From Sclerodactyla briareus (lineage: Eukaryota; Echinodermata; Holothuroidea; Dendrochirotida; Sclerodactylidae): DNA of 64,000 nucleotides. A program made the translations under genes and the position numbers. Every line of letters begins with the position of its first letter. Within the stretch, counting starts at the first letter, position 1. The notes beneath the pieces are model-generated. The model ran no database searches. It was not told the origin of the DNA and worked only from the letters and a program-made list of their open reading frames with translations. The stretch lies in NCBI GenBank assembly GCA_026419785.1, contig JAODTK010003588.1, positions 235,687-299,686 on the forward strand, in the 5' to 3' direction. Positions 1 to 64,000 of this stretch are shown one piece after another.

Positions 1-3
1 TCT

Positions 4-36
<33 letters not shown>

Positions 37-51
37 TTTCTTCTTTCTTTC
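1..51. repeat. CTTT microsatellite heading unit 1
   Basis: A run of CTTT with occasional CTT interruptions. It is followed by a segment (AGTATTGGTAATTCATATTC) that also follows the CTTT runs at 18506-18597 and 33777-33865. It therefore marks the junction between successive long tandem units. The left end of the tract lies outside the window. Confidence 0.95.
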
Positions 52-1334
52 AAGTATTGGTAATTCATATTCATCACATGTGAAAATTCTGAAGTGCCTT
101 CCGATTACCCTAACAGTTTTGATTTGCACTAATGTTTTGATTTTCACATGTCGACTTAACAGATGAAGTGACATTTATAGTTTCGTTGCTCTAGTATGTT
201 ACACGAGGGACAGTGCGTAACTTGGTAAGGAGAGTGTCATACGAATGAATAGATATCGTCAAATATTAAAACATAGGGTGTGAGTGTGGGTGAAAAAACG
301 ACAGGTGAACACAAGTGACATCGCACCTTCTATTGATAGGAACGCTTACGAAACTGCATAACCTATTGACGACTTCAGGGTAAACAACAGCATGGCAAAT
401 TAACATAATTTACTTTTTAGTTGTGATGATGAATAACAACAGTGACTGGATATGATAACCGAATGTGACCTCAACATTAACCTCTTTGTGAATTTAGAGA
501 TTAGTAAATGAAAATATTTATAGTTATGATCAAATAGCGTTTCAAGCACATGGGATTATGACTCTGCGTTTCAGCTCGTGACAGAACAATATCATATTAT
601 ATATATTGATATACCAGTTTCCTTCAATTCTCCAACTTATGGTACGTTTTTTTTTTCTTTCTAGAAATCAGAGAGAAACAGTGGTCACTATGCAATGTGT
701 GTATCTACAACGAACCATGACATCTTTTTTCGTGCCCGTGGTTACTGACAAAAGAGGCCATGACCACGCGGGACATTCGCTTGATTTGCAATACATGTCG
801 ATAGGTTTAACTAGCCCTCAGCAATAGTCACTGGCTTGACGTATCCTCAAACGCGTATTTAGCATAAGAAAATTGATGTACGCAGTCATAGCTAGCTGAG
901 GCACTGAGAAATATGGCGAAGGATAATAATTGAAGTAATAATTTGACGATTTCATTTCATTTCTCCATAACAACACTGTATTTTGACAGGACATCATCCT
1001 TGAAATTCATCTTCTTTTCAGAGATCTGATAATGAAAGTTGCGGTTTTTAATCTTTCACTTATTTAATATGATCATATTTCACGCTTGGCGCATGCTTAT
1101 TTCTTCCACGGCAAATATGACTGAGCTGAATGCGGACTTGTGATGGATCTAGTAGAATATGTTGAATTCAGGATTCCAAAATTCTAAATTCCTAGGCTCT
1201 GCTAACAATGCTATGGGTGGAGTTAGACGATCAATTTTATTAGCTGGCATGGCCACTTTAGACTTGTTCTCACGCTCATTCCTTTTTGAATGGCAATGAA
1301 TTCAACCGGTAAATTCAGAAAAATCTTTGTGTGT

Positions 1335-1712
1335 ATTTCAGTCCACATGAAAACCTTCCAAGCAGTGTGCGGAAGCTTCTAGGGAAGGTCATTAGCGTTC
1401 TCGGCTTCTTGATTAATAAATTCAGTTTCGTGATAAAATAGTTTTGTTCAGGGGCTTGTTTTTGGGAGCAGTTAGTGACCTTCGGCATATCCTGTACAAG
1501 CGTACAATTTGTATTTCGCGAAAAATAAGGTGCTAATGCGAACGTTCAAATTAGAATTACCAGAATAATTTACTGCCTGTATATTTGCGTATAAGAAAAA
1601 ATTGAAGTGTCTTGGCACTTCAACGGACTTGAGGAGATTCCGCGATGAAGTGAGTCGAGCGTTTCCGAACCGAAATCGCTCATGGCTTTGATGGCCTTCA
1701 GTTCGGACTAAG
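1335..1712 (+). mobile_element. CR1-like LINE fragment, ORF2 C-terminal part
   Basis: The plus-strand translation, read across broken frames, follows the order after the reverse transcriptase core of CR1/jockey-type LINEs: the pattern of a shared arginine-rich loop, LVRPHLEYAVQ-like, then LRRFRDEVIQVSKIAHGLDG-like. The same fragment is in all four units (19880-20250, 34665-35030, 53205-53545) and is cleanest in unit 3. It is truncated at both ends and inactive. It pairs at the nucleotide level with the opposite strand of the larger LINE at 10002-11330, so both belong to one family. Its presence in every unit puts it before unit amplification. Confidence 0.75.
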
Positions 1713-1834
1713 CCTACTACTAATTAAACTAAACTCAACTCATGGTTCGAGCATGGATCATTTTATTTTATCGCCATTTTCAAACTCTAGGGAATATGTA
1801 TAATACTGAGGGAAATTCAAACCTTTGATTTAAT

Positions 1835-2205
1835 TTTTTTAGTTAAGAAGGCTCAGGAAGGACAAACTCCTCATGAAAGACACTGAAGCCACAGTATCCC
1901 AGAAGAGAAGAATACCCTAGATGCCTAAGGAATTCTCCTACAATTCTTGAAAAATACTATTCACACACTTAGACAGAACAACATCATCAGGGAGGCTATT
2001 CAACTCATTACGCACTCTCTGCAAGAAGAAATATTTACGAATGTCCAACATACAGCGTTTGCGACAAGCTTGAAGCGATGACTCCTTATGGTAACATGGT
2101 AACATTGGGAAACTCAAAGGTATAGTGAAAACATAAAGGCCATCTAATCCATGAACAATCTTAGAAACCTGAATCAAATAATCTCGAAATCGTGTCAGCT
2201 CTATT
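1835..2205 (-). mobile_element. CR1-like LINE 3' end fragment
   Basis: The minus strand encodes IQVSKIVHGLDGLYVF, then an arginine-bearing stretch and RVRNELNSLPDDVVLSKCVN, the usual C-terminal end of CR1-type ORF2 (family pattern: F..RVVNEWNSLP..VV.A.SVN.FK). It lies tail to tail with the plus-strand LINE fragment upstream. It is present in copy A of units 1 and 3 and in the hybrid of unit 2, but absent from every B copy and from unit 4. It therefore inserted after the A/B split or only into the A lineage. Confidence 0.8.
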
Positions 2206-2214
2206 GGGTATTAT

Positions 2215-2295
2215 AACTTAATAACTGTTAACTGAACTTCATAACTGTTAACTGGCTCCATTTGGTATTACAACTTCAGAACTGTTAACTGGATT
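2215..2295. repeat. Short repeats of AACTGTTAACTG
   Basis: Three spaced occurrences of AACTGTTAACTG lie next to the 5' side of the minus-strand LINE fragment. The same cluster recurs in unit 2 at about 20735-20815, and unit 3 keeps one at about 35560-35572. The role is unknown; it may be part of the LINE insertion or its target-side filler. Confidence 0.6.
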
Positions 2296-3039
2296 TGGAA
2301 GCGTAATTGATACATTTCCTGATACTTGTTCTTGTTGGGGTAGTCCAATTCATCCATGCGGGGTATCTGAGGTCGTTCAATTCATTAGTGTTAACGTTGA
2401 GGTAGGAGAGATATATTTTTCGAAATAGATAACGCATAATCGTTCTACTGCTGCAATTATGGACAACCAATGACAGGCTGTATTTTATGGCGCTTCGGCT
2501 TAACTTCAAATACTCTGGGAGTGTTTCACCCCGCTTGAAGGGAGATTTACGAAATACGAGAGTACGATCCTGCACTTATCAGATTTTGTTTTCGTGACAA
2601 TACCTTCATCATAGTGCTACTACCATGGCAATACCTTCACGCAATGAATGCAGGCTGTTGTGTGCGGAGTTCCAAATCAACCGCTGCAGTAGGCCCATAA
2701 GCCTAGTGTAACTAAATACAGCATTAGCATGAAGAGTCCCAAGGCGATATTTGGGTTGATTGCATGGGAGACCGCCATTAATTTTCTGTCTGCTGTAAGT
2801 GGTTATTTGTTACATGCAACCGAGTGCTTTAGTCAATGTGTTGCTCGCGAGTGAAGACGGCTGTTTAATGAATCATTTCGATTCATGTCGGTAAAATAGA
2901 TATGAGATGGGAATGCGAATTAGTGTTCCTTATGAATCAGCTTTGTCGAGCAGATAAAAATCAAGTGAGATATGCCTGGCAACATGTAAGGTTAATCAAA
3001 AACCTAAATCCGATCAACACATCAGGGTCTAGGTGCAAC

Positions 3040-4515
3040 AGTGACAACTATGTTGTGTGTGTATGTTTGTGTGTGTAATCTACCAAAACCATAACATTCC
3101 TTTTGGTTGTTTGTTTCCGTGATTACTGATAGGAGACGCCACTGACCACGCGGACACTCACGGTGAACGCTTCATTTGCAATACATGTCAATAGGTTTAC
3201 CTCGCCCTCAGCAACAGTCAATTCGTCTTGAACATTAGCCTCAAACATTAGCCTCATCGGGCGACGAACGACCAGTAACTGCTAACTGAGACACAACGAA
3301 GTAGGGCGAAGGGATATAAAGTGTGACAATTTCATTTCATTAAATCCAATGACAGCACTGCATTTTGACAAACTTCAATCCTTGAAATTCATCATCCTCT
3401 CAGTGACCTGAGTTAATAATGGAGATGCGGTTTTTCATTCTTTACTCATCTAATTGATCCTATTTCACGCTTGGTCGGGAGGTATGTTCATTTGGGTGTT
3501 CGTCACGGCAAATGTATCTGAGCTGATTGAGTCACTTGTGTACAATGGTATATGATGGACTTTGAAGGATATGTTGACTTCAGGATTCCAAAATTCAGAA
3601 TTCTAAAATTTGTCGGCTCTGCCGACAATGCTATGGGTGGAGTCACAGGATCAATTTCATTATCCAGCATGGGCTCTTTGAACTCATCACCACGCATTGT
3701 TAGTCTTGGTATGCTAGGGAGGTATTTGAATATCGGCTGATTTAAACGTAAAGCCAGTTTTCGTGATGAAATTGCCATTTTTCAAACATTAGGGAATATG
3801 TAGAATACTGATGAAAATGTGATATTGGTACCTGTTTTGGAGCATATTTGGTACATTGCCCGATTCTTATATTTGCTGGGGTACAATGTATCAATACATG
3901 GTATTCGCTGATACCTTAATGTATTATTGTTAGAGCTGAGGTAGGGGAGTTGTTCCATATTTAAAAATAGATAGGGCACAATAGTTTCACTGCTGTCATT
4001 ACGGAGAGCCATAAGCCCAATCACAGGCTGTATCCAATGACGCTCCGGCCTAATTAGCTTCAAAAGAATCTGGGAGTGCTCCGCCCGGCTTGAAGGGAGA
4101 ATTGCGAACTACGAGAAAGGATGATCCTGCACTTTATCAGATTTTGTTTTCGTGACAATACCTTCATCATAGTGCTACTACCATAGTAATACCTTCACAT
4201 GCTGGCAATTGTGTGCGCGAAGTTCAAATTCAACCGCTGCAGTGAGCCCGTAAGCTTTTGAGTGTAACTAAATACGGCCATTAGCAGGAAAGTTCCCAGC
4301 GAATGTTAGTTTAGTTCAATGGGAAGGCCACGATTAATAGTTCGTCTCTGTAATGACTAGTTATTTGTAACAATGCAAACCAAGTGCTTTAGTCAATGTG
4401 CTGCTCGCGAGTAAAGATGGCCTGCCTTAATTAAATCATTTCGATTAGTGGCGGTGCATGATCTGCGATCAATGAAAATGCGGATTAGTGTTCCTTATAA
4501 ATCAGCTTTGTCGAG
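3040..4515. repeat. Nested duplication, copy B of unit 1
   Basis: Repeats copy A without the minus-strand LINE and with most of the plus-strand LINE deleted. B-specific markers include CATAGTAATACCTTCACATG, GCCCGTAAGCTTTTGAGTG and TGCGATCAATG, where A has CATGGCAATACC, GCCCATAAGCC and GAGATGGG. These markers allow hybrids to be recognised elsewhere. The open frames here (3503-3778 minus, 3552-3740 plus) overlap on opposite strands and show no family likeness. Confidence 0.8.
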
Positions 4516-7500
4516 TTCATAATGATTAATTCAAGTCCAAACATTATTCCCAAACAATGGAATAGCCTCAAGATACGTGTTCAATCTGCAGTTGTTGCAC
4601 CAAACGAGGGTAACTGATGTTGCGAACTGAAGACATCTTGGTACAAATGAGGGTTGATACTTGCCAAAACAGTAGACTGATGGCAAAGAGTACATCAACC
4701 TAGTGTAGACTATACAAGGTGCGTCGCTTCACAACCGACAGCCGTTTAGAATTTTGATTTTCTTAACTGGCTCTGGATATTACATGAATTTCAAATTGAT
4801 GGGAGTGGGTTGCGGTAATGTTCCCCACATTCGTTGGGAATGTTCTCCGTAACATATACAGACGCAGTGTTGTGATCTGTTTTATAAGAAAATGATAAGC
4901 AAAGAACAGACATGAAGCGAGACCGACTTGAAGAGCACTAAGACAGAGAACTCTTGTGTATGTGAGATTAGAAAACCTACGGTATGAGAAGTGGGGAAAT
5001 AGGAGTAAGGCAGTGAGGGGAAGTTTGAGAAACAGTGTGGATTGCAGGGATGCGAACGGCATAGTGGTGCATGGAAAAAATGAAATCCATGCCTCAGGGA
5101 GATTGTTTACACCACACACACACACATCGGCAGTGCCAGCATCCACACTCTTGTGGGAAGCTTCTGAGCCTATTCTATAACATAACTCAAAATCGTGTTT
5201 GTATTAAGGATTTATCATTCACTGCAGCATGTACAACATTAATGAGAACCCCTCATACCACAGTTTATTCAGTTGTATTCACTTATAGCTACCAAAATAT
5301 TCACAATATCGCTTTGTAGATTGGAATTCGTACGACATAGACAACCTTCTCGTCCGGCCCTAGACAGATGAATTACGAGTACTGACTCCTCTGTAATTGG
5401 TTCACCCCGATCAAGTAAAACATCACCCGTTTCCATTTAAGAAGGGCTGCATCGGTGACAGGAACGTTGTGAAATGAGGCACACTAAACCCGATTTCCAG
5501 GGAGAAGAAATTGACCAATCGAAACCAAACGTCGTTTCATCCAGGCCTGCTGTATACTACGTTTTTCTTTCTTCAGTGAAGTTATGGCGAGAAGCAAACC
5601 ATTTGTTCGATGTGAAGCCAAAATCGCGTGTCACACAAATACATGATGTACATCGAATATAGACAATGTGAAATGGGAAAATTTTTCCCGAACGAGACAG
5701 ATGGGTTCCGCTCGCTGAAGAAACAACCGGAGGAATATGTAGATCTGTTCTGTATACCGAGAATCGAAATTAGCTTACGTTTTTTCCGGAAATGCATTGT
5801 GGAAACCAAACAATGTATATCGAAATATTACGCAATATGTAGATAAACCTCCCTTAGCGGCTTCTGGAATTACCATACAATCACGGTCTTGTGTTTTCTT
5901 TGTTCACTAGAGGACTGATTAATGCCATCCGTCTACATCTTCACAAATAAGCTTCATCACTGACAAATACATTGAGGTTCACTCAATCCAAGAAGCGGAT
6001 TTGCAGACTGAGATTCAGCAGGTGACATTATAAGTTGTGTAATAGCAAATCTTCTGACGCCTGCCATCGACGAGTATAATTACATGGGTCAACCAATTTA
6101 TGTCGATACCCTGTACGCATATTTTGGGCCCTTGTTTTTGCTGTCCTACATGAAGACAAATTTTTTTATTGTATGGACTCCTACCTTGTACAATGAGAAA
6201 TACTTACCGTACTAGGCTATTAGTTGAACCTTTTGTAGGCCTATACTACAACATCCAACTATAGACTACCGTCATTCCCCCATCTTTCAAAACAGAATAA
6301 ATTATAATCCCGCGGATTTATTGGCCTTGCGGGAAAGGCGAACATCAAATGGATGGCCGGAAATTATTCGAAATCAGAATTGTGATAAATAGCCAATATA
6401 ACTCAAATTAGCTCATGTTATTCAACCATAGTGTAAAATAACAATAACTTGTATCAAACAAATTTAGCCGAGACACTTCACATCGTTGGATTGCATCACG
6501 TATAACTATATCCTATACCTTTTTACGGAGATTCACTTTACAACGAGCAGAGAGAAGACATAATGAACAGTAAAGCAAGATTGAAACCTTTCAGTATTGA
6601 AAATACAGCGGTGGACAACTCTCTTTTTCCGGACACACGCAGATAAATTACGATCACTGACTTCTCTTTGTATTCCTCGATCTTTTTCCTGTTATCGACT
6701 GATCTGGACACTCCGATTTTATCTCCGGAATAGCTGCATTCTGACACGTAACTAGGGATGCACTCGAGAGCTTTTAAAGGAAGGAATTCGGTGGGTGATA
6801 TCAGGAACCGCGTAACGTAATGGATATTGTCCCTTTGCGTAGTGCCAACCAGTGGTCCCTAACACTAAAGTTTGGCGAGCTCCATCTAACTGAGCAGTTG
6901 CTTTTCAAATCATTTGTTTTTTAATTGAGAATGGAAGCCCATTGCAACTAAAAATGAACGTTTCTATTCAGTGTTTTGATATAAAATACCACGGAATAAT
7001 TGTAATCGGTCACTCCCTCATTTTTTCGCAACGTAGACAAATCGTCGCAATTCCTCAGATCGTATGAGTAGGATTTTCCATTTTCTCGATATTGGACATT
7101 TGGTGTGACACCAATAGCTCAAAAAAAAAAATTCTCTTGTGATGGTGTAAATCCTCTTATTTCTGAGGACCATTTAATAGAAGCAGCGTTTGTTCAGATT
7201 ATCTGAGAGTCAAGGCTGGTCGAACAAACATGAAGAGGTATGTATGAGGATTATAGCACAACGTTTCAGAACATGGCCGTTATTTTAACAGTCATGAGTA
7301 TTCCTTTCGATTGCAACACGACAACTAGGCATTCATATAATCCCATTGTATGCACTTTTTCTCATGGCCTGGGGAATTTCGCTCGAATGTCGGTTTTGCA
7401 CTATGAATGTGAACACGAAATATTTCATTGTAACCGAATCAGCCATCTGCCACGCGGGGGAGAGCAGTATGTTTAGTTTAGGAAATTGCAATGTTTGTTT

Positions 7501-8526
7501 CCCGGCTAATCCGTCGACTTTTGACGTCGTAATGCCATATCAAATCCATCAGTCAGTCCTTTGGGTGGGGAATTATTTACTGGTCTTTAGTGTCGAATTT
7601 TTATGCCCTTCGCTCCTCTCGCTGTTTCAATATTGTAGTGAACGTGCTAAGCACAATATTCTATTGCAGCAACATGGAATATAACTACCCTCCTTTTTTA
7701 TACACCAGAATAGTTGCTATTGCACCCTTTGTTGAAACCATATGCGATGATCTCAGTCATTGCCTGCGGATGAAATGGCCATCCTTTGTGGCATCATCCT
7801 TGTCCAAGATAGTTGATATAGTCGCAAGCCGTTAGTGATGAATACATACATTTTCCATTGTAGCAGAAATTTAGGAGGGTTGAACTGTCTTTCTGTAATA
7901 TGTAAAACACTAGCAGTTATGGCCCTAAATTCATATTGAGAATACGTTTCCGATCGATAAGCCCCATTACGTTGATAACACTGCTAGAATGTTTTCAGGT
8001 CATAAAATCGAGTGAAGAGAAGAGAAACTTCTCACCAACACGTTCATTCACTCCAATTCATTCCAGCGCTCGCAGTCTGATCATGTTCTAGGGGCGCTCC
8101 GTAGGTCCCACGTGGTCGGCTGAGGCAGTGAGGGAACGAGACGAGATGGGAATAGGCTGCTGCCATATATGTATATTACGTACGCGTCAGAGTAGATCCC
8201 GCGAGTGTGCGTGCAAGCTGCCGCGGGATTCCACAGAAGCGGTTATCCCCACCTTCGAATGTGGTAACTAATAAACGGTTTGGCTTGACAAAATGCCATC
8301 ATAACTTGCTGAATGCGGGCGAGTCGTCGCACAATGATGTTCGAATGCTGTTCAAGAAGCGCTTCGGTAATATTTTCCTTTACCAATTAATCGCAATTAA
8401 CATTTAGCGCCGTTCAAAACGAATTAAAATCTCGTACTGCGTGGTATATAGTATAGATTACAGCCATGATGAGCAGACACATCTTATGTTATTTCTAAGA
8501 TACCACCCGATACGAACAGGAGCACA
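4516..8526. other. Unit 1 body without recognisable gene
   Basis: Single-copy part of the unit, AT-rich. 4905-7050 recurs in units 2 and 3 and in part in units 4 and 5. 7080-8520 recurs only in unit 2. Short open frames exist on both strands (for example 4763-5146 minus and 6538-6747 minus), but they are not kept open between units and carry no motif I recognise. A short CA run lies at 5111-5126. Confidence 0.7.
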
Positions 8527-8762
8527 CGCTGCAGGATAGGCGGGGGGTTAACCCGACATCTCGACCCGAGCCCATCTGCGAAGAGATGTCAGACGACGAG
8601 CCAGTGTTTTTTGAACAGCGGTTCCCTTCCCTGCTCCAGCCCACTTGTGCTGAGCGCCCAGTCTTTGGTATGACCCGACCGTGATTCGAACTCCAGTTCC
8701 TCGAGAGGTTGACACTCTACCAACTGTGCCAAACCCTTGGGGCCATGCTGCTGACAAAATTG
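8527..8762 (-). mobile_element. tRNA-derived SINE, unit 1
   Basis: On the minus strand a tRNA-like head carries an A box (TGGCACAGTTGG, plus-strand 8720-8731) and a B box (AGTTCGAATC, 8683-8692) about 28 bases apart, the spacing needed for internal RNA polymerase III promoters. A body of about 130 bases follows, containing GCGCTCAGCAC, and ends near a G/C run and CTGCAG. Orthologous copies lie at the same place in units 2 and 3, so it inserted before those units separated. I recognise the class but not the exact family name. Confidence 0.85.
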
Positions 8763-10001
8763 ATCAAATACCGGTAACTTGATCTTCTTTTTGAAAGGAC
8801 GTGGTGGATGGAACAGACATACGCGTTTCAGTTCTGAGTACACTGCAAACGAAGAGGTCAGTGTACTATACGGTGCATTCACTGCAATATCATGTGGTTC
8901 AAACGCATCTTTTGTGTTGAAAAATCATATTCTCTAATGTTCAAATGAACTGTTCCAGCCCTACTTTAACATTCTGCATATTATTCTAGTCGAAAAGAGA
9001 CAGCAAGTTATCGTGTGCCCATCCACGATTCAATACGTTCCTTGGTGAAACCTAACTTGCCGAACAGTCGAGAAAGAAATCGAAACAAAAATCAAATTAT
9101 ATATCCTCGACGCGTTCATAGAATTACATCGTTTGAATAAACATAGCAACTGAGAATATTGTGGAACGTAGGCCCCACGTTGGAAGTTTGAGAATACAAG
9201 CAATAGCCTATACACCCATTATAGTGCGTTAAAATAAAATATTCCGGAACCCAATAATGAATTTTACTGGGATTGATTAATAAGTGTTTCCATCACGCAA
9301 GGTCGTTTACTCACTTACTTTCTTACATTTTGTGAGTGCCTTGAAGATCCCGGAGGAAAGATAGCTAGAAACTATGCGGAGTAGGAGTTCACTAGGTAAA
9401 AAAATGCTTGGAATTGGAAATCCCGTGCCCGACATAGGATTCGTCAGTCTTCGTGCCGATACATGCATGAATGACCATGAGAAAGCAACAAACAATAATG
9501 TGAATTGCCCCTTGCAATACGTCAGATATCTGTAATTGAGTGAGAAAACAGGGCGATGAATCAGCGGATGTCATACCACGATTGCATTATGGAAAACATA
9601 GATCTTCTGAACTCTGAGCTTGTCAATGATAATGTTTTCGCTGATTTCCAGTGAGTTTCAAGTCGATGGCAGAACGAAAACACGCACAGCTTCCGAGCGT
9701 TGCAGGGTGATTTCTTTGATCCGCTTCGTCAGTTTTGCTCCATATTGAACCAGCAGCATTAGATGGTTCCAAGGGGGTTCATTTCTAATTCAACTGTTCA
9801 GGCGACACCATTTTCAGAATAGTAGTTCTCCCCACCCCCGCTGAAACATTTACCCATCGGTTGAGGAGGTGTTTGAGAACAAGTGTTAATATCATCGCAT
9901 AGGACTTTGCACTTAAGTTCCAGCGTCAAACCATGTCGACGAATTGAGACAGTACTATGAATACAGTAGGCATATAATCTTAAGCACTCGCAGATATATG
10001 T
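8763..10001. other. Unit 1 body without recognisable gene
   Basis: AT-rich sequence collinear with unit 2 26050-27700 and unit 3 44525-45720. No open frame is kept between copies, and I see no RNA gene or promoter. The right limit is the empty site used by the LINE that follows. Confidence 0.65.
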
Positions 10002-11330
10002 TTAGTTAGTTAGTTTATGAATAAGGGTCAGGAAGGAATTAATCCTCATAAATGACCCCGATTTGCCACAACATCCCAGAGAAAGAAAAAAGGAACAAGA
10101 ACTCGAACTAAATAACGCCGGGTTCCTGAAAATTAAAGCAAGATCTGTTCTTGAATGCATTCGCATTCTTAGAGCAAACATCATTTTCAGGAAGACAATT
10201 CCAATCAATTGATCACTCTCGGCGAGAAGAAAATTTACGAATGTCCATTCGGCAGCGGTGCCACGAGGCCTTGGACAGTGCCTTATTTTGCAGTAACATT
10301 GGAAAATTCAAAGAAAGTAGGGGAAGGGCAGGCCATCAGAGTCCTGGACAATTTTGAAAACCGGAATCAAGTCACCTCGAATTCTCCTCAGCTCCAGTGT
10401 TGTTAGACGAGAAGCATTCAATCTGTCCTGAAGATAAATTTTTCAGACATTGAATTCATTCTAGTTGCCCTCCGCTGAAAGTTCTCAATTACATGCTTGT
10501 CTTTTGCAAAGTAGGGATGCCACACTTGTACAGAATACTCTAGGTGCGGTCTTACCAGCTGCTTAACACAGCCTGACAACAATATCTTATTCAAGGAAAC
10601 TGAAGTGACGGCTAATCAGCCAAGAATCCAATTACCAATTCTAGCAGCTTCGGCACAATGCTTGGAAGGTTTCAAAGGAGAATCAAAACAACCCCAAGAT
10701 CTTTTTCTGAAATAACCTCCTGAATATTTCGGCCAATTTCAACCTGAAGGAAGCGTGCGATTGTGAAAACCAACATGCCTAGGCTTTGCACTGGTCGACA
10801 TTGAAAAACAGTTTGCCAGCGGAAGACCATTTGGAAATTATCATCGGATCCCTTTGAACAATTGCAGCATCATCATGCGAACCAACCTCCGATACAACTT
10901 GTGTAGTCTGCGAACTTCTTAACCTTGAATGAACAGAACCTTCAGGATCGTCAATATCCGCCAGAAGAAACAGGAGCGCCCCAAAGAACCGATCCCTGGG
11001 GAACACCATTAGTGACATTTGCCAAGAAGACGACCGCCCATTGATGACACTCGTTGTTCCCTATTATGGAGCCACTCACGAATCCACTTGTGGACATTCC
11101 CCTCAATACCAAGCTATCCAACTGAGCAAGAGACGCTTCATGAGGAACCTTGTCAAAAGCTTTCTGAAAGTCAAGGAAAATGATATCAACAGCATGCCCT
11201 GTTGTCAACAGAACAGGTAACATCTTCCATAAATTCCAAGGAATTAGGCAAACACGAACGATTCTTCCTAAACATGCTGCGAATCTCTAATCAGACTATG
11301 GTCATTGAAATAATCAACAGAGACCAAGGT
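10002..11330 (-). mobile_element. CR1-like LINE, reverse transcriptase part, unit 1
   Basis: A non-LTR retrotransposon, 5'-truncated, on the minus strand. From high to low coordinates it shows a DHSLIRDSQH-like start, RT motif A (VDIIFLDFQKAFDKVPHE, about 11187-11134), motif B (NGVPQGSVLWG, about 11010-10978) and a decayed FADYT in place of the catalytic FADDT (near 10905). The KWSSAGKLFFNVDQCKA stretch and the C-terminal region follow. The 3' end (left) carries a short (TTAG)n run, as expected of CR1-type elements without poly(A). Frames are broken, so it is inactive. Units 2 (about 27690) and 3 (about 45715) show the empty site, so it is private to unit 1. Confidence 0.85.
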
Positions 11331-11458
11331 GCATGAGGCTCAGTTGGAATGACCATCGTTATCAAATTTATTAGTGCACGGAATATCAAATCTTAAACCT
11401 GTTGCTCAGAATTTGGTGCGATATCTGTTCAGACAAGACATAGCGTTCGCTCGTAGTG

Positions 11459-11560
11459 TGTGCCGGGGTAGGTGCGTTGCGACGTTGTGTGTTTGTGTGT
11501 GTGGTGGTGTGCGTAGTGACGTATGTGGTTCTGTGTGTATGTGCCGCGGTGTATTTTCCT
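11459..11560. repeat. GT-rich microsatellite, unit 1
   Basis: Imperfect GT repeat, homologous to 27820-27945 in unit 2 and 45870-45945 in unit 3. The length and purity differ between units, as expected of replication slippage. Open frames across it encode only Cys-Val or Thr-His repeats and are artefacts. Confidence 0.85.
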
Positions 11561-14500
11561 GCATAGTAGCGTCCTGGCCACTGAATAGTTGACAGGTTGA
11601 AAAAGCAGTTTTTTCGAGTGCTAGTATCCATATGGTTCCGTTCAACTCTTTCGAAGGGCAGTTTGTACTTTGTACTATTCATTATACGGCCGTATTGTTA
11701 GACGTAAGTATATAGTTTTCCGTTAAACCCACTGGTAGAGCGTTGGAAATTCAGAGCGAAGTGAACCTATCCAAACTTACCTATCTAATCCGTCACCAGT
11801 GCATCACAAATGTTAGTAAACAATTCTGCCCAGGTGTGCCAGAATTGACTAGGCTGTCGCGTATGGACATGTGGCTGATGTCATTAAACCTTAACTGGGC
11901 AAACAAAATCATCATAACATGGCAATGCTTTGGTGGACGACGGAAACGCTGATTCAATAAAAACACAGTCGAGTGTGCCGGACATTAACTTTAATATGAT
12001 CGTTATACGGCCTCGAGAACACAATAGAGTAATGTAAGCAGAATGATGATATTCGCCTCTAGGTTCCATATCGCCTATAGCACATGATGATCACAGCGGT
12101 GTGGACGTTGCGGGAATGAGGCCCTGAAAACTGTAATTTGCGGATAGGCCATGAAGAATTTGAAGTCTGAAAACGTCTATCTTTCTAATTAATAGCTATA
12201 CAGCATAGTGTTAAATATTTTGGCCGGAATATTTCACCGCGGTGGCCGATAGGAATTTTGCAGAACGTCGGATGCTGTCACCAGAGAAAGGTTGTACCAG
12301 AAAACGACAGAGCAAAGTTGAAAAAATGCATATTTCGAGCGGGAAAACTCAACAATTAAGGTTTTTTCCAACAACTGCACATAACTCACGTCATACAACC
12401 ATTACAGTGAGCAATGAGAAAATGAAGCACATTACACCCAGGGACTTGTTATATTAATTCGTTTCCAGGTGAATGATTTTGCAGTACCCTACAGAATATT
12501 CTATTTCATAACTAGTAAAGATCAACGGCCATGCTTTGTTATTAATCGATAGCATCTAACCAGCTGTAGCAATAATCTGATACGCTGTAAACAGTCAATA
12601 TTGCAACAACGAAAAATCATCAATAAAATAATGAGTGTGGAACCGTCCTTTAAATAAATGATGGCATTCTAAAAATGTTCATATGTATCATGTTTTGGCC
12701 TCAATATGAAGCGTGTACGGAATTTGATGATTGGGGCTGGTGATTATAGAATAGTCCTAATGAAGTACTTTTGTGAGGTAGGTTTTTCTAGTCAATTTAT
12801 GTTAGATCGCATCAACATACCATGATGGGGATCATGCAGTCGGCTCTCTAGGGCTGTTTGTTAAGAGGTGTGGAAACGAAACGGCTTTTAGTAGTTTTCT
12901 CTCTGCAGTAGGAGCATACAATGATAATTGGCGACAGAGCATTGGTTCTATGAGGGGTATTGTTTCTGTTAAAACCCGTTGGAGAGATTTATTACCGAAT
13001 CAGTTCATTACGGCCTCAATTATTTAGGTGCCTGTTCCGGGGATGGGTTCTAGAGCCTTTCCAGTATTGAGTCCAAGGTATGAATCATCCATTAGATGTT
13101 CGCGGATGTTTTTTTTATATATTTTTCATCGAGAGTTCAAACGGAAACCCAGTAAGTGGCCGCCATTATATCCTGAGTTTTACAGACCTGGATTTCAAAT
13201 TTACGGGGCATTTTTTGAATGAATGTTTCGCGTATTTCCCTTGGTGTGTCTGTTTGACGAAAAGAGTTTGTAAACAATATACAATCGATTGCATTTCTCG
13301 GATGAACACGAGTGAATGACCCGAATAATCTAGTACCCAAATCACCTTAAATCCTGCCTGTGTTAAGACACGCCAAGGTCATTCGCTTCTGGGTTCCTTG
13401 CGGTAAGAAAAAAACAGATGTGCATTGAATGGCATCAGTTATACGATTAAAATCGTATTGGAATTGGTAAAACTATAAGACCACTCCCTAGAAATAAGTG
13501 TCTTTCTATTTTACCCTTTAAAACACGGTGCCATAGTTATAGGCGATCACAAATATAGGCAAGTGATGAATGAAAAACTATAGAGAATAAATGAAAACTG
13601 ACCGTTTAGGAATATAACTCTCTTATCAGTGTAGTGGAAGGCCTATTGAGGTTAAGTGTTACAAAAATATCTCCAGGAATTATCTTCTGTCCATTTCAAT
13701 TCCTTTTCGAAATACAGGAAGCTGTACTAGACCCACTCCTTCCTCGGAGTATATTCATGTGATTTTGATTTGAATTGAATGGCTCGTATGGTATCGCGGC
13801 AAGGGTGTTACCGACCCCAACTTGCCCCTGCTATTCCACGCTCCTATGTGAGAACACGATCAGTTCAACATCAGAGTGCGATCACTTTCTCGGAACCTGT
13901 AGGAGGGGTGGATTCATTCACACCTAACTAGTTATAGCTGACCGACGAGAATCATTGAAAACATCCCCAAACAAACTAAAAAACACATGGAAGGTCTCGC
14001 TACAATGCAGTGACACCACGAAATGAAGACCGGCTGAGCAATCTGTCCACTTAGTAGTCTTCTTTCAGGGAGAGGACAAATATCGTATATTCCGCCACAC
14101 TTGTACCTGCGACAGAGATATCCGAGGTGGTTGTTGTGAGTAACAATAGAAACTTTCGTCAAGAGTACCTGGTACATGCTTTATTTGGGACCACATTTTT
14201 CTATCTTGCTATTGATCGTCAGATTGTCAGAACCACACGCGTGTTGGCAAACACATTTCACATATTAAGTATGTAACTTATATAAATAATTGAGCTGAAG
14301 GGAGCCAGATCCTCGGTTCGGGGGATACACTTTCCTATATATTTTCCAAGTAAAGAGAAAGATCGAATAACATTCTATCTTCTAAACGATCCAGTCAATG
14401 CTCTGTGAGTCATGTAAGTCGATTGTGTAAGTCGACTGAAAAGTGACTGAAATATAGGGTACCTTACAATGAAGCTATTAGGAGCCGTATAACCGCTGGC

Positions 14501-17454
14501 AATTGATCTTTCATATATCTCCCACTCAACCCCCAATATATTCCGTGAAGAGTCAACACTGACGCATTTTAGTTACCACCCATTTCGAGAACATTCCTAG
14601 GATGGACTTGAACAATATGGTGGATTATGGATGTGAAGGAGAAAGCCCAACAAGAAATCCAAGTTATGAGTATGCTCTGGTGGCAAATCAGAGTACTGGT
14701 AAAATTTGTAACACTTGAAGTCTTCTGCGGGCGAAAAATATAGTAATCACTGATGTGCCCAATCATATTTGACCCTAAAGCTCGGGTCCCACTCACGCGA
14801 TTGACCACACAAGTAAACTTCAACCGATTATTAACACAATGTTCTATAGAGAGGACGCGTTGATCCTAGCTAATTTTACCCAGTTATTAATATAATGTGA
14901 CGTCTGATAACCCAACGCAACAAGGGTATATAGTTAAAAGCTAGGAATGATACAAGTAGCTGCTTCTCAGCAAGAACGGGACCCAAATACAATGTACTGC
15001 CCGCTGTTATTAATGCTCCACTGGACCTATATAGGCTCTTTTTCTTTATGAAGAACCGACTAAATCGCGAAAACCTGTCTTGTAGTACCGAGTTCACCGA
15101 GTAAGTGCCCTGTGCGAATATCCCACGTACGCTGTAAGATTGGGTAGTACTTGACGTATATCGTTGAAGAATACAAACATCGTTCGCATTTTACAAATCG
15201 TTACAGACATGCATAACGAGTGCACGATATGGGTTGCAGGTCTGGGTTGAAGGTTAGTGGAAGTGCAGAATATGACTTTGAAGATCGTGAGATAGTATAG
15301 GAAAACAATATCCCCAACTGACTTTCACATCAGTCGATGAGACAGTGAAAATGAGACAGACCTTTTATTAGGTAATGCCTTTATGATATCACGAGGAAAA
15401 GAAAAATACCTGCTTAATGCAAGTCAATGCCAAATATACTTTTTTTAAGTTTCTGTAAAACTAGCATGGTGAACCCGATTTGAATGTGGATGCATATTTT
15501 TACTACGAAGGAGACATTCATTTGGTCCCCCTCGTGACGTCTTTGGACTAAACAACTTTGTAGATAACACAGAAACGTATGGAGTTTGAAGCTACAATTT
15601 TGGGGCTATCGAACACGCCCTCCTCATCTATGCTAGATTCGTAGAATCCGATGCAATCTGAAAATAGGTTTTCACTTCCACTCACTTTTAAGGAATGAAA
15701 GTGAATTACTGTAGAATAAGTATAATATCGAAGTTCATTTACTGATCGAAAGCGTTAGGTTAAAGAATAACGAAGACCTTTCTTCTTGGGGTTTCTGTAA
15801 AGAGTAGGAAACCCCAGGTGCGTGCCACTTGATAAGAACAAGTTCCATGATGTACTCGACGCTGACAGATCATTCCGACGAAAAATGGAATACACACAGC
15901 GAGTCTTGCGCATCGGATTATACTCACGCCTATGATTTTCATCTTGTGTGGATGTGGATTTTATTGGTGCGAAATTCTACAAGCCCTGAACTGGATGCGC
16001 GAACCCCGAGATTCCATCTTTGACTTTGCCGACGGCTTTACAATATAAGTCAATTCTCTGGTCATTACCAAATTTACAGGATCAGCAAACAAATTAACCA
16101 GAGTTCCCCGTACGTGAACAGTCTCGCTTTCGTTGCTCGTATACATGGTGGAATTTCTCGGCAATGTGAAAATTCGTACTTGTGCTGATTATACAGCTCA
16201 CTGCAAATTACGTATACATAGTATCAATCAAAAATCCAGACATTAGGCACTCGGGGAAACTTGAGTATAATTTTACGTGAAACATCAGTCATAGTTTCAG
16301 TATATCTGTCTCGCTTGACATGACATTTGTACGTAGATGTGGCAGTGGGTAGTGAGAGATTGGTCTAGGGGCAGAGGGGGTCGAGGACCGGGACACAAGA
16401 TAGATGCGCCTTCATATGTAGCCTCACTGTCCCTACTGGTATAAAGATGCAATTCATGGGCCCCTAGACACATGAATCTATTGACCAAAAGGGTCAAGGC
16501 GGGCTGGAGTTGACCCCCACTGCGTAACCCTGTGCAATCAAACATGGGACTAGTCATTTAGCAAATACATCTATCAGAATGCACTGTGTAAGTTACCTGT
16601 TCACATCATGAGTGATTACCGATATCCGCATCAAACATTGGAATAGGAATTGGAAGGAATAACTGATAAAAACGTTTAAATACAGTTAAACAACAGAAAC
16701 CGGTGTTAAATAACGGGGGGTTGGGCACAATAAACTCAGCACTAGCAACTAAGCACATAGCATCAGCATTTCCTCCGACTTTCCAACATTACGTGCTCAT
16801 GTAATCCGCCATACCGGGGACCGTTTCGACTTCTATGTTTCTTCCGTATTGCTGCTTACAGATATCTACACACGTCGTTCACAATTTTCAGGAAAGGAAT
16901 AATTATGAGACACTACCGACGTACATACAGGCACACACACACCAACCACGCTACACGCACACACCACACACAGTCGGACCACTCTTAGGCCATCCATTAC
17001 TGGGAAGTTTCAACATTTATGGGTTATCAACCACAAAGTCTCTCCAAGTGGAAAACGTATCAACTGCCCCACCGATTTTTTTACCATAGTAATCATTGCT
17101 ATGGCAAAAAACAATAGCAAACCTGACTACAATATCTCATTTCGCCCCCTATTAAACCGATGAGAATATCATGATATCAAGGTTCTTCCAACTGTGTAAA
17201 CTGTGTCAACGTCTTCTTTGCAAGTCTGGATATTACGTCGTAAATTTGAATATTGAAACGTTATCAGATGATACGAAAAAAAATACGGGTGTCAATACTG
17301 ACAGTTGTCAACAATCAAGTTGACTTAGTCTGTTAGAAATATCCAGCAGACTGGCTCTGCAGCATGAGACCTCTTATCGATACTAATACGTGAACTTAGT
17401 TCATAATAATATAAATACTAGAGTGATATGAAGCCAAAGTAGTGATAGGAATTT
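11561..17454. other. Unit 1 body without recognisable gene
   Basis: AT-rich sequence. 13680-14190 is unusually close to unit 2 29206-29720. A stretch of about 755 bp present in units 2 and 3 is missing at 16018. 16560-16930 has no clear match elsewhere in the window. A CA-rich patch lies at 16929-16971. I see no splice-supported exon, RNA gene or promoter. Confidence 0.6.
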
Positions 17455-18085
17455 GTTAAATGAGTGGCCTGCAAAAATATGCAGCTAGAATAATAATGAA
17501 TGCGAGGACAGATCTGAAGATTCATTCGATGCTTGAAGATGGTCCTCTCCCGAGAAGCGTATTTAATGAAAAAAAAAGAGGCACTATAGCAGTTAGGCTC
17601 TCAAGATTTGGCGCCTCAATTTTTACTGGTATGATCCATTACGCCAATGATGTACAACACCATTCTCGAGGGCACAACTCGTAATGTTTATTTCTTGATG
17701 GTGGGAGCACCTAATACCACTAATACCTCCTTCTTCAGTTGGCTGCTCAAATTGGAACGAACTGCCCATTGAATACAGGATTTTAATTCTTTACATATTT
17801 TAAATGTCTTTTCAAGTGATTTCACTAATGATATTGGGCACATCACATCACATAACGATGTTGCGAATTTGTCGCACGTATTTTCACTCTATTCTGTTTT
17901 TTATTTTTCAATTTCTCTTGTCCTTACTTTTCAACATTTTTAACATATATGGACATTGTGCTCCAGTTTTCTCTGAAATATATCTTTCTCTGCATCGTCC
18001 TCCTGTTCTTTTTTTACTGTTTCATGTTATTTATTTGTCAAAGGGCCTCAGGTGAAATTAGCTTTCCAGTTACCTGGTTTACCTT
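17455..18085 (+). mobile_element. LINE ORF2 C-terminus plus 3' region, unit 1
   Basis: The plus-strand frame contains LQKYAARIIMNARTDLKIHS, matching the L/N-x-AARII-L pattern that follows the RT in CR1/L2/Rex-type LINEs. Scattered frames resembling a DLFLDGGST segment and a WNELPIEY end follow. An AT-rich 3' stretch runs to GGGCCTCAGGTGAAATTAG near 18040-18060. It is truncated at the 5' side and broken. The same fragment is in unit 2 (32690-33330) and partly in unit 3 (51055-51510), so it is an old resident of the unit. Confidence 0.7.
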
Positions 18086-18505
18086 TGCAGGTTCAGAAAT
18101 CGGATCCTTTAACGTGCTTGGATGAGTCCATCAGTTCGCTAGTCTACTTACAAAACAACAACCATAACTCAATTCCACTGATACTATACTTACAAATCTT
18201 CTCTCAATCTATATATTGGAGAGTGATTGTTAGCATTGTTAGCGAGACATACTACTTTTTGGAGAAGATCTCCCTACAAATCTTTGAAATCGTGAAACAA
18301 GTGATCACTCTTCGGATCAAATTAATAAAATGATGTGACAATGTCGTGTGGATGTTCCTCAGGTACGGTATGCTTGGAGTAAATGTCCCCAATTTTGAAA
18401 ATGACGACCAATGCCTCTAGGACCATGCATCACATCCACCTCTGGAGACGATCGATACCTCCGCCAAATAATAGTTAAAGCAATATATGATTAGACTCGA
18501 TAGAC

Positions 18506-18563
18506 CTTTCTTTCTTTCTTTCTTCTTTCTTCTTCTTTCTTTCTTTCTTTCTTCTTTCTTTCT

Positions 18564-18595
<32 letters not shown>

Positions 18596-18597
18596 TC
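18506..18597. repeat. CTTT microsatellite between units 1 and 2
   Basis: About 92 bases of CTTT/CTT repeat. It is flanked by the unit end (CTCGATAGACC) on the left and the unit start (GAGTATTTGTAATTCATATT) on the right. It sits at the same junction as the tracts at 1, 33777 and 51906. Confidence 0.95.
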
Positions 18598-19879
18598 GAG
18601 TATTTGTAATTCATATTCATCACATGTGAAAATTCTGAAGTGTATCCGATACCCAACAGTTGGAATTGCAATATGTTTTGATTTTCACATGTCGACTTTA
18701 ACAGGAAGTGACATTATAGTTTGCGTTGCCTAGTATGGTCACACGAGGGACAGTTCGTAACTGGGGTTAAGAGAGTGTCATTACGAATGAATAGATATCG
18801 TCAAATATTAAAACATAGGGTGTGAGTGGGGTGAAACGACAGGTGACCAAGTGACATTCTGCACCTATATTGATAGGAACGTTACGAGACGTGATAACCT
18901 ATTAACCGATCAGGATAAACAACAGCATGGGAAATTAACATAATTTACTTTTTAATTGTGATGATAAATAACAACCGTTGACTGGATATGATAACCGAAT
19001 GTGACCTCAACATTATCCTCCTTGTGAATTTATAGATATAGTAAATGAAAAATTTATAGTTATGATCACCAAGCGTTTCAAGCACATGGGATTATGACTC
19101 GTTTCATCAGATCGTGATAGAATCAATCTCATTATATTTATTGTCTACCAGTTTCTTTTCAAGTCTCCAACTATGGTACGTTTTTTTTTTTCTTCTAAAA
19201 TCAGAGACGAACAGTGGGTCACTTATGCTATGGTGGTATCTACTACCGAACCATGACAGCCTTTTTCGTGCCCGTGGTTACTGACAAAAGAAGCCACTGA
19301 CCACGCGGGACATTCGCTTGGTTTGCAATACAATGTCGAATAGGTTTAACTAGCCCTCAGCAATAGTCAATTTGTCTTGAACGTTATCCTCAACGCTATA
19401 GCCTCAGCAATGATTTACGCAGTAATAGCTAACTGAGGCCTGAGAAATATGGCGAAGAATAATAACACGACGTAATAATGTGACGATTTCATTTCATTAA
19501 TCCGATAACAACACTGTATTTTTTGACGACATCAACCTTGAAATTCATCTTCTTTTCAGAGATCTGATAATGAAAGTGCGGTTTTTATTAATCTTCACTT
19601 ATTCAATATGAATCCTATTTCAACGCTTGCGCATGTTTATTTTTTTTCGCAGGGCAGTATGACTTTGCTGAATGCGGACTTGTGATGGATTTAGTAGAAT
19701 ATGTTGAATTCAGGATTCCAAAATTCTAAATTCCTAGGCTCTGCTAACAATGCTATGGGTGGAGTTGGACGATCAATTTTATTAGCTAGCATGGCCACTT
19801 TAAACTTGTTCTCACGCTTATTCCTTTTTGAATGGTCAATGAATTCATCCGGTAAATTCAGAAAAATCTTTGTGTGTAT

Positions 19880-20250
19880 TTTCAGTTCACATTAAAACCT
19901 TCCAAGCAGTGTGCGAAGCTGTTAGGGAAGGTCTTGGATCCTCCGGCTTGATTAAGTGAATTCAGTTTTCCTGTGATCAAGATAAGCTGTTGTTCAGGCT
20001 GTTTTGAGCATGTTAGTGACACCTTCCTGGAATATCCGGTACAAGCGTACGATTTGTATTCGCGAAAGATAAGGTGCTAATTGTGAACGTTCAAATTAGA
20101 ATTACCAGAATAATACACTGCTGTAATAATTTGCGTATGCGACGACATTGAAGTGTCTTGGCATGACTTCAACGGACTTGAGGAGATTCCGCGATGAAGT
20201 GATTCAGGTTTCCAAAATCGCTCATGGCTTTGATGGCCTTCAGTTCGACT
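19880..20250 (+). mobile_element. CR1-like LINE fragment, unit 2
   Basis: Orthologue of the fragment at 1335-1712, with the same flanks and truncation points. The ACTTGAGGAGATTCCGCGAT stretch encodes the LRRFRD-type sequence. The frame is broken and the fragment inactive. Confidence 0.75.
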
Positions 20251-20377
20251 AAGCCTACTACTAATTAAACTAAACTTAACTCATGGTTCGAGCATGTGAT
20301 CATTTCATTTTATCGTCATTTCCAAACTCTAGGGAATATGTATAATACTGAGGGTAATTTAAACCTTTGATTTAAAG

Positions 20378-20725
20378 TAGTTTAGTTAAGAAGGCTCAGG
20401 AAGGACAAACTCCTCATGAAAGACACTGAAGCCACAGCATCCCAAAAGAGAAGAATACCCCAGATACCTAAAGAATTCTCCTGCAATTCTTGAAAAATAC
20501 TCATTCACACACTCAGACAGAACAACATCAGGGAGGCTATTCAACTCATTACTCACTCTCTGCAAGGAGAAATATTTACGAATGTCCGACATCAGCGTTG
20601 CCACGAAGCTTGCGGCAATGAACCCCTTATGGTAACATGGTAACATGGCGACATTGGGAAAATCAAACAGAAATAGTGGAAACATAAAGGTCATCTAATC
20701 TATGAACAATCTTAGAAATCTGATT
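20378..20725 (-). mobile_element. CR1-like LINE 3' end fragment, unit 2
   Basis: Orthologue of 1835-2205. The minus-strand frame includes RVSNELNSLPDVVLSECVNE, the C-terminal signature. It has the same tail-to-tail arrangement with the plus-strand fragment as in unit 1. Confidence 0.8.
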
Positions 20726-21480
20726 GGGTATTATAACTTAATAACTGTTAACTGAACTTCATAACTGTTAACTGGCTCCATTTGGTATTACAACTTTAGA
20801 ACTGTTAACTCTGGATTTGGAAGCGTAATTGATACATTTCTGATACTTGTTCTTGTTGGGGTAGTCCAATTCATCCATGCGGGATATTCGAGGTCGTTCA
20901 ATTCATTAGTGTTAACGTTGAGGTAGGAAGATATATTTTTTGAAATAGATAACGCATAATCGTTCTACTGCTGCTATTATGGACAACCAATGACAGGCTG
21001 TATTCTATGGCGCTTCGGCTTGACTTCAAAACTCTGGAAGTGTTTCACCCGGCTTGAAGGGAGATTTACGAAATGCGAGAGTACGATCCTGCACTTTATA
21101 AAATTTCGTTTCCGTGACAGACTTCAACTAGTGCTCCTACCATAGTAATACCTTCACATGCTGGCAATTGTGTGCGCGGAGTTCAAATTCAACCGCTGCA
21201 GTAAGCCCGTAAGCTTTTGAGTGTAACTAAATACAGCTTAGCATGAAGAGTTCCCAAGGCGATATTTGGGTTTATTGCATGGGAGGCCACGATTAATTTT
21301 CTGTCTGCCTGTAAGTGTTAGTAATTTGTAACAATGCAAACCAAGTGCTTTAGTCAATGTGTTGCTCGCGAGTAAAGATGGCTGCCCTTAATTGAATCAT
21401 TTCGATTCGTGTCGGAGAAATGAATATGCGATCAATGGAAATGCGAATTAGTGTTCCTTATAAATCAGCTTGGTCGAGTT

Positions 21481-23703
21481 CATAATGATTACTCAAGTCC
21501 AAACATTATTCCCAAACAATGGAATAGCCTCAAGATACGTGTCCAATCTGCAGTTGTTGCCAACAAAACGAGGGTAACTGATGTTGCGAACTAAAGACAT
21601 CTTCGTACAAATGAGGGTTGATACTTGCCAAAACGAGTATGAATGATGCAAAAGAAGTAACCTAACCTAGTGTAGACTATATGAGGTGCATCGCTTCATA
21701 ACCGACGGCCGTTCAGAATTTTGATTTCTTAACTGGCTCTGAGATTACATGAATTTGAAATTGATGGGAGTGGTGCTATTGCTCACACATTCGTTGGGAA
21801 TGTTCTCCGTAACATATACAGACGTAGTGTTGTGATCTGTTTTATAGAGAATGATAAGCAAAGAACAGGCATTAGGCGAGACCTGACTTGAAGAGCACTA
21901 AGACAGAGAACTCTTGTTTATGTGAGATTAGAAAACCATGCGGTACGAGAAGTAGGGAAATAGGAGTAAGGCAGTGAGGGAAAGTTTGAGAAACAGTGTG
22001 GGTTGCAGAGATGCGAACGGCATAGTGGTGCATGCTGGAGGAGAATTAAATCCATGCCTCAGGAGATTGTTTACACACACACGAACACATCAGCAGTGCC
22101 AGCATACCACATGTTGTGGGAGGCTTCGTGAGCCTATTCTAATAACATAACTCAAAATCGTGTTTGTATTAAAGATTTAGCATTCACGGCATGTACAACA
22201 TTCATGAGAACCCCCCGCTACCTATAGCTACCAAAATATTCACAATATCGCTTTGCAGATTGGAATTCGTACGACGGAGACAACCTTCTCGTCCGGCCCT
22301 AGACAGATGAATTACGAGTACTGACTCCTCTGTTGTAAATTGGCTTCACCCCGATAAGGAAAGGCACCCGTTTCCATTGAAAGGGCTGCATCGCTGACGG
22401 ATAACGTTGTGAAATGAGGCACACTAAATTTCCAGGAAAAGAAATTGACAATCGAAAACAAAACAGTCGTTTTCATCCAGTAGGCAGGCCTATGCTTGTA
22501 TACTAACGTTCTTCGTCAGTGAAGTTATGGCGAGAAGCAAACCATTTGTTCGATGTGAAGCCAAAATCGCGTTTCAGACAAATACAATGATGTACATCGA
22601 ATATAGACAATGTGAAATGGAAAATTTTGCCTAAACGAGACAGATGGGTTCCGCTCGCTGAAGAAACAAATAGAGAAAAATGTAGATCGGTTCTGTATAC
22701 CTAGAATCAAAATTAGCTAACGTTTTTTTTTCTAGAAATGCATTGTGCAAACCAAACAATGTATATCGAAATATTACGCAATATGTAGATAACCCTCACT
22801 CAACGGCTTCTGGGAAATTACAGTCAATCACAGGGGCTTGTGTTCATGAGGACTGATTGGGCCATCCGTCTACATCTTCAAATACGATTTTAAGCCAATA
22901 TAAATTCAAATTAGCGATTTTTAGCAATTTAGGCTGATACACTTCACATCGGTTGGATTGCATCACGTATAACTATATCCTATACCTTTTTACGGAAGAT
23001 CACTTTACAACGAGAAGAGAGAAGAACATTACTGAACAGTAAAGCAAGATTGAAACCTTTCAGTATTGAAAATACAGCTGTGGACAAGTCTCTTTTTCCG
23101 GACACACGCAGATAAATTACGATCACTGACTTCTCTTTGTATATCTCTTGCAGCGACTGATTGGGCAATCCGATTTTATCTCCGGAATAGCTGCATTCTG
23201 ACACGTAACTAGGGATTCACTCGAGAGCTTTCAAAGAAAGGAAATTCGGTGGGTGATATCAGGAACCGCGTAATGGATATCGCCCTATTGCGTTGCGCCA
23301 ACCAGTGGACCCTAACAACTAAAGTGTGCTGAGATACATCTAACACTAAGAAGTTGCTTCTCAAATCATTTGTTTTTATTGAGAGAGGGAGCCCAGTTGA
23401 AACTGAAAATGAACGTTTCTATTCAGGTTTGATATAGAATACCACGAGATAATTGTAATTTGGCTAACGTCCCTCAGATTCCAACGGAAGACAAAAATCG
23501 TCGCACTTCCTTAGATCGTATGAGTAGGATTTTCCATTTTTTCGATATTGGACATTTGTGTGAACACCAATAGTTACAAAAAAATCTCTTGTGAAGGTGT
23601 AAATCCTCTTATTTCTGAGGACCATTTGATAGATGCAGCGTTTGTTTAGATTATCTAAGAATCAAGGCTGGTCGAACAAACAGAAGAGGTATCTATGAGG
23701 TTT
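21481..23703. other. Unit 2 body without recognisable gene
   Basis: Collinear with unit 1 4530-7240, except that about 450 bp of unit 1 (5955-6400) is missing at about 22885. The minus frames at 22525-22710 and 22980-23204 resemble the same-place frames of unit 1 only as far as the DNA does. I see no domain. Confidence 0.65.
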
Positions 23704-24591
23704 ATAGTGTAGCGGACATGAAGTGTAGCCGACATGGGAAATAGTACCCCCCCCCATAAAACTTTCCGAAAGTAGCGCAGTAGACTTTTAATACGATCTT
23801 ACTGGCGTTACAGTCTAAACATCATGTCTGGCTCTCTCTTCTTTCATAGGTGAGTGATGAAGATCCTTAATTATCTGATTCTAGGGAGGTGACCATTGTA
23901 CATTACTTGTTCGGATGAGAATCCCCAAATCTTGCAAAAGTCAAGGATTGGACTGATATTAGACGAGTTCCTCGAGTGGAATTGATTGTTTACGATGTCC
24001 GACCTAGTGTTATTAGCCTATGTTAGGCTACCATTAAGACGGTGTTTTGCTGTCGGATCATCTACCCCTGTAAAGGTCGAAATCTTATTCATTATTTGTT
24101 GTTTTATGTCATAAGTTTACATGTTCTCATTATAATCTTTATGTGATTCATAATTGCATGTGCTAGAGCCCATTTTGGGGATATATGGGGCTGAAACCAG
24201 TGTATATTCATGTTGTTTCGGGGCGTAGAAGTGGCCCGCTATCGAGGCAGTTTGGGTGGTCGGAAAATTAATGGCGGCCTAGTTACTTGGGCTGCACGCA
24301 CGTTGTCACTGTACTGCGCATGCGCAGTTGGGTTCTAGTAGGGGAATCCCCTAATTGTATTCAGTTTGGCTTCCTGAGCCTGCGCAGTTTGAACAAGGGG
24401 AATACCCTAATTATTAGTGATTACGGTCTGTGCATGCGTACGCGCTGTGTGAAAGTAAATCAGGTTTTAATGAATTAATTCACACTTCACTGCATTGTTT
24501 TATGTACCTAAGGAGACCTTTAATACGATCTTACTGGCGTTACAGTCTAAACATCATGTCTGGCTCTCTCTTCTTTCATAGATAACAATAG
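23704..24591. mobile_element. Solo-LTR-like fossil with 4-bp target duplication
   Basis: The insertion 23708-24587 begins TGTAGCGGACATG, ends GATAACA (TG...CA) and is flanked by ATAG on both sides (23704-23707 and 24588-24591). Unit 1 has the uninterrupted site near 7250, with a single ATAG before CACAACG. Length (880 bp), ends and target duplication suit the solo LTR of a Ty3/gypsy-type element. A 68-bp direct repeat lies inside (23782-23849 and 24514-24581) with one mismatch. No coding part is present, so it is a fossil. It inserted after units 1 and 2 separated and looks comparatively young. The family assignment beyond LTR type is uncertain. Confidence 0.65.
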
Positions 24592-25814
24592 CACAACGTT
24601 TCAGAACATGGCCGATATTTATCAGTCATATGGTATGTCTTTCGATAGCAACACGACAACTAGGCATTCATATAATTCCATTGTATGCACTTTTTCACCT
24701 TGTCCTTGGGAATTTCGCCCGAATGTCGGTTTTACACTATGAATGTGAACACAAAATATTTCATTGTAACCGAATCAGCCATCTGCCACGCGGAGAGGAG
24801 AGCAATATGTTTAGTTTAGGAAATTGCGATGCTTGCTTCCCGGCAAATCCGTCGCTCAAGTCCACTTTTTCGTAATGCTCATATTCAGCAATCAGCATCA
24901 GTACCTTTGGGTGTGATGTATCTACTATAATGCAGTAATGCCCATCGCTCCTCCCGCTGGTTTCAAATATTGTAGTGAACGTGCTAAGCACAATATTCTC
25001 TTGCACCCTCTGTTGAAACCATATGCGATGATCTCAGCAATTGTCTGCGGCTGAAATGGCCATCGTTTGTGGCAATCATCCTCTTGTTCAAGATTGTTGA
25101 CAGAGTTCCACGCCGTTAGTGATGAATACATACATTTCCATTGGTAGTAGAAGTCTTAGGAGGGTTTACCTGTTTTTCTGTGATATGTAGAACACTAGCA
25201 ATTTTGCTAAATTCATATTGAGAATACGTTTCCAATCGATAAGTCCCATTACGTTGATAACAATGATTAGAATGTTTTCAGCTCATGAAATCAAGTGAAG
25301 AGAGAAGAGAACTCCTCACCAACACTTCAGGAAGTTGTGTAGGTTAGCAGTAGGCTTCTCGACGCATCGTTTATATGGATCGAGGAAGCCTCATTCCAGC
25401 GCTCGCAGTCTGTCATGTTCTAGGGGCGTCCGTAGGTACCCGTGGTGGGCTGAGGCAGTGAGGGAACTGCCATAATATGTATATTTACGTACACGTCATA
25501 GTAGATCCCGCGAGTGTGCGTGCAAACTCGCCACGTGGATTCCACAGAAGCGGTTATCCTCACCTTCGAATGTGGTAACTAATAAACGGTGGCATGACAA
25601 AATGCCATCATAACTATGCTGAATGCCGGGCGAGTCGTTGCACAATGATGTTCGAATGCTGTTCAAGAAGCGCTTCGGTAATATTTTTACCAATTAATCG
25701 CAATTAACATTTAGCGCCGTTCAACACGAATAAATCTCGTACTGCGTGGTATACAGTATTCAGTTCCATGATAAGCAGCACATCTTATGTTACTTTTAGG
25801 ATACCACCGATACG
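24592..25814. other. Unit 2 body without recognisable gene
   Basis: Collinear with unit 1 7260-8526, with no counterpart in unit 3. Short frames such as 24630-24875 plus and 24761-25006 minus overlap on opposite strands and are not preserved in unit 1. Nothing else is recognisable. Confidence 0.6.
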
Positions 25815-26050
25815 AACAGGAGCACACGCTGCAGGATATGCGAGGGGGGGGGGGGTTACCTGACACCTCGGCCCGAGCCCACCTACTAAGAATGTCAGAC
25901 GACGGGCCAGTGTTGTCTGAACAGCGGTTCCCTTCCCTGCTCCAGCCCCGTGTGCTGAGCGCCCAGTCTTTGGTATGACCCGACCGGGATTCGAACTCCC
26001 GAGAGGTTGAAACTCTACCAACTGTGCCAACCCCTTAGGGCCATGCTGCT
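25815..26050 (-). mobile_element. tRNA-derived SINE, unit 2
   Basis: Orthologue of 8527-8762. The B box (plus-strand 25988-25997) and A box (26018-26029) are both intact, closer together than in unit 1 because a few bases between them are lost. A run of about 12 G marks the distal end. The flanks match unit 1 on both sides. Confidence 0.85.
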
Positions 26051-27049
26051 GACAACAAAATTGAGCAAATACGGGTAAACTGATTTTATTCTTTTTGAAA
26101 AACGTGGAACAGACAATACGCGATTTCCATTCCTTGAGTAACACTGCAAACCGAAGAGTCAGTGTACTATACAGTGCATTCACTGCAATATCATGTGGTT
26201 CAAACGCATCTTTCGTGCTGAATAATCATATTCTCTAATGTTCAAATGAACTGTTCCAGCCATACTCTAACATTCCTGCATATTATTCTAGTCGAAAAGC
26301 GACGGCAATCCACGATCAATACGGGAACCTAAACTTACTGAACCCGTAGGAATCGAAACATAAATAAAATTATATATCCTCGACGCGTTCATAGAGTATA
26401 CAACGTTTGAATAAACATAACAACTAAGAATATCGAGAAACGTAGGTCTACGTTATTTATTTGAAGCTTGGGAATACAAGCGATAGCCTATACACCCATT
26501 ATAGTGCGCTAAAATAAAATAATCCGGAACCTAATGATGTATATTACTTTGGATAGATAATGAGTGTTCCATCACGCACAGGTAGTTTACTTACTTTACT
26601 TTCTATATCTTTTTGTGAGTGCCTTCTAAAGGTCCCGAGGAAAGCTAGCTAGAACTATGCCGGATTAGGAGTTCACTTAGTAATACATGTGCTTGGCATT
26701 GAAAATCCACGCGCCCGACATAGGATTCATCATTCATTCGTGCCGATTAATGATGAATGAAAATAAGAAAAGCAACGACCAATGTTATGTGAAATTGCCC
26801 CTTCAATATCAGATTATCTGAATTGAAGGAGCAAAACAGGCGATGAATCAGCGGTGTGTTCATACCACGATTGCCTTATGGAAAATCGATCTTCTGACTA
26901 TGAGGCTTGTCACTGATAATGTTTTTGATGAATTCCAGTGAGTTTCAAGTCAATGGCAGAACGAAGACAAGCAACAGCTTCGAGCGTTGCAGGGTGATTT
27001 CTTTGACCCGCTTCGTCAGTTTGCTCCATATTGATACCAGCAGCATTAG
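26051..27049. other. Unit 2 body without recognisable gene
   Basis: Collinear with unit 1 8763-9772. No conserved frame, RNA gene or regulatory motif is seen. Confidence 0.6.
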
Positions 27050-27443
27050 GCTGGGATTCCATACATGTATAGTATATATATAGTATCCGGGCTGGAAGTG
27101 AAAATAACATATTTACGAAACGAACGTTTGTTTCAGAAGAGGAAACACTATAGGTGTATGCGAAAAGACCATAAAAAGGCAGCAGCCCATGCATATTGTC
27201 GTTGCTTGGCTTTTTAAGGAAGATATTCCATAGAATTCATTCGCGGTGAGATGCATCCGTATACGCATTGGTACATGGTTATTCCGCCATTCAGCGTTGG
27301 TTTGACGTTTTGATTTTTAGTTCTGTGGTACCACTATCTATCTTTGCAAACTAAAGAGAAAACTATTCAAAAAATAGCCCCCCGCTTAGTTCACGTAAAT
27401 TGGCGATTTTTCACATGAGCATAACGCATCTAGGAATCCTAGC
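27050..27443. mobile_element. MITE-like element private to unit 2
   Basis: About 394 bp are present only here. Unit 1 (about 9770) reads straight across the site (CAGCATTAG then ATGG), and unit 3 (about 45470) also lacks it. The ends form an imperfect terminal inverted repeat: GCTGGGATTCC at the left against GGAATCCTAGC at the right, 10 of 11 pairing. No frame of a transposase size is present. The target duplication is unclear, perhaps two bases (AG). The superfamily is not assigned. Confidence 0.55.
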
Positions 27444-27819
27444 TCAGATGGATATCAGGGTAGTTCATTTTCTAATTCAAGCGGCACCATTTTCAGAATA
27501 GTAGTTCTCCTGAACGGAGATGCCCGCTGCAACATTTACCCATCTGATTGAAGGAGGTGTGCTGATAACAAGTGTTAAATATCATCGCATAGCACTTTGC
27601 ACAGTTCCAGCGTTGACATTTTTGACGGATTGAGACAGTACTACGAATGCCGTACGCATATTATATCATGAGCACTCGCAGATATAGATGCATAAGACGC
27701 AGTTGAAATGACCATCGTTATCAAATTTGTATTAATGCAATAATATCAGATCTTCCAACCTGTTTGCTCAGAATTTCGGTTCAATATTTGTTCAAGACGA
27801 AACACAGCGTTCGCGCTGT

Positions 27820-27945
27820 AGTGTGTATGCTTATGTGTATGTGTGTGTGTGCGTGCGTGTGTGTGTGTGTGCGTGCGTGTGTGTGTGCGTATGTATGTAT
27901 GTACGTATGTGGGTTGGTTTGTGTGTATGTGGGTTGTGGTATGTG
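27820..27945. repeat. GT/GTGC microsatellite, unit 2
   Basis: Imperfect GT repeat with GCGT and GTAT interruptions, at the same place as 11459-11560 and 45870-45945. Frames across it on both strands are low-complexity artefacts. Confidence 0.9.
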
Positions 27946-30900
27946 CTTACTTGCAAAGTAGCGTCCTGGCCACTGAATAGCTTTGACATGTATCAAGAAA
28001 GCATTTTTTCAAGTGTATTATCTACAGATATTCTCTTTCATAACTAGTAATAGATCAACGGCCAATCGAATATCATCTAACCAGCTGTGATAGCAATACT
28101 ATGATACGATGTAAAAGTCAATGGCACAAAAAAAAAAAAATCGTCAATAAAATCATCAATAAATAAATGATAGCATCTGAAAATGTTCATATGTATCGTG
28201 TAGCCTCAATATGAAGCGTTTACGGAATTTGATGATTGGGGCTGTTGATTAGAATATTCCCAATGAAGTTACTCTTTGTGAGGTATTGGTTCATTTCTAG
28301 TCAACGAAGTTGAATTCAAGGAATCACTTTGTTCTTGTAATTTCAGGTAGTATATGCTAATTTATGTCAGAATCGCAGTCTGCTTTCTAGGCTGTAAAAG
28401 GTTCTGGAACAAACGGCTTCTAGTAGTTTTTTCTCTGCAGTAGCATACAATGATAATTGGACACAGAGCATTGGTTCTATGAGAGGGTATTGTTTCCGTA
28501 AACCCCGTTGAGAGTTTATTACCGAATCAGTTCATTACAGCTCAATTAATTACGTAGCCTGTTCCGAGGTGGGTTCTAGAGCCTTTCCAGTATTTGATCC
28601 AACGGTATGAATCATCTATTAGATGTTCAGGAGTTTAAAAAAAAAATTATCGAGGTTCAAACGGAAACCCAATAAGTGGCGCCATTATATCCTCGAGTTT
28701 TACAGGACCTGGCTTTCAAAACTAAGGGCATTTATTAATGAATGTTTCGCGTATTTCCCATTTTGTGTCTGTTTGACGAAAAGAGTTGTAACATATACAA
28801 TTGATTGCTATTCTCCGATGAACACGAGTGAATGACCGAATAATCTAGTAACTAAATCACTTAAATCTGCCTGTGTTAAACATGCCAAGGTCATTCGCTT
28901 CTGGGTTTATGGTTGGTAAGAAAAAAAAAAACAGATGACGAAGTTGAATGGCAATCAGTTCCATACGATTAAAATCGTGGAAATGAAAACTATGAAGGCA
29001 CTCTCTAGAAATACGTGTCTTTCTATTTCACCTTTGAAAAAACGTTGCCATAGTTATAAGCAATCACAAATATACGCAAGTGATGAATGGAAACTATAGA
29101 GAATAAATGAAACTGATGTTTAGGAATATAACTCTCTTAGTGGAAGGCCTATTGATGCTAAAGTTGTTTAGCATACACGTATTAAGTGTTACAAGAATAT
29201 CTTCAGGAATTATCTTCTGTCCATTTCAATTCCTTTTCGAAATACAGGAAGCTGTACTAGACCCACTTCTTCCTCGGAGTTATATTCATGTGATTTTGAT
29301 TTGAATTGAATGGCTGGTATGGTATCGCGGCAGGGGTGTTACCGACCCCAACTTGCCCCTGCTATTCCACGCTCCTATGCGAGGACAGGATCAGTTCAAC
29401 ATCAGAGTCCGATCACTTTCTTGGAACCTGTGGGAGGGGTAGATTCATTCACACCCTACTAGTTACAGCTGACCGACGGGACTCATTGGAAACACCCCCA
29501 AACAAACTAAAAAAACAAAACATAGAAAGTCTCGCTGCATTGCAGTAACACCACGAAATGAAGACCAGGTTGAGCAATCTGGCCCACTTACGGAGTCGTC
29601 TTTCAGGGAGAGGACAGATATCGCATATTCGGCCACACTTGTACCTGCGGCAGAGATATCCGAGGCGTTTGTTGTGAGTAACAATAGAAACTTTCGTCAA
29701 GGGTACCTGGTACATGCGTTATTTGAGCCACATTTTTCCTATCTTGCTATTGATTGTCAGATTATCAGAACCACACGCGTGATTTGCAAACACATTTCAC
29801 ATATAATATGTAATTCATGTAAGTAATTGAGCTGAAGGAGTCGGATCCTCGCTCCAGGGGGTACACTTTCCTATATATGTTCAAAGTAAAGGGGAAGATC
29901 GAACAGCATTCTGATCTTCTAGCTAATTTTACCCAGTGATTAATATATTGTTGATGCAAGTCAATACCAAATTTACTTTTCTTTTATAAATTTCTGTAAC
30001 ACTATGCATTTGGTGAACCCGATTTGAATGTGGATGCTTATTTTACTTATGAAGGAGTAGAAAATCGAGCGACATTTATTTGGTTCCCCTCGTGCCGTCA
30101 TCGCGAGATAACACAGACCACGCCCTCCTCATCTATGCTAGATTCGGGAGGATCTGATGCAATCTGAAAATTAGTTTTCACTTCCACTCACTTTTAAGGA
30201 ATGAGAGGAATTACTGTAGAATAAGTATAATATTGAAGTTCATTTAATGATCGAAAGCGTTAGGTTCAAGAACAACGAAGACCTCTCTCCTTGGGTTTCT
30301 GTAAAGATAGTGAACCCACAGATGTCGTGCACTCGATAAGAACGAGTTCAATGATGCATACTCCCACTTACGAAGTGATCGACGCTGACAGACCTTCCGA
30401 CGAAAAATGGAATACAAACAGCAGGTCTTGCGCATCGGATTATACTCACGCTCGTGATTTTCATTTTGGGTGGATGTGAATTTTATTGGTGCGAAATTCT
30501 ACAAGCCCTGAACCTGGATGCGCGTACCCCGAAATTCAATATCTATATACGTATATCTTTCAATCGGTGGACATTGAGAAGTTAGCATGGCTATTTCTGC
30601 CAGAGATACTGGAAAAACACATTAGTTGTAGTAAACCACTATTTTAGTGTATGTTGACCTCACATGACCTTCGATTCAACGCTAACCATAGGTTTAATGC
30701 ATTTTGAATTAAGCATAGGCTTCAGCCATCTAGGTCTGTGTCAGTCATTTCTTGACGGAACCTAACAAATTTAGAACGATAAATATAACTGTAGAGGCAA
30801 TCAATTCTCTTGTTTCAAACCATTCGAATAATACGCACTACTATGATCCATGAACAGTAGAAAACCCATCGAACTCAGACATTCCCGAATGATGAGAACG

Positions 30901-32135
30901 GGAGAACTAAAAAATCCCAGACAGTTCTAGTATACCAGAGAGCTGACTGGAGTCTCACGTTACGCATATTCTCTCTTTTTTTTATGGAGCGACGTACTAT
31001 TATTATTTATACAGAAAGGAGAAATCGTTAAACACGGTATGCATTGACTAAATCATGCTAAATGGAATGTTCTCTATTGACTTTTGAAAATTCTCTCATC
31101 TTCTATGCAGTCCGATGGGAATAACGGCGTGTGTCATTACCACTGACTATTCTTCTCAAGAACCGAGATTAATTTTGCCTCGTGCCTTATGAGTAGTGAT
31201 TGTCACACCATAACGAAATGAAGCGTTGCGGAATTGGTATGCGTATTAATGTCAACCTGCTAATGAATAGTTTTACCTACCAGGGCTTAGCCTAAGATGC
31301 CGACGGCTTTACAATATAATTAAATTCTCTGCTATCACCAAATATATAGGTTCGGCAAACAAATTAACCAGAGGGTTCCGTACGTGAGCAGTCTATGCTT
31401 TCGTTGATCTATACATGGTGGAATTCCTCGGAGGCAATGTAGCATAATCGTACTTGTGCTGATTGTACAGTTCTCTGCAAATTACCGTATACATAGTATC
31501 AATCAAGATTCCAGACATTAGGCACTCGGGAAACTGGGGTATAAAGTAAAGCATAGTCATAGTTTCAGTATATCAGTCTGACTTGACATGACATATGTAC
31601 GTAGCTCTGGCAGTGGCGTAGTGGAGATTTGTCTGGGGGAGGTAGGGACACGATCTGACTGCGAGCGATTGTTTAGTAACACACATTCGCTAACGTGGCA
31701 TTTGCATGAGCCTCGGAATTGGTATGAAGTGCGCTGATCATGGGTAACTGCAGAACCGGAAGGTTTCATTCAATAAAGCCCCTCATCTTCCCGGAATTCC
31801 TGTCCTTCGCTCTTCCAGTTGTAATGCAGTCAATATTATCGACAGGAAACCTGAAAAACTGTTCGATTGAGAAAGTTATATAAGAAGAGCAAGAGTGCAA
31901 TTCCCTATTCGTTACCCTATAACATGTGTTTTGAGGAATTTTATTCCGATGATAGATTTGAAACCATTTGGCAATCCAGGTCCCTTGAAAACACTAGATG
32001 CTATGAAACCACAGGAGAAGCATATCGTGGCTGTCATCAAACTGAGTATATGAAAGTGTCCGGTCATACCTAATTCGAGATATTAGTGATAAGCATACAA
32101 TAACATATTGGCACGTGAATGCACATGTCACACAT

Positions 32136-32140
<5 letters not shown>
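27946..32140. other. Unit 2 body without recognisable gene
   Basis: Collinear with unit 1 11560-16560, but about 870 bp of unit 1 is missing at 28021 and two stretches of unit 1 14360-15410 are missing near 29925-29945. 30541-31293 is absent from unit 1 but present in unit 3. 31760-32120 has no clear match elsewhere in the window; a 68-codon plus frame there (31867-32073) shows no known motif. Confidence 0.6.

Positions 32141-32190
<50 letters not shown>
32141..32190. repeat. (CA)n microsatellite
   Basis: A pure CA run of 50 bases, preceded by a short CACATACACG lead. Unit 1 has a much poorer CA-rich patch at the matching place (about 16929-16971). Confidence 0.95.
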
Positions 32191-32193
<3 letters not shown>

Positions 32194-32689
32194 AGACAAC
32201 CTCTCTAGTGCATCCCATTGCTGGATGTTCAACACTCATGGGATCAACTATAAAGTCCCTTCAAGTGAAAAGGTCTTAACTGCCACGATTTTTTACCATA
32301 GCAATCGTTGCTATGGCAACAAACAATAACAATATTGTAGACATGACAACCTGACTGCAATATCGCACTCCGCCCCCATGAAACCGAGATATTATTAGAT
32401 ACAGATCATTTCCACTGTGTGTAGATTATTTCAAATTCTAGTTTGCAATTCTGAATATTACCGTCGAAAATTTGAATATTGAAAATGTACGATGAGAAAA
32501 AATACTGGCTGTAATATGATAATTGTCGACATTCAAGTTGACCTAGTATGTAAGCAAATATCCAGCAGACTAGCCACGCTGAGGTGCATGAAACCTCTCA
32601 TCGAGACTAATACGTGTACGTTATTTTATGATATAAAAAAAAAAATACTAGAGTGATATGAAGCCAAAGTAGTGATTGGAATTTGTTAA

Positions 32690-33330
32690 GAATGAGTGGC
32701 CTGGAAAATCTGCGGCAAGAATAATAATGAATGCAAGGACAGATCTGAAGATTTATTCGATGCTTGAAGATAGTCCTCCCTCGAGAAGCGTATTTATTGA
32801 AAAAAAAGGCACTATAACAGTTAAGGCCTCTCAATTATCTGGCGCCTCAATGTTTTACTGGTATGTTCCATCACGCCAATCACCGTTCTCGAAGGGTGCA
32901 ACATGTAATGATTTATTTCTAGATGGTGGGAGCACCTAATACCACATAAATACCTCCTCTTAAGTTGCTGCTGAAAATTGGAACGAACTGCCCATTGAAT
33001 ACAGGATGTTAATTCCTTAACATATTTCAAATGTCTTTTCAAGTGATTTTACTCAATAATATTGGGCACAGCACGTAATGATGGTGTGAATTTGTCGCAC
33101 GTATTTTCACTCTATTCTGTTTTTCATTCTTCAATTTCTCGTGTCCCTTACTTTTACGTTTTATATGATAGACATATGTGGCTTCAGTGTTCTCTGAAAT
33201 CCACATATTTTTCTCTACGTCTTCTTGTTCTTTGTTTAACTGTTTCATGTTATTTATTGGCCTCAGGTTATAAGGTATTAAGGGCCTCAGGTAAAATTAG
33301 TTTTCCAGTTAACTGAGTTTACCATTGCAA
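32690..33330 (+). mobile_element. LINE ORF2 C-terminus plus 3' region, unit 2
   Basis: Orthologue of 17455-18085. The frame contains SAARIIMNARTDLKIYSMLE and, further on, ATCNDLFLDGGST. It is followed by the same 3' sequence (GGCCTCAGG near 33260 and again near 33285). It is broken and inactive. Confidence 0.7.
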
Positions 33331-33776
33331 GGTTACAGAAATACGGATCCTTCAACGTGCTTGAATGAGTCCATCAATTCGCCAGTCTACTTACGAAACA
33401 ACAACATATAATTCAATTCCACTCAATTATCCTGACGAATCTTCTCTCAATCTATAATATTGGAGAGTGATTGTCCCGTATTGTTAACGAGACATACTAC
33501 TTTTTGGAGAAGATCTCCCTTCAAATCTTGAAATCGTGAAACAAGTGATCACTCTTCCGATCAAATGAATAAAAAAAATGTGACAATGTCGTGTGGATGT
33601 TCCTCAGGTACGGTATGCTTGGAGTAAATGTCCCCAATTTTGAAAATGACGACCAATGAACTCATGGCGTGTACACTGCATTCAATAATGCCTTCTAGAT
33701 CATCCGCCACATCCCCCTTGGAGACGATCGACACCTCCGCCTAAATTCATAGTAGCAATATATTCACTCGATAGAT

Positions 33777-33795
33777 CTTTCTTTCTTTCTTTTCT

Positions 33796-33827
<32 letters not shown>

Positions 33828-33865
33828 TCGTTCTTTCTTTCTTTCTTTCTTTCTTTCTTTCGTTC
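33777..33865. repeat. CTTT microsatellite between units 2 and 3
   Basis: About 89 bases of CTTT with CGTT variants. It has the same flanking junction as at 18506 (ACTCGATAGATC on the left, GAGTATTGGTAATTCATATT on the right). Confidence 0.95.
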
Positions 33866-34664
33866 GAGTATTGGTAATTCATATTCAACACATGTGTAAA
33901 TTCTGAAGTGCCATCCGATTTCTCTCAATTTGGAATTGCGATAACTTTATGTTTTGACATTACGACATCTGTCGAATTAACAGATGACGTGACATTCATA
34001 GATTCGTTGCTCTAGTATGTCACCCCAGGGACAGTACGTGAATAGATTAATGGATATCGTCAAATATTCAAACATAGGTGAGTGTGGGTGAATAACAACA
34101 GGTGAACACAAGTGACATCTGAAAACGTGCATAACCTATTGACGACTTCAGGATAAACAACAGCATGGGAATTAACATAATTTACTTTTCAGTTGTGATG
34201 ATAAATTTCAACCGTTCACGTGATATTGTAATCGATGTGACCTCAACATTATTCTCTCTGTGAATTTAGGGATGTAGTAAATGAAATATTGGATTATGAC
34301 TCGGCGTTAGAGCTTGTGACAGAACCATCTCATCATATTCATTGATATACCAATTCCTTCAATTCTCCAACTTAGGATACGTTTTACCCGTGAAGGTTTC
34401 GTCTAGAGAAAACCAGTGGTCACTATGCTGTGTGTGTATCCATACCGAACCATAGCATTATGTTGGTTTGTTGGTAGAATATGTTAAAGTCAGGCTTCCA
34501 ACATTCTGATTCCCAAATTTTCCCGACTCTGCTAACAATGCTTTGGGTGGAGTCAAACGATCAATTCATTAGCTGGCAAGGCCATTTTGAACCAGTCCTT
34601 ACGCTTCATTTTTTTAATGGTCAAGGAATTCATCCGGGAAATTCAGAAAAAAAAATATCATGCG

Positions 34665-35030
34665 CATTTTCAGTTTACATTGAAACTTTCCAAGCAGTTT
34701 GCGGAGCTTCTTGGAAGGTTATTTGATCCTCGACTTGAACAAACGTAAATTCAGTTTCGTGATGAAGATACTGTTGTCAGGCTGTTTGAGCAGTTAGTAG
34801 AACATTTTCCTGGATATGCCGTACAAGCGTACAATCTGTATTTCACAGAAGATAAGGTGCTAATTGCGAACGTTAAAATGAGAATTACCAGAATAATTGC
34901 TGCCTGTATAATTTGCGTATGAGAAAAATTAAAGCGTCTTGGCATGACTTCAAATGAGTTGAGGAGATTCCGCGATGAAGTGATTCAGGTTTCCAAAATC
35001 GCCCATGGCCTTGATGGCCTTTAGTTCTTT
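34665..35030 (+). mobile_element. CR1-like LINE fragment, unit 3 (best kept)
   Basis: The least decayed of the four orthologues. The plus strand gives GCLSS-type broken frames with FRDEVIQVSKIAHGLDGL at the right end (about 34967-35022) and a VQAYNLYF-like stretch at about 34820. The family match is the post-RT region of CR1-type ORF2. Inactive. Confidence 0.78.
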
Positions 35031-35164
35031 AGGCCTACTACTGATTCAACTAAACCTCATGGTTCGAGCATGTGGTCATTTCATTTTTTTTTATCACCAT
35101 TTTCGAAATCCAGGAAATATGTATAATACTGAGGAAAATGTAGAAATTAGATTCAGTTCAATAT

Positions 35165-35530
35165 AGTTAAAGCTCCCAGGAAGGACTAAATCCTCATGGA
35201 AGACCCTGAAGCCACAACATCCCAAAGAGAAGAATAACCCAGATGGGTAAATAAATCTCCTAAAATTCTTGAAAAATACTCATCCTCACTCTTAGGCAGA
35301 ACAACATCATCAAGGATCGGCTATTCAACTCATCAATAAACTTCTGCAGAATGAAATACTTACGAATGTCCAATCTACAGCGTTTGCCACGAGGCTTGAG
35401 TTAATGACCCCTATTGGTGGTAACATTGGAAAAACTTTAAGAAATAGTGGAAACACAGGCAATCTAATCCATGAACCACCTTTTAAAAACCTGAATCAAA
35501 TCACCTCTAATTCCTCTCTAGTCCATTTGA
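35165..35530 (-). mobile_element. CR1-like LINE 3' end fragment, unit 3
   Basis: Orthologue of 1835-2205. On the minus strand it starts from the IQVFK-type stretch and ends in the C-terminal signature region near 35270-35350. It is broken in frame. Its presence here dates this insertion before units 1, 2 and 3 separated. Confidence 0.72.
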
Positions 35531-35719
35531 TATTATATACTTTATTATATAACTTTATAACTGTTAACTGGAATTGGGAGCGTAATTGGTACATTGCCTG
35601 ATTCTTTTTCCTATTTGGGTAGTCCAATGCATCCATACAGGGTATTCGAGGATCCTTTAATTCATTACTGTTTAACGTTGAGGTAGGAGAGTTATACTAT
35701 TTTTCGAAATAGATAAAGC

Positions 35720-35815
35720 ATAATCGTTTTAAGTTTTATAAAACCCATAATGCGTTTTAAAAAAAAAAAAAATAAATAAAAAAAAATAAAACAAAATAGT
35801 TTTATTAAAACCCCG
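35720..35815. repeat. A-rich palindromic insertion, unit 3
   Basis: About 95 bases absent from units 1 and 2 at the same place. The core is A-rich (A14, then AATAAATAAA and similar). It is bounded by near-inverted GTTTTATAAAACC and GTTTTATTAAAACC. It could be a decayed retro-insertion tail or slippage product. No function is assigned. Confidence 0.6.
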
Positions 35816-36884
35816 CTGCATGTACAACCAATGACAGGCTGTATTCTACGGCTCTTCGGCTTAACTTTAAAAGCTCTGGGAGTACTTCACCCCGCTTGAA
35901 GGGAAATTTACGGAATACGAGGAAGTATGATCCTGCACTTTATAAAATTCGTGACAGTACCTTCAACATAGCGCTGCTACCATGGTAATACCTTTACGCA
36001 ATGAGTACAGGCTGTTGTGTGCGCGGAGTTCCGAATCAAAACAACCGTCACGTAGGCCATAATCTTCGAAGTGTAACTAAATACAGCATTAGCATGAATA
36101 GTCCCAAGGTGATATTGGGTTTATTGCATGGCAGGCCACGATTAATTTTTGTCTGCTGTAAGTGGTTATTTGCTTCAATGCAAACCGAGTGATTGAGTCA
36201 ATGTGTTGCTCGCGATTATATACGGCTGCCCTTAATTGAATCATCTCGATTCGAGTCGGTAAAATAGATATGAGATGGGAATGCGAATTAGTGTTCCATA
36301 TAAATCAGCTTTGTCGAACATATAATATGGAAATATTCCTCGCAACATGTAAGGTTAATCAAAAACCTAAAATCGGAACAACACATCAGGGTCATGGAGT
36401 ACAATCGACATAGTCGAACCATCGAATCAATAGTGTTTGCGGTACTACCCCACGAATGGCTGTAATCTAGTACAAACGCCTGATAATAAAGATTGAACAT
36501 TTCTTGCAAACCATGGAAATAGTTTACGATACGTGTCCAATCTCCAGTTGTCGGAAGCCAAACGAAGGTAACTCATGTTGCGCATGAAGAGTCCTATGAA
36601 TACTGACCCATCTTTCAACAATGAAACAGTCTTACTGCGGTGCGATTAGAAAACTAGAATCATGTGCATGATGCCAAAATCTTACATCTTTGTTTCATTC
36701 ATATAACGTTATTTGTACTTTTGAAAACATCCCTTTTTTAATAATAGATGATTTCATATTACCCAGGATAACGACATTCACCATTGGGCTCAATGGCCAA
36801 TGTTGGTATCACGTATGAGCAATGGAGCAGCGAATACCAATACAATGTGAATATCGTCTAATAATACCAATGATTTTTCCTCAA

Positions 36885-39030
36885 TCAATCTAGAAAGCAG
36901 AGAGAAACAATGGTCACTATGTGTGTGGTATCACCACCAACCCATAACATCCTTTCGGTTGCTCGTGTCCGTGATTACTGATAGAAGACGCCACTGACCA
37001 TGCGGGACATCATGGTGAACGCTTCGTTTGCAATACATGTCAATAGGTTTACCTCGCTCTCAGCAACAGTCAATTCGTCTTAACATCAGCCTCAAACGTT
37101 AGCCTCATCGAGAGACGAACGCAGTAACAGCTAACTGCGACACAACGAAGTAGGACGAAGGGTAATATAGAAGTGTGACAATTTCATTTCATTGAGTCCA
37201 ATAACAACACTGCATTTTGACAAACATCAACCCTTGGAATTCGTCATCCTATCAGTGACCTGAGTTAATAATGGAGGTGCGGTCTTCAATTCTTTACTTA
37301 TATAATATGATTCCTATTTCACGCTTGGCGAGAGGGGTATGTTTAATTTGGGCTTCGTCCACGGCAAATATATCTGAGCTGATTGCGTACTTTGTGTACA
37401 ATGGTATATGATGGATTCGGAAGGATATGTTGACTTCAGGATTCCACAATTCAGAATTCTAAAATTTGTCGGCTCTTCAGACAATGCTATGGGTGGAGTC
37501 ACAAGGTCAAGTTCATTAGCCAGCATGGGCTCTTTGAACCTAACATCACGCTTCATCTTGTTTCAATGGTCGAAGAATTCATGCAGTGAATTGAGGAAAA
37601 CAACCTTTGGGTGCATTTTTAGTCTACAATGGACGCTTCCATGCAGTATGCAGAAACTGCCGGGAAGGTAATGGATCGCGGCTGAATAAACGTAAATTCA
37701 GTTATCGTGGTGAAGATCGAGGAATTAGGTAGAATACTGATGGAAATGTTGAAATTCGATTTGATATTATAACTGGTACCTGATGTTCGGAGCATATTTG
37801 ATATACATTGCCGATTCTTGTACTTGCTGGGGTTTCCAAGTGCATCATTGTAGGGTATTTGCCGATACCTTGATGGATTATTGTTAGAGTCGAGGCAGGG
37901 GGAGTTGTTCTATATTTCAAAATAGATAAAGCATAAAATGACGCTCCGGCTTGATCAACTTTGAATAATCTGGGGGTGCGACGCCGACTCGAAGGGAGAT
38001 TTGCGAACTACGGGAAAGGATGATCCTGCACTCTATAAGATTTTGTTTTCGTGACAGTACCTTCATCATAATGCTACCTCCGCTGTAATACCTTTACGTG
38101 ATCAATGCTGGCAATGTGTGCGCGGAGTTCAGGTCCAACCGCTGCAGGCCCGTAGGCTTTCGAGTGTAACTAAATACAGAATTAGCATTGAGGTTCAAGG
38201 CGATATTTGGGTTTATTGCATGGGAGGCCACGATTAATTTTCTGTCTGCTGTAAGTGGTTGGTTATTTGGTAACAATGCAAAACCGAGTGCTTTAGTCAA
38301 TGTGTTGCTCGCCAGTAAAGATGGCTGCCCTTAATCAAATCATTCCGTTTCGTGTCGGTAAAATGAAACATGCGATCGATGGAAATGTGAACTAGACATG
38401 TGTAGGAGTGTAAACCGCCTACATGGTCTATCCCCGCTCCTGAGCATCTTGGGAAGAAGTATCTAAAACCCTAAAAAGACCTCCATTTTGGTCCGAAAAC
38501 CAAGAAAAAGCCAGCATACAATAAGTTTTGTTGTAATCCATGGAAGTCACATAATTTGTGCAAATTTGACCCACGATGGCCTTGAAATGACCTTAACTTT
38601 GTCAGGAACAAATGTAGCCCCCATCGATCAAGTTTCGTTCAAAATTGACAAAGTTTGGAAAATCGCATGAATTATGCTAATTCGACTTCCAATGTCCTTG
38701 AATGACCTCCACATTTTTCAGGATCAATATAGTTCCTACCCACCAAGTTTCGTTCAAATCCGACTAACTTGAACATTCCTCGTAAATTATGCAGATTAGC
38801 AGCCCCCAACATTGCAGTGATGCCCACATTTCGAACTCATCCGAGATTTCACTAGGGCGGACATGTGTACCAAGTTTCAGATCAATCGGAATAAAGCGTA
38901 AAGAGTTATTGCGCAAACGCCTGATGTTCCGGGGGCGGCGGCGGCTACATACCCAAAACCATAATATCACCGGACACTTCCAGTATCGCGGGGATATAAT
39001 TAGTGTTACTTATAAATCAGCTTTGTTGAG
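36885..39030. repeat. Nested duplication, copy B of unit 3
   Basis: Matches unit 1 3040-4515, with the same internal loss of LINE sequence and B markers (TGCGATCGATGG, CCCGTAGGCTTTCGAGTG). It is interrupted at its right end by the insertion 38396-39000. The frames 37314-37556 minus and 37408-37671 plus echo those of unit 1 copy B but overlap on opposite strands. Confidence 0.75.
38396..39000. mobile_element. 605-bp interspersed element in copy B of unit 3
   Basis: Present only here. Unit 1 (about 4486) and unit 2 (about 21450) read GAATTAGTGTTCC without interruption. TAG lies on both sides (38393-38395 and 39001-39003) and may be the target duplication. The body has the CAAGTTTCGTTCAAA and CCAAGTTTCAGATCAATCGG phrases and GACCTT-type phrases common in an abundant but poorly classified class of invertebrate interspersed repeats. 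No coding frame and no clear inverted ends are seen, so the class remains open. Confidence 0.6.
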
Positions 39031-41429
39031 TTCATAATGATTAACCCAAGTACAGACCTTATTCCCAACCAATGTATAGCCTCAAACGTATCCAATCTGC
39101 AGTTGCTGCCAACAAAACGAGGGTAACTGATGTTGCGAACTAAAGACATCTTGGTATGAATAAAGATCGATACTGTCAAAACGAGTATGAATGTGTAGAC
39201 TGTTTAAGGTAAGTTGCTTCAAAAAGGACTACCGTTTAGAACTTTTCAGAACCGACTCTGAGATTACATGAATTTCAAATCGATGGGAGTGGTGCCATTG
39301 TTCACTCATTCGTTGGGAATGTTCTCCGTAACATATACAGACGTAGTGTCCGATTTTGTATGAGAGAATGATAAGCAAAGAACAGACATCAAACGAGACA
39401 TGCTTGAAGAAGCGCTAAGGAGTATAACTCCAGTTATCGTGAGATTTGAAAACCAGACAGAAGTAGGGAAATAGAAGAACGCAGTGAGGGAAGTCTGAGA
39501 GACAGTGTGGGTTGCCGAGATGCGAACGGCAGTCAGTGCATGCTGGAAGAAAATTAAATCCATGCCTCAGGGAGTCATCAGCAGATCCAGCATTCACATG
39601 TAGGTGGGGGCTTCGTGAGCCAATTTGAAAAAAACTTCAAATCGGTTTGATAAGGATTTAGCATTCACGGATGTACGAAATTCATGAGAATCACTCATAT
39701 CATAGTTCATTCAGTTGATTCACACATTATCGCTTCGTAGATTGGAATTCGTACGACAGAGACAACCCTCTTCGTCGTCCTAGACAAATAAACTACGAGT
39801 ACTGCTGCTCTGTATTGGTTTCACCCCGATCACGTAAAGAACCGTTTCCGGTAAGGAAGGGCTGCATCGCTGAACGATTAACGTTGTGAAAAGAGGCCAC
39901 TACCCGATTCCGGGGGAAGAAAAGAAATTGATGGAATCCGAAACAAAAACAGTCGTTTTTAGCAGTAGGAGGCATATGCAGTAAAAATAAGTTCTGTCAG
40001 GAGGTATTGCCGAGAAGCAAACCATTGTCGATGTGAAGCCAAATCGCGTTTCAACACATACAGGATTTACTTCGAACTAGACAAGTGAAATGGGAAAATT
40101 TTGTGGTCTCAACGAGACAGATGGGTTCCGCTCGCTGAAGAAACAACCGGAGAATATGTAGATTGTTTGTATACGAAATCAAAATTAGTAAACGTTTTTC
40201 GACGGAAATTCTAGAAGAAATGCATTGTGCAAACCAAACAATGTATATCGAAATATTACGCAATATGTAGATAACCCTCCGTTACGGCTTCTGGGAAATA
40301 CATTGCAATCAAGGGCTTGTCGTGGTGTTGTTCTTGTTCATGTGGACGATAGGCCATGCGTTTACATCTCAAAGAAGCTTCATACGACAAATACATGAGG
40401 TTCACTCAACCCAAAAAAGAGGATTTGCAGACTGATATTCCGCAGGTGACATTGTAGTTGTGTAATAAAGCCAAATCGTTCTGACGCCAGTCATCGAACG
40501 TATAGAAATGACATGGGTCGACAAGTTATGTCGATACACGGTACGGCATATTTGCTGTCTACATGAAGGCAAATACTTGTATGGACTCCTACTTGTACAA
40601 TGAGAATAACGTACCAGTATATAGTTGACCTTTTGTAGGGCCTAGACTACAACATCCAACGCTAGAAACGTCGTTGCCCCATCTTGAAAACAGATAAATT
40701 AGGATCACGGATTTATTTAATGGCCTTGCCGGAAAGGCGAACATTTTGCCAAAAAAAGGAGGGCCGGAAATTATTCGAAATCAGAATTGTGATAAAAAGC
40801 CAAATATAAATTCCAAAGTAGCGGAATGTTATCACCATAGTGTAAAGTAACAATAACTTGTATCAAGCAATTTAGGCTGATACACTTCACATCGGTTGGA
40901 TTGCATCATGCATAACCTATATCCTATACTTCTCACGGGATGCACTTTCCAACGCGCAGAGGGAAGAACATTAATGAACAGTAAAAAGCAAGATTTGAAC
41001 GTTCAAAAGTATTGAAAATACAGCCGTAGAACTCTCTTGTACGGACAAAGGCAGATAAATAAGATCACTGACTCTTTTCGTCTACCCTCTTGCAGCGACT
41101 GATGAACAATCCGATTTTATCTCCGGAATAGTCATTCTGACACGTAACTAGGGATTCACTCAAGAGCTTTGCAGAAAAGGAATTCGGTAGCTGGTGATAT
41201 TAGGAACCGCGTAATGAAAATTGCCATTCGCGTGTTGTGCAAACCAGGGGCCACAACCAGTGTGTGAGAATCATTTAATACTAGAAGTTGCTTTTTCAGA
41301 ACATTTTTTTTTCTTTGAGAAGGAAGCCCAGTTGAACTGAAATGAAACGTTTCTATTCAGTTGGATAGCATATACCACGGGGATAAAGTAATTTGGCAAA
41401 CGTCCTTCAGGAAACATATACAAACGTAA
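39031..41429. other. Unit 3 body without recognisable gene
   Basis: Collinear with unit 1 4530-7050. It keeps the stretch near 40370-40810 that unit 2 lost. The minus frames at 39306-39563 and 40051-40263 are not matched by open frames at the same place in units 1 and 2. No RNA gene is seen. Confidence 0.6.
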
Positions 41430-41926
41430 CATCTTACTAGGTGTTGCCGAGTAAAGTAGGGACTACACGACAGGTGCAACCCAGAAAAAATCATGCGCAA
41501 AATCCCATGGTGGGTTATCACCGCAGACGCTATGCGACGCTTATGCGAGAAGGAAGGAACAACAACTGCGGTCTCTGGGATGACCGTCCAGATTCGAACC
41601 CGATATCACGAGTGGTTAGCCGAAGCTCTAACAATAAAATGTATTAAGTCATTTGGTAATTCTGGAAGACTGGCGAGCAATGAGTGAGCGATTTTCATTG
41701 GAACTCCCTGAAGGAGCTACATATCCAGCACGAGACTTCACTAAATTCACCGCCCACTCCGCGTTGGTTTTGTTATCAAAGTGTGGTGACATTGTCCCCT
41801 GAATTGGCCGTAGGGAGGAATAGCGCTATCGCAAAGGGTGGAGTTTTTATGAGATGAAGCCCCGACCTAGTTGTGAATAGGCCACCATTGTAAACGGTAA
41901 GCTGGAATATGCTAGAGAATTTAGTT
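41430..41926. repeat. Segment shared only by units 3 and 4, with SINE remnant
   Basis: 41480-41645 holds a tRNA-like SINE remnant on the minus strand (B box GGGTTCGAATC, plus-strand 41591-41600). 41650-41920 matches unit 4 58710-58985, including GAATTGGCCGTA, ATAGCGCTATCG and GATGAAGCC phrases. Units 1 and 2 have unrelated sequence in this position. It supports grouping units 3 and 4 here. Confidence 0.65.
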
Positions 41927-43160
41927 TCGTTTAGTTTAGTGGAAAAGGGTCAGGAAGAAAAAAAATCTCATGAGAGACTGCGAAGCCACAACATCCCAAA
42001 GAAAGACACAGACAGATGCTCAAAGAATTCGCCCCACCATTCTTGAAAAACAAATCAAGACTGTTCTTGAATGCATTACACTCTTCTTCACACAGCCAGA
42101 ACAACATCTTCAGGAAGGGCTAGTCCCACTCATCAAATAACTCCCTGAGAGAAAAAATCCGAATGTCCAATCTACAGCGTTTACCACAGTTGAGGCAAGA
42201 CCACATATTGGTGGTAACGTGGAAAACTCAAGAAATAGTGGAAGGCTAGACCTCGAAAACCTGAACAATTAAAAACCTGAAGCAAATCACACGAAGTCGT
42301 CTCAGTTCCATGAAGTTAAACGAGAGCTTTGAACGCTCGTCATAAGGAACTCTAAGAGATGTGAATTAATCTAGGCCCTCCATGAACGTTTTCAATTACC
42401 TAGTCCTTCGAGAAAATCTTGGATCCCAACTCGACAGAATACCCAGGTGAGGTTCACCAGCTGCTTAAACCAACTGACAACAAAAGCTTTATCAAGGAAA
42501 CTGAGGTGACGTCTAATAAAGCCAAGAATCCAGTTAACTTTCCTCGCAGCTTCAGCACATTGCTAGAAGGTTTCAAAAGAATAAAAATGAAACCGGACCT
42601 TTCTGATGACAGATGACTATTTTGCCCAGTTACCTGAAAGGAGCGTTGCGATTGTGAAACCAACATGCATAACTTTGACCTTATCGGCATTGTACACCAT
42701 TTGCAATCGAAAGACCACTGGAGTATCAAGATCCTTGGACAATTGCAAATCATCGTTCGAAGGCAACCTCCCGAGACAATTGGTATCGTCTGCAAACTTT
42801 TTAACCCTGGAATGAACCGAATCTTCAAATCGTCAAATAGCCAGAAAAAGTGAAGGCACGAGAACCGATCTTGGGGAACACCATAGTGGACCTTTTGCAA
42901 GGAGACGAACGAGCATTATGACACTCGGTTCCTTATGCGAAGTCCTGATGATATACTTAAAAGGGCATTCCCCTAATGCACAAGACCTTTCAATTAGCAA
43001 GGACCCTATCAACAGCTCCATGGAAGTCTAGGAAAATATATCAACAGCACTGCCGTTGCAACTCACTAGCAAAATCTTTCCATTGAATTAAGAGATTAGT
43101 CAACACGAAAAAGATTTCCTGAACCCATGTCCACAGGACGAAGTTTATAATGATTAGGAT
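41927..43160 (-). mobile_element. CR1-like LINE, reverse transcriptase part, unit 3
   Basis: Same family and orientation as 10002-11330 but at a different site. The minus strand shows a SCLTNLL-like start (about 43100), YIFLDFHGAVDR at motif A (about 43040), the catalytic KKFADDTN (about 42803-42780), a KVMHVGF-like stretch, and the C-terminal part near 42090-42180. The 3' end at the left has (TTTAG)-type repeats (GTTTCGTTTAGTTTAG). It is 5'-truncated with broken frames, so inactive. Unit 4 continues through the matching point (about 58985) without it. Confidence 0.8.
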
Positions 43161-43539
43161 TCTACTGAGACATGTTACACAGCGGAGCGGATTATATGAG
43201 ATTGCTGGAGTGTAGTGCTTCCGTTTTCAAAGGCGCCACGCAATGCAACAGCAGAGAGAGACGAGAACCCCGAGGTGGGATACCAATTTGGGGAGGGCAC
43301 GTAAAGTCCTTCGCTGTGTACAGTCTCAGTAGAATCTAATTAAACTCGTCTGTGGACTCGTTCAATTGGGCGATTCACTCGCCATATGCAGTACGCTACG
43401 GTTATAAATGAGGACTTGAAGCCCACACGAAAGTTCAAACCACATTATGTAGGCTCCCATGAATAGCAAAACTACATGCAGTTCGCCTTGGGCGAACAAA
43501 ACTACCATTGAAAACATCTCTCTAACAGTTTCGTTGCAA
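43161..43539. other. Unassigned stretch between LINE and GACC-type repeat
   Basis: About 380 bp with no clear match to other units. The minus frame 43362-43553 has no recognisable motif. It may be the far 5' remnant of the LINE or private filler. Confidence 0.4.
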
Positions 43540-44127
43540 AGTGTCATTGTCAAACGTCAAGTTAACAAAAACATTCAGTGTTTAGGGCTTTGTCTGACCT
43601 ATCACACATGTGCGTTCTTTGAGATAAGCTCGTGATAGGAAGTTCGTCTTACATTAGTCTAAATCACTTCAACAAGACAAATCTGTGGTCATCACAAAAC
43701 AAATTAGCACTCAAATGTCACAAGGTCAAAAGTCGAACGATTGTCAAAAGGTCAATGAGGTTAACGTCGGTCAGAGATGTAGACACCAACTTGCCCTAAC
43801 GACATCCCTATAAACTGTTCATTGCCAAGATATATATAAGGAGGGTCCTATGGTGACCTTAAATGACCCGTGACTAACACCAGAAACAATAGGGTTCACA
43901 TAAACCTACGTGCAACCCGCATACTTAATTTCAACTTGAAATAGGTTGCGTCCGTAGATATCGTTGCTGACCAATTTTTTAAACTTGCCTCAGTGACCTT
44001 GAATAACTGGAAATGGCACAAAAATGATAGGGGTCATACTCTCTATATGTCCAAGCAGCCAAATACTTAATTTGAACTCTTATACATGTTTGACGTTCTT
44101 TGAATATCGGGCTTGACAAGGGCCGGT

Positions 44128-44128
<1 letters not shown>
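43540..44128. repeat. GACC-rich internally periodic repeat
   Basis: Phrases such as GTCAATGAGGTTAAC, GGTGACCTTAAATGACC, CAGTGACCTTGAATAACTGG and ATAGGGGTCAT recur in loose succession, and CATACTTAATTTCAACTTG is echoed by AAATACTTAATTTGAACTC. This looks like an interspersed repeat of invertebrate type related in style to 38396-39000. No frame or terminal repeats are seen. Confidence 0.5.
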
Positions 44129-44129
<1 letters not shown>

Positions 44130-44169
<40 letters not shown>

Positions 44170-44210
44170 ACAAACACACACACCCTACGAACACACACAC
44201 ACACACACAT
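44130..44210. repeat. (CA)n microsatellite, unit 3
   Basis: Two CA runs (44130-44168 and 44191-44210) separated by a degenerate CA-rich patch. Cys-Val and Thr-His frames across it are artefacts. Confidence 0.93.
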
Positions 44211-44294
44211 ACCACGGTGCGTGATGCCGAGATTATTTGCCTTCGGCAAGGAATCAAAAAGGAAAGTCAAGAGCACACACTGTGAACAGAGCCG

Positions 44295-44525
44295 AAGCTG
44301 CAGGGTGTGTGTGTGGGGGGGGGGGGGGAAGTGACCCGACACGCGACCGAGCACACCTGATAGAATGTCATATACGCGGGGCGAGTGTTGTCTGAACAAC
44401 AGCTCCCTTCCCAGCTCCAGCCTACTGTGCTGAGCGCCTAGTCTTTGGTATGACCGACTGGGACCTCTCCCGGAGGTCAACACTCTACCAACTTGGGCGA
44501 CCCCTCGGGGCTAGGCCCATGACAA
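44295..44525 (-). mobile_element. tRNA-derived SINE, unit 3 (decayed)
   Basis: Orthologue of 8527-8762 and 25815-26050. The A-box side survives (CCAACTTGGGCG on the plus strand, 44488-44499), but the B-box region is partly deleted. A run of 12-13 G lies at the distal end. Confidence 0.78.
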
Positions 44526-47500
44526 ATTTGATCAAAACACCTCGAGGAAAACACTGCAAAACCGAAAAGTCAGTGAACTATACATTCTCTGCAAAACCAT
44601 TTGAAATCAACGCATTTTTCTGGTGTATAATATTATACTCTAATGTTCAATAAAATTGGTTTCAGCACTACTCAAACATTCCTGCATAATATTCTTAGTC
44701 GAGAGAGACTGCAAGTTATCGCTGATATCCCATCCACGATCACCCCTATTCCAGTGTTCTCTACTGAACCTAATTTGGCTTCCTGATCCGTAGAAAATCT
44801 AATAAAAATCAAATATATATCCTCGACGCGTTCCATTATAATCGTTTTTATAAATGAAACCTAACCACTAAGAAGATTGAGAAAGTAGGCCTGCGTTTGA
44901 GAATACAAGCGATAGCCTATACACCCCATTATGTGCTCTGCAATTTTTTTTCGGAACCTAATGAGAAGTGTACTTTGTATAGATTAATAGGTGTTTCATC
45001 ACGCACATGTAGTTTTACTTAACTTTTACTTTCTATTCTTTGGTGTGAGTGCCTTCTAAAGAACCGAGGAAAGCTAGCTAGAAAGTATAAACTGATTGGA
45101 GTTCACTTAGTACTAATTTGGCTTGACATGAAAATCCCCGCGCCCGACATAGGATTCATCATTCATTCGTGCCGATACATTCAGGGAGATGAAACATAAG
45201 AAGCACAACAATAATGTGAATTGCCCCTTGCAATATTCCATATTTCTTAATTGAAGTGATAAAGCAGTCGCTTATTTAGCGGTGTGCTCAATGCAAAAAA
45301 ACGATGGCCTTATGGAAAATCGATCTTCTGACTGTGAGGTTTGCCACGGATAATGCTCTTTGTAGATTCCCCGTAGTTTTCACAGGGCGTTCAGAACGAA
45401 TAACACTACAGCTTCGAGCCATGCGGTGATTTTCCTTCGACCTGCTGGTCCTTTTGCTTCACCATTGACCACGCATTATATGATCTCATGGTTGTTCTTT
45501 TCCTAATATTCAACGGCAACCTCTTTCCAGAATAGTAGTTCTCCTGAACGGAGATGCCCGCTGCAACATTTACCATCTGATTGAGGAGGTGTTTCTTATA
45601 ACCAGTAATATCATCGCATAGCCTTTGCACATTGAGTTCCAGCGTTTAACATTCTATGACGAATGAGACAGTACCTACGAATACAGTACGCCTATGATAT
45701 CCTAAGCACTTGCAGAGATGTATGGCAAAAGGCTCATTTACAAGACGATCGTTATCAATTTGTATATGCAAATAATATCAAATTTCCAACCTTTTTTACA
45801 TCTACTCAGAATTTGGGTCAATATTTGTTCCAGACGCGACATAAAAGGTCGCTCTGTAGTGTGTTTTGTTTGTGTGTGTGTGTGTGTGTGCGTGCTTGTG
45901 TTTGTGGTGTGTGGTGTGCGTGTGCGTGTGCGTGGCGTGTGCGTTATACCTGCATAGTAGGGTCCTGGCCCACTGAATACTTTGATCTACATGAAGAGAG
46001 CATTTTTGTCCGGTATTTTTGACCATCTGGTTTCCGCTCAACTTTTTCGACGGCGAGTTTTGTACTTCAACGCATTAGCTCTAAGAAAGACGGTTCATTA
46101 TACAGCCCGTATGGATTAATTTAGACGTATGTAGTTTTTCGTCAAACCGTTAAACCCAATGATCAGCAACTGGGAAAAGTATTTAGCACTGCTGGTTATA
46201 CACGGAGGTTAGAAATCAGAGAGATAAACCTATCCAAACCTAATCCGTCACATAACATCCAGTGCATCACAAATGTTGGTACACGCTTCTGCCCACGTTG
46301 TACCAGAATTGATAGGCTGCCGTCGTATAGACGTGTAGCTGATGTAGCGCGATTGAACAAACAGGCAATCGTCATTAAACCTTGACTGGGCAAACCAAAA
46401 TTATTACAGAACATGGCAATGCTTTGGTGGACGACGGAAAACTGATTCAATATAATCCAGTCATGTGTGCCGATTATCTTTATTCTGAATCGTTATACGC
46501 CCAAAACCAACAGAGCAATATAAGTAGAATGATTGATATTCTGCCTCTATGTTCTATCTCGCCTATAGCACAGGAGAAATGAGCATGAGGGATTCAAATG
46601 GAGGACCAATGATAGTTATACAGCTAACTCCTGCTATAATGCATGCTCATAAGATGAATATGAACCAGTGTATGTAGTAAATATTTTGTGGGAATATTTA
46701 CCGCGGTTTGGTGAAAGGAATATGTACACAAATCTAATTTTGCAGAACGTCAGATGCTTTCACCAGAAGAAGGTTCCCAGGAAACGACATGAGCAAGTTT
46801 GAATAAATGTTATATTTCGAGTTGAAAACTTCAATTAAGATTCTTTCCAACAACTGCACATAACTCTCGTTATACAACTTTACATTGAGCAAGAGAAAAT
46901 GTAAGCATTACACCCACGGCCTTGTTATATTAAATCTGTTCCCAGGTGAATTATCTGCAGTCACTACAGAATATTCTAATTTATAACTAGTAAAAGATCG
47001 ACGGGCAATTGCTTTGTTGTTAGTCGAAAACCACCTGTAGCAATAACCTGATACGCTGTAAACAGTCAATATTGCAACAACAAAAAACATATATCTTAAA
47101 ATAATGAGTGGGAAGCTTCTTAAATAAATGATGGCATTCTGAAATATGAAGCGTATAAAGAATTTGGATGATCGGGGCTGTTGATTAGAATATTTCTAAT
47201 GGAGTCTCTTTTGTGAGGTATTGGTTCATTTCTAGTCACAAAGGTATTCAAAGAATCACTTTGCATTTTGGTGTATTTTCAGATAGTATATGTTAATTTA
47301 TGTCAGAATCGCATCAACAATTTACCCTGATGGGGATTATGCAGTCTGCTTTCTAGGCTGTTATAAGGTTCTGAAACAACGGTTTTTAGCAGTTTCCTCT
47401 CTCCAGTAGAATACAATAAGAATTGGACACAGCGCATTGGTTCTATGAAAGGGTATTGTTCTCTGTAAACCCTGATGAGGGTTTATTATCGAATAAGTTC

Positions 47501-48361
47501 ATTACGGCTCTATTAATTACGTAGCCTGTCCCGAGGTGGGTTCTAGAGCCTTCCAGTATTCGATCCAACAGTTGAAACATCTATTAGATGTTCAGAAGTT
47601 TGTCGTTTATTGAGGTTTAGACAGAAACCCAATTAGTGGCGCCATGACATCCTAGAGTTTTACAGAACCACTTCTTCCTCGGAATATATTTATGTGTTTT
47701 TTAGTCGATTTGAATCGCTCTTATGATATCGATAAAGGGCCCGGGGTGTAACCGATCCCAACATGCCCCTAACTAATTCACGCTCCTATGTGGAAGGACG
47801 ATCAGTTCACCATCAGCGTCTGATCACTCTCTCGGAACCTGTAGGAGGGGTACATCCATTGCACCTAAATAGTTCCGCTGACCGGACGAGAATCATTGCA
47901 AACATCTCGTAGCAAACTTAGAGAAACCCCAGAGAGTCTCCCTGCATAGACCAGGTTCTCGCCCATCGCAACTGTATGTTAAGCCATCCGTCCACTTAGT
48001 ATTTCTTTTCCAGGAAAAGGACAGATATAACATATTTCGCCACACTGGTACCTGCGACAGGTATTTTTGAGACGTCTCTTGTGGGTAACATAGAACCATC
48101 GTCGAGAGTACCTGGTGCGTGCGTTATTTGAGCCCCATAGTTGCTGTCTTGCTATTCACTCATGATGCGTAAACTTATCCTTCTGAGTAGAAACGTGGGT
48201 CCGCGCTGCCAATATCCTGTGTATACATAGACATCATTCGCAGGAAAAGTAGACATCGTCAGAACCACATGGGTGATTTGCAAACACTCTTCACATATAC
48301 ATGTAACTTATATAACTGAGCTGAAGGGAGTCAGATCTTCGCTTCAGGTGGTTCACTTTTC
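44526..48361. other. Unit 3 body without recognisable gene
   Basis: Collinear with unit 1 8763-10000, then 11340-13185, then from 13730. The stretch of about 545 bp matching unit 1 13185-13730 is missing at 47671. A GT run lies at 45870-45945. No conserved open frame is seen. Confidence 0.6.
45870..45945. repeat. GT microsatellite, unit 3
   Basis: GT run with GCGT interruptions, at the same place as 11459-11560 and 27820-27945. Confidence 0.9.
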
Positions 48362-48383
48362 TATATATATATATATATATATG
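48362..48383. repeat. (TA)n microsatellite
   Basis: Eleven TA units, not expanded at the matching place in units 1 or 2, where the sequence reads CTATATATTTTCC or CTATATATGTTC. Confidence 0.9.
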
Positions 48384-49306
48384 TTTCTGCTATCAGGAGC
48401 CGTATAGCCTTTGGCAACTGATATTTCATACAACTCCCACTCAACCCCCAAAATATTCTGGGACGAGTCAGACACTGAACAGTAACAGAACTCCGCTGGC
48501 GCATTTTAGTTACCACCCATTTCGAGAACATTCCTCGAGTGACTCCAAACCCCGGTCTCAGTTTGTCGAATTATTCAAACCGACCTTTTGCGTGTGAAAG
48601 CACTCGAATATATATAGATACTGGTGTGTGCAATCACATCTGACCCTAGAGCTTCGGCTCTACTCACGCGATTGAACTGCCAATTGAATAAAATACACTG
48701 ATTCTGTAAGAGGGGACGCGTTGATCCTAGCTACATTCACCCGATTACTAATATATTGTAGAACCCAACTCTACAAGGGCATGGTTATATGCAAGGAATG
48801 ATACAAGTTGCTGCTTCTTAGCAAGAATGATAGTCAAGGAAATGCCCTGCCACGCCACTAAACCTGTATAGGCCCTTTCATCTTTGTGGAGAACTGGTTA
48901 AACAATACATTGCGAAAACCTGTATTGGAGTGCTGTGTTCACCGAGTGTGTGCCTGTGCGAATATTCTACGTACACTGCTGAGATTCCATAGTACCTGAG
49001 GACAATAACACCGTTTTGTTCGCAATTGTATCTTGTCAATGGCCATGTTTTCCCACAAATCGTTACAACGAGTACATATAGATAGCATTGGGTTCAATTC
49101 AAAGCAACGAAGAGAAGATCTCTCTCCTTGAGGTATTTGTCAATACAGTGAACACACAAGTGTCGTACATTCTAGTTCTATGACATATACTCTCACTCTA
49201 CGAAGTGATCGACGCGGACAGACCACTCCGACGAATATAAAATACATCCAGCGAGTCAAAGCATATCTTCACATCTAACTAGTCTCATGAGCATCAGATT
49301 ATACTC

Positions 49307-49446
49307 ACGGCGGTGTGGTTTTCATATTGCGTAACTATGGATTGTATTTGTGCGAAATTCCACAATCCTCGCACTGACGGCGGTGTGGTTTTCATATTGC
49401 GTAACTATGGATTGTATTTGTGCGAAATTCCACAATCCTCGAACTG
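49307..49446. repeat. 70-bp tandem duplication, two copies
   Basis: The segment starting CGGTGTGGTTTTCATATTGC occurs at 49311 and again at 49381. There is no difference over the 60 or more bases compared, ending at CCACAATCCTCG. Units 1 (about 15938) and 2 (about 30455) have it once and diverged. Confidence 0.9.
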
Positions 49447-49633
49447 GATGTCGAACCCCGAAATCCGTAAAGCCGGAATTGCTCTGCATATACTATTTAT
49501 CGGCGGACATGGGATGAGAGCGAGAGAAGTTATCATGACCTACTTTTGACTGGGGTACTTGGAAAAATTAGCTGTGGTGAAACATTAATATTAGTGTATG
49601 TTGACTCACACGACCTTCGACCTGACCGCAAAC

Positions 49634-49814
49634 TATTATTATTATTATTAACCCGATATTTATATAGCGCAAAATCCAAAAGCTCTATGCGCTTCACAAT
49701 ATAAGCAAAACAAACTTAGTGGAAATGAGATTCAAAGAGAACAGTTCAAGCATTTCTTAAATGACAGTAATGAGGGAGCGCTCTAACAGTTCGTGGAAGG
49801 TTGTTCCACATTTT
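49634..49814 (-). mobile_element. Short (ATT)n-tailed insertion, unit 3
   Basis: About 180 bp missing from unit 2, which reads from GCTAACCATAGG straight into TTTAATGCATTTTG (about 30688). On the minus strand it ends GCGCTATATAAATATCGGG followed by (TAA)n, the layout of a SINE or LINE tail with a triplet microsatellite. No tRNA-like head is evident, so it is a 5'-truncated or unclassified retro-insertion. Confidence 0.55.
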
Positions 49815-50848
49815 GGTTAATGCATTTTGAATAAACCATGTCTGGGTCAGTTACTTTATTCATGTAAACACTGGTTCTGATGAAACCTTACAAGTCTAAA
49901 ACATTCATTGATAAACATAACTGCAGGGGACAATCAAGTTCATTTTCAAACTTTTAATTTTAGTTAAAATATTACGGCATTTATCATATCTTATTGATTG
50001 AACGTGGAAACCCTCCAGCATTTTTTCAGACTGATGATGACACATAAAAAAAAAACACAACACCTCCGGTGATATAGATTCTCTTTTTATTGAGCAATGT
50101 ACTATCAGTTATTTCTACAGAAATTGAAAAAAAAAATGCAGTTAGACCACGGTATGAACTGACGAAAATCTGCCAAATAGACATGTTTCTCTATTGACAG
50201 TGCACTTCGTATTTCGAGCAGTAGGAGTGGGGAATAACGGCAGTTCATTACCACTAAACTATACGTCTCAAGAACCGAGATTAATTTTGCTTCGTGAATA
50301 GTGAATGTTAAGGGCTTACGAGATGAAGCGTTGCGGAAATGGTGTGCAAAACGTATCAATGTCAACCTGCTAATGAATCGTTTTTCCTAAGGCTTAGTCC
50401 AAATTACCAACGGCTTCACAATGTAAGTCAATTCTCTGGTATTACCAAATACCGAAGTTTGGCGAACAAATTATCCAGTTTTTCAATACTTGCTACCGGA
50501 TATGCACTTCGTTTTGTATAATGGTGGGAATTCATCGGAGGCAATGTAGACCAAATCGTATTTCTGCTGATTCTACAGTCCTTCGAGCAAATTACCGTAT
50601 GTAGAAATCAATCAAAATTCCCGACATCAGGCACCCGGGGGAAACTGGGTATGGAGTGAAAACCATCTTGTCATGATAAATTCTTGGTATGGTAGTTCGG
50701 GAAACTGTTCGAAATTCCACTCTCGGCAATGACATTGGTACGTAGACTGGAGACACTGGCCATTGGTGAGATAATGAAAACAAAAAACAACAGACATGGA
50801 TAAGGCAATAAATTGCCAAACCATTAGGAATAGGAACTGACGAGTTCG

Positions 50849-50872
50849 TATATATATATATATATATTATAT

Positions 50873-50916
<44 letters not shown>

Positions 50917-51050
50917 ATATATAATTATATATATAGATATATATATCTATATATATATATAATATATTAGAATATATATATATATTATATATATAATTAA
51001 TATATATATATATATAATATATATATATATAATTGAAATATATATATACT
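50849..51050. repeat. TA-rich tract replacing part of unit 3
   Basis: About 200 bases of almost pure TA with small breaks, able to fold on itself. It joins sequence matching unit 1 about 16655 to sequence matching unit 1 about 17630, so the intervening 970 bp or so is missing here. Confidence 0.9.
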
Positions 51051-51054
51051 AAAT

Positions 51055-51510
51055 ATGTTCCATTACACCAATGATGTACAACAACGTTCTATGGAGGACA
51101 CAACACGCAGTGATTCATTTCTTGCGGGTGGGACACCTAATACCAATGATCTGCAGTTTTTGTGAAAATGGGAAACGAAACTGCCCATTGAATACAGGAA
51201 TACCAATTCCTTAACATTCTTTAAACGTCTTTTCGCGATTTACTGAATGATATGTCTTCTCATTGTCCTAATGTCGGGATTGTCTCTCGTATTTCAACTC
51301 TATTCTGTTTTGCATTGTTCAAGTTCTCGTCCCATTATTTTCACTGTTTTGTATGATGACAGGTTGGTTGACAGTGTTTGATGAAAGGTATATCTATTCT
51401 GGATAAGTTCCGTGGTCTTGTTTAAATGCGTAATTATTGATTGTCAAAGGGGAAAGGGCCTCAGTAGAGTAAATTTACAGCTAACTGAGTTTACCCTGGG
51501 AAAGGTTAAA
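51055..51510 (+). mobile_element. LINE ORF2 C-terminal remnant and 3' region, unit 3
   Basis: Matches the right part of the LINE fragments at 17455-18085 and 32690-33330, beginning at the ATTACACCAATGATGTACAA stretch. The AARII-bearing part is lost in the TA-tract deletion. Confidence 0.65.
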
Positions 51511-51905
51511 AAAATACGGATCCTGCAAGCATGAGTATAATTCGTGAGTCTATTCACGGACACAAAACATTTGAATTTAAATTTTCACTCAATATATACT
51601 GACAGATGTCTCTCAATTTATCATATTGGAGATGAGTGTATGGCAGTTGTAAAGAGACATCTTACTTTCGAGAAGGTATCCTACCATCTTTGGAATTTTG
51701 GAGAATAATACATTGTCGATCAAATTATAAAATGATGTTACTCACGTAAGGTATTCTAGACAAAATGTCCCCAGTTTGAAAATAACGAAAAGAACTATTC
51801 ATAGGGCAGGCACTATGCATCATATTTTGCCTGCTAGACATAGTCACAGCACCTTTGGAGATAGCGATACCTCGGCTCGAATTCATTAGAGTTCACTAGA
51901 TAGAC

Positions 51906-51921
51906 CTTTCTCTTTTTCTTT
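51906..51921. repeat. Decayed CTTT tract between units 3 and 4
   Basis: Only TTTCTCTTTTTCTTTG-like sequence remains, at the expected junction between TAGATAGACC and GAGTATTGG. Its short, impure state fits an older or contracted tract. Confidence 0.75.
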
Positions 51922-53204
51922 GCGAGTATTGGTTAATTCATATTTAACACATGTGTACATTCTGAAGTACATCCAGTACCATCCAGCTTAAATTGCAATG
52001 TCTTCTTCAGTTTTGATATTCGCAAGTGAATTAACAGATGAAGTGACATTTATAGATCCGTTGCTCTAGTATTTTACATAAGAAGCAGTTACTGGGGTTA
52101 GGAGAGTGTTATACGAATGACTAGATATAGTCAAAATATTCAACATTGGTGTGAGTGTGGGGGCTAGGAGAGTGTTATACGAATGGATAGATGTAGTCAA
52201 ATATCCAAAAAATAGGTGTGTGGGGGGTAATAACGCCAGGTGAAATCAGGTACATATGCACAGGTCTAGCTTGGGGGACGCTTACGGCATAACCTATTTT
52301 GACGATTCAAGAACGCAACGGCCATGGATATTACAACCCAATCACTCATTATGTGTTGAAAAATAACAACCAATGACGGGAGTTGAGCTCAACCTTATCC
52401 TCCCTGGGAATTGAGCATGTAGAAAGGAAAGTATTTATATTCATGATCAACTGGTGTTCTTTTATTTCAAACACATGGGAGTATGAATCGATGTCCGGAG
52501 ATTGCGACAGAACCATCATTATATTCATTGAAAAATAAATATAGAAATCAAAGAGAAACAGTGGTCACTATGATGTGTGGTGTCGACACCAAACCATATA
52601 TTCTATTCGAGTTTGTGTCCGTGATTAGGATAGAAGAAGCCACTGACCACGCGGGACATTTGCTTGTGATCGCTTCGTTTCGTAAGACATGTCAATAGGT
52701 TCAACTAGACCCAGGCAATTCGTATTGCACGTAGCCTCAAACGTTAGCCTCATCGAATGATGAAACGCCAGTAACAGTGAGACAATAAAATAGGACAGGG
52801 ATAATCAGGTGTTGACAATTTCATTTCATTTAAACCAATAACAACACCTGCATTTGGCAACATCAATCCTTGAGAATGATAATCTTGTCAGAGACCGGAT
52901 ATGGAGGTGCGGATTAAATCTCACTTTATTTAATGATCCTTTCACACGATGGCGAGAAAGGTAATGTTCATCTTGCAAATATATCCTGAACTGAATTCGG
53001 ACTTGTGATGGATTGGGTAGGGATATGTTCAATTCAGGGAAGTCCAAAATTCGAAATTCCAAGTTCCTCCGCTCAGCTGACAAAACTATGGGTGGAGTCA
53101 AACGATCGATTGCGTTAGATGGCATGACACTAAAACTCAAGCTCATTTTTCCTTGAATGGTCAATGAATTCTTGCGTTAAATTCAGAAACACTTTGTGCC
53201 ATTT

Positions 53205-53545
53205 TCAGCTCAGATTGGAAATGTCCACGCGAACAAATGTGCCGAAGCTTAGGAAATAATTAGATCCTCGGCTTGATAAAAGATCTGTTCCGGGATACAA
53301 ATACGGTGGCAGGCTAATTGAGCAGTTTGTAGACCTCTCCTAAAGTATTTCGTTCACGCATATAATCCGTATTCGCGAAGGATAAGGTGCTAATTGGCAA
53401 AACGTTCAAAGGGAAATACCGAATAATTTACTGCTGTTCATTGCGTATGAGAATAAATTGAAACGTCTTGGCCTGTCTTCAACGGAGTTAAGGAGATTCA
53501 GGGTGGAGTGATTCCGGTTGTGATGGTTTTAATGGCCTTTAGCTC
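53205..53545 (+). mobile_element. CR1-like LINE fragment, unit 4
   Basis: Orthologue of 1335-1712, with TTCAACGGAGTTAAGGAGAT matching the LRRFR-coding stretch. More decayed than in the other units. Confidence 0.65.
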
Positions 53546-53605
53546 GACACGGCCTATTACTAATGAGGCTAAACTTAATTAATGTTTTCTCAAAACTCTA
53601 GCGAA

Positions 53606-54996
53606 CACTGGGCGGATACACGGTCTCTTGATTGGGAGGGCCAATCTGGCGTACAGTGATATGGGAGGGGTAAGGGAGGGGTTTACATTTGAAAAAAAAA
53701 AATCATACCTGAATGCCCTCAGATGCGATTGGTCCAACCAAAGTGTACGGAAGGAGTAATTTTCTTATAAAAAAATGTTTGCCTAGGTATAATCCACCAA
53801 CAGGATGACATGTGAGATCATTTTCGGCAACACTTTCAGTTCTCATTAGGTGTCAATTTTATTTTCCAAATAAAACTTGCAATATGGTTTCAAAATGTCG
53901 ATCTGCATACGTGATAAACCCAAAAAGCCAAAGGGCTTAGCGATTCCCTGACTGTCTTGATGAACCTTTGACCTGACCAATTTCAATAGTTCATGTACTC
54001 ATCATGGGAAAACCAAATACCAAGCGACACCAAACGCGCAGCATATATAGGCCTACAATATACATAATACAACAAGGAATAGCACAGCGACGATGTACGA
54101 CTTACAGATATCCACTATAGAGCCTGAAAATAAACTTCAGTCTCGACCCCACTAGTGGCAAGGTCAATGACCCGATCTTGTCTGGCAAAAGCATCTCATG
54201 TGCCTGAAGAAGAATTTTGGCTCGGACCTCAGTAATGGTTGAACGAAGTGTGGTCATCGTTCGGTCGACTTCGAGAAACGTCTTTTGGTTCAGCATTTGA
54301 CACAGGAGTGCGGCTAGGTGTCAATAAATGTGAACAGTTGGATAGGTCAATGGGCAGGACATATTCAGTGCCGCGATAGCAGTGATGGGGAGTGGTCGTG
54401 TCACACGTGTCACTCACTCGTCCACCTGGTTTGCCACAACAAGAACTCTGCCTTCAAGTTTCACGTCTCTGGTTTGGACAAAAATTTGAATTTGGTCCAA
54501 GCTATTCCAGTTCTCCTCATGTCGCTGTCTTCGGCCTTCCCGAGGGAGTAGACCGACAACATCATTGCGTGTCTTTGCTGGTCTGCCAAACCGGTACCTC
54601 AGATCCAGGCAATTGCATTTTAAATGGCTCTGTTGAATACGTGGATCGGTAGTAGGTTCAGGGGTGCCTTCGCTTGCCTGCATTATCCGAGAAAACATGA
54701 GACCTCGATTACACTTGGCACTCGTTGATAAAAGGGCGATACTCAGTCGAACAGGCGCAGGCCATAGCTACAGAAGTGCCGAGAAACCAGTATGTTTCCA
54801 TTGAAATCATGAAATTTAAAGGTTTTTTTAAAAGTTTAATTAATTAAACTTGGTGGAAACAAAACAAAACGACTGGTCTTTGCAATAATCTGTTTTGAGA
54901 TAAATAAACTGGCTACCGATACTTTTTCAGTAACTCTGTGAAAGTACGGAAGCAGATTTTTTTGGCCCACCTTGGGGGGGGGGGCATGGCCCCCGT
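53606..54996. mobile_element. hAT-like non-autonomous DNA element
   Basis: About 1.39 kb are inserted between CAAAACTCTAGCGA and TGTATAATACTGA, which are adjacent in units 1 and 2. The left end reads CACTGGGCGGATACACGG, close to the CAGTGGCGGAT termini of many hAT elements. The right side has a G10 run and GCATGGCCCCCG, a subterminal pattern often seen in the same group, but the terminal bases there are lost. Short frames (54414-54698 minus, 54392-54652 plus) show no transposase motif. Assignment is tentative. Confidence 0.5.
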
Positions 54997-55935
54997 TGTA
55001 TAATACTGAAGGAGAACGTAGGAATGTGATTCGTATTAAAATGTTAACTAGATTTCGTGATCCCGATCTTGTTTCGTGTTGGGGTAGTCCCAAACGCACA
55101 ATGAGTATTTGATGCCTATTGTTTATGCTTGAGAAATTATTCATATTCCGGAAATAGATGAAAGCATATTGGTTTACTGCTCAATTATAAATTTACAATC
55201 AAGGCTATTAGTAAAGACCGCCCCGGCTAACTTTAAAAACTTATGAAAATAAGATGAAAAAGGATGATCCAGCACTTATAAGATTCAAGTTTAGTGCCGG
55301 ACCTCAGCATAGTGCTACTGCCAGGACTTCCACGTGATAATGCAGGCATTTTGTTCGCGGAGTTCAAATTCAACCGCTGCAGTAAGTCCATAATCTTTTA
55401 ATGAAAAAATACATGAAGAGTCCCAAGGCGATATTTGGGTTGATTGCATGGGAGCCACGATTAATTTCTATCGCTGTAAGTGGCATTTGCTACAATGCAA
55501 GAGTGCTTAGTAAGGTGGTTCCCCGAGGGGATACGACGGCCTCAATTAAAATCATTCCGATTAGTGTAATAAAATAAAGCTTGGTGCGAGCTGGACAATA
55601 ATTTGTGCAATACCCTTCCTGACACATGTAAAGTTCGTAATAAACTCAAAATTCGAACAAAACGTCAGGAGTCAGGAGCAATTCGCACCATCGAACCAGA
55701 GTGTTTTCGGTATACCGACAGGGACCTAAATTAGAAGTTGAAGAGCTCATTGTTCCAAGAGTGACTGTAACCCCTAGTACAAACGCCTCATGGAAGTGAT
55801 CATGATTCCCAAACAGTGGAGATAGCCTTAAGATACGTGTCCAACCTGCAGTTGTTGACAGACCAAAAGGAGGTGTAACGGTTCTGCGCACTAAAGGACA
55901 TCTGCGAACAATTAAGCCTCCCGACAATTTTTAAC

Positions 55936-56655
55936 TTGATCATGAAAGGGGAGTAAACGGACGCTATGAACATCAGAGACAGGAATGCTTCAGTTGTTCA
56001 TCTGCAGTTAAAATGCCTCAGTTTCATATGATTGATAACATGCCTATATGGCGGCTCATCCTTAAACAGCCATATTAACGCCAATGAGTTGCAAACACCA
56101 AAATGAGGTGCATTACAGCATTCTTGATATGTGTCAGGGTGACTGATGGGGAAGGAAGCAATGTGATTGATAGGACGACTCCTCCAAAGGATTTTTGTGT
56201 ACCTCTCCTATAGCCCTAGAACTTTCTGGAATCACCCATCGACCTATAAGTTCATGAATAATAATTCAGTGACAGTTACGTATAGGCATCTTCAATTTGT
56301 TCCTCCCATTATAACTTTTTCAGACTGACACATTTGCAACTGGATGTTTCGTACTGTCCCTGCAGCCAGTGCTCTTAGGAACACGAGCTCCGAACATGGT
56401 TAGGCCAACACGTTCTGGGATGGATAACCATTTTGTACACGTTTAAGCTCATGAGGAATCTGGGGCACAAACTGGCTGGTTTGCGGGCACCAAAAACGCA
56501 CAAGTTTGTACGATTTATGTTCTTAATTTGAAGTAGACTCGGAGGCATTTCTCCGGAGGCCAGCCGAGACGAGGCCAGAACAAATAGAGGCCGACTCGAG
56601 TTGCCCTCAAACCCCCCCAACGGGGTTGTAGTCTTTTATGTGGGAATGGCACGCC
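55936..56655. other. Unmatched insertion or replacement in unit 4
   Basis: About 720 bp replace the counterpart of unit 1 4660-5080. The right edge (TATGTGGGAATGGCACGC, 56637-56654) recurs at 62996-63013 at the start of the fifth copy, so this border is shared by two copies. The minus frame 56375-56620 has no recognisable domain. Confidence 0.5.
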
Positions 56656-58494
56656 AAGACCTCAAGGCCTCAGGGGGATTGTTTACACCACCCATCAACG
56701 GTCCAGTATAGCCACATATTGTGGTAAGCTTCGTGAGCCTATCTAAAATAAATCAGGATTTAGCATTAACTACATGTACAAAATTCATGAGAACTCTGCA
56801 TATATTTTTTTGTTTTCGCTAGTACCAACACCTCACAATCGCTTTGTAGATTTGGACTTCCTACAGACAGAGACGACCTTCTTGTCGGGTCCATGAAAGA
56901 TTGAATTACGATTAATGACTGCTCTGTACACCCTTCTTCACCCCGATAAAGTAAATCATCCGTTTTCAGTAAAAGAAGAGCTGCCACCACTGACAGATAA
57001 ACGTCGTGAAATGAGGCGCACAAAACCCGATCTCCCAGGAAAAGGATGGACCAATAGGAACAGAACAAACGTCTGTATACTAAACGTTCGTTGTCGGCGA
57101 GTGGTAAAAAGTAGCACCGAGCAAATATTATGACGGGGTGCAAGCCATATGTTAGACGCAATCGCGATTCACAAAAATGCAGATATACAAGAATAAAGAC
57201 AACCTGAAATTGGAAAATATTAACTAAACAAGGAAGAAGAGAAATGTCTTGTGCTAGTGAAAAAAAAGGTATCGAAATACTACCCAATATATAGATAATC
57301 CCCCTTTGCGGTTTCCGGGAATACCTTACGACTATCAAGAGGGCTTTGTATTGTCTGTTGTTCACGAGGCCTGATTAGGCCATTCGTCTACAACCTTCGA
57401 TGAGCTTCATCACTGAACAAAAGGTTCAACCAATCCAAAAGCGAACTTGCAAGACCGAGATTCAGCAGGTGATAAAGTCAAATCGTCTAACTGTTTATCG
57501 AACGAGTAGAAATGACATGGTGTCGATATACTTTACTCATATTCGTTACTACATGAGGCCACATCTCCCGTATAGACTCCTACTTGTACAAGGAGAAAAC
57601 ACGACGGATATACCAGTTGAACCTTTTGGAGGGCCCTACTACAACATCCCACGATGACACCGTCATTTCCCCATCTTCAAACATATAAATTATAATCATA
57701 CTGATTTTGATTGGGCCTGCGATAAGGCCAACATCACATAATGGCGGGAAATTCTTCGAAAAATCAGATTTGTGTATAATAAGCCATTATAAATTAATTG
57801 GGAAATCAGCTACTACTATTTCAATTCAAATCAACCATAGTGGGAAAATTACAATAACTTACACCAAGCAGTTCATGCACGAGACCCCACATCGGTCAGC
57901 TTACATCATGTATTACTATCCTATTACTCTTCACGGAGATTCACTTTCCAACGAGCGGGATGGAAGAACATTAATGACATGAAGCAAGATGGAATAACAC
58001 AGCGGTAGAGCAACTCTATTTCTCTGACACACTTAGATAAATTACGATCCCACTGCTTTTTTCGTATATTTCCCACACGACCGTTGGATATTCCGATTTT
58101 ATCGTTCGGAATAGGCTGCATTTTGACACGATACTAGGGAACCTTAATAAGTTGTTTGAAGGAGGGGAATTCGCAAGGTTATAATTGGGTTAGGAACCGC
58201 GTAATGGATTTAGATTTTTAATATTGGGCCCTTCTGAGATTAAATCTAACAACTTAGAAGTTGCTTTGTAATTCATTTATTGAGAGAGGAAGCGAAGTTG
58301 AAACTGGAAATGACGTGTGTATCCAGTGTCCGAATATCATATACCACGGCTCTGATCATTTGGCCAACCCCTTCAGGGTAAATATAACAACTGTAACATG
58401 TAGGGCTAGAGCCTGGCCTCGAACAGAGAAAGCGAAGACTGGTCCTGCGACTAGGTAAAGCATGTGAAAACTCATGTTTTGGCGATATTCCAAT

Positions 58495-58680
58495 GGTGGG
58501 GGGTAATCACATGCAGACTGAATATGCCCTTCCCTGATCCAATCTCTTGTGCTGAGCGTCCAGGCGGGAAGCAACACGTAGCATGTTGAGGTCTCTGGTT
58601 TGATCGACGCGGATTCGAACCCTGGATCCCAGTATCCCATGGAGTGGTGAGGACGCTCTTAAAATAATTCCATAATGCAG
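58495..58680 (-). mobile_element. tRNA-derived SINE, unit 4
   Basis: On the minus strand it has a B box (GGGTTCGAATCC, plus-strand near 58611-58622), then a body with ACGCTCAGCAC and GGATCAGGGAAGGG, like the SINE of units 1-3. It sits at the site of the SINE remnant in unit 3 41480-41645, not at the site of 8527. The A box is degraded. Confidence 0.65.
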
Positions 58681-59592
58681 TGTTTGGAGTATGCTAATGA
58701 TATTGGCGTCAATTACTTGATTCATTTGGGTATTCTGGAAGAACTGACTAGCAATGAACTGAGGACATTTCTCTGTAATTTCTCTGACAGAAATTACATT
58801 TCCTACAAGCACAAAGCTTCAAATTTCCGCTTACCCGCTCAGTTTTGTTATCAAAGTGGTGGTTCATTTTTCTAAATTGGCCGTGGTGATAGCGCTATCG
58901 TAAATGGTTTTGATGAGATGAAGCCTCGACCTATTTGTGAACATGCACACGTCAACGGTGAGCTGGCATATTGTAATGAGCTTTGAACCCTCACCGTCTC
59001 TATAACACTGCTGTACGCTGAGCAGGGGAAGCGAATAGTAACTTAAGATTGAGTCGTTTCATAATCTCAGGAAATGCATTGAGTATTTATTTCCTCCGTA
59101 TCGGTACAGTTGCATTGGCGACCACCTAGCTACCTACGTTCTATATTGTTTATGACGGCTGTAAAGTCGAATGCTGAAGAATGATCCACAATGTGTATGT
59201 GTCTAAGGGTGTGTGCATGTTGGTGTATCTGCTTCGGGGTTTGCAAGTGAGAGTGTGTGTACGTTTGCGTGCATGCGGCCCTGAACTTGCTACACGTTAC
59301 TTGAACAGTATCAAAGCCGCCACATTTCAATGGTGACCTAATAGGTTTTTCCTGTTTTCATCACCACGGTTATAGGTTCCTGATTCCTTTTTGTGAAAAA
59401 CTTGGCAACGAGGATACGAGAGAACGGTGTACTATGAAGCCAACAGCCATATGGTATGGATAACTGTTCTTTCTTCATTTTGTTTCCGGATATGTTTTAC
59501 GTTCTGCATGTTGATTCCTCGATCTGATGATGCCGAGTCCCCTGCGGTTTGCAATGCTGCACCTGCACCGTTCTCTTATCTTTGTCATTCAG

Positions 59593-59653
59593 TATATAAG
59601 TGGCATCTCACCAACTGCCGACCTCCACCACATGCCTTTTCCCACTGAATAAA
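59593..59653 (+). promoter_or_regulatory. TATA-like box followed by AATAAA
   Basis: TATATAAG at 59593-59600 is followed 47 bases on by AATAAA at 59648-59653. This tight spacing is seen in LTRs, but no TG...CA ends or target duplication could be found. It may be chance in AT-rich DNA. A 73-codon plus frame overlaps (59427-59648) with no known motif. Confidence 0.2.
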
Positions 59654-60239
59654 GAAAAATGGCCATGTGGGTAACCCGGTGAGCTTCTTCTGTTTCTTTG
59701 GCTATGACGAGCTTTGCCACTTCATCCGTTCCGATGTAGCAAGCTTTCGCGCTTGAGATAATTTCAAATCGCTTTCATCGTCTTCGGCTCAGATTTTACA
59801 CAAGGTATTGCCTTGACCCAAGTTTGTTTATGTTCTCTTCCATTTTCCAACTCACCCACTGTGGCCACTCTTTCGAATCATCTGTCTCATCTTGGGGGGG
59901 GGGGGACAACATCCTGTCTTCCTGCCCTTTCCCATCACGCAGAAATTTGCCCCAGAAAAAACGCCACAGGAAGTTTCTGTTGCTGTTTGTTGGGACGAAC
60001 CGAAGTCATCGTTATAATTAACAGATAGAAGATAGATAGATAACTGTATCCAGAATTGGAAATGACATGCTTGGCATAAGATATATATGACATACGAAAT
60101 ATAAGACACTTGAAAACGAAAAGACCATATGTGTGAAATGCCTGTAAGATGTGCACTGTGTAAGATGCGTGTAATATTCGTGTAAAATGCTTGAAAAACT
60201 CATGATATTACAAATGTTTATAACGTGAAGGATAAATTA

Positions 60240-62300
60240 ATTTAGCAACCACAAGGTGAAAACCAAGGCAAGAATATTATCGAGTGTGGACAAATTAAAA
60301 ATCCTACTGCTCGCCCAACAACGGAGGAAGGATACCGATTGGTGTAAAAGCCCTCGGTGACTGCGTGAATAATGGAATTACCAATTTTCCATGGAAGGGT
60401 GATTGACATCCTTGAGAACCCGGGTGTTTCTTGCTCACCCTCGATTCTTACACTTCGTCGACCGTGGGCAAACTTTTCCAATAGCCGTACCAGAACGCCT
60501 CATTATGCCGTTTAGAACTGTGGTGGATGTTGTACTTGCATTACCAGCCACACTGCCCATACGGTAGACCCCCATCCAATACTAGAGTTATAAATATGAA
60601 TAGAATGTCTGAACTTAACTTTGAAGGTCGGCTTACGTATACATACATCGCGGTTGGAGGTTCTTGCAACATAATCAACATGGGCGTCCAGTTTTATCAT
60701 CAAATCAGTTTATCTCAAATATACACCCAGGTATTCGTACTCACTACTCCTATCGACCTATTTGTCCTAAAACACCGGCTCAGAGATAGTCCTATTCTTT
60801 CTTCTGTATCAATAACCATTCCGTTGTCTTACTAACATTTAACTGGAGGTAATTTCTGTCACATTCTGTTATAAAAATCATCATTTGTTCTATAGTCTGC
60901 ATCGTCCACCTATTTGATCAAGCTAATAAGAGCGGGTTGTCATCGGCATTTGCCCGAGGGCACATGGATCAGTGTAAACGTTTTTCATAGTTACAAAGAA
61001 AGGGGTGCAAGTGGGGTGCCCTGGGGAACTCCACTGTTACAATTCAAAACATCATATAAACATCACGACCAATGCGGACGAATTGGGACTGGTTAGTAAG
61101 ATATTCTAGTTCCCATCGAATCAAGGCAGAAGGGATAATGTCAGTTTAAAGCAAGGATCAGCTGAAATGTGGCCTGGATGGTATTAAAGCAGATGAAATA
61201 TCGAAGAAAACATAACACACGATTACTGTAGAGTCCTCAAGATGAGAATATAGGTTGTCCCGTATATAAATATAGCATCTGTGTTACGATCCTTCCGATA
61301 GGCAAACTGGAGATCAACATTAGAGGAAATGTCAACTTTCGAAGATAGATAGTTCAGAGAGATCAAGAGGGGAAAACGTTCACATGATTTCATCATACAA
61401 AACGTGATGAGGGCAAATGGGACGACGTCGTCATTGTAGTATAACTGATTTTTTGCGGTGACTGGGACCACAAGATTGTTTCCATATGTGAGGGATTGGC
61501 TGCGTTTCGAAAAAAAGTTGAAAATGTAAGTAAAATAGTTACGACACTTCCCACGCCTGCAGATTAGGGACACGAGGAGGGAAGTTTTGTCAGGGGCCAA
61601 CAACTTCGATGCTTTCAACCGTGGAAATTTCTCTACGCACTTCATCCTTGCGACGTCAAAAACGATGTTGTGGACTTTCCGAAATTGCCCTTAAAAGGAG
61701 TTGAATCATCGGAAAAATCCTGGTTGTCAAAGCGATTAAAATAAGTTCAGCTGATTGGCATATGTCGGAGAAATTTCTGGCACTGGACTTATTCTTGCGT
61801 TATGGTTAGGAACCGCTCATCAACCGCCTGCCCTCCCAAAAAATTTCATGTTATTTTTTTTTGTGAATTTCAACTTTTGTTGTAGGCTTCTTTTTGCTTA
61901 ATGAAAAGGTAGTCTTAATCTCCCTTTTTAATCATTTCAGTTGTTGTTTATTGCCTTCGTGGCACGACTTTGTTTCTTACGTATCAACTGTTTCACCCTC
62001 CCAGTTACCCAGGGTTGTTGTCGGGCGTGGTAACATTTGACCCGTCTAGTAGGAACGATGGGGCTCACAAAACGTGATGTAGGAACTGACAGTTGTTGTT
62101 AAATCGTGCTGTCTGTTGGGTGTGATAGAAACATATTCCCAATTGAAGTGTCAAAACAGTCTTGAAGCTGATCCCGGGCTTCATCCGACCATGCTTGGGT
62201 TAGATGCACTCGTGGCTTTTCACGTTGGATAATCGCTTTTAGACTTTGGTAGCGAGGAGCATAAAGTCATGGTCAGCGTCACGAGCTTAGTCAGGACGAT
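60240..62300 (-). mobile_element. L2/CR1-group LINE, linker, RT and C-terminal part
   Basis: A decayed non-LTR retrotransposon on the minus strand, distinct from the CR1-like family above. From high to low coordinates: a post-endonuclease linker (LTQAWSDEARDQLQDCFDTS, about 62210-62150) and a VEKFPRLKASK...APDK stretch (family: FS.LK..KA.GPD). The NDDVVPFALITFCMMKSCER stretch follows (family: NDYRPVALTS.VMK.FER), then LQFAYRKDRNTDAI (61314-61270; family LQFAYR.NR.TDDA), motif B NSGVPQGTPLAPLSL (about 61041-60997) and LQLNVSKTTEW (about 60860-60825). The block ends with YEYLGVYLR (about 60730). Frames break in several places, so it is inactive. Confidence 0.8.
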
Positions 62301-62989
62301 AGATGCCACGTAAGCGTCTTTGACGTTCGTTATAACAAAGGCCCAAAGCTGATTGATCACGAGTGAGGGCAGTTAACGTGTTGATATAGATGTGTTTCTG
62401 GGTGCCTTAGCGATCCGTGATTGGAATCCCGCTGACAAAGAAAAGCGCATCCGAGACAGACAGCTTCAAGCTCTGGAACAGCTTAATCGTCATTACTCCC
62501 GGCTGAGCAACGGATTTGTCTGGGATATAATCGTGCAGAAAAGTCATGCCCAGACTCTCAAGGGACCTTAGCGCCTCAAGTGTGTGTGTGAGGGGCTGGC
62601 ACATCCGAGGCCAAGGGCCGAGACCGAGCCAGTTGAACTACTGAAGCAAAGTTCAATTTCAACTGTGTAGAAATGTCACCCTAACATGCATATATGGAAT
62701 TAAACAAGCGCACTTTGTAATGTCCCCATAAGTAGACATGACTTACTAAGGATTGAGACTGAATACAAATGTTACATTGGTACAGAACCATATTGAAAAG
62801 AATCTAAATGGCACAACCATCAAATTGTTGATCTGAGATAGGAAAGGAGTTTATAACACTTCTCTCTCACCCAATAAGGAGGGCTGGTGAAAAAAAAAGA
62901 TTGGATAGACTATCTATATTGATTTATTTCGAATCTAATATACTCACACACGCAAAAAAAAAAAGCCCTCGGTCTCAACCTGAGTTGTA

Positions 62990-64000
62990 TTATTATATGT
63001 GGGAATGGCACGCAAAGGCAAATTATATCACGGGACCTGACATGAAGTACGCTAAGAAAGAGTGTACTTTGTTTACATGAGATTCGGAAAAAAGACGGTA
63101 AGAGAAATAGGGCACAGGAGGACGCTAGAACATTCTAGAAGCGAGGGGAAGTTTGAGAGACAGTGTGGGCTACAGGTATGCGAACGGTACAGCAGTGCAT
63201 GTGGACCAAAATTAAATTCTTGCCTCAGGGACATCAACAGGTCCAGCATTAGCACATATTGTGGTAAGCTTCGTTAGCCCCTATTCTAATAACATAACTC
63301 CAAATCATGTTTGCATCAAAGATTCAGCATTTAATACATTACTACTATACCTTCATGGAGAACGCCTCAGATTATACAGTTCATTCGCCTGTAGCTACAA
63401 CACATCACAATATCGCTGTCGATTGGACTCGTACCATGGACGGGAACCTACTTGTCCTGCCCATGAAAGAGGAATTACGTAACTGACTGTCTGTAACTTT
63501 GTTACCGCGGTCAAGTAAATCACCCGTTTTCATTCAAAGAAGAGCTGCAAAAAGACAGATAAGTCGTGAATGAAATGAGGCACACTAAACCCGATTTCCA
63601 GGGAGAAGGAATGGACCAATAGAAATCAGAGCAGGCGTTTTCATCCAGTATGTATGCATGTATATCAAGTTCTTTGTCCGCCGAAAGTTGTGAAAATAAA
63701 AGTGGCAAACACATTAGACGCGGTGCAAGCCTAGGTTCAGATGTAATCGCGCGATTCACAAAATGCATGACTCATGCGCGAAAGAAGACAACCTGCAATT
63801 GGGAAAATATTAAGTAAACGAGAAAGAAGAATTCCAGAAATGCAGTCTTGTCTAACAAAATACTATATTGAATACCACACCTAATATTATAGATAAACCC
63901 CCTTAACGGCTTCCGGGAAGTATAGTACGACAAGGGCTTGTGTGGTCTGCAGGTTGACGCTTAATCATACTGATACGCTCAAAGGTGTATGTGCATACCA
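62990..64000. repeat. Fifth copy of the unit, entered in mid-unit
   Basis: From 63030 it matches unit 1 from about 4905. It is closest to unit 4: compare 63251 CACATATTGTGGTAAGCTTC with 56712, and GCGATTCACAAAATGC near 63748 with 57165. The offset to unit 4 is about 6.55 kb, far less than a unit, so this is a separate duplication or a rearranged copy. It continues beyond the window. Confidence 0.75.

Follow-up and report, generated by a model that had tools for sequence, protein, structure and literature searches.

A long-unit tandem array without a detectable gene, probably an old segmental duplication followed by decay

Background

What kind of locus repeats a unit of 15-18 kb head to tail, and where do its copies join? 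The question is raised by a stretch of 64,000 bases (the window throughout this text) that forms the end of one contig in a eukaryotic assembly of 319.5 Mb and stops exactly where that contig stops. A preliminary description had read it as a macrosatellite-like array of four or five units, without a gene and joined at CTTT tracts that could be fragile or recombination-prone, or merely inherited.

Results

Self-comparison of the window revealed long, head-to-tail homology, for the most part offset by 15-18.5 kb or multiples thereof, with matches such as 1-2957 to 18550-21485, 16905-19254 to 32125-34453, and 36-1747 to 51906-53587. When matches of at least 300 bases at offsets of at least 10 kb within the array were counted, 52,238 of the 64,000 window bases were covered, and three first-order Markov shuffles gave no match to the window at E 1e-8, bearing out a tandem array whose unit is very long. 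The outer left border of the array was located about 11.3 kb upstream of the window (contig ~224388, equivalent to window -11298). Four copies, A to D, shared a common start, at window -11298, 8517, 25814, and 44284, with all six copy pairs far exceeding the best of 20 shuffles. Their ends, near 7256, 23707, 41910, and 58971, were less sharp, with alignments of A or B to C or D stopping about 190-360 bases short of the C or D end and only A-B and C-D clear of shuffles over the last 300 bases. The copy number could accordingly be narrowed from four or five to four, the first of which starts upstream of the window. Close to the contig end there is in addition a piece of a further copy (Table 1), from which the array may once have been larger. 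The copies carried private insertions and retroelement debris, including a degenerate RVT_1 piece at 10954-11286 in the retroelement region of copy B. The spacers between copies also differed, with a sequence designated J at the A/B and B/C joints and other sequence at the C/D joint, so that the locus did not arise as a simple series of equal copies. Upstream of A and D and downstream of C and D, similarity to J did not rise above that in shuffles.

Table 1. Coordinates of the array features in the window
Feature	Position	Strand	Remarks
Copy A, right part	1..7256	+	copy starts ~11.3 kb upstream, at contig 224388 (window -11298)
CTTT tract, copy A	3..51	+	tandem-repeat finder; true start ~window -33, outside the window
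Spacer J, A/B joint	7257..8516	+	0.93 identity to the B/C joint; shared with that joint only
Copy B, 15.2 kb	8517..23707	+	
SINE-like short dispersed repeat, start of copy B	8539..8740	.	A, C, and D start with counterparts; many others in the genome
LINE-like retroelement insertion in copy B	10001..11273	-	skipped in alignments to the other three copies
CTTT tract, copy B	18506..18597	+	tandem-repeat finder
Insertion of ~880 bases, B/C joint	23708..24587	+	absent from the A/B joint; 78-base direct repeat inside
Spacer J, B/C joint	24588..25813	+	
Copy C, 16.1 kb	25814..41910	+	
CTTT tract, copy C	33776..33865	+	tandem-repeat finder
C/D joint	41911..44283	+	no homology to J above shuffles; opens with a retroelement piece, 41916-43124
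Copy D, 14.7 kb	44284..58971	+	most diverged
CTTT remnant, copy D	51906..51921 (end approximate)	+	short broken run CTTTCTCTTTTTCTTT; unlisted by the tandem-repeat finder
Further-copy fragment near contig end	62984..63949	+	matches 4869-5709 and 56693-57357

The flanks of the CTTT tract were alike at all four places and its phase was constant, at 1, 18506, and 33776 and in the remnant at 51906. Given the copy starts, the tract lies 7.6-11.3 kb inside each copy and is not a joint; the left border of the array and the start and end points shared by the copies are all elsewhere, and the placement of the unit joints at the tracts was therefore not borne out. In the pairwise alignment, A-B identity ran at 0.89-0.96 across this region (0.88 in one last bin) and did not change stepwise at the tract; the last duplication had its clearest border 1.3-2.2 kb to the left of the tract. 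From about 0-0.7 kb to the right of the tract, C became more distant from A and B, and this nearby change of kinship means that the tract may have had a part in one exchange. A fragile or recombination-prone point is for the most part unsupported, and a tract merely inherited within each copy is the better of the two options. A four-way alignment around the tract, used for site patterns only, gave A-B identities of 0.73-0.97 right of -1300 (first two bins excluded), lower and more uneven than the pairwise alignment, which we preferred for identity. Perfect CTTT x6 was rare in the assembly, with 79 overlapping matches at about 16 places (grouped by eye), three of them in the array. At one of the 13 other places (C2800), about 10 kb on each side contained 32 self-matches, the eight longest of which were each offset by a few hundred bases, with no long tandem copy among them.

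Nine of the ten pairs of units U0-U4 could be aligned, with K2P distances of 0.09-0.24. The closest pair was U1-U2 (K2P 0.093, identity in aligned bases 0.913), followed by eight pairs at K2P 0.15-0.24 and identities of 0.79-0.86; U0-U4 did not align. Most pairs were 14-21% different in aligned bases, and in local chains the pairs with U4 stood at 0.79-0.81 identity. The kinship of the copies shifted along the array, with A-B identity stepping to about 0.93 near window -1150 and B-C identity dropping near 16250. The global MAFFT alignment of the copies mispaired parts of D and some further stretches, with local identities of 0.37-0.6, and its D identities of 0.66-0.67 are consequently too low. 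We rejected an extreme indel rate, as the BLAST chains had about 41-74 gaps per kb and a stiffer MAFFT gap penalty brought 0.09-0.14 small gaps per substitution, making the rate dependent on scoring.

The claim that the units are without a gene was supported within the limits of codon, Pfam, Rfam, tRNA, and conservation tests. Between copies there was no codon signal, the strongest of 449 block-and-frame tests reaching 3.3e-3 (product of two p-values), and no signal of conserved coding exons. The window contained 57 open frames of at least 90 aa against a Markov expectation of 36.5 (sd 4.9), and elsewhere on the contig three stretches of 64 kb contained 75, 77, and 90 against 53, 45, and 44 expected. 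Among the 48 of these 57 frames that were compared with Pfam (the nine left out being mostly simple-repeat frames), one match was better than E 0.02, a weak and degenerate RVT_1 (E 1.2e-4; 22.3 bits, under the curated 29.6), with the other listed matches at E 0.028 or worse. At gathering score, Rfam returned nothing in the window or in 14 of the 22 upstream ten-kilobase stretches, and a tRNA search also returned nothing. Conservation in A-B and C-D was not positively correlated (rho -0.24, -0.23, and -0.11 for 95, 50, and 22 windows), and columns identical in all four copies formed no run of 18, although this conservation test is a weak one because it rests on the alignment that mispairs parts of D.

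Elsewhere in the assembly, two unit queries of 5.6-5.7 kb found short repeats only, with long matches confined to the array contig (C2287), among the first-look candidates that were scored (40 of 182 for one query and 40 of 237 for the other). Neither COX1 (PF00115) nor TIM (PF00121) was detected when the assembly was searched for them. The shared start of the copies contains the dispersed repeat (~8539-8740), and homology continues well past it. The repeat also matched, weakly and in the same orientation, 58512-58732 toward the end of copy D, and C and D keep aligning beyond that match. Start-versus-end comparisons exceeded the best of 100 shuffles by at least 15% in three of 16 same-strand cases, all with the D end, and in none of 16 opposite-strand cases; the repeat at the copy starts is a weakly supported, possible substrate for exchange. 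Dispersed genome copies and an encoded polymerase, integrase, or transposase are expected of a large DNA transposon such as a Polinton/Maverick, and we rejected this candidate on both counts, with long matches on C2287 only among the candidates scored and a weak RVT_1 the sole match better than E 0.02 in the frames of at least 90 aa that were scanned.

Discussion

The tandem order, common starts, divergence, and private insertions of these copies, which carry no detectable coding constraint, very probably reflect an old low-copy tandem segmental duplication of gene-poor, retroelement-littered DNA that was followed by neutral decay. The exchange, the order of events, and the neutrality are what we infer from the copies. 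A segment of about 15-18 kb would have been duplicated head to tail, most likely via unequal exchange, with D splitting first from the ancestor of A-C, A-C following, and a stretch of about 17 kb duplicated latest, between roughly window -1300 to 16250 and 17200 to 31700. Afterwards the copies would have decayed by substitution, by small indels, and by insertions private to single copies. The CTTT microsatellite would already have been present in the founding segment and copied along, making it a passenger within each copy and no marker of joints, as part of a duplication-and-decay history that we consider very probable as a whole. The locus preserves, in readable form, how non-coding DNA was duplicated, exchanged, and decayed.

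We give a small chance to the CTTT tracts being the recombination points that join units, at which the array would expand and contract. The constant phase of the tract in three copies, with a remnant left in the fourth, the drift of C away from A and B so near the tract, and the presence of three of the rare perfect tracts in one array all favor this role, but the array border and the copy starts are kilobases away, pairwise A-B identity passes the tract without a step, the border of the last duplication is displaced from it, and the C2800 place showed no long tandem copy among its eight longest self-matches. It is slightly less credible still that exchange among the copies was driven again and again by a recombination- or replication-prone feature of the founding segment, whether the CTTT tract, another site no more than about 2 kb from it, or the dispersed repeat found where the copies start; if true, the locus would be a lasting duplication hotspot and no one-off accident. 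A microsatellite that occurs once per period mimics a joint if the frame is set by eye, and joints need to be found through array borders and identity steps.

Equally slim is the prospect that the unit is a cluster of coding or functional non-coding genes with exons too short or too fast-evolving to be seen. The excess of open frames in the window speaks for such a cluster, and the Pfam scan covered 48 of the 57, but an equal or bigger excess was present in the three other stretches of the contig, and the frames scanned yielded only a degenerate reverse transcriptase better than E 0.02, with no codon signal, conserved island, Rfam match, or tRNA match to accompany it. Very unlikely indeed is an assembly artefact in which repeated or haplotypic sequence was wrongly joined at the contig end; the termination of the window exactly at that end speaks for it, but the K2P distances are substantial and unequal among pairs, there are private insertions, the window contains no N, and more than two alleles would be needed.

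Old tandem segmental duplication followed by decay would make the array an ordinary locus. Macrosatellites and megasatellites are defined by head-to-tail units of more than about 1-2 kb, in many copies that are kept alike through homogenisation and vary in number between individuals. The description as macrosatellite-like is apt for the long tandem unit and the lack of a detectable gene, and overstated for an array assembled as four copies plus a fragment, whose copies differ at K2P 0.09-0.24, carry private insertions, and show no array-wide homogenisation. Human gene-free megasatellites have units with interspersed transposable elements and an expansion ascribed to unequal crossing over, with the megasatellite rows compared here listing units of 1.5-6 kb and identities, where given, of >89% to >99% (PMC2588610). 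The paper also mentions an array on chromosome 8 whose unit is 12 kb, and elsewhere its table has a row of 2 x 21.3 kb, so that unit length alone is not new (PMC2588610). The likeness to our array is in long gene-free units carrying transposon debris, whereas the unit here is 15-18 kb, present in four copies, and not homogenised, most pairs being as different as reported above.

The macrosatellite DXZ4 is named in the same paper (PMC2588610). D4Z4 has a 3.3 kb unit with the gene DUX4 and undergoes copy-number loss. With D4Z4 and DXZ4 our array shares the head-to-tail arrangement and a unit longer than that of a classical satellite; D4Z4, in contrast, has a gene per unit and a changing copy number, while our array yielded no gene, has few copies, and lacks homogenisation. 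Tandem segmental duplications as a general class consist of ordinary genomic DNA copied colinearly at a single locus, with a usual identity convention of 90% or more. Only U1-U2 among the nine aligned pairs passes that convention (0.913, aligned bases), the other eight having 0.79-0.86. The array shares with this class its colinear copies of genomic DNA of at least 1 kb at one locus, in which repeats and a microsatellite recur at matching positions.

Extent and borders of the array

Self-BLAST of the window (contig C2287, 235687-299686, in an assembly of 319,486,128 bases and 3,171 contigs) revealed colinear homologous stretches on the plus strand, mostly offset by 15-18.5 kb or by multiples of this distance. 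When only matches 300 bases or longer and offset by 10 kb or more were counted, this array homology covered 52,238 of 64,000 bases, and three Markov shuffles gave 0 matches to the window at E 1e-8, bearing out the long head-to-tail array of the preliminary description. Within the 220 kb examined upstream, unit homology reached contig position ~224388 (window -11298, negative coordinates lying upstream), left of which matches were to dispersed or simple repeats only. On the right, the homology of copy D ended at 58971, 58972-62983 did not rise above shuffles when tested against copies A and C, and the window end is the end of the contig (C2287, 299,686 bases). Two unit queries of 5.6-5.7 kb gave no long matches outside contig C2287 among the candidates scored (40 of 182 and 40 of 237).

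The left-border sequence at -11298 was found again at 8517, 25814, and 44284, and all six pairs of copy starts scored well beyond the maximum of 20 shuffles. Within this shared start lies a short dispersed repeat found at many other genomic places, and the copies' homology by self-BLAST extends far past it. Left of the starts, B and C alone had common sequence (spacer J, 0.93), the remaining five of six pairs falling below the shuffle maximum. Alignments of A-B and C-D reached the copy end; those of mixed pairs ended about 190-360 bases before it.

Coordinates of array features in the window
Feature	Position	Location or basis
Right end, copy A	near 7256	pairwise alignment
Right end, copy B	near 23707	pairwise alignment
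Right end, copy C	near 41910	pairwise alignment
Right end, copy D	near 58971	pairwise alignment
Spacer J	7257-8516; 24588-25813	A/B; B/C
Private insertion, retroelement piece	10001-11273	copy B
Private insertion, about 880 bases	23708-24587	B/C joint
Private insertion, other sequence	41911-44283	C/D joint
Fragment of further array copy	62984-63949	right of copy D; self-BLAST
Short dispersed repeat	-11134 to -10985; about 8539-8740; 25840-26060; 44320-44536	copy starts
Weak same-strand relative of copy-start repeat	58512-58732	near copy D end
Short unit stretches matching elsewhere	about 18000-18100; 8078-8185; 8539-8740; 13782-13976; 15246-15692; 16343-16474	

Position of the CTTT tracts

CTTT tracts were present where the preliminary description had put them, with two qualifications: the first has its start near window -33, and of the fourth a short remnant is left. 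Their proposed role as unit joints was not confirmed: since the shared starts and ends of the copies lie elsewhere, the tracts fall 7.6-11.3 kb inside copies A-D (11.3, 10.0, 8.0, and 7.6 kb of the copy precede them and 7.3, 5.2, 8.1, and 7.1 kb follow), and CTTT is an internal feature of each copy.

Perfect CTTT x6 tracts were rare in the assembly, with 79 overlapping matches that visual grouping assigned to 16 places, spread over 14 contigs; three of these places belong to the array. The backwards control is the identical repeat and hence uninformative. This grouping puts 13 places on the plus strand of their contig and 3 on the minus strand; contig orientation is expected to be arbitrary, 3 of the 13 plus-strand places are array copies, and the imbalance may be chance. 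At one of the 13 non-array places (contig C2800), no long tandem copy was seen among the best 8, by length, of 32 self-matches.

Divergence and proposed exchange among copies

Units U0-U4 were compared in ten pairs. Aligned-base identity was 0.913 for U1-U2 (K2P 0.093) and 0.792-0.862 for eight other pairs (K2P 0.15-0.24); U0-U4 gave no alignment. Transition/transversion ratios were low (0.69-1.05), perhaps partly from alignment noise.

In pairwise alignments, A-B identity was 0.89-0.96 between -1150 and about 6850, over the parts that align, with no step at the CTTT tract, and 0.68, 0.85, and 0.87 in three bins left of -1150. B-C identity was 0.86-0.94 at 13250-16250 (bins with few bases left out), 0.75-0.82 at 16250-17250, and 0.88-0.93 at 17250-18999; farther right it ranged over 0.77-0.93 (mostly 0.81-0.89). 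By these two profiles, the last duplication has one of its borders 1.3-2.2 kb to the left of the CTTT tract. A-C identity was 0.89-0.93 over the kilobase left of CTTT and 0.80-0.94, mostly 0.82-0.90, to its right. In a separate four-way alignment, the three site groupings were similar in number from -1300 to 100, and sites grouping A with B prevailed from about +1100 (e.g. 26:2:2); exceptions occur in the interval 1300-1700 and past 2500. One exchange may have ended within about 0.7 kb of CTTT, and the kinship change there is one among several along the array.

The array would have been made by unequal exchange, for which the dispersed repeat shared by the copy starts is a possible substrate and a lead only. 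In same-strand comparisons of starts with ends, 3 of 16 beat the best of 100 shuffles by at least 15%, in each case with 58387-58732, close to the end of copy D, as the partner of a start (that of A, B, or C); on the opposite strand 0 of 16 did so. BLAST saw this match over 37-38 bases only (E 2e-4 to 5e-4), and C and D still align past this place, so it is no clean repeat-to-repeat exchange.

Smaller repeats were also observed. A 78-base direct repeat (93.6%; 23772-23849 and 24504-24581) has one copy close to each end of the ~880-base insertion, the first being followed by GTGAGT, which resembles a splice donor. A 70-base unit (x2.1, 97%) at 49303-49446 is apparently younger than its surroundings, and a nested duplication within the unit (696-1275/3070-3695 and 2283-2964/3826-4529) has counterparts in other copies by self-BLAST.

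Coding and functional content

The claim of a gene-free unit was upheld within the tests made: no tRNA or Rfam family was found in the window, the strongest codon signal (3.3e-3) was unremarkable for 449 block-and-frame tests, and a Pfam scan of 48 of the 57 open frames of at least 90 aa yielded one degenerate reverse transcriptase. A Markov model gave 36.5 such frames, and three other stretches of the contig had an equal or larger excess. On an imperfect four-copy alignment, correlations of conservation between independent copy pairs were not positive for AB vs CD (rho -0.24, -0.23, -0.11; with the worst-aligned windows removed, -0.09, -0.16, -0.03). They were weak for AC-BD (0.14, 0.15, 0.06) and BC-AD (0.09, 0.07, -0.21). 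We take the array to be neutral, with weak or short functional elements possible. Outside the window, long G-rich runs at contig positions 222305-222948 and 228835-229338 translate as glycine tracts in open frames.

Comparison with known arrays

Of the macrosatellite-like label, the long-unit tandem architecture stands; because the locus is low-copy and its copies are not homogenised, we class it among old tandem segmental duplications, not macrosatellites. The nearest description found (PMC2588610) is that of human gene-free megasatellites, which have interspersed transposable elements in their units and were read as expanded by unequal crossing-over; architecture and probable mechanism are common to our locus, which differs from them in its low copy number and lack of homogenisation.
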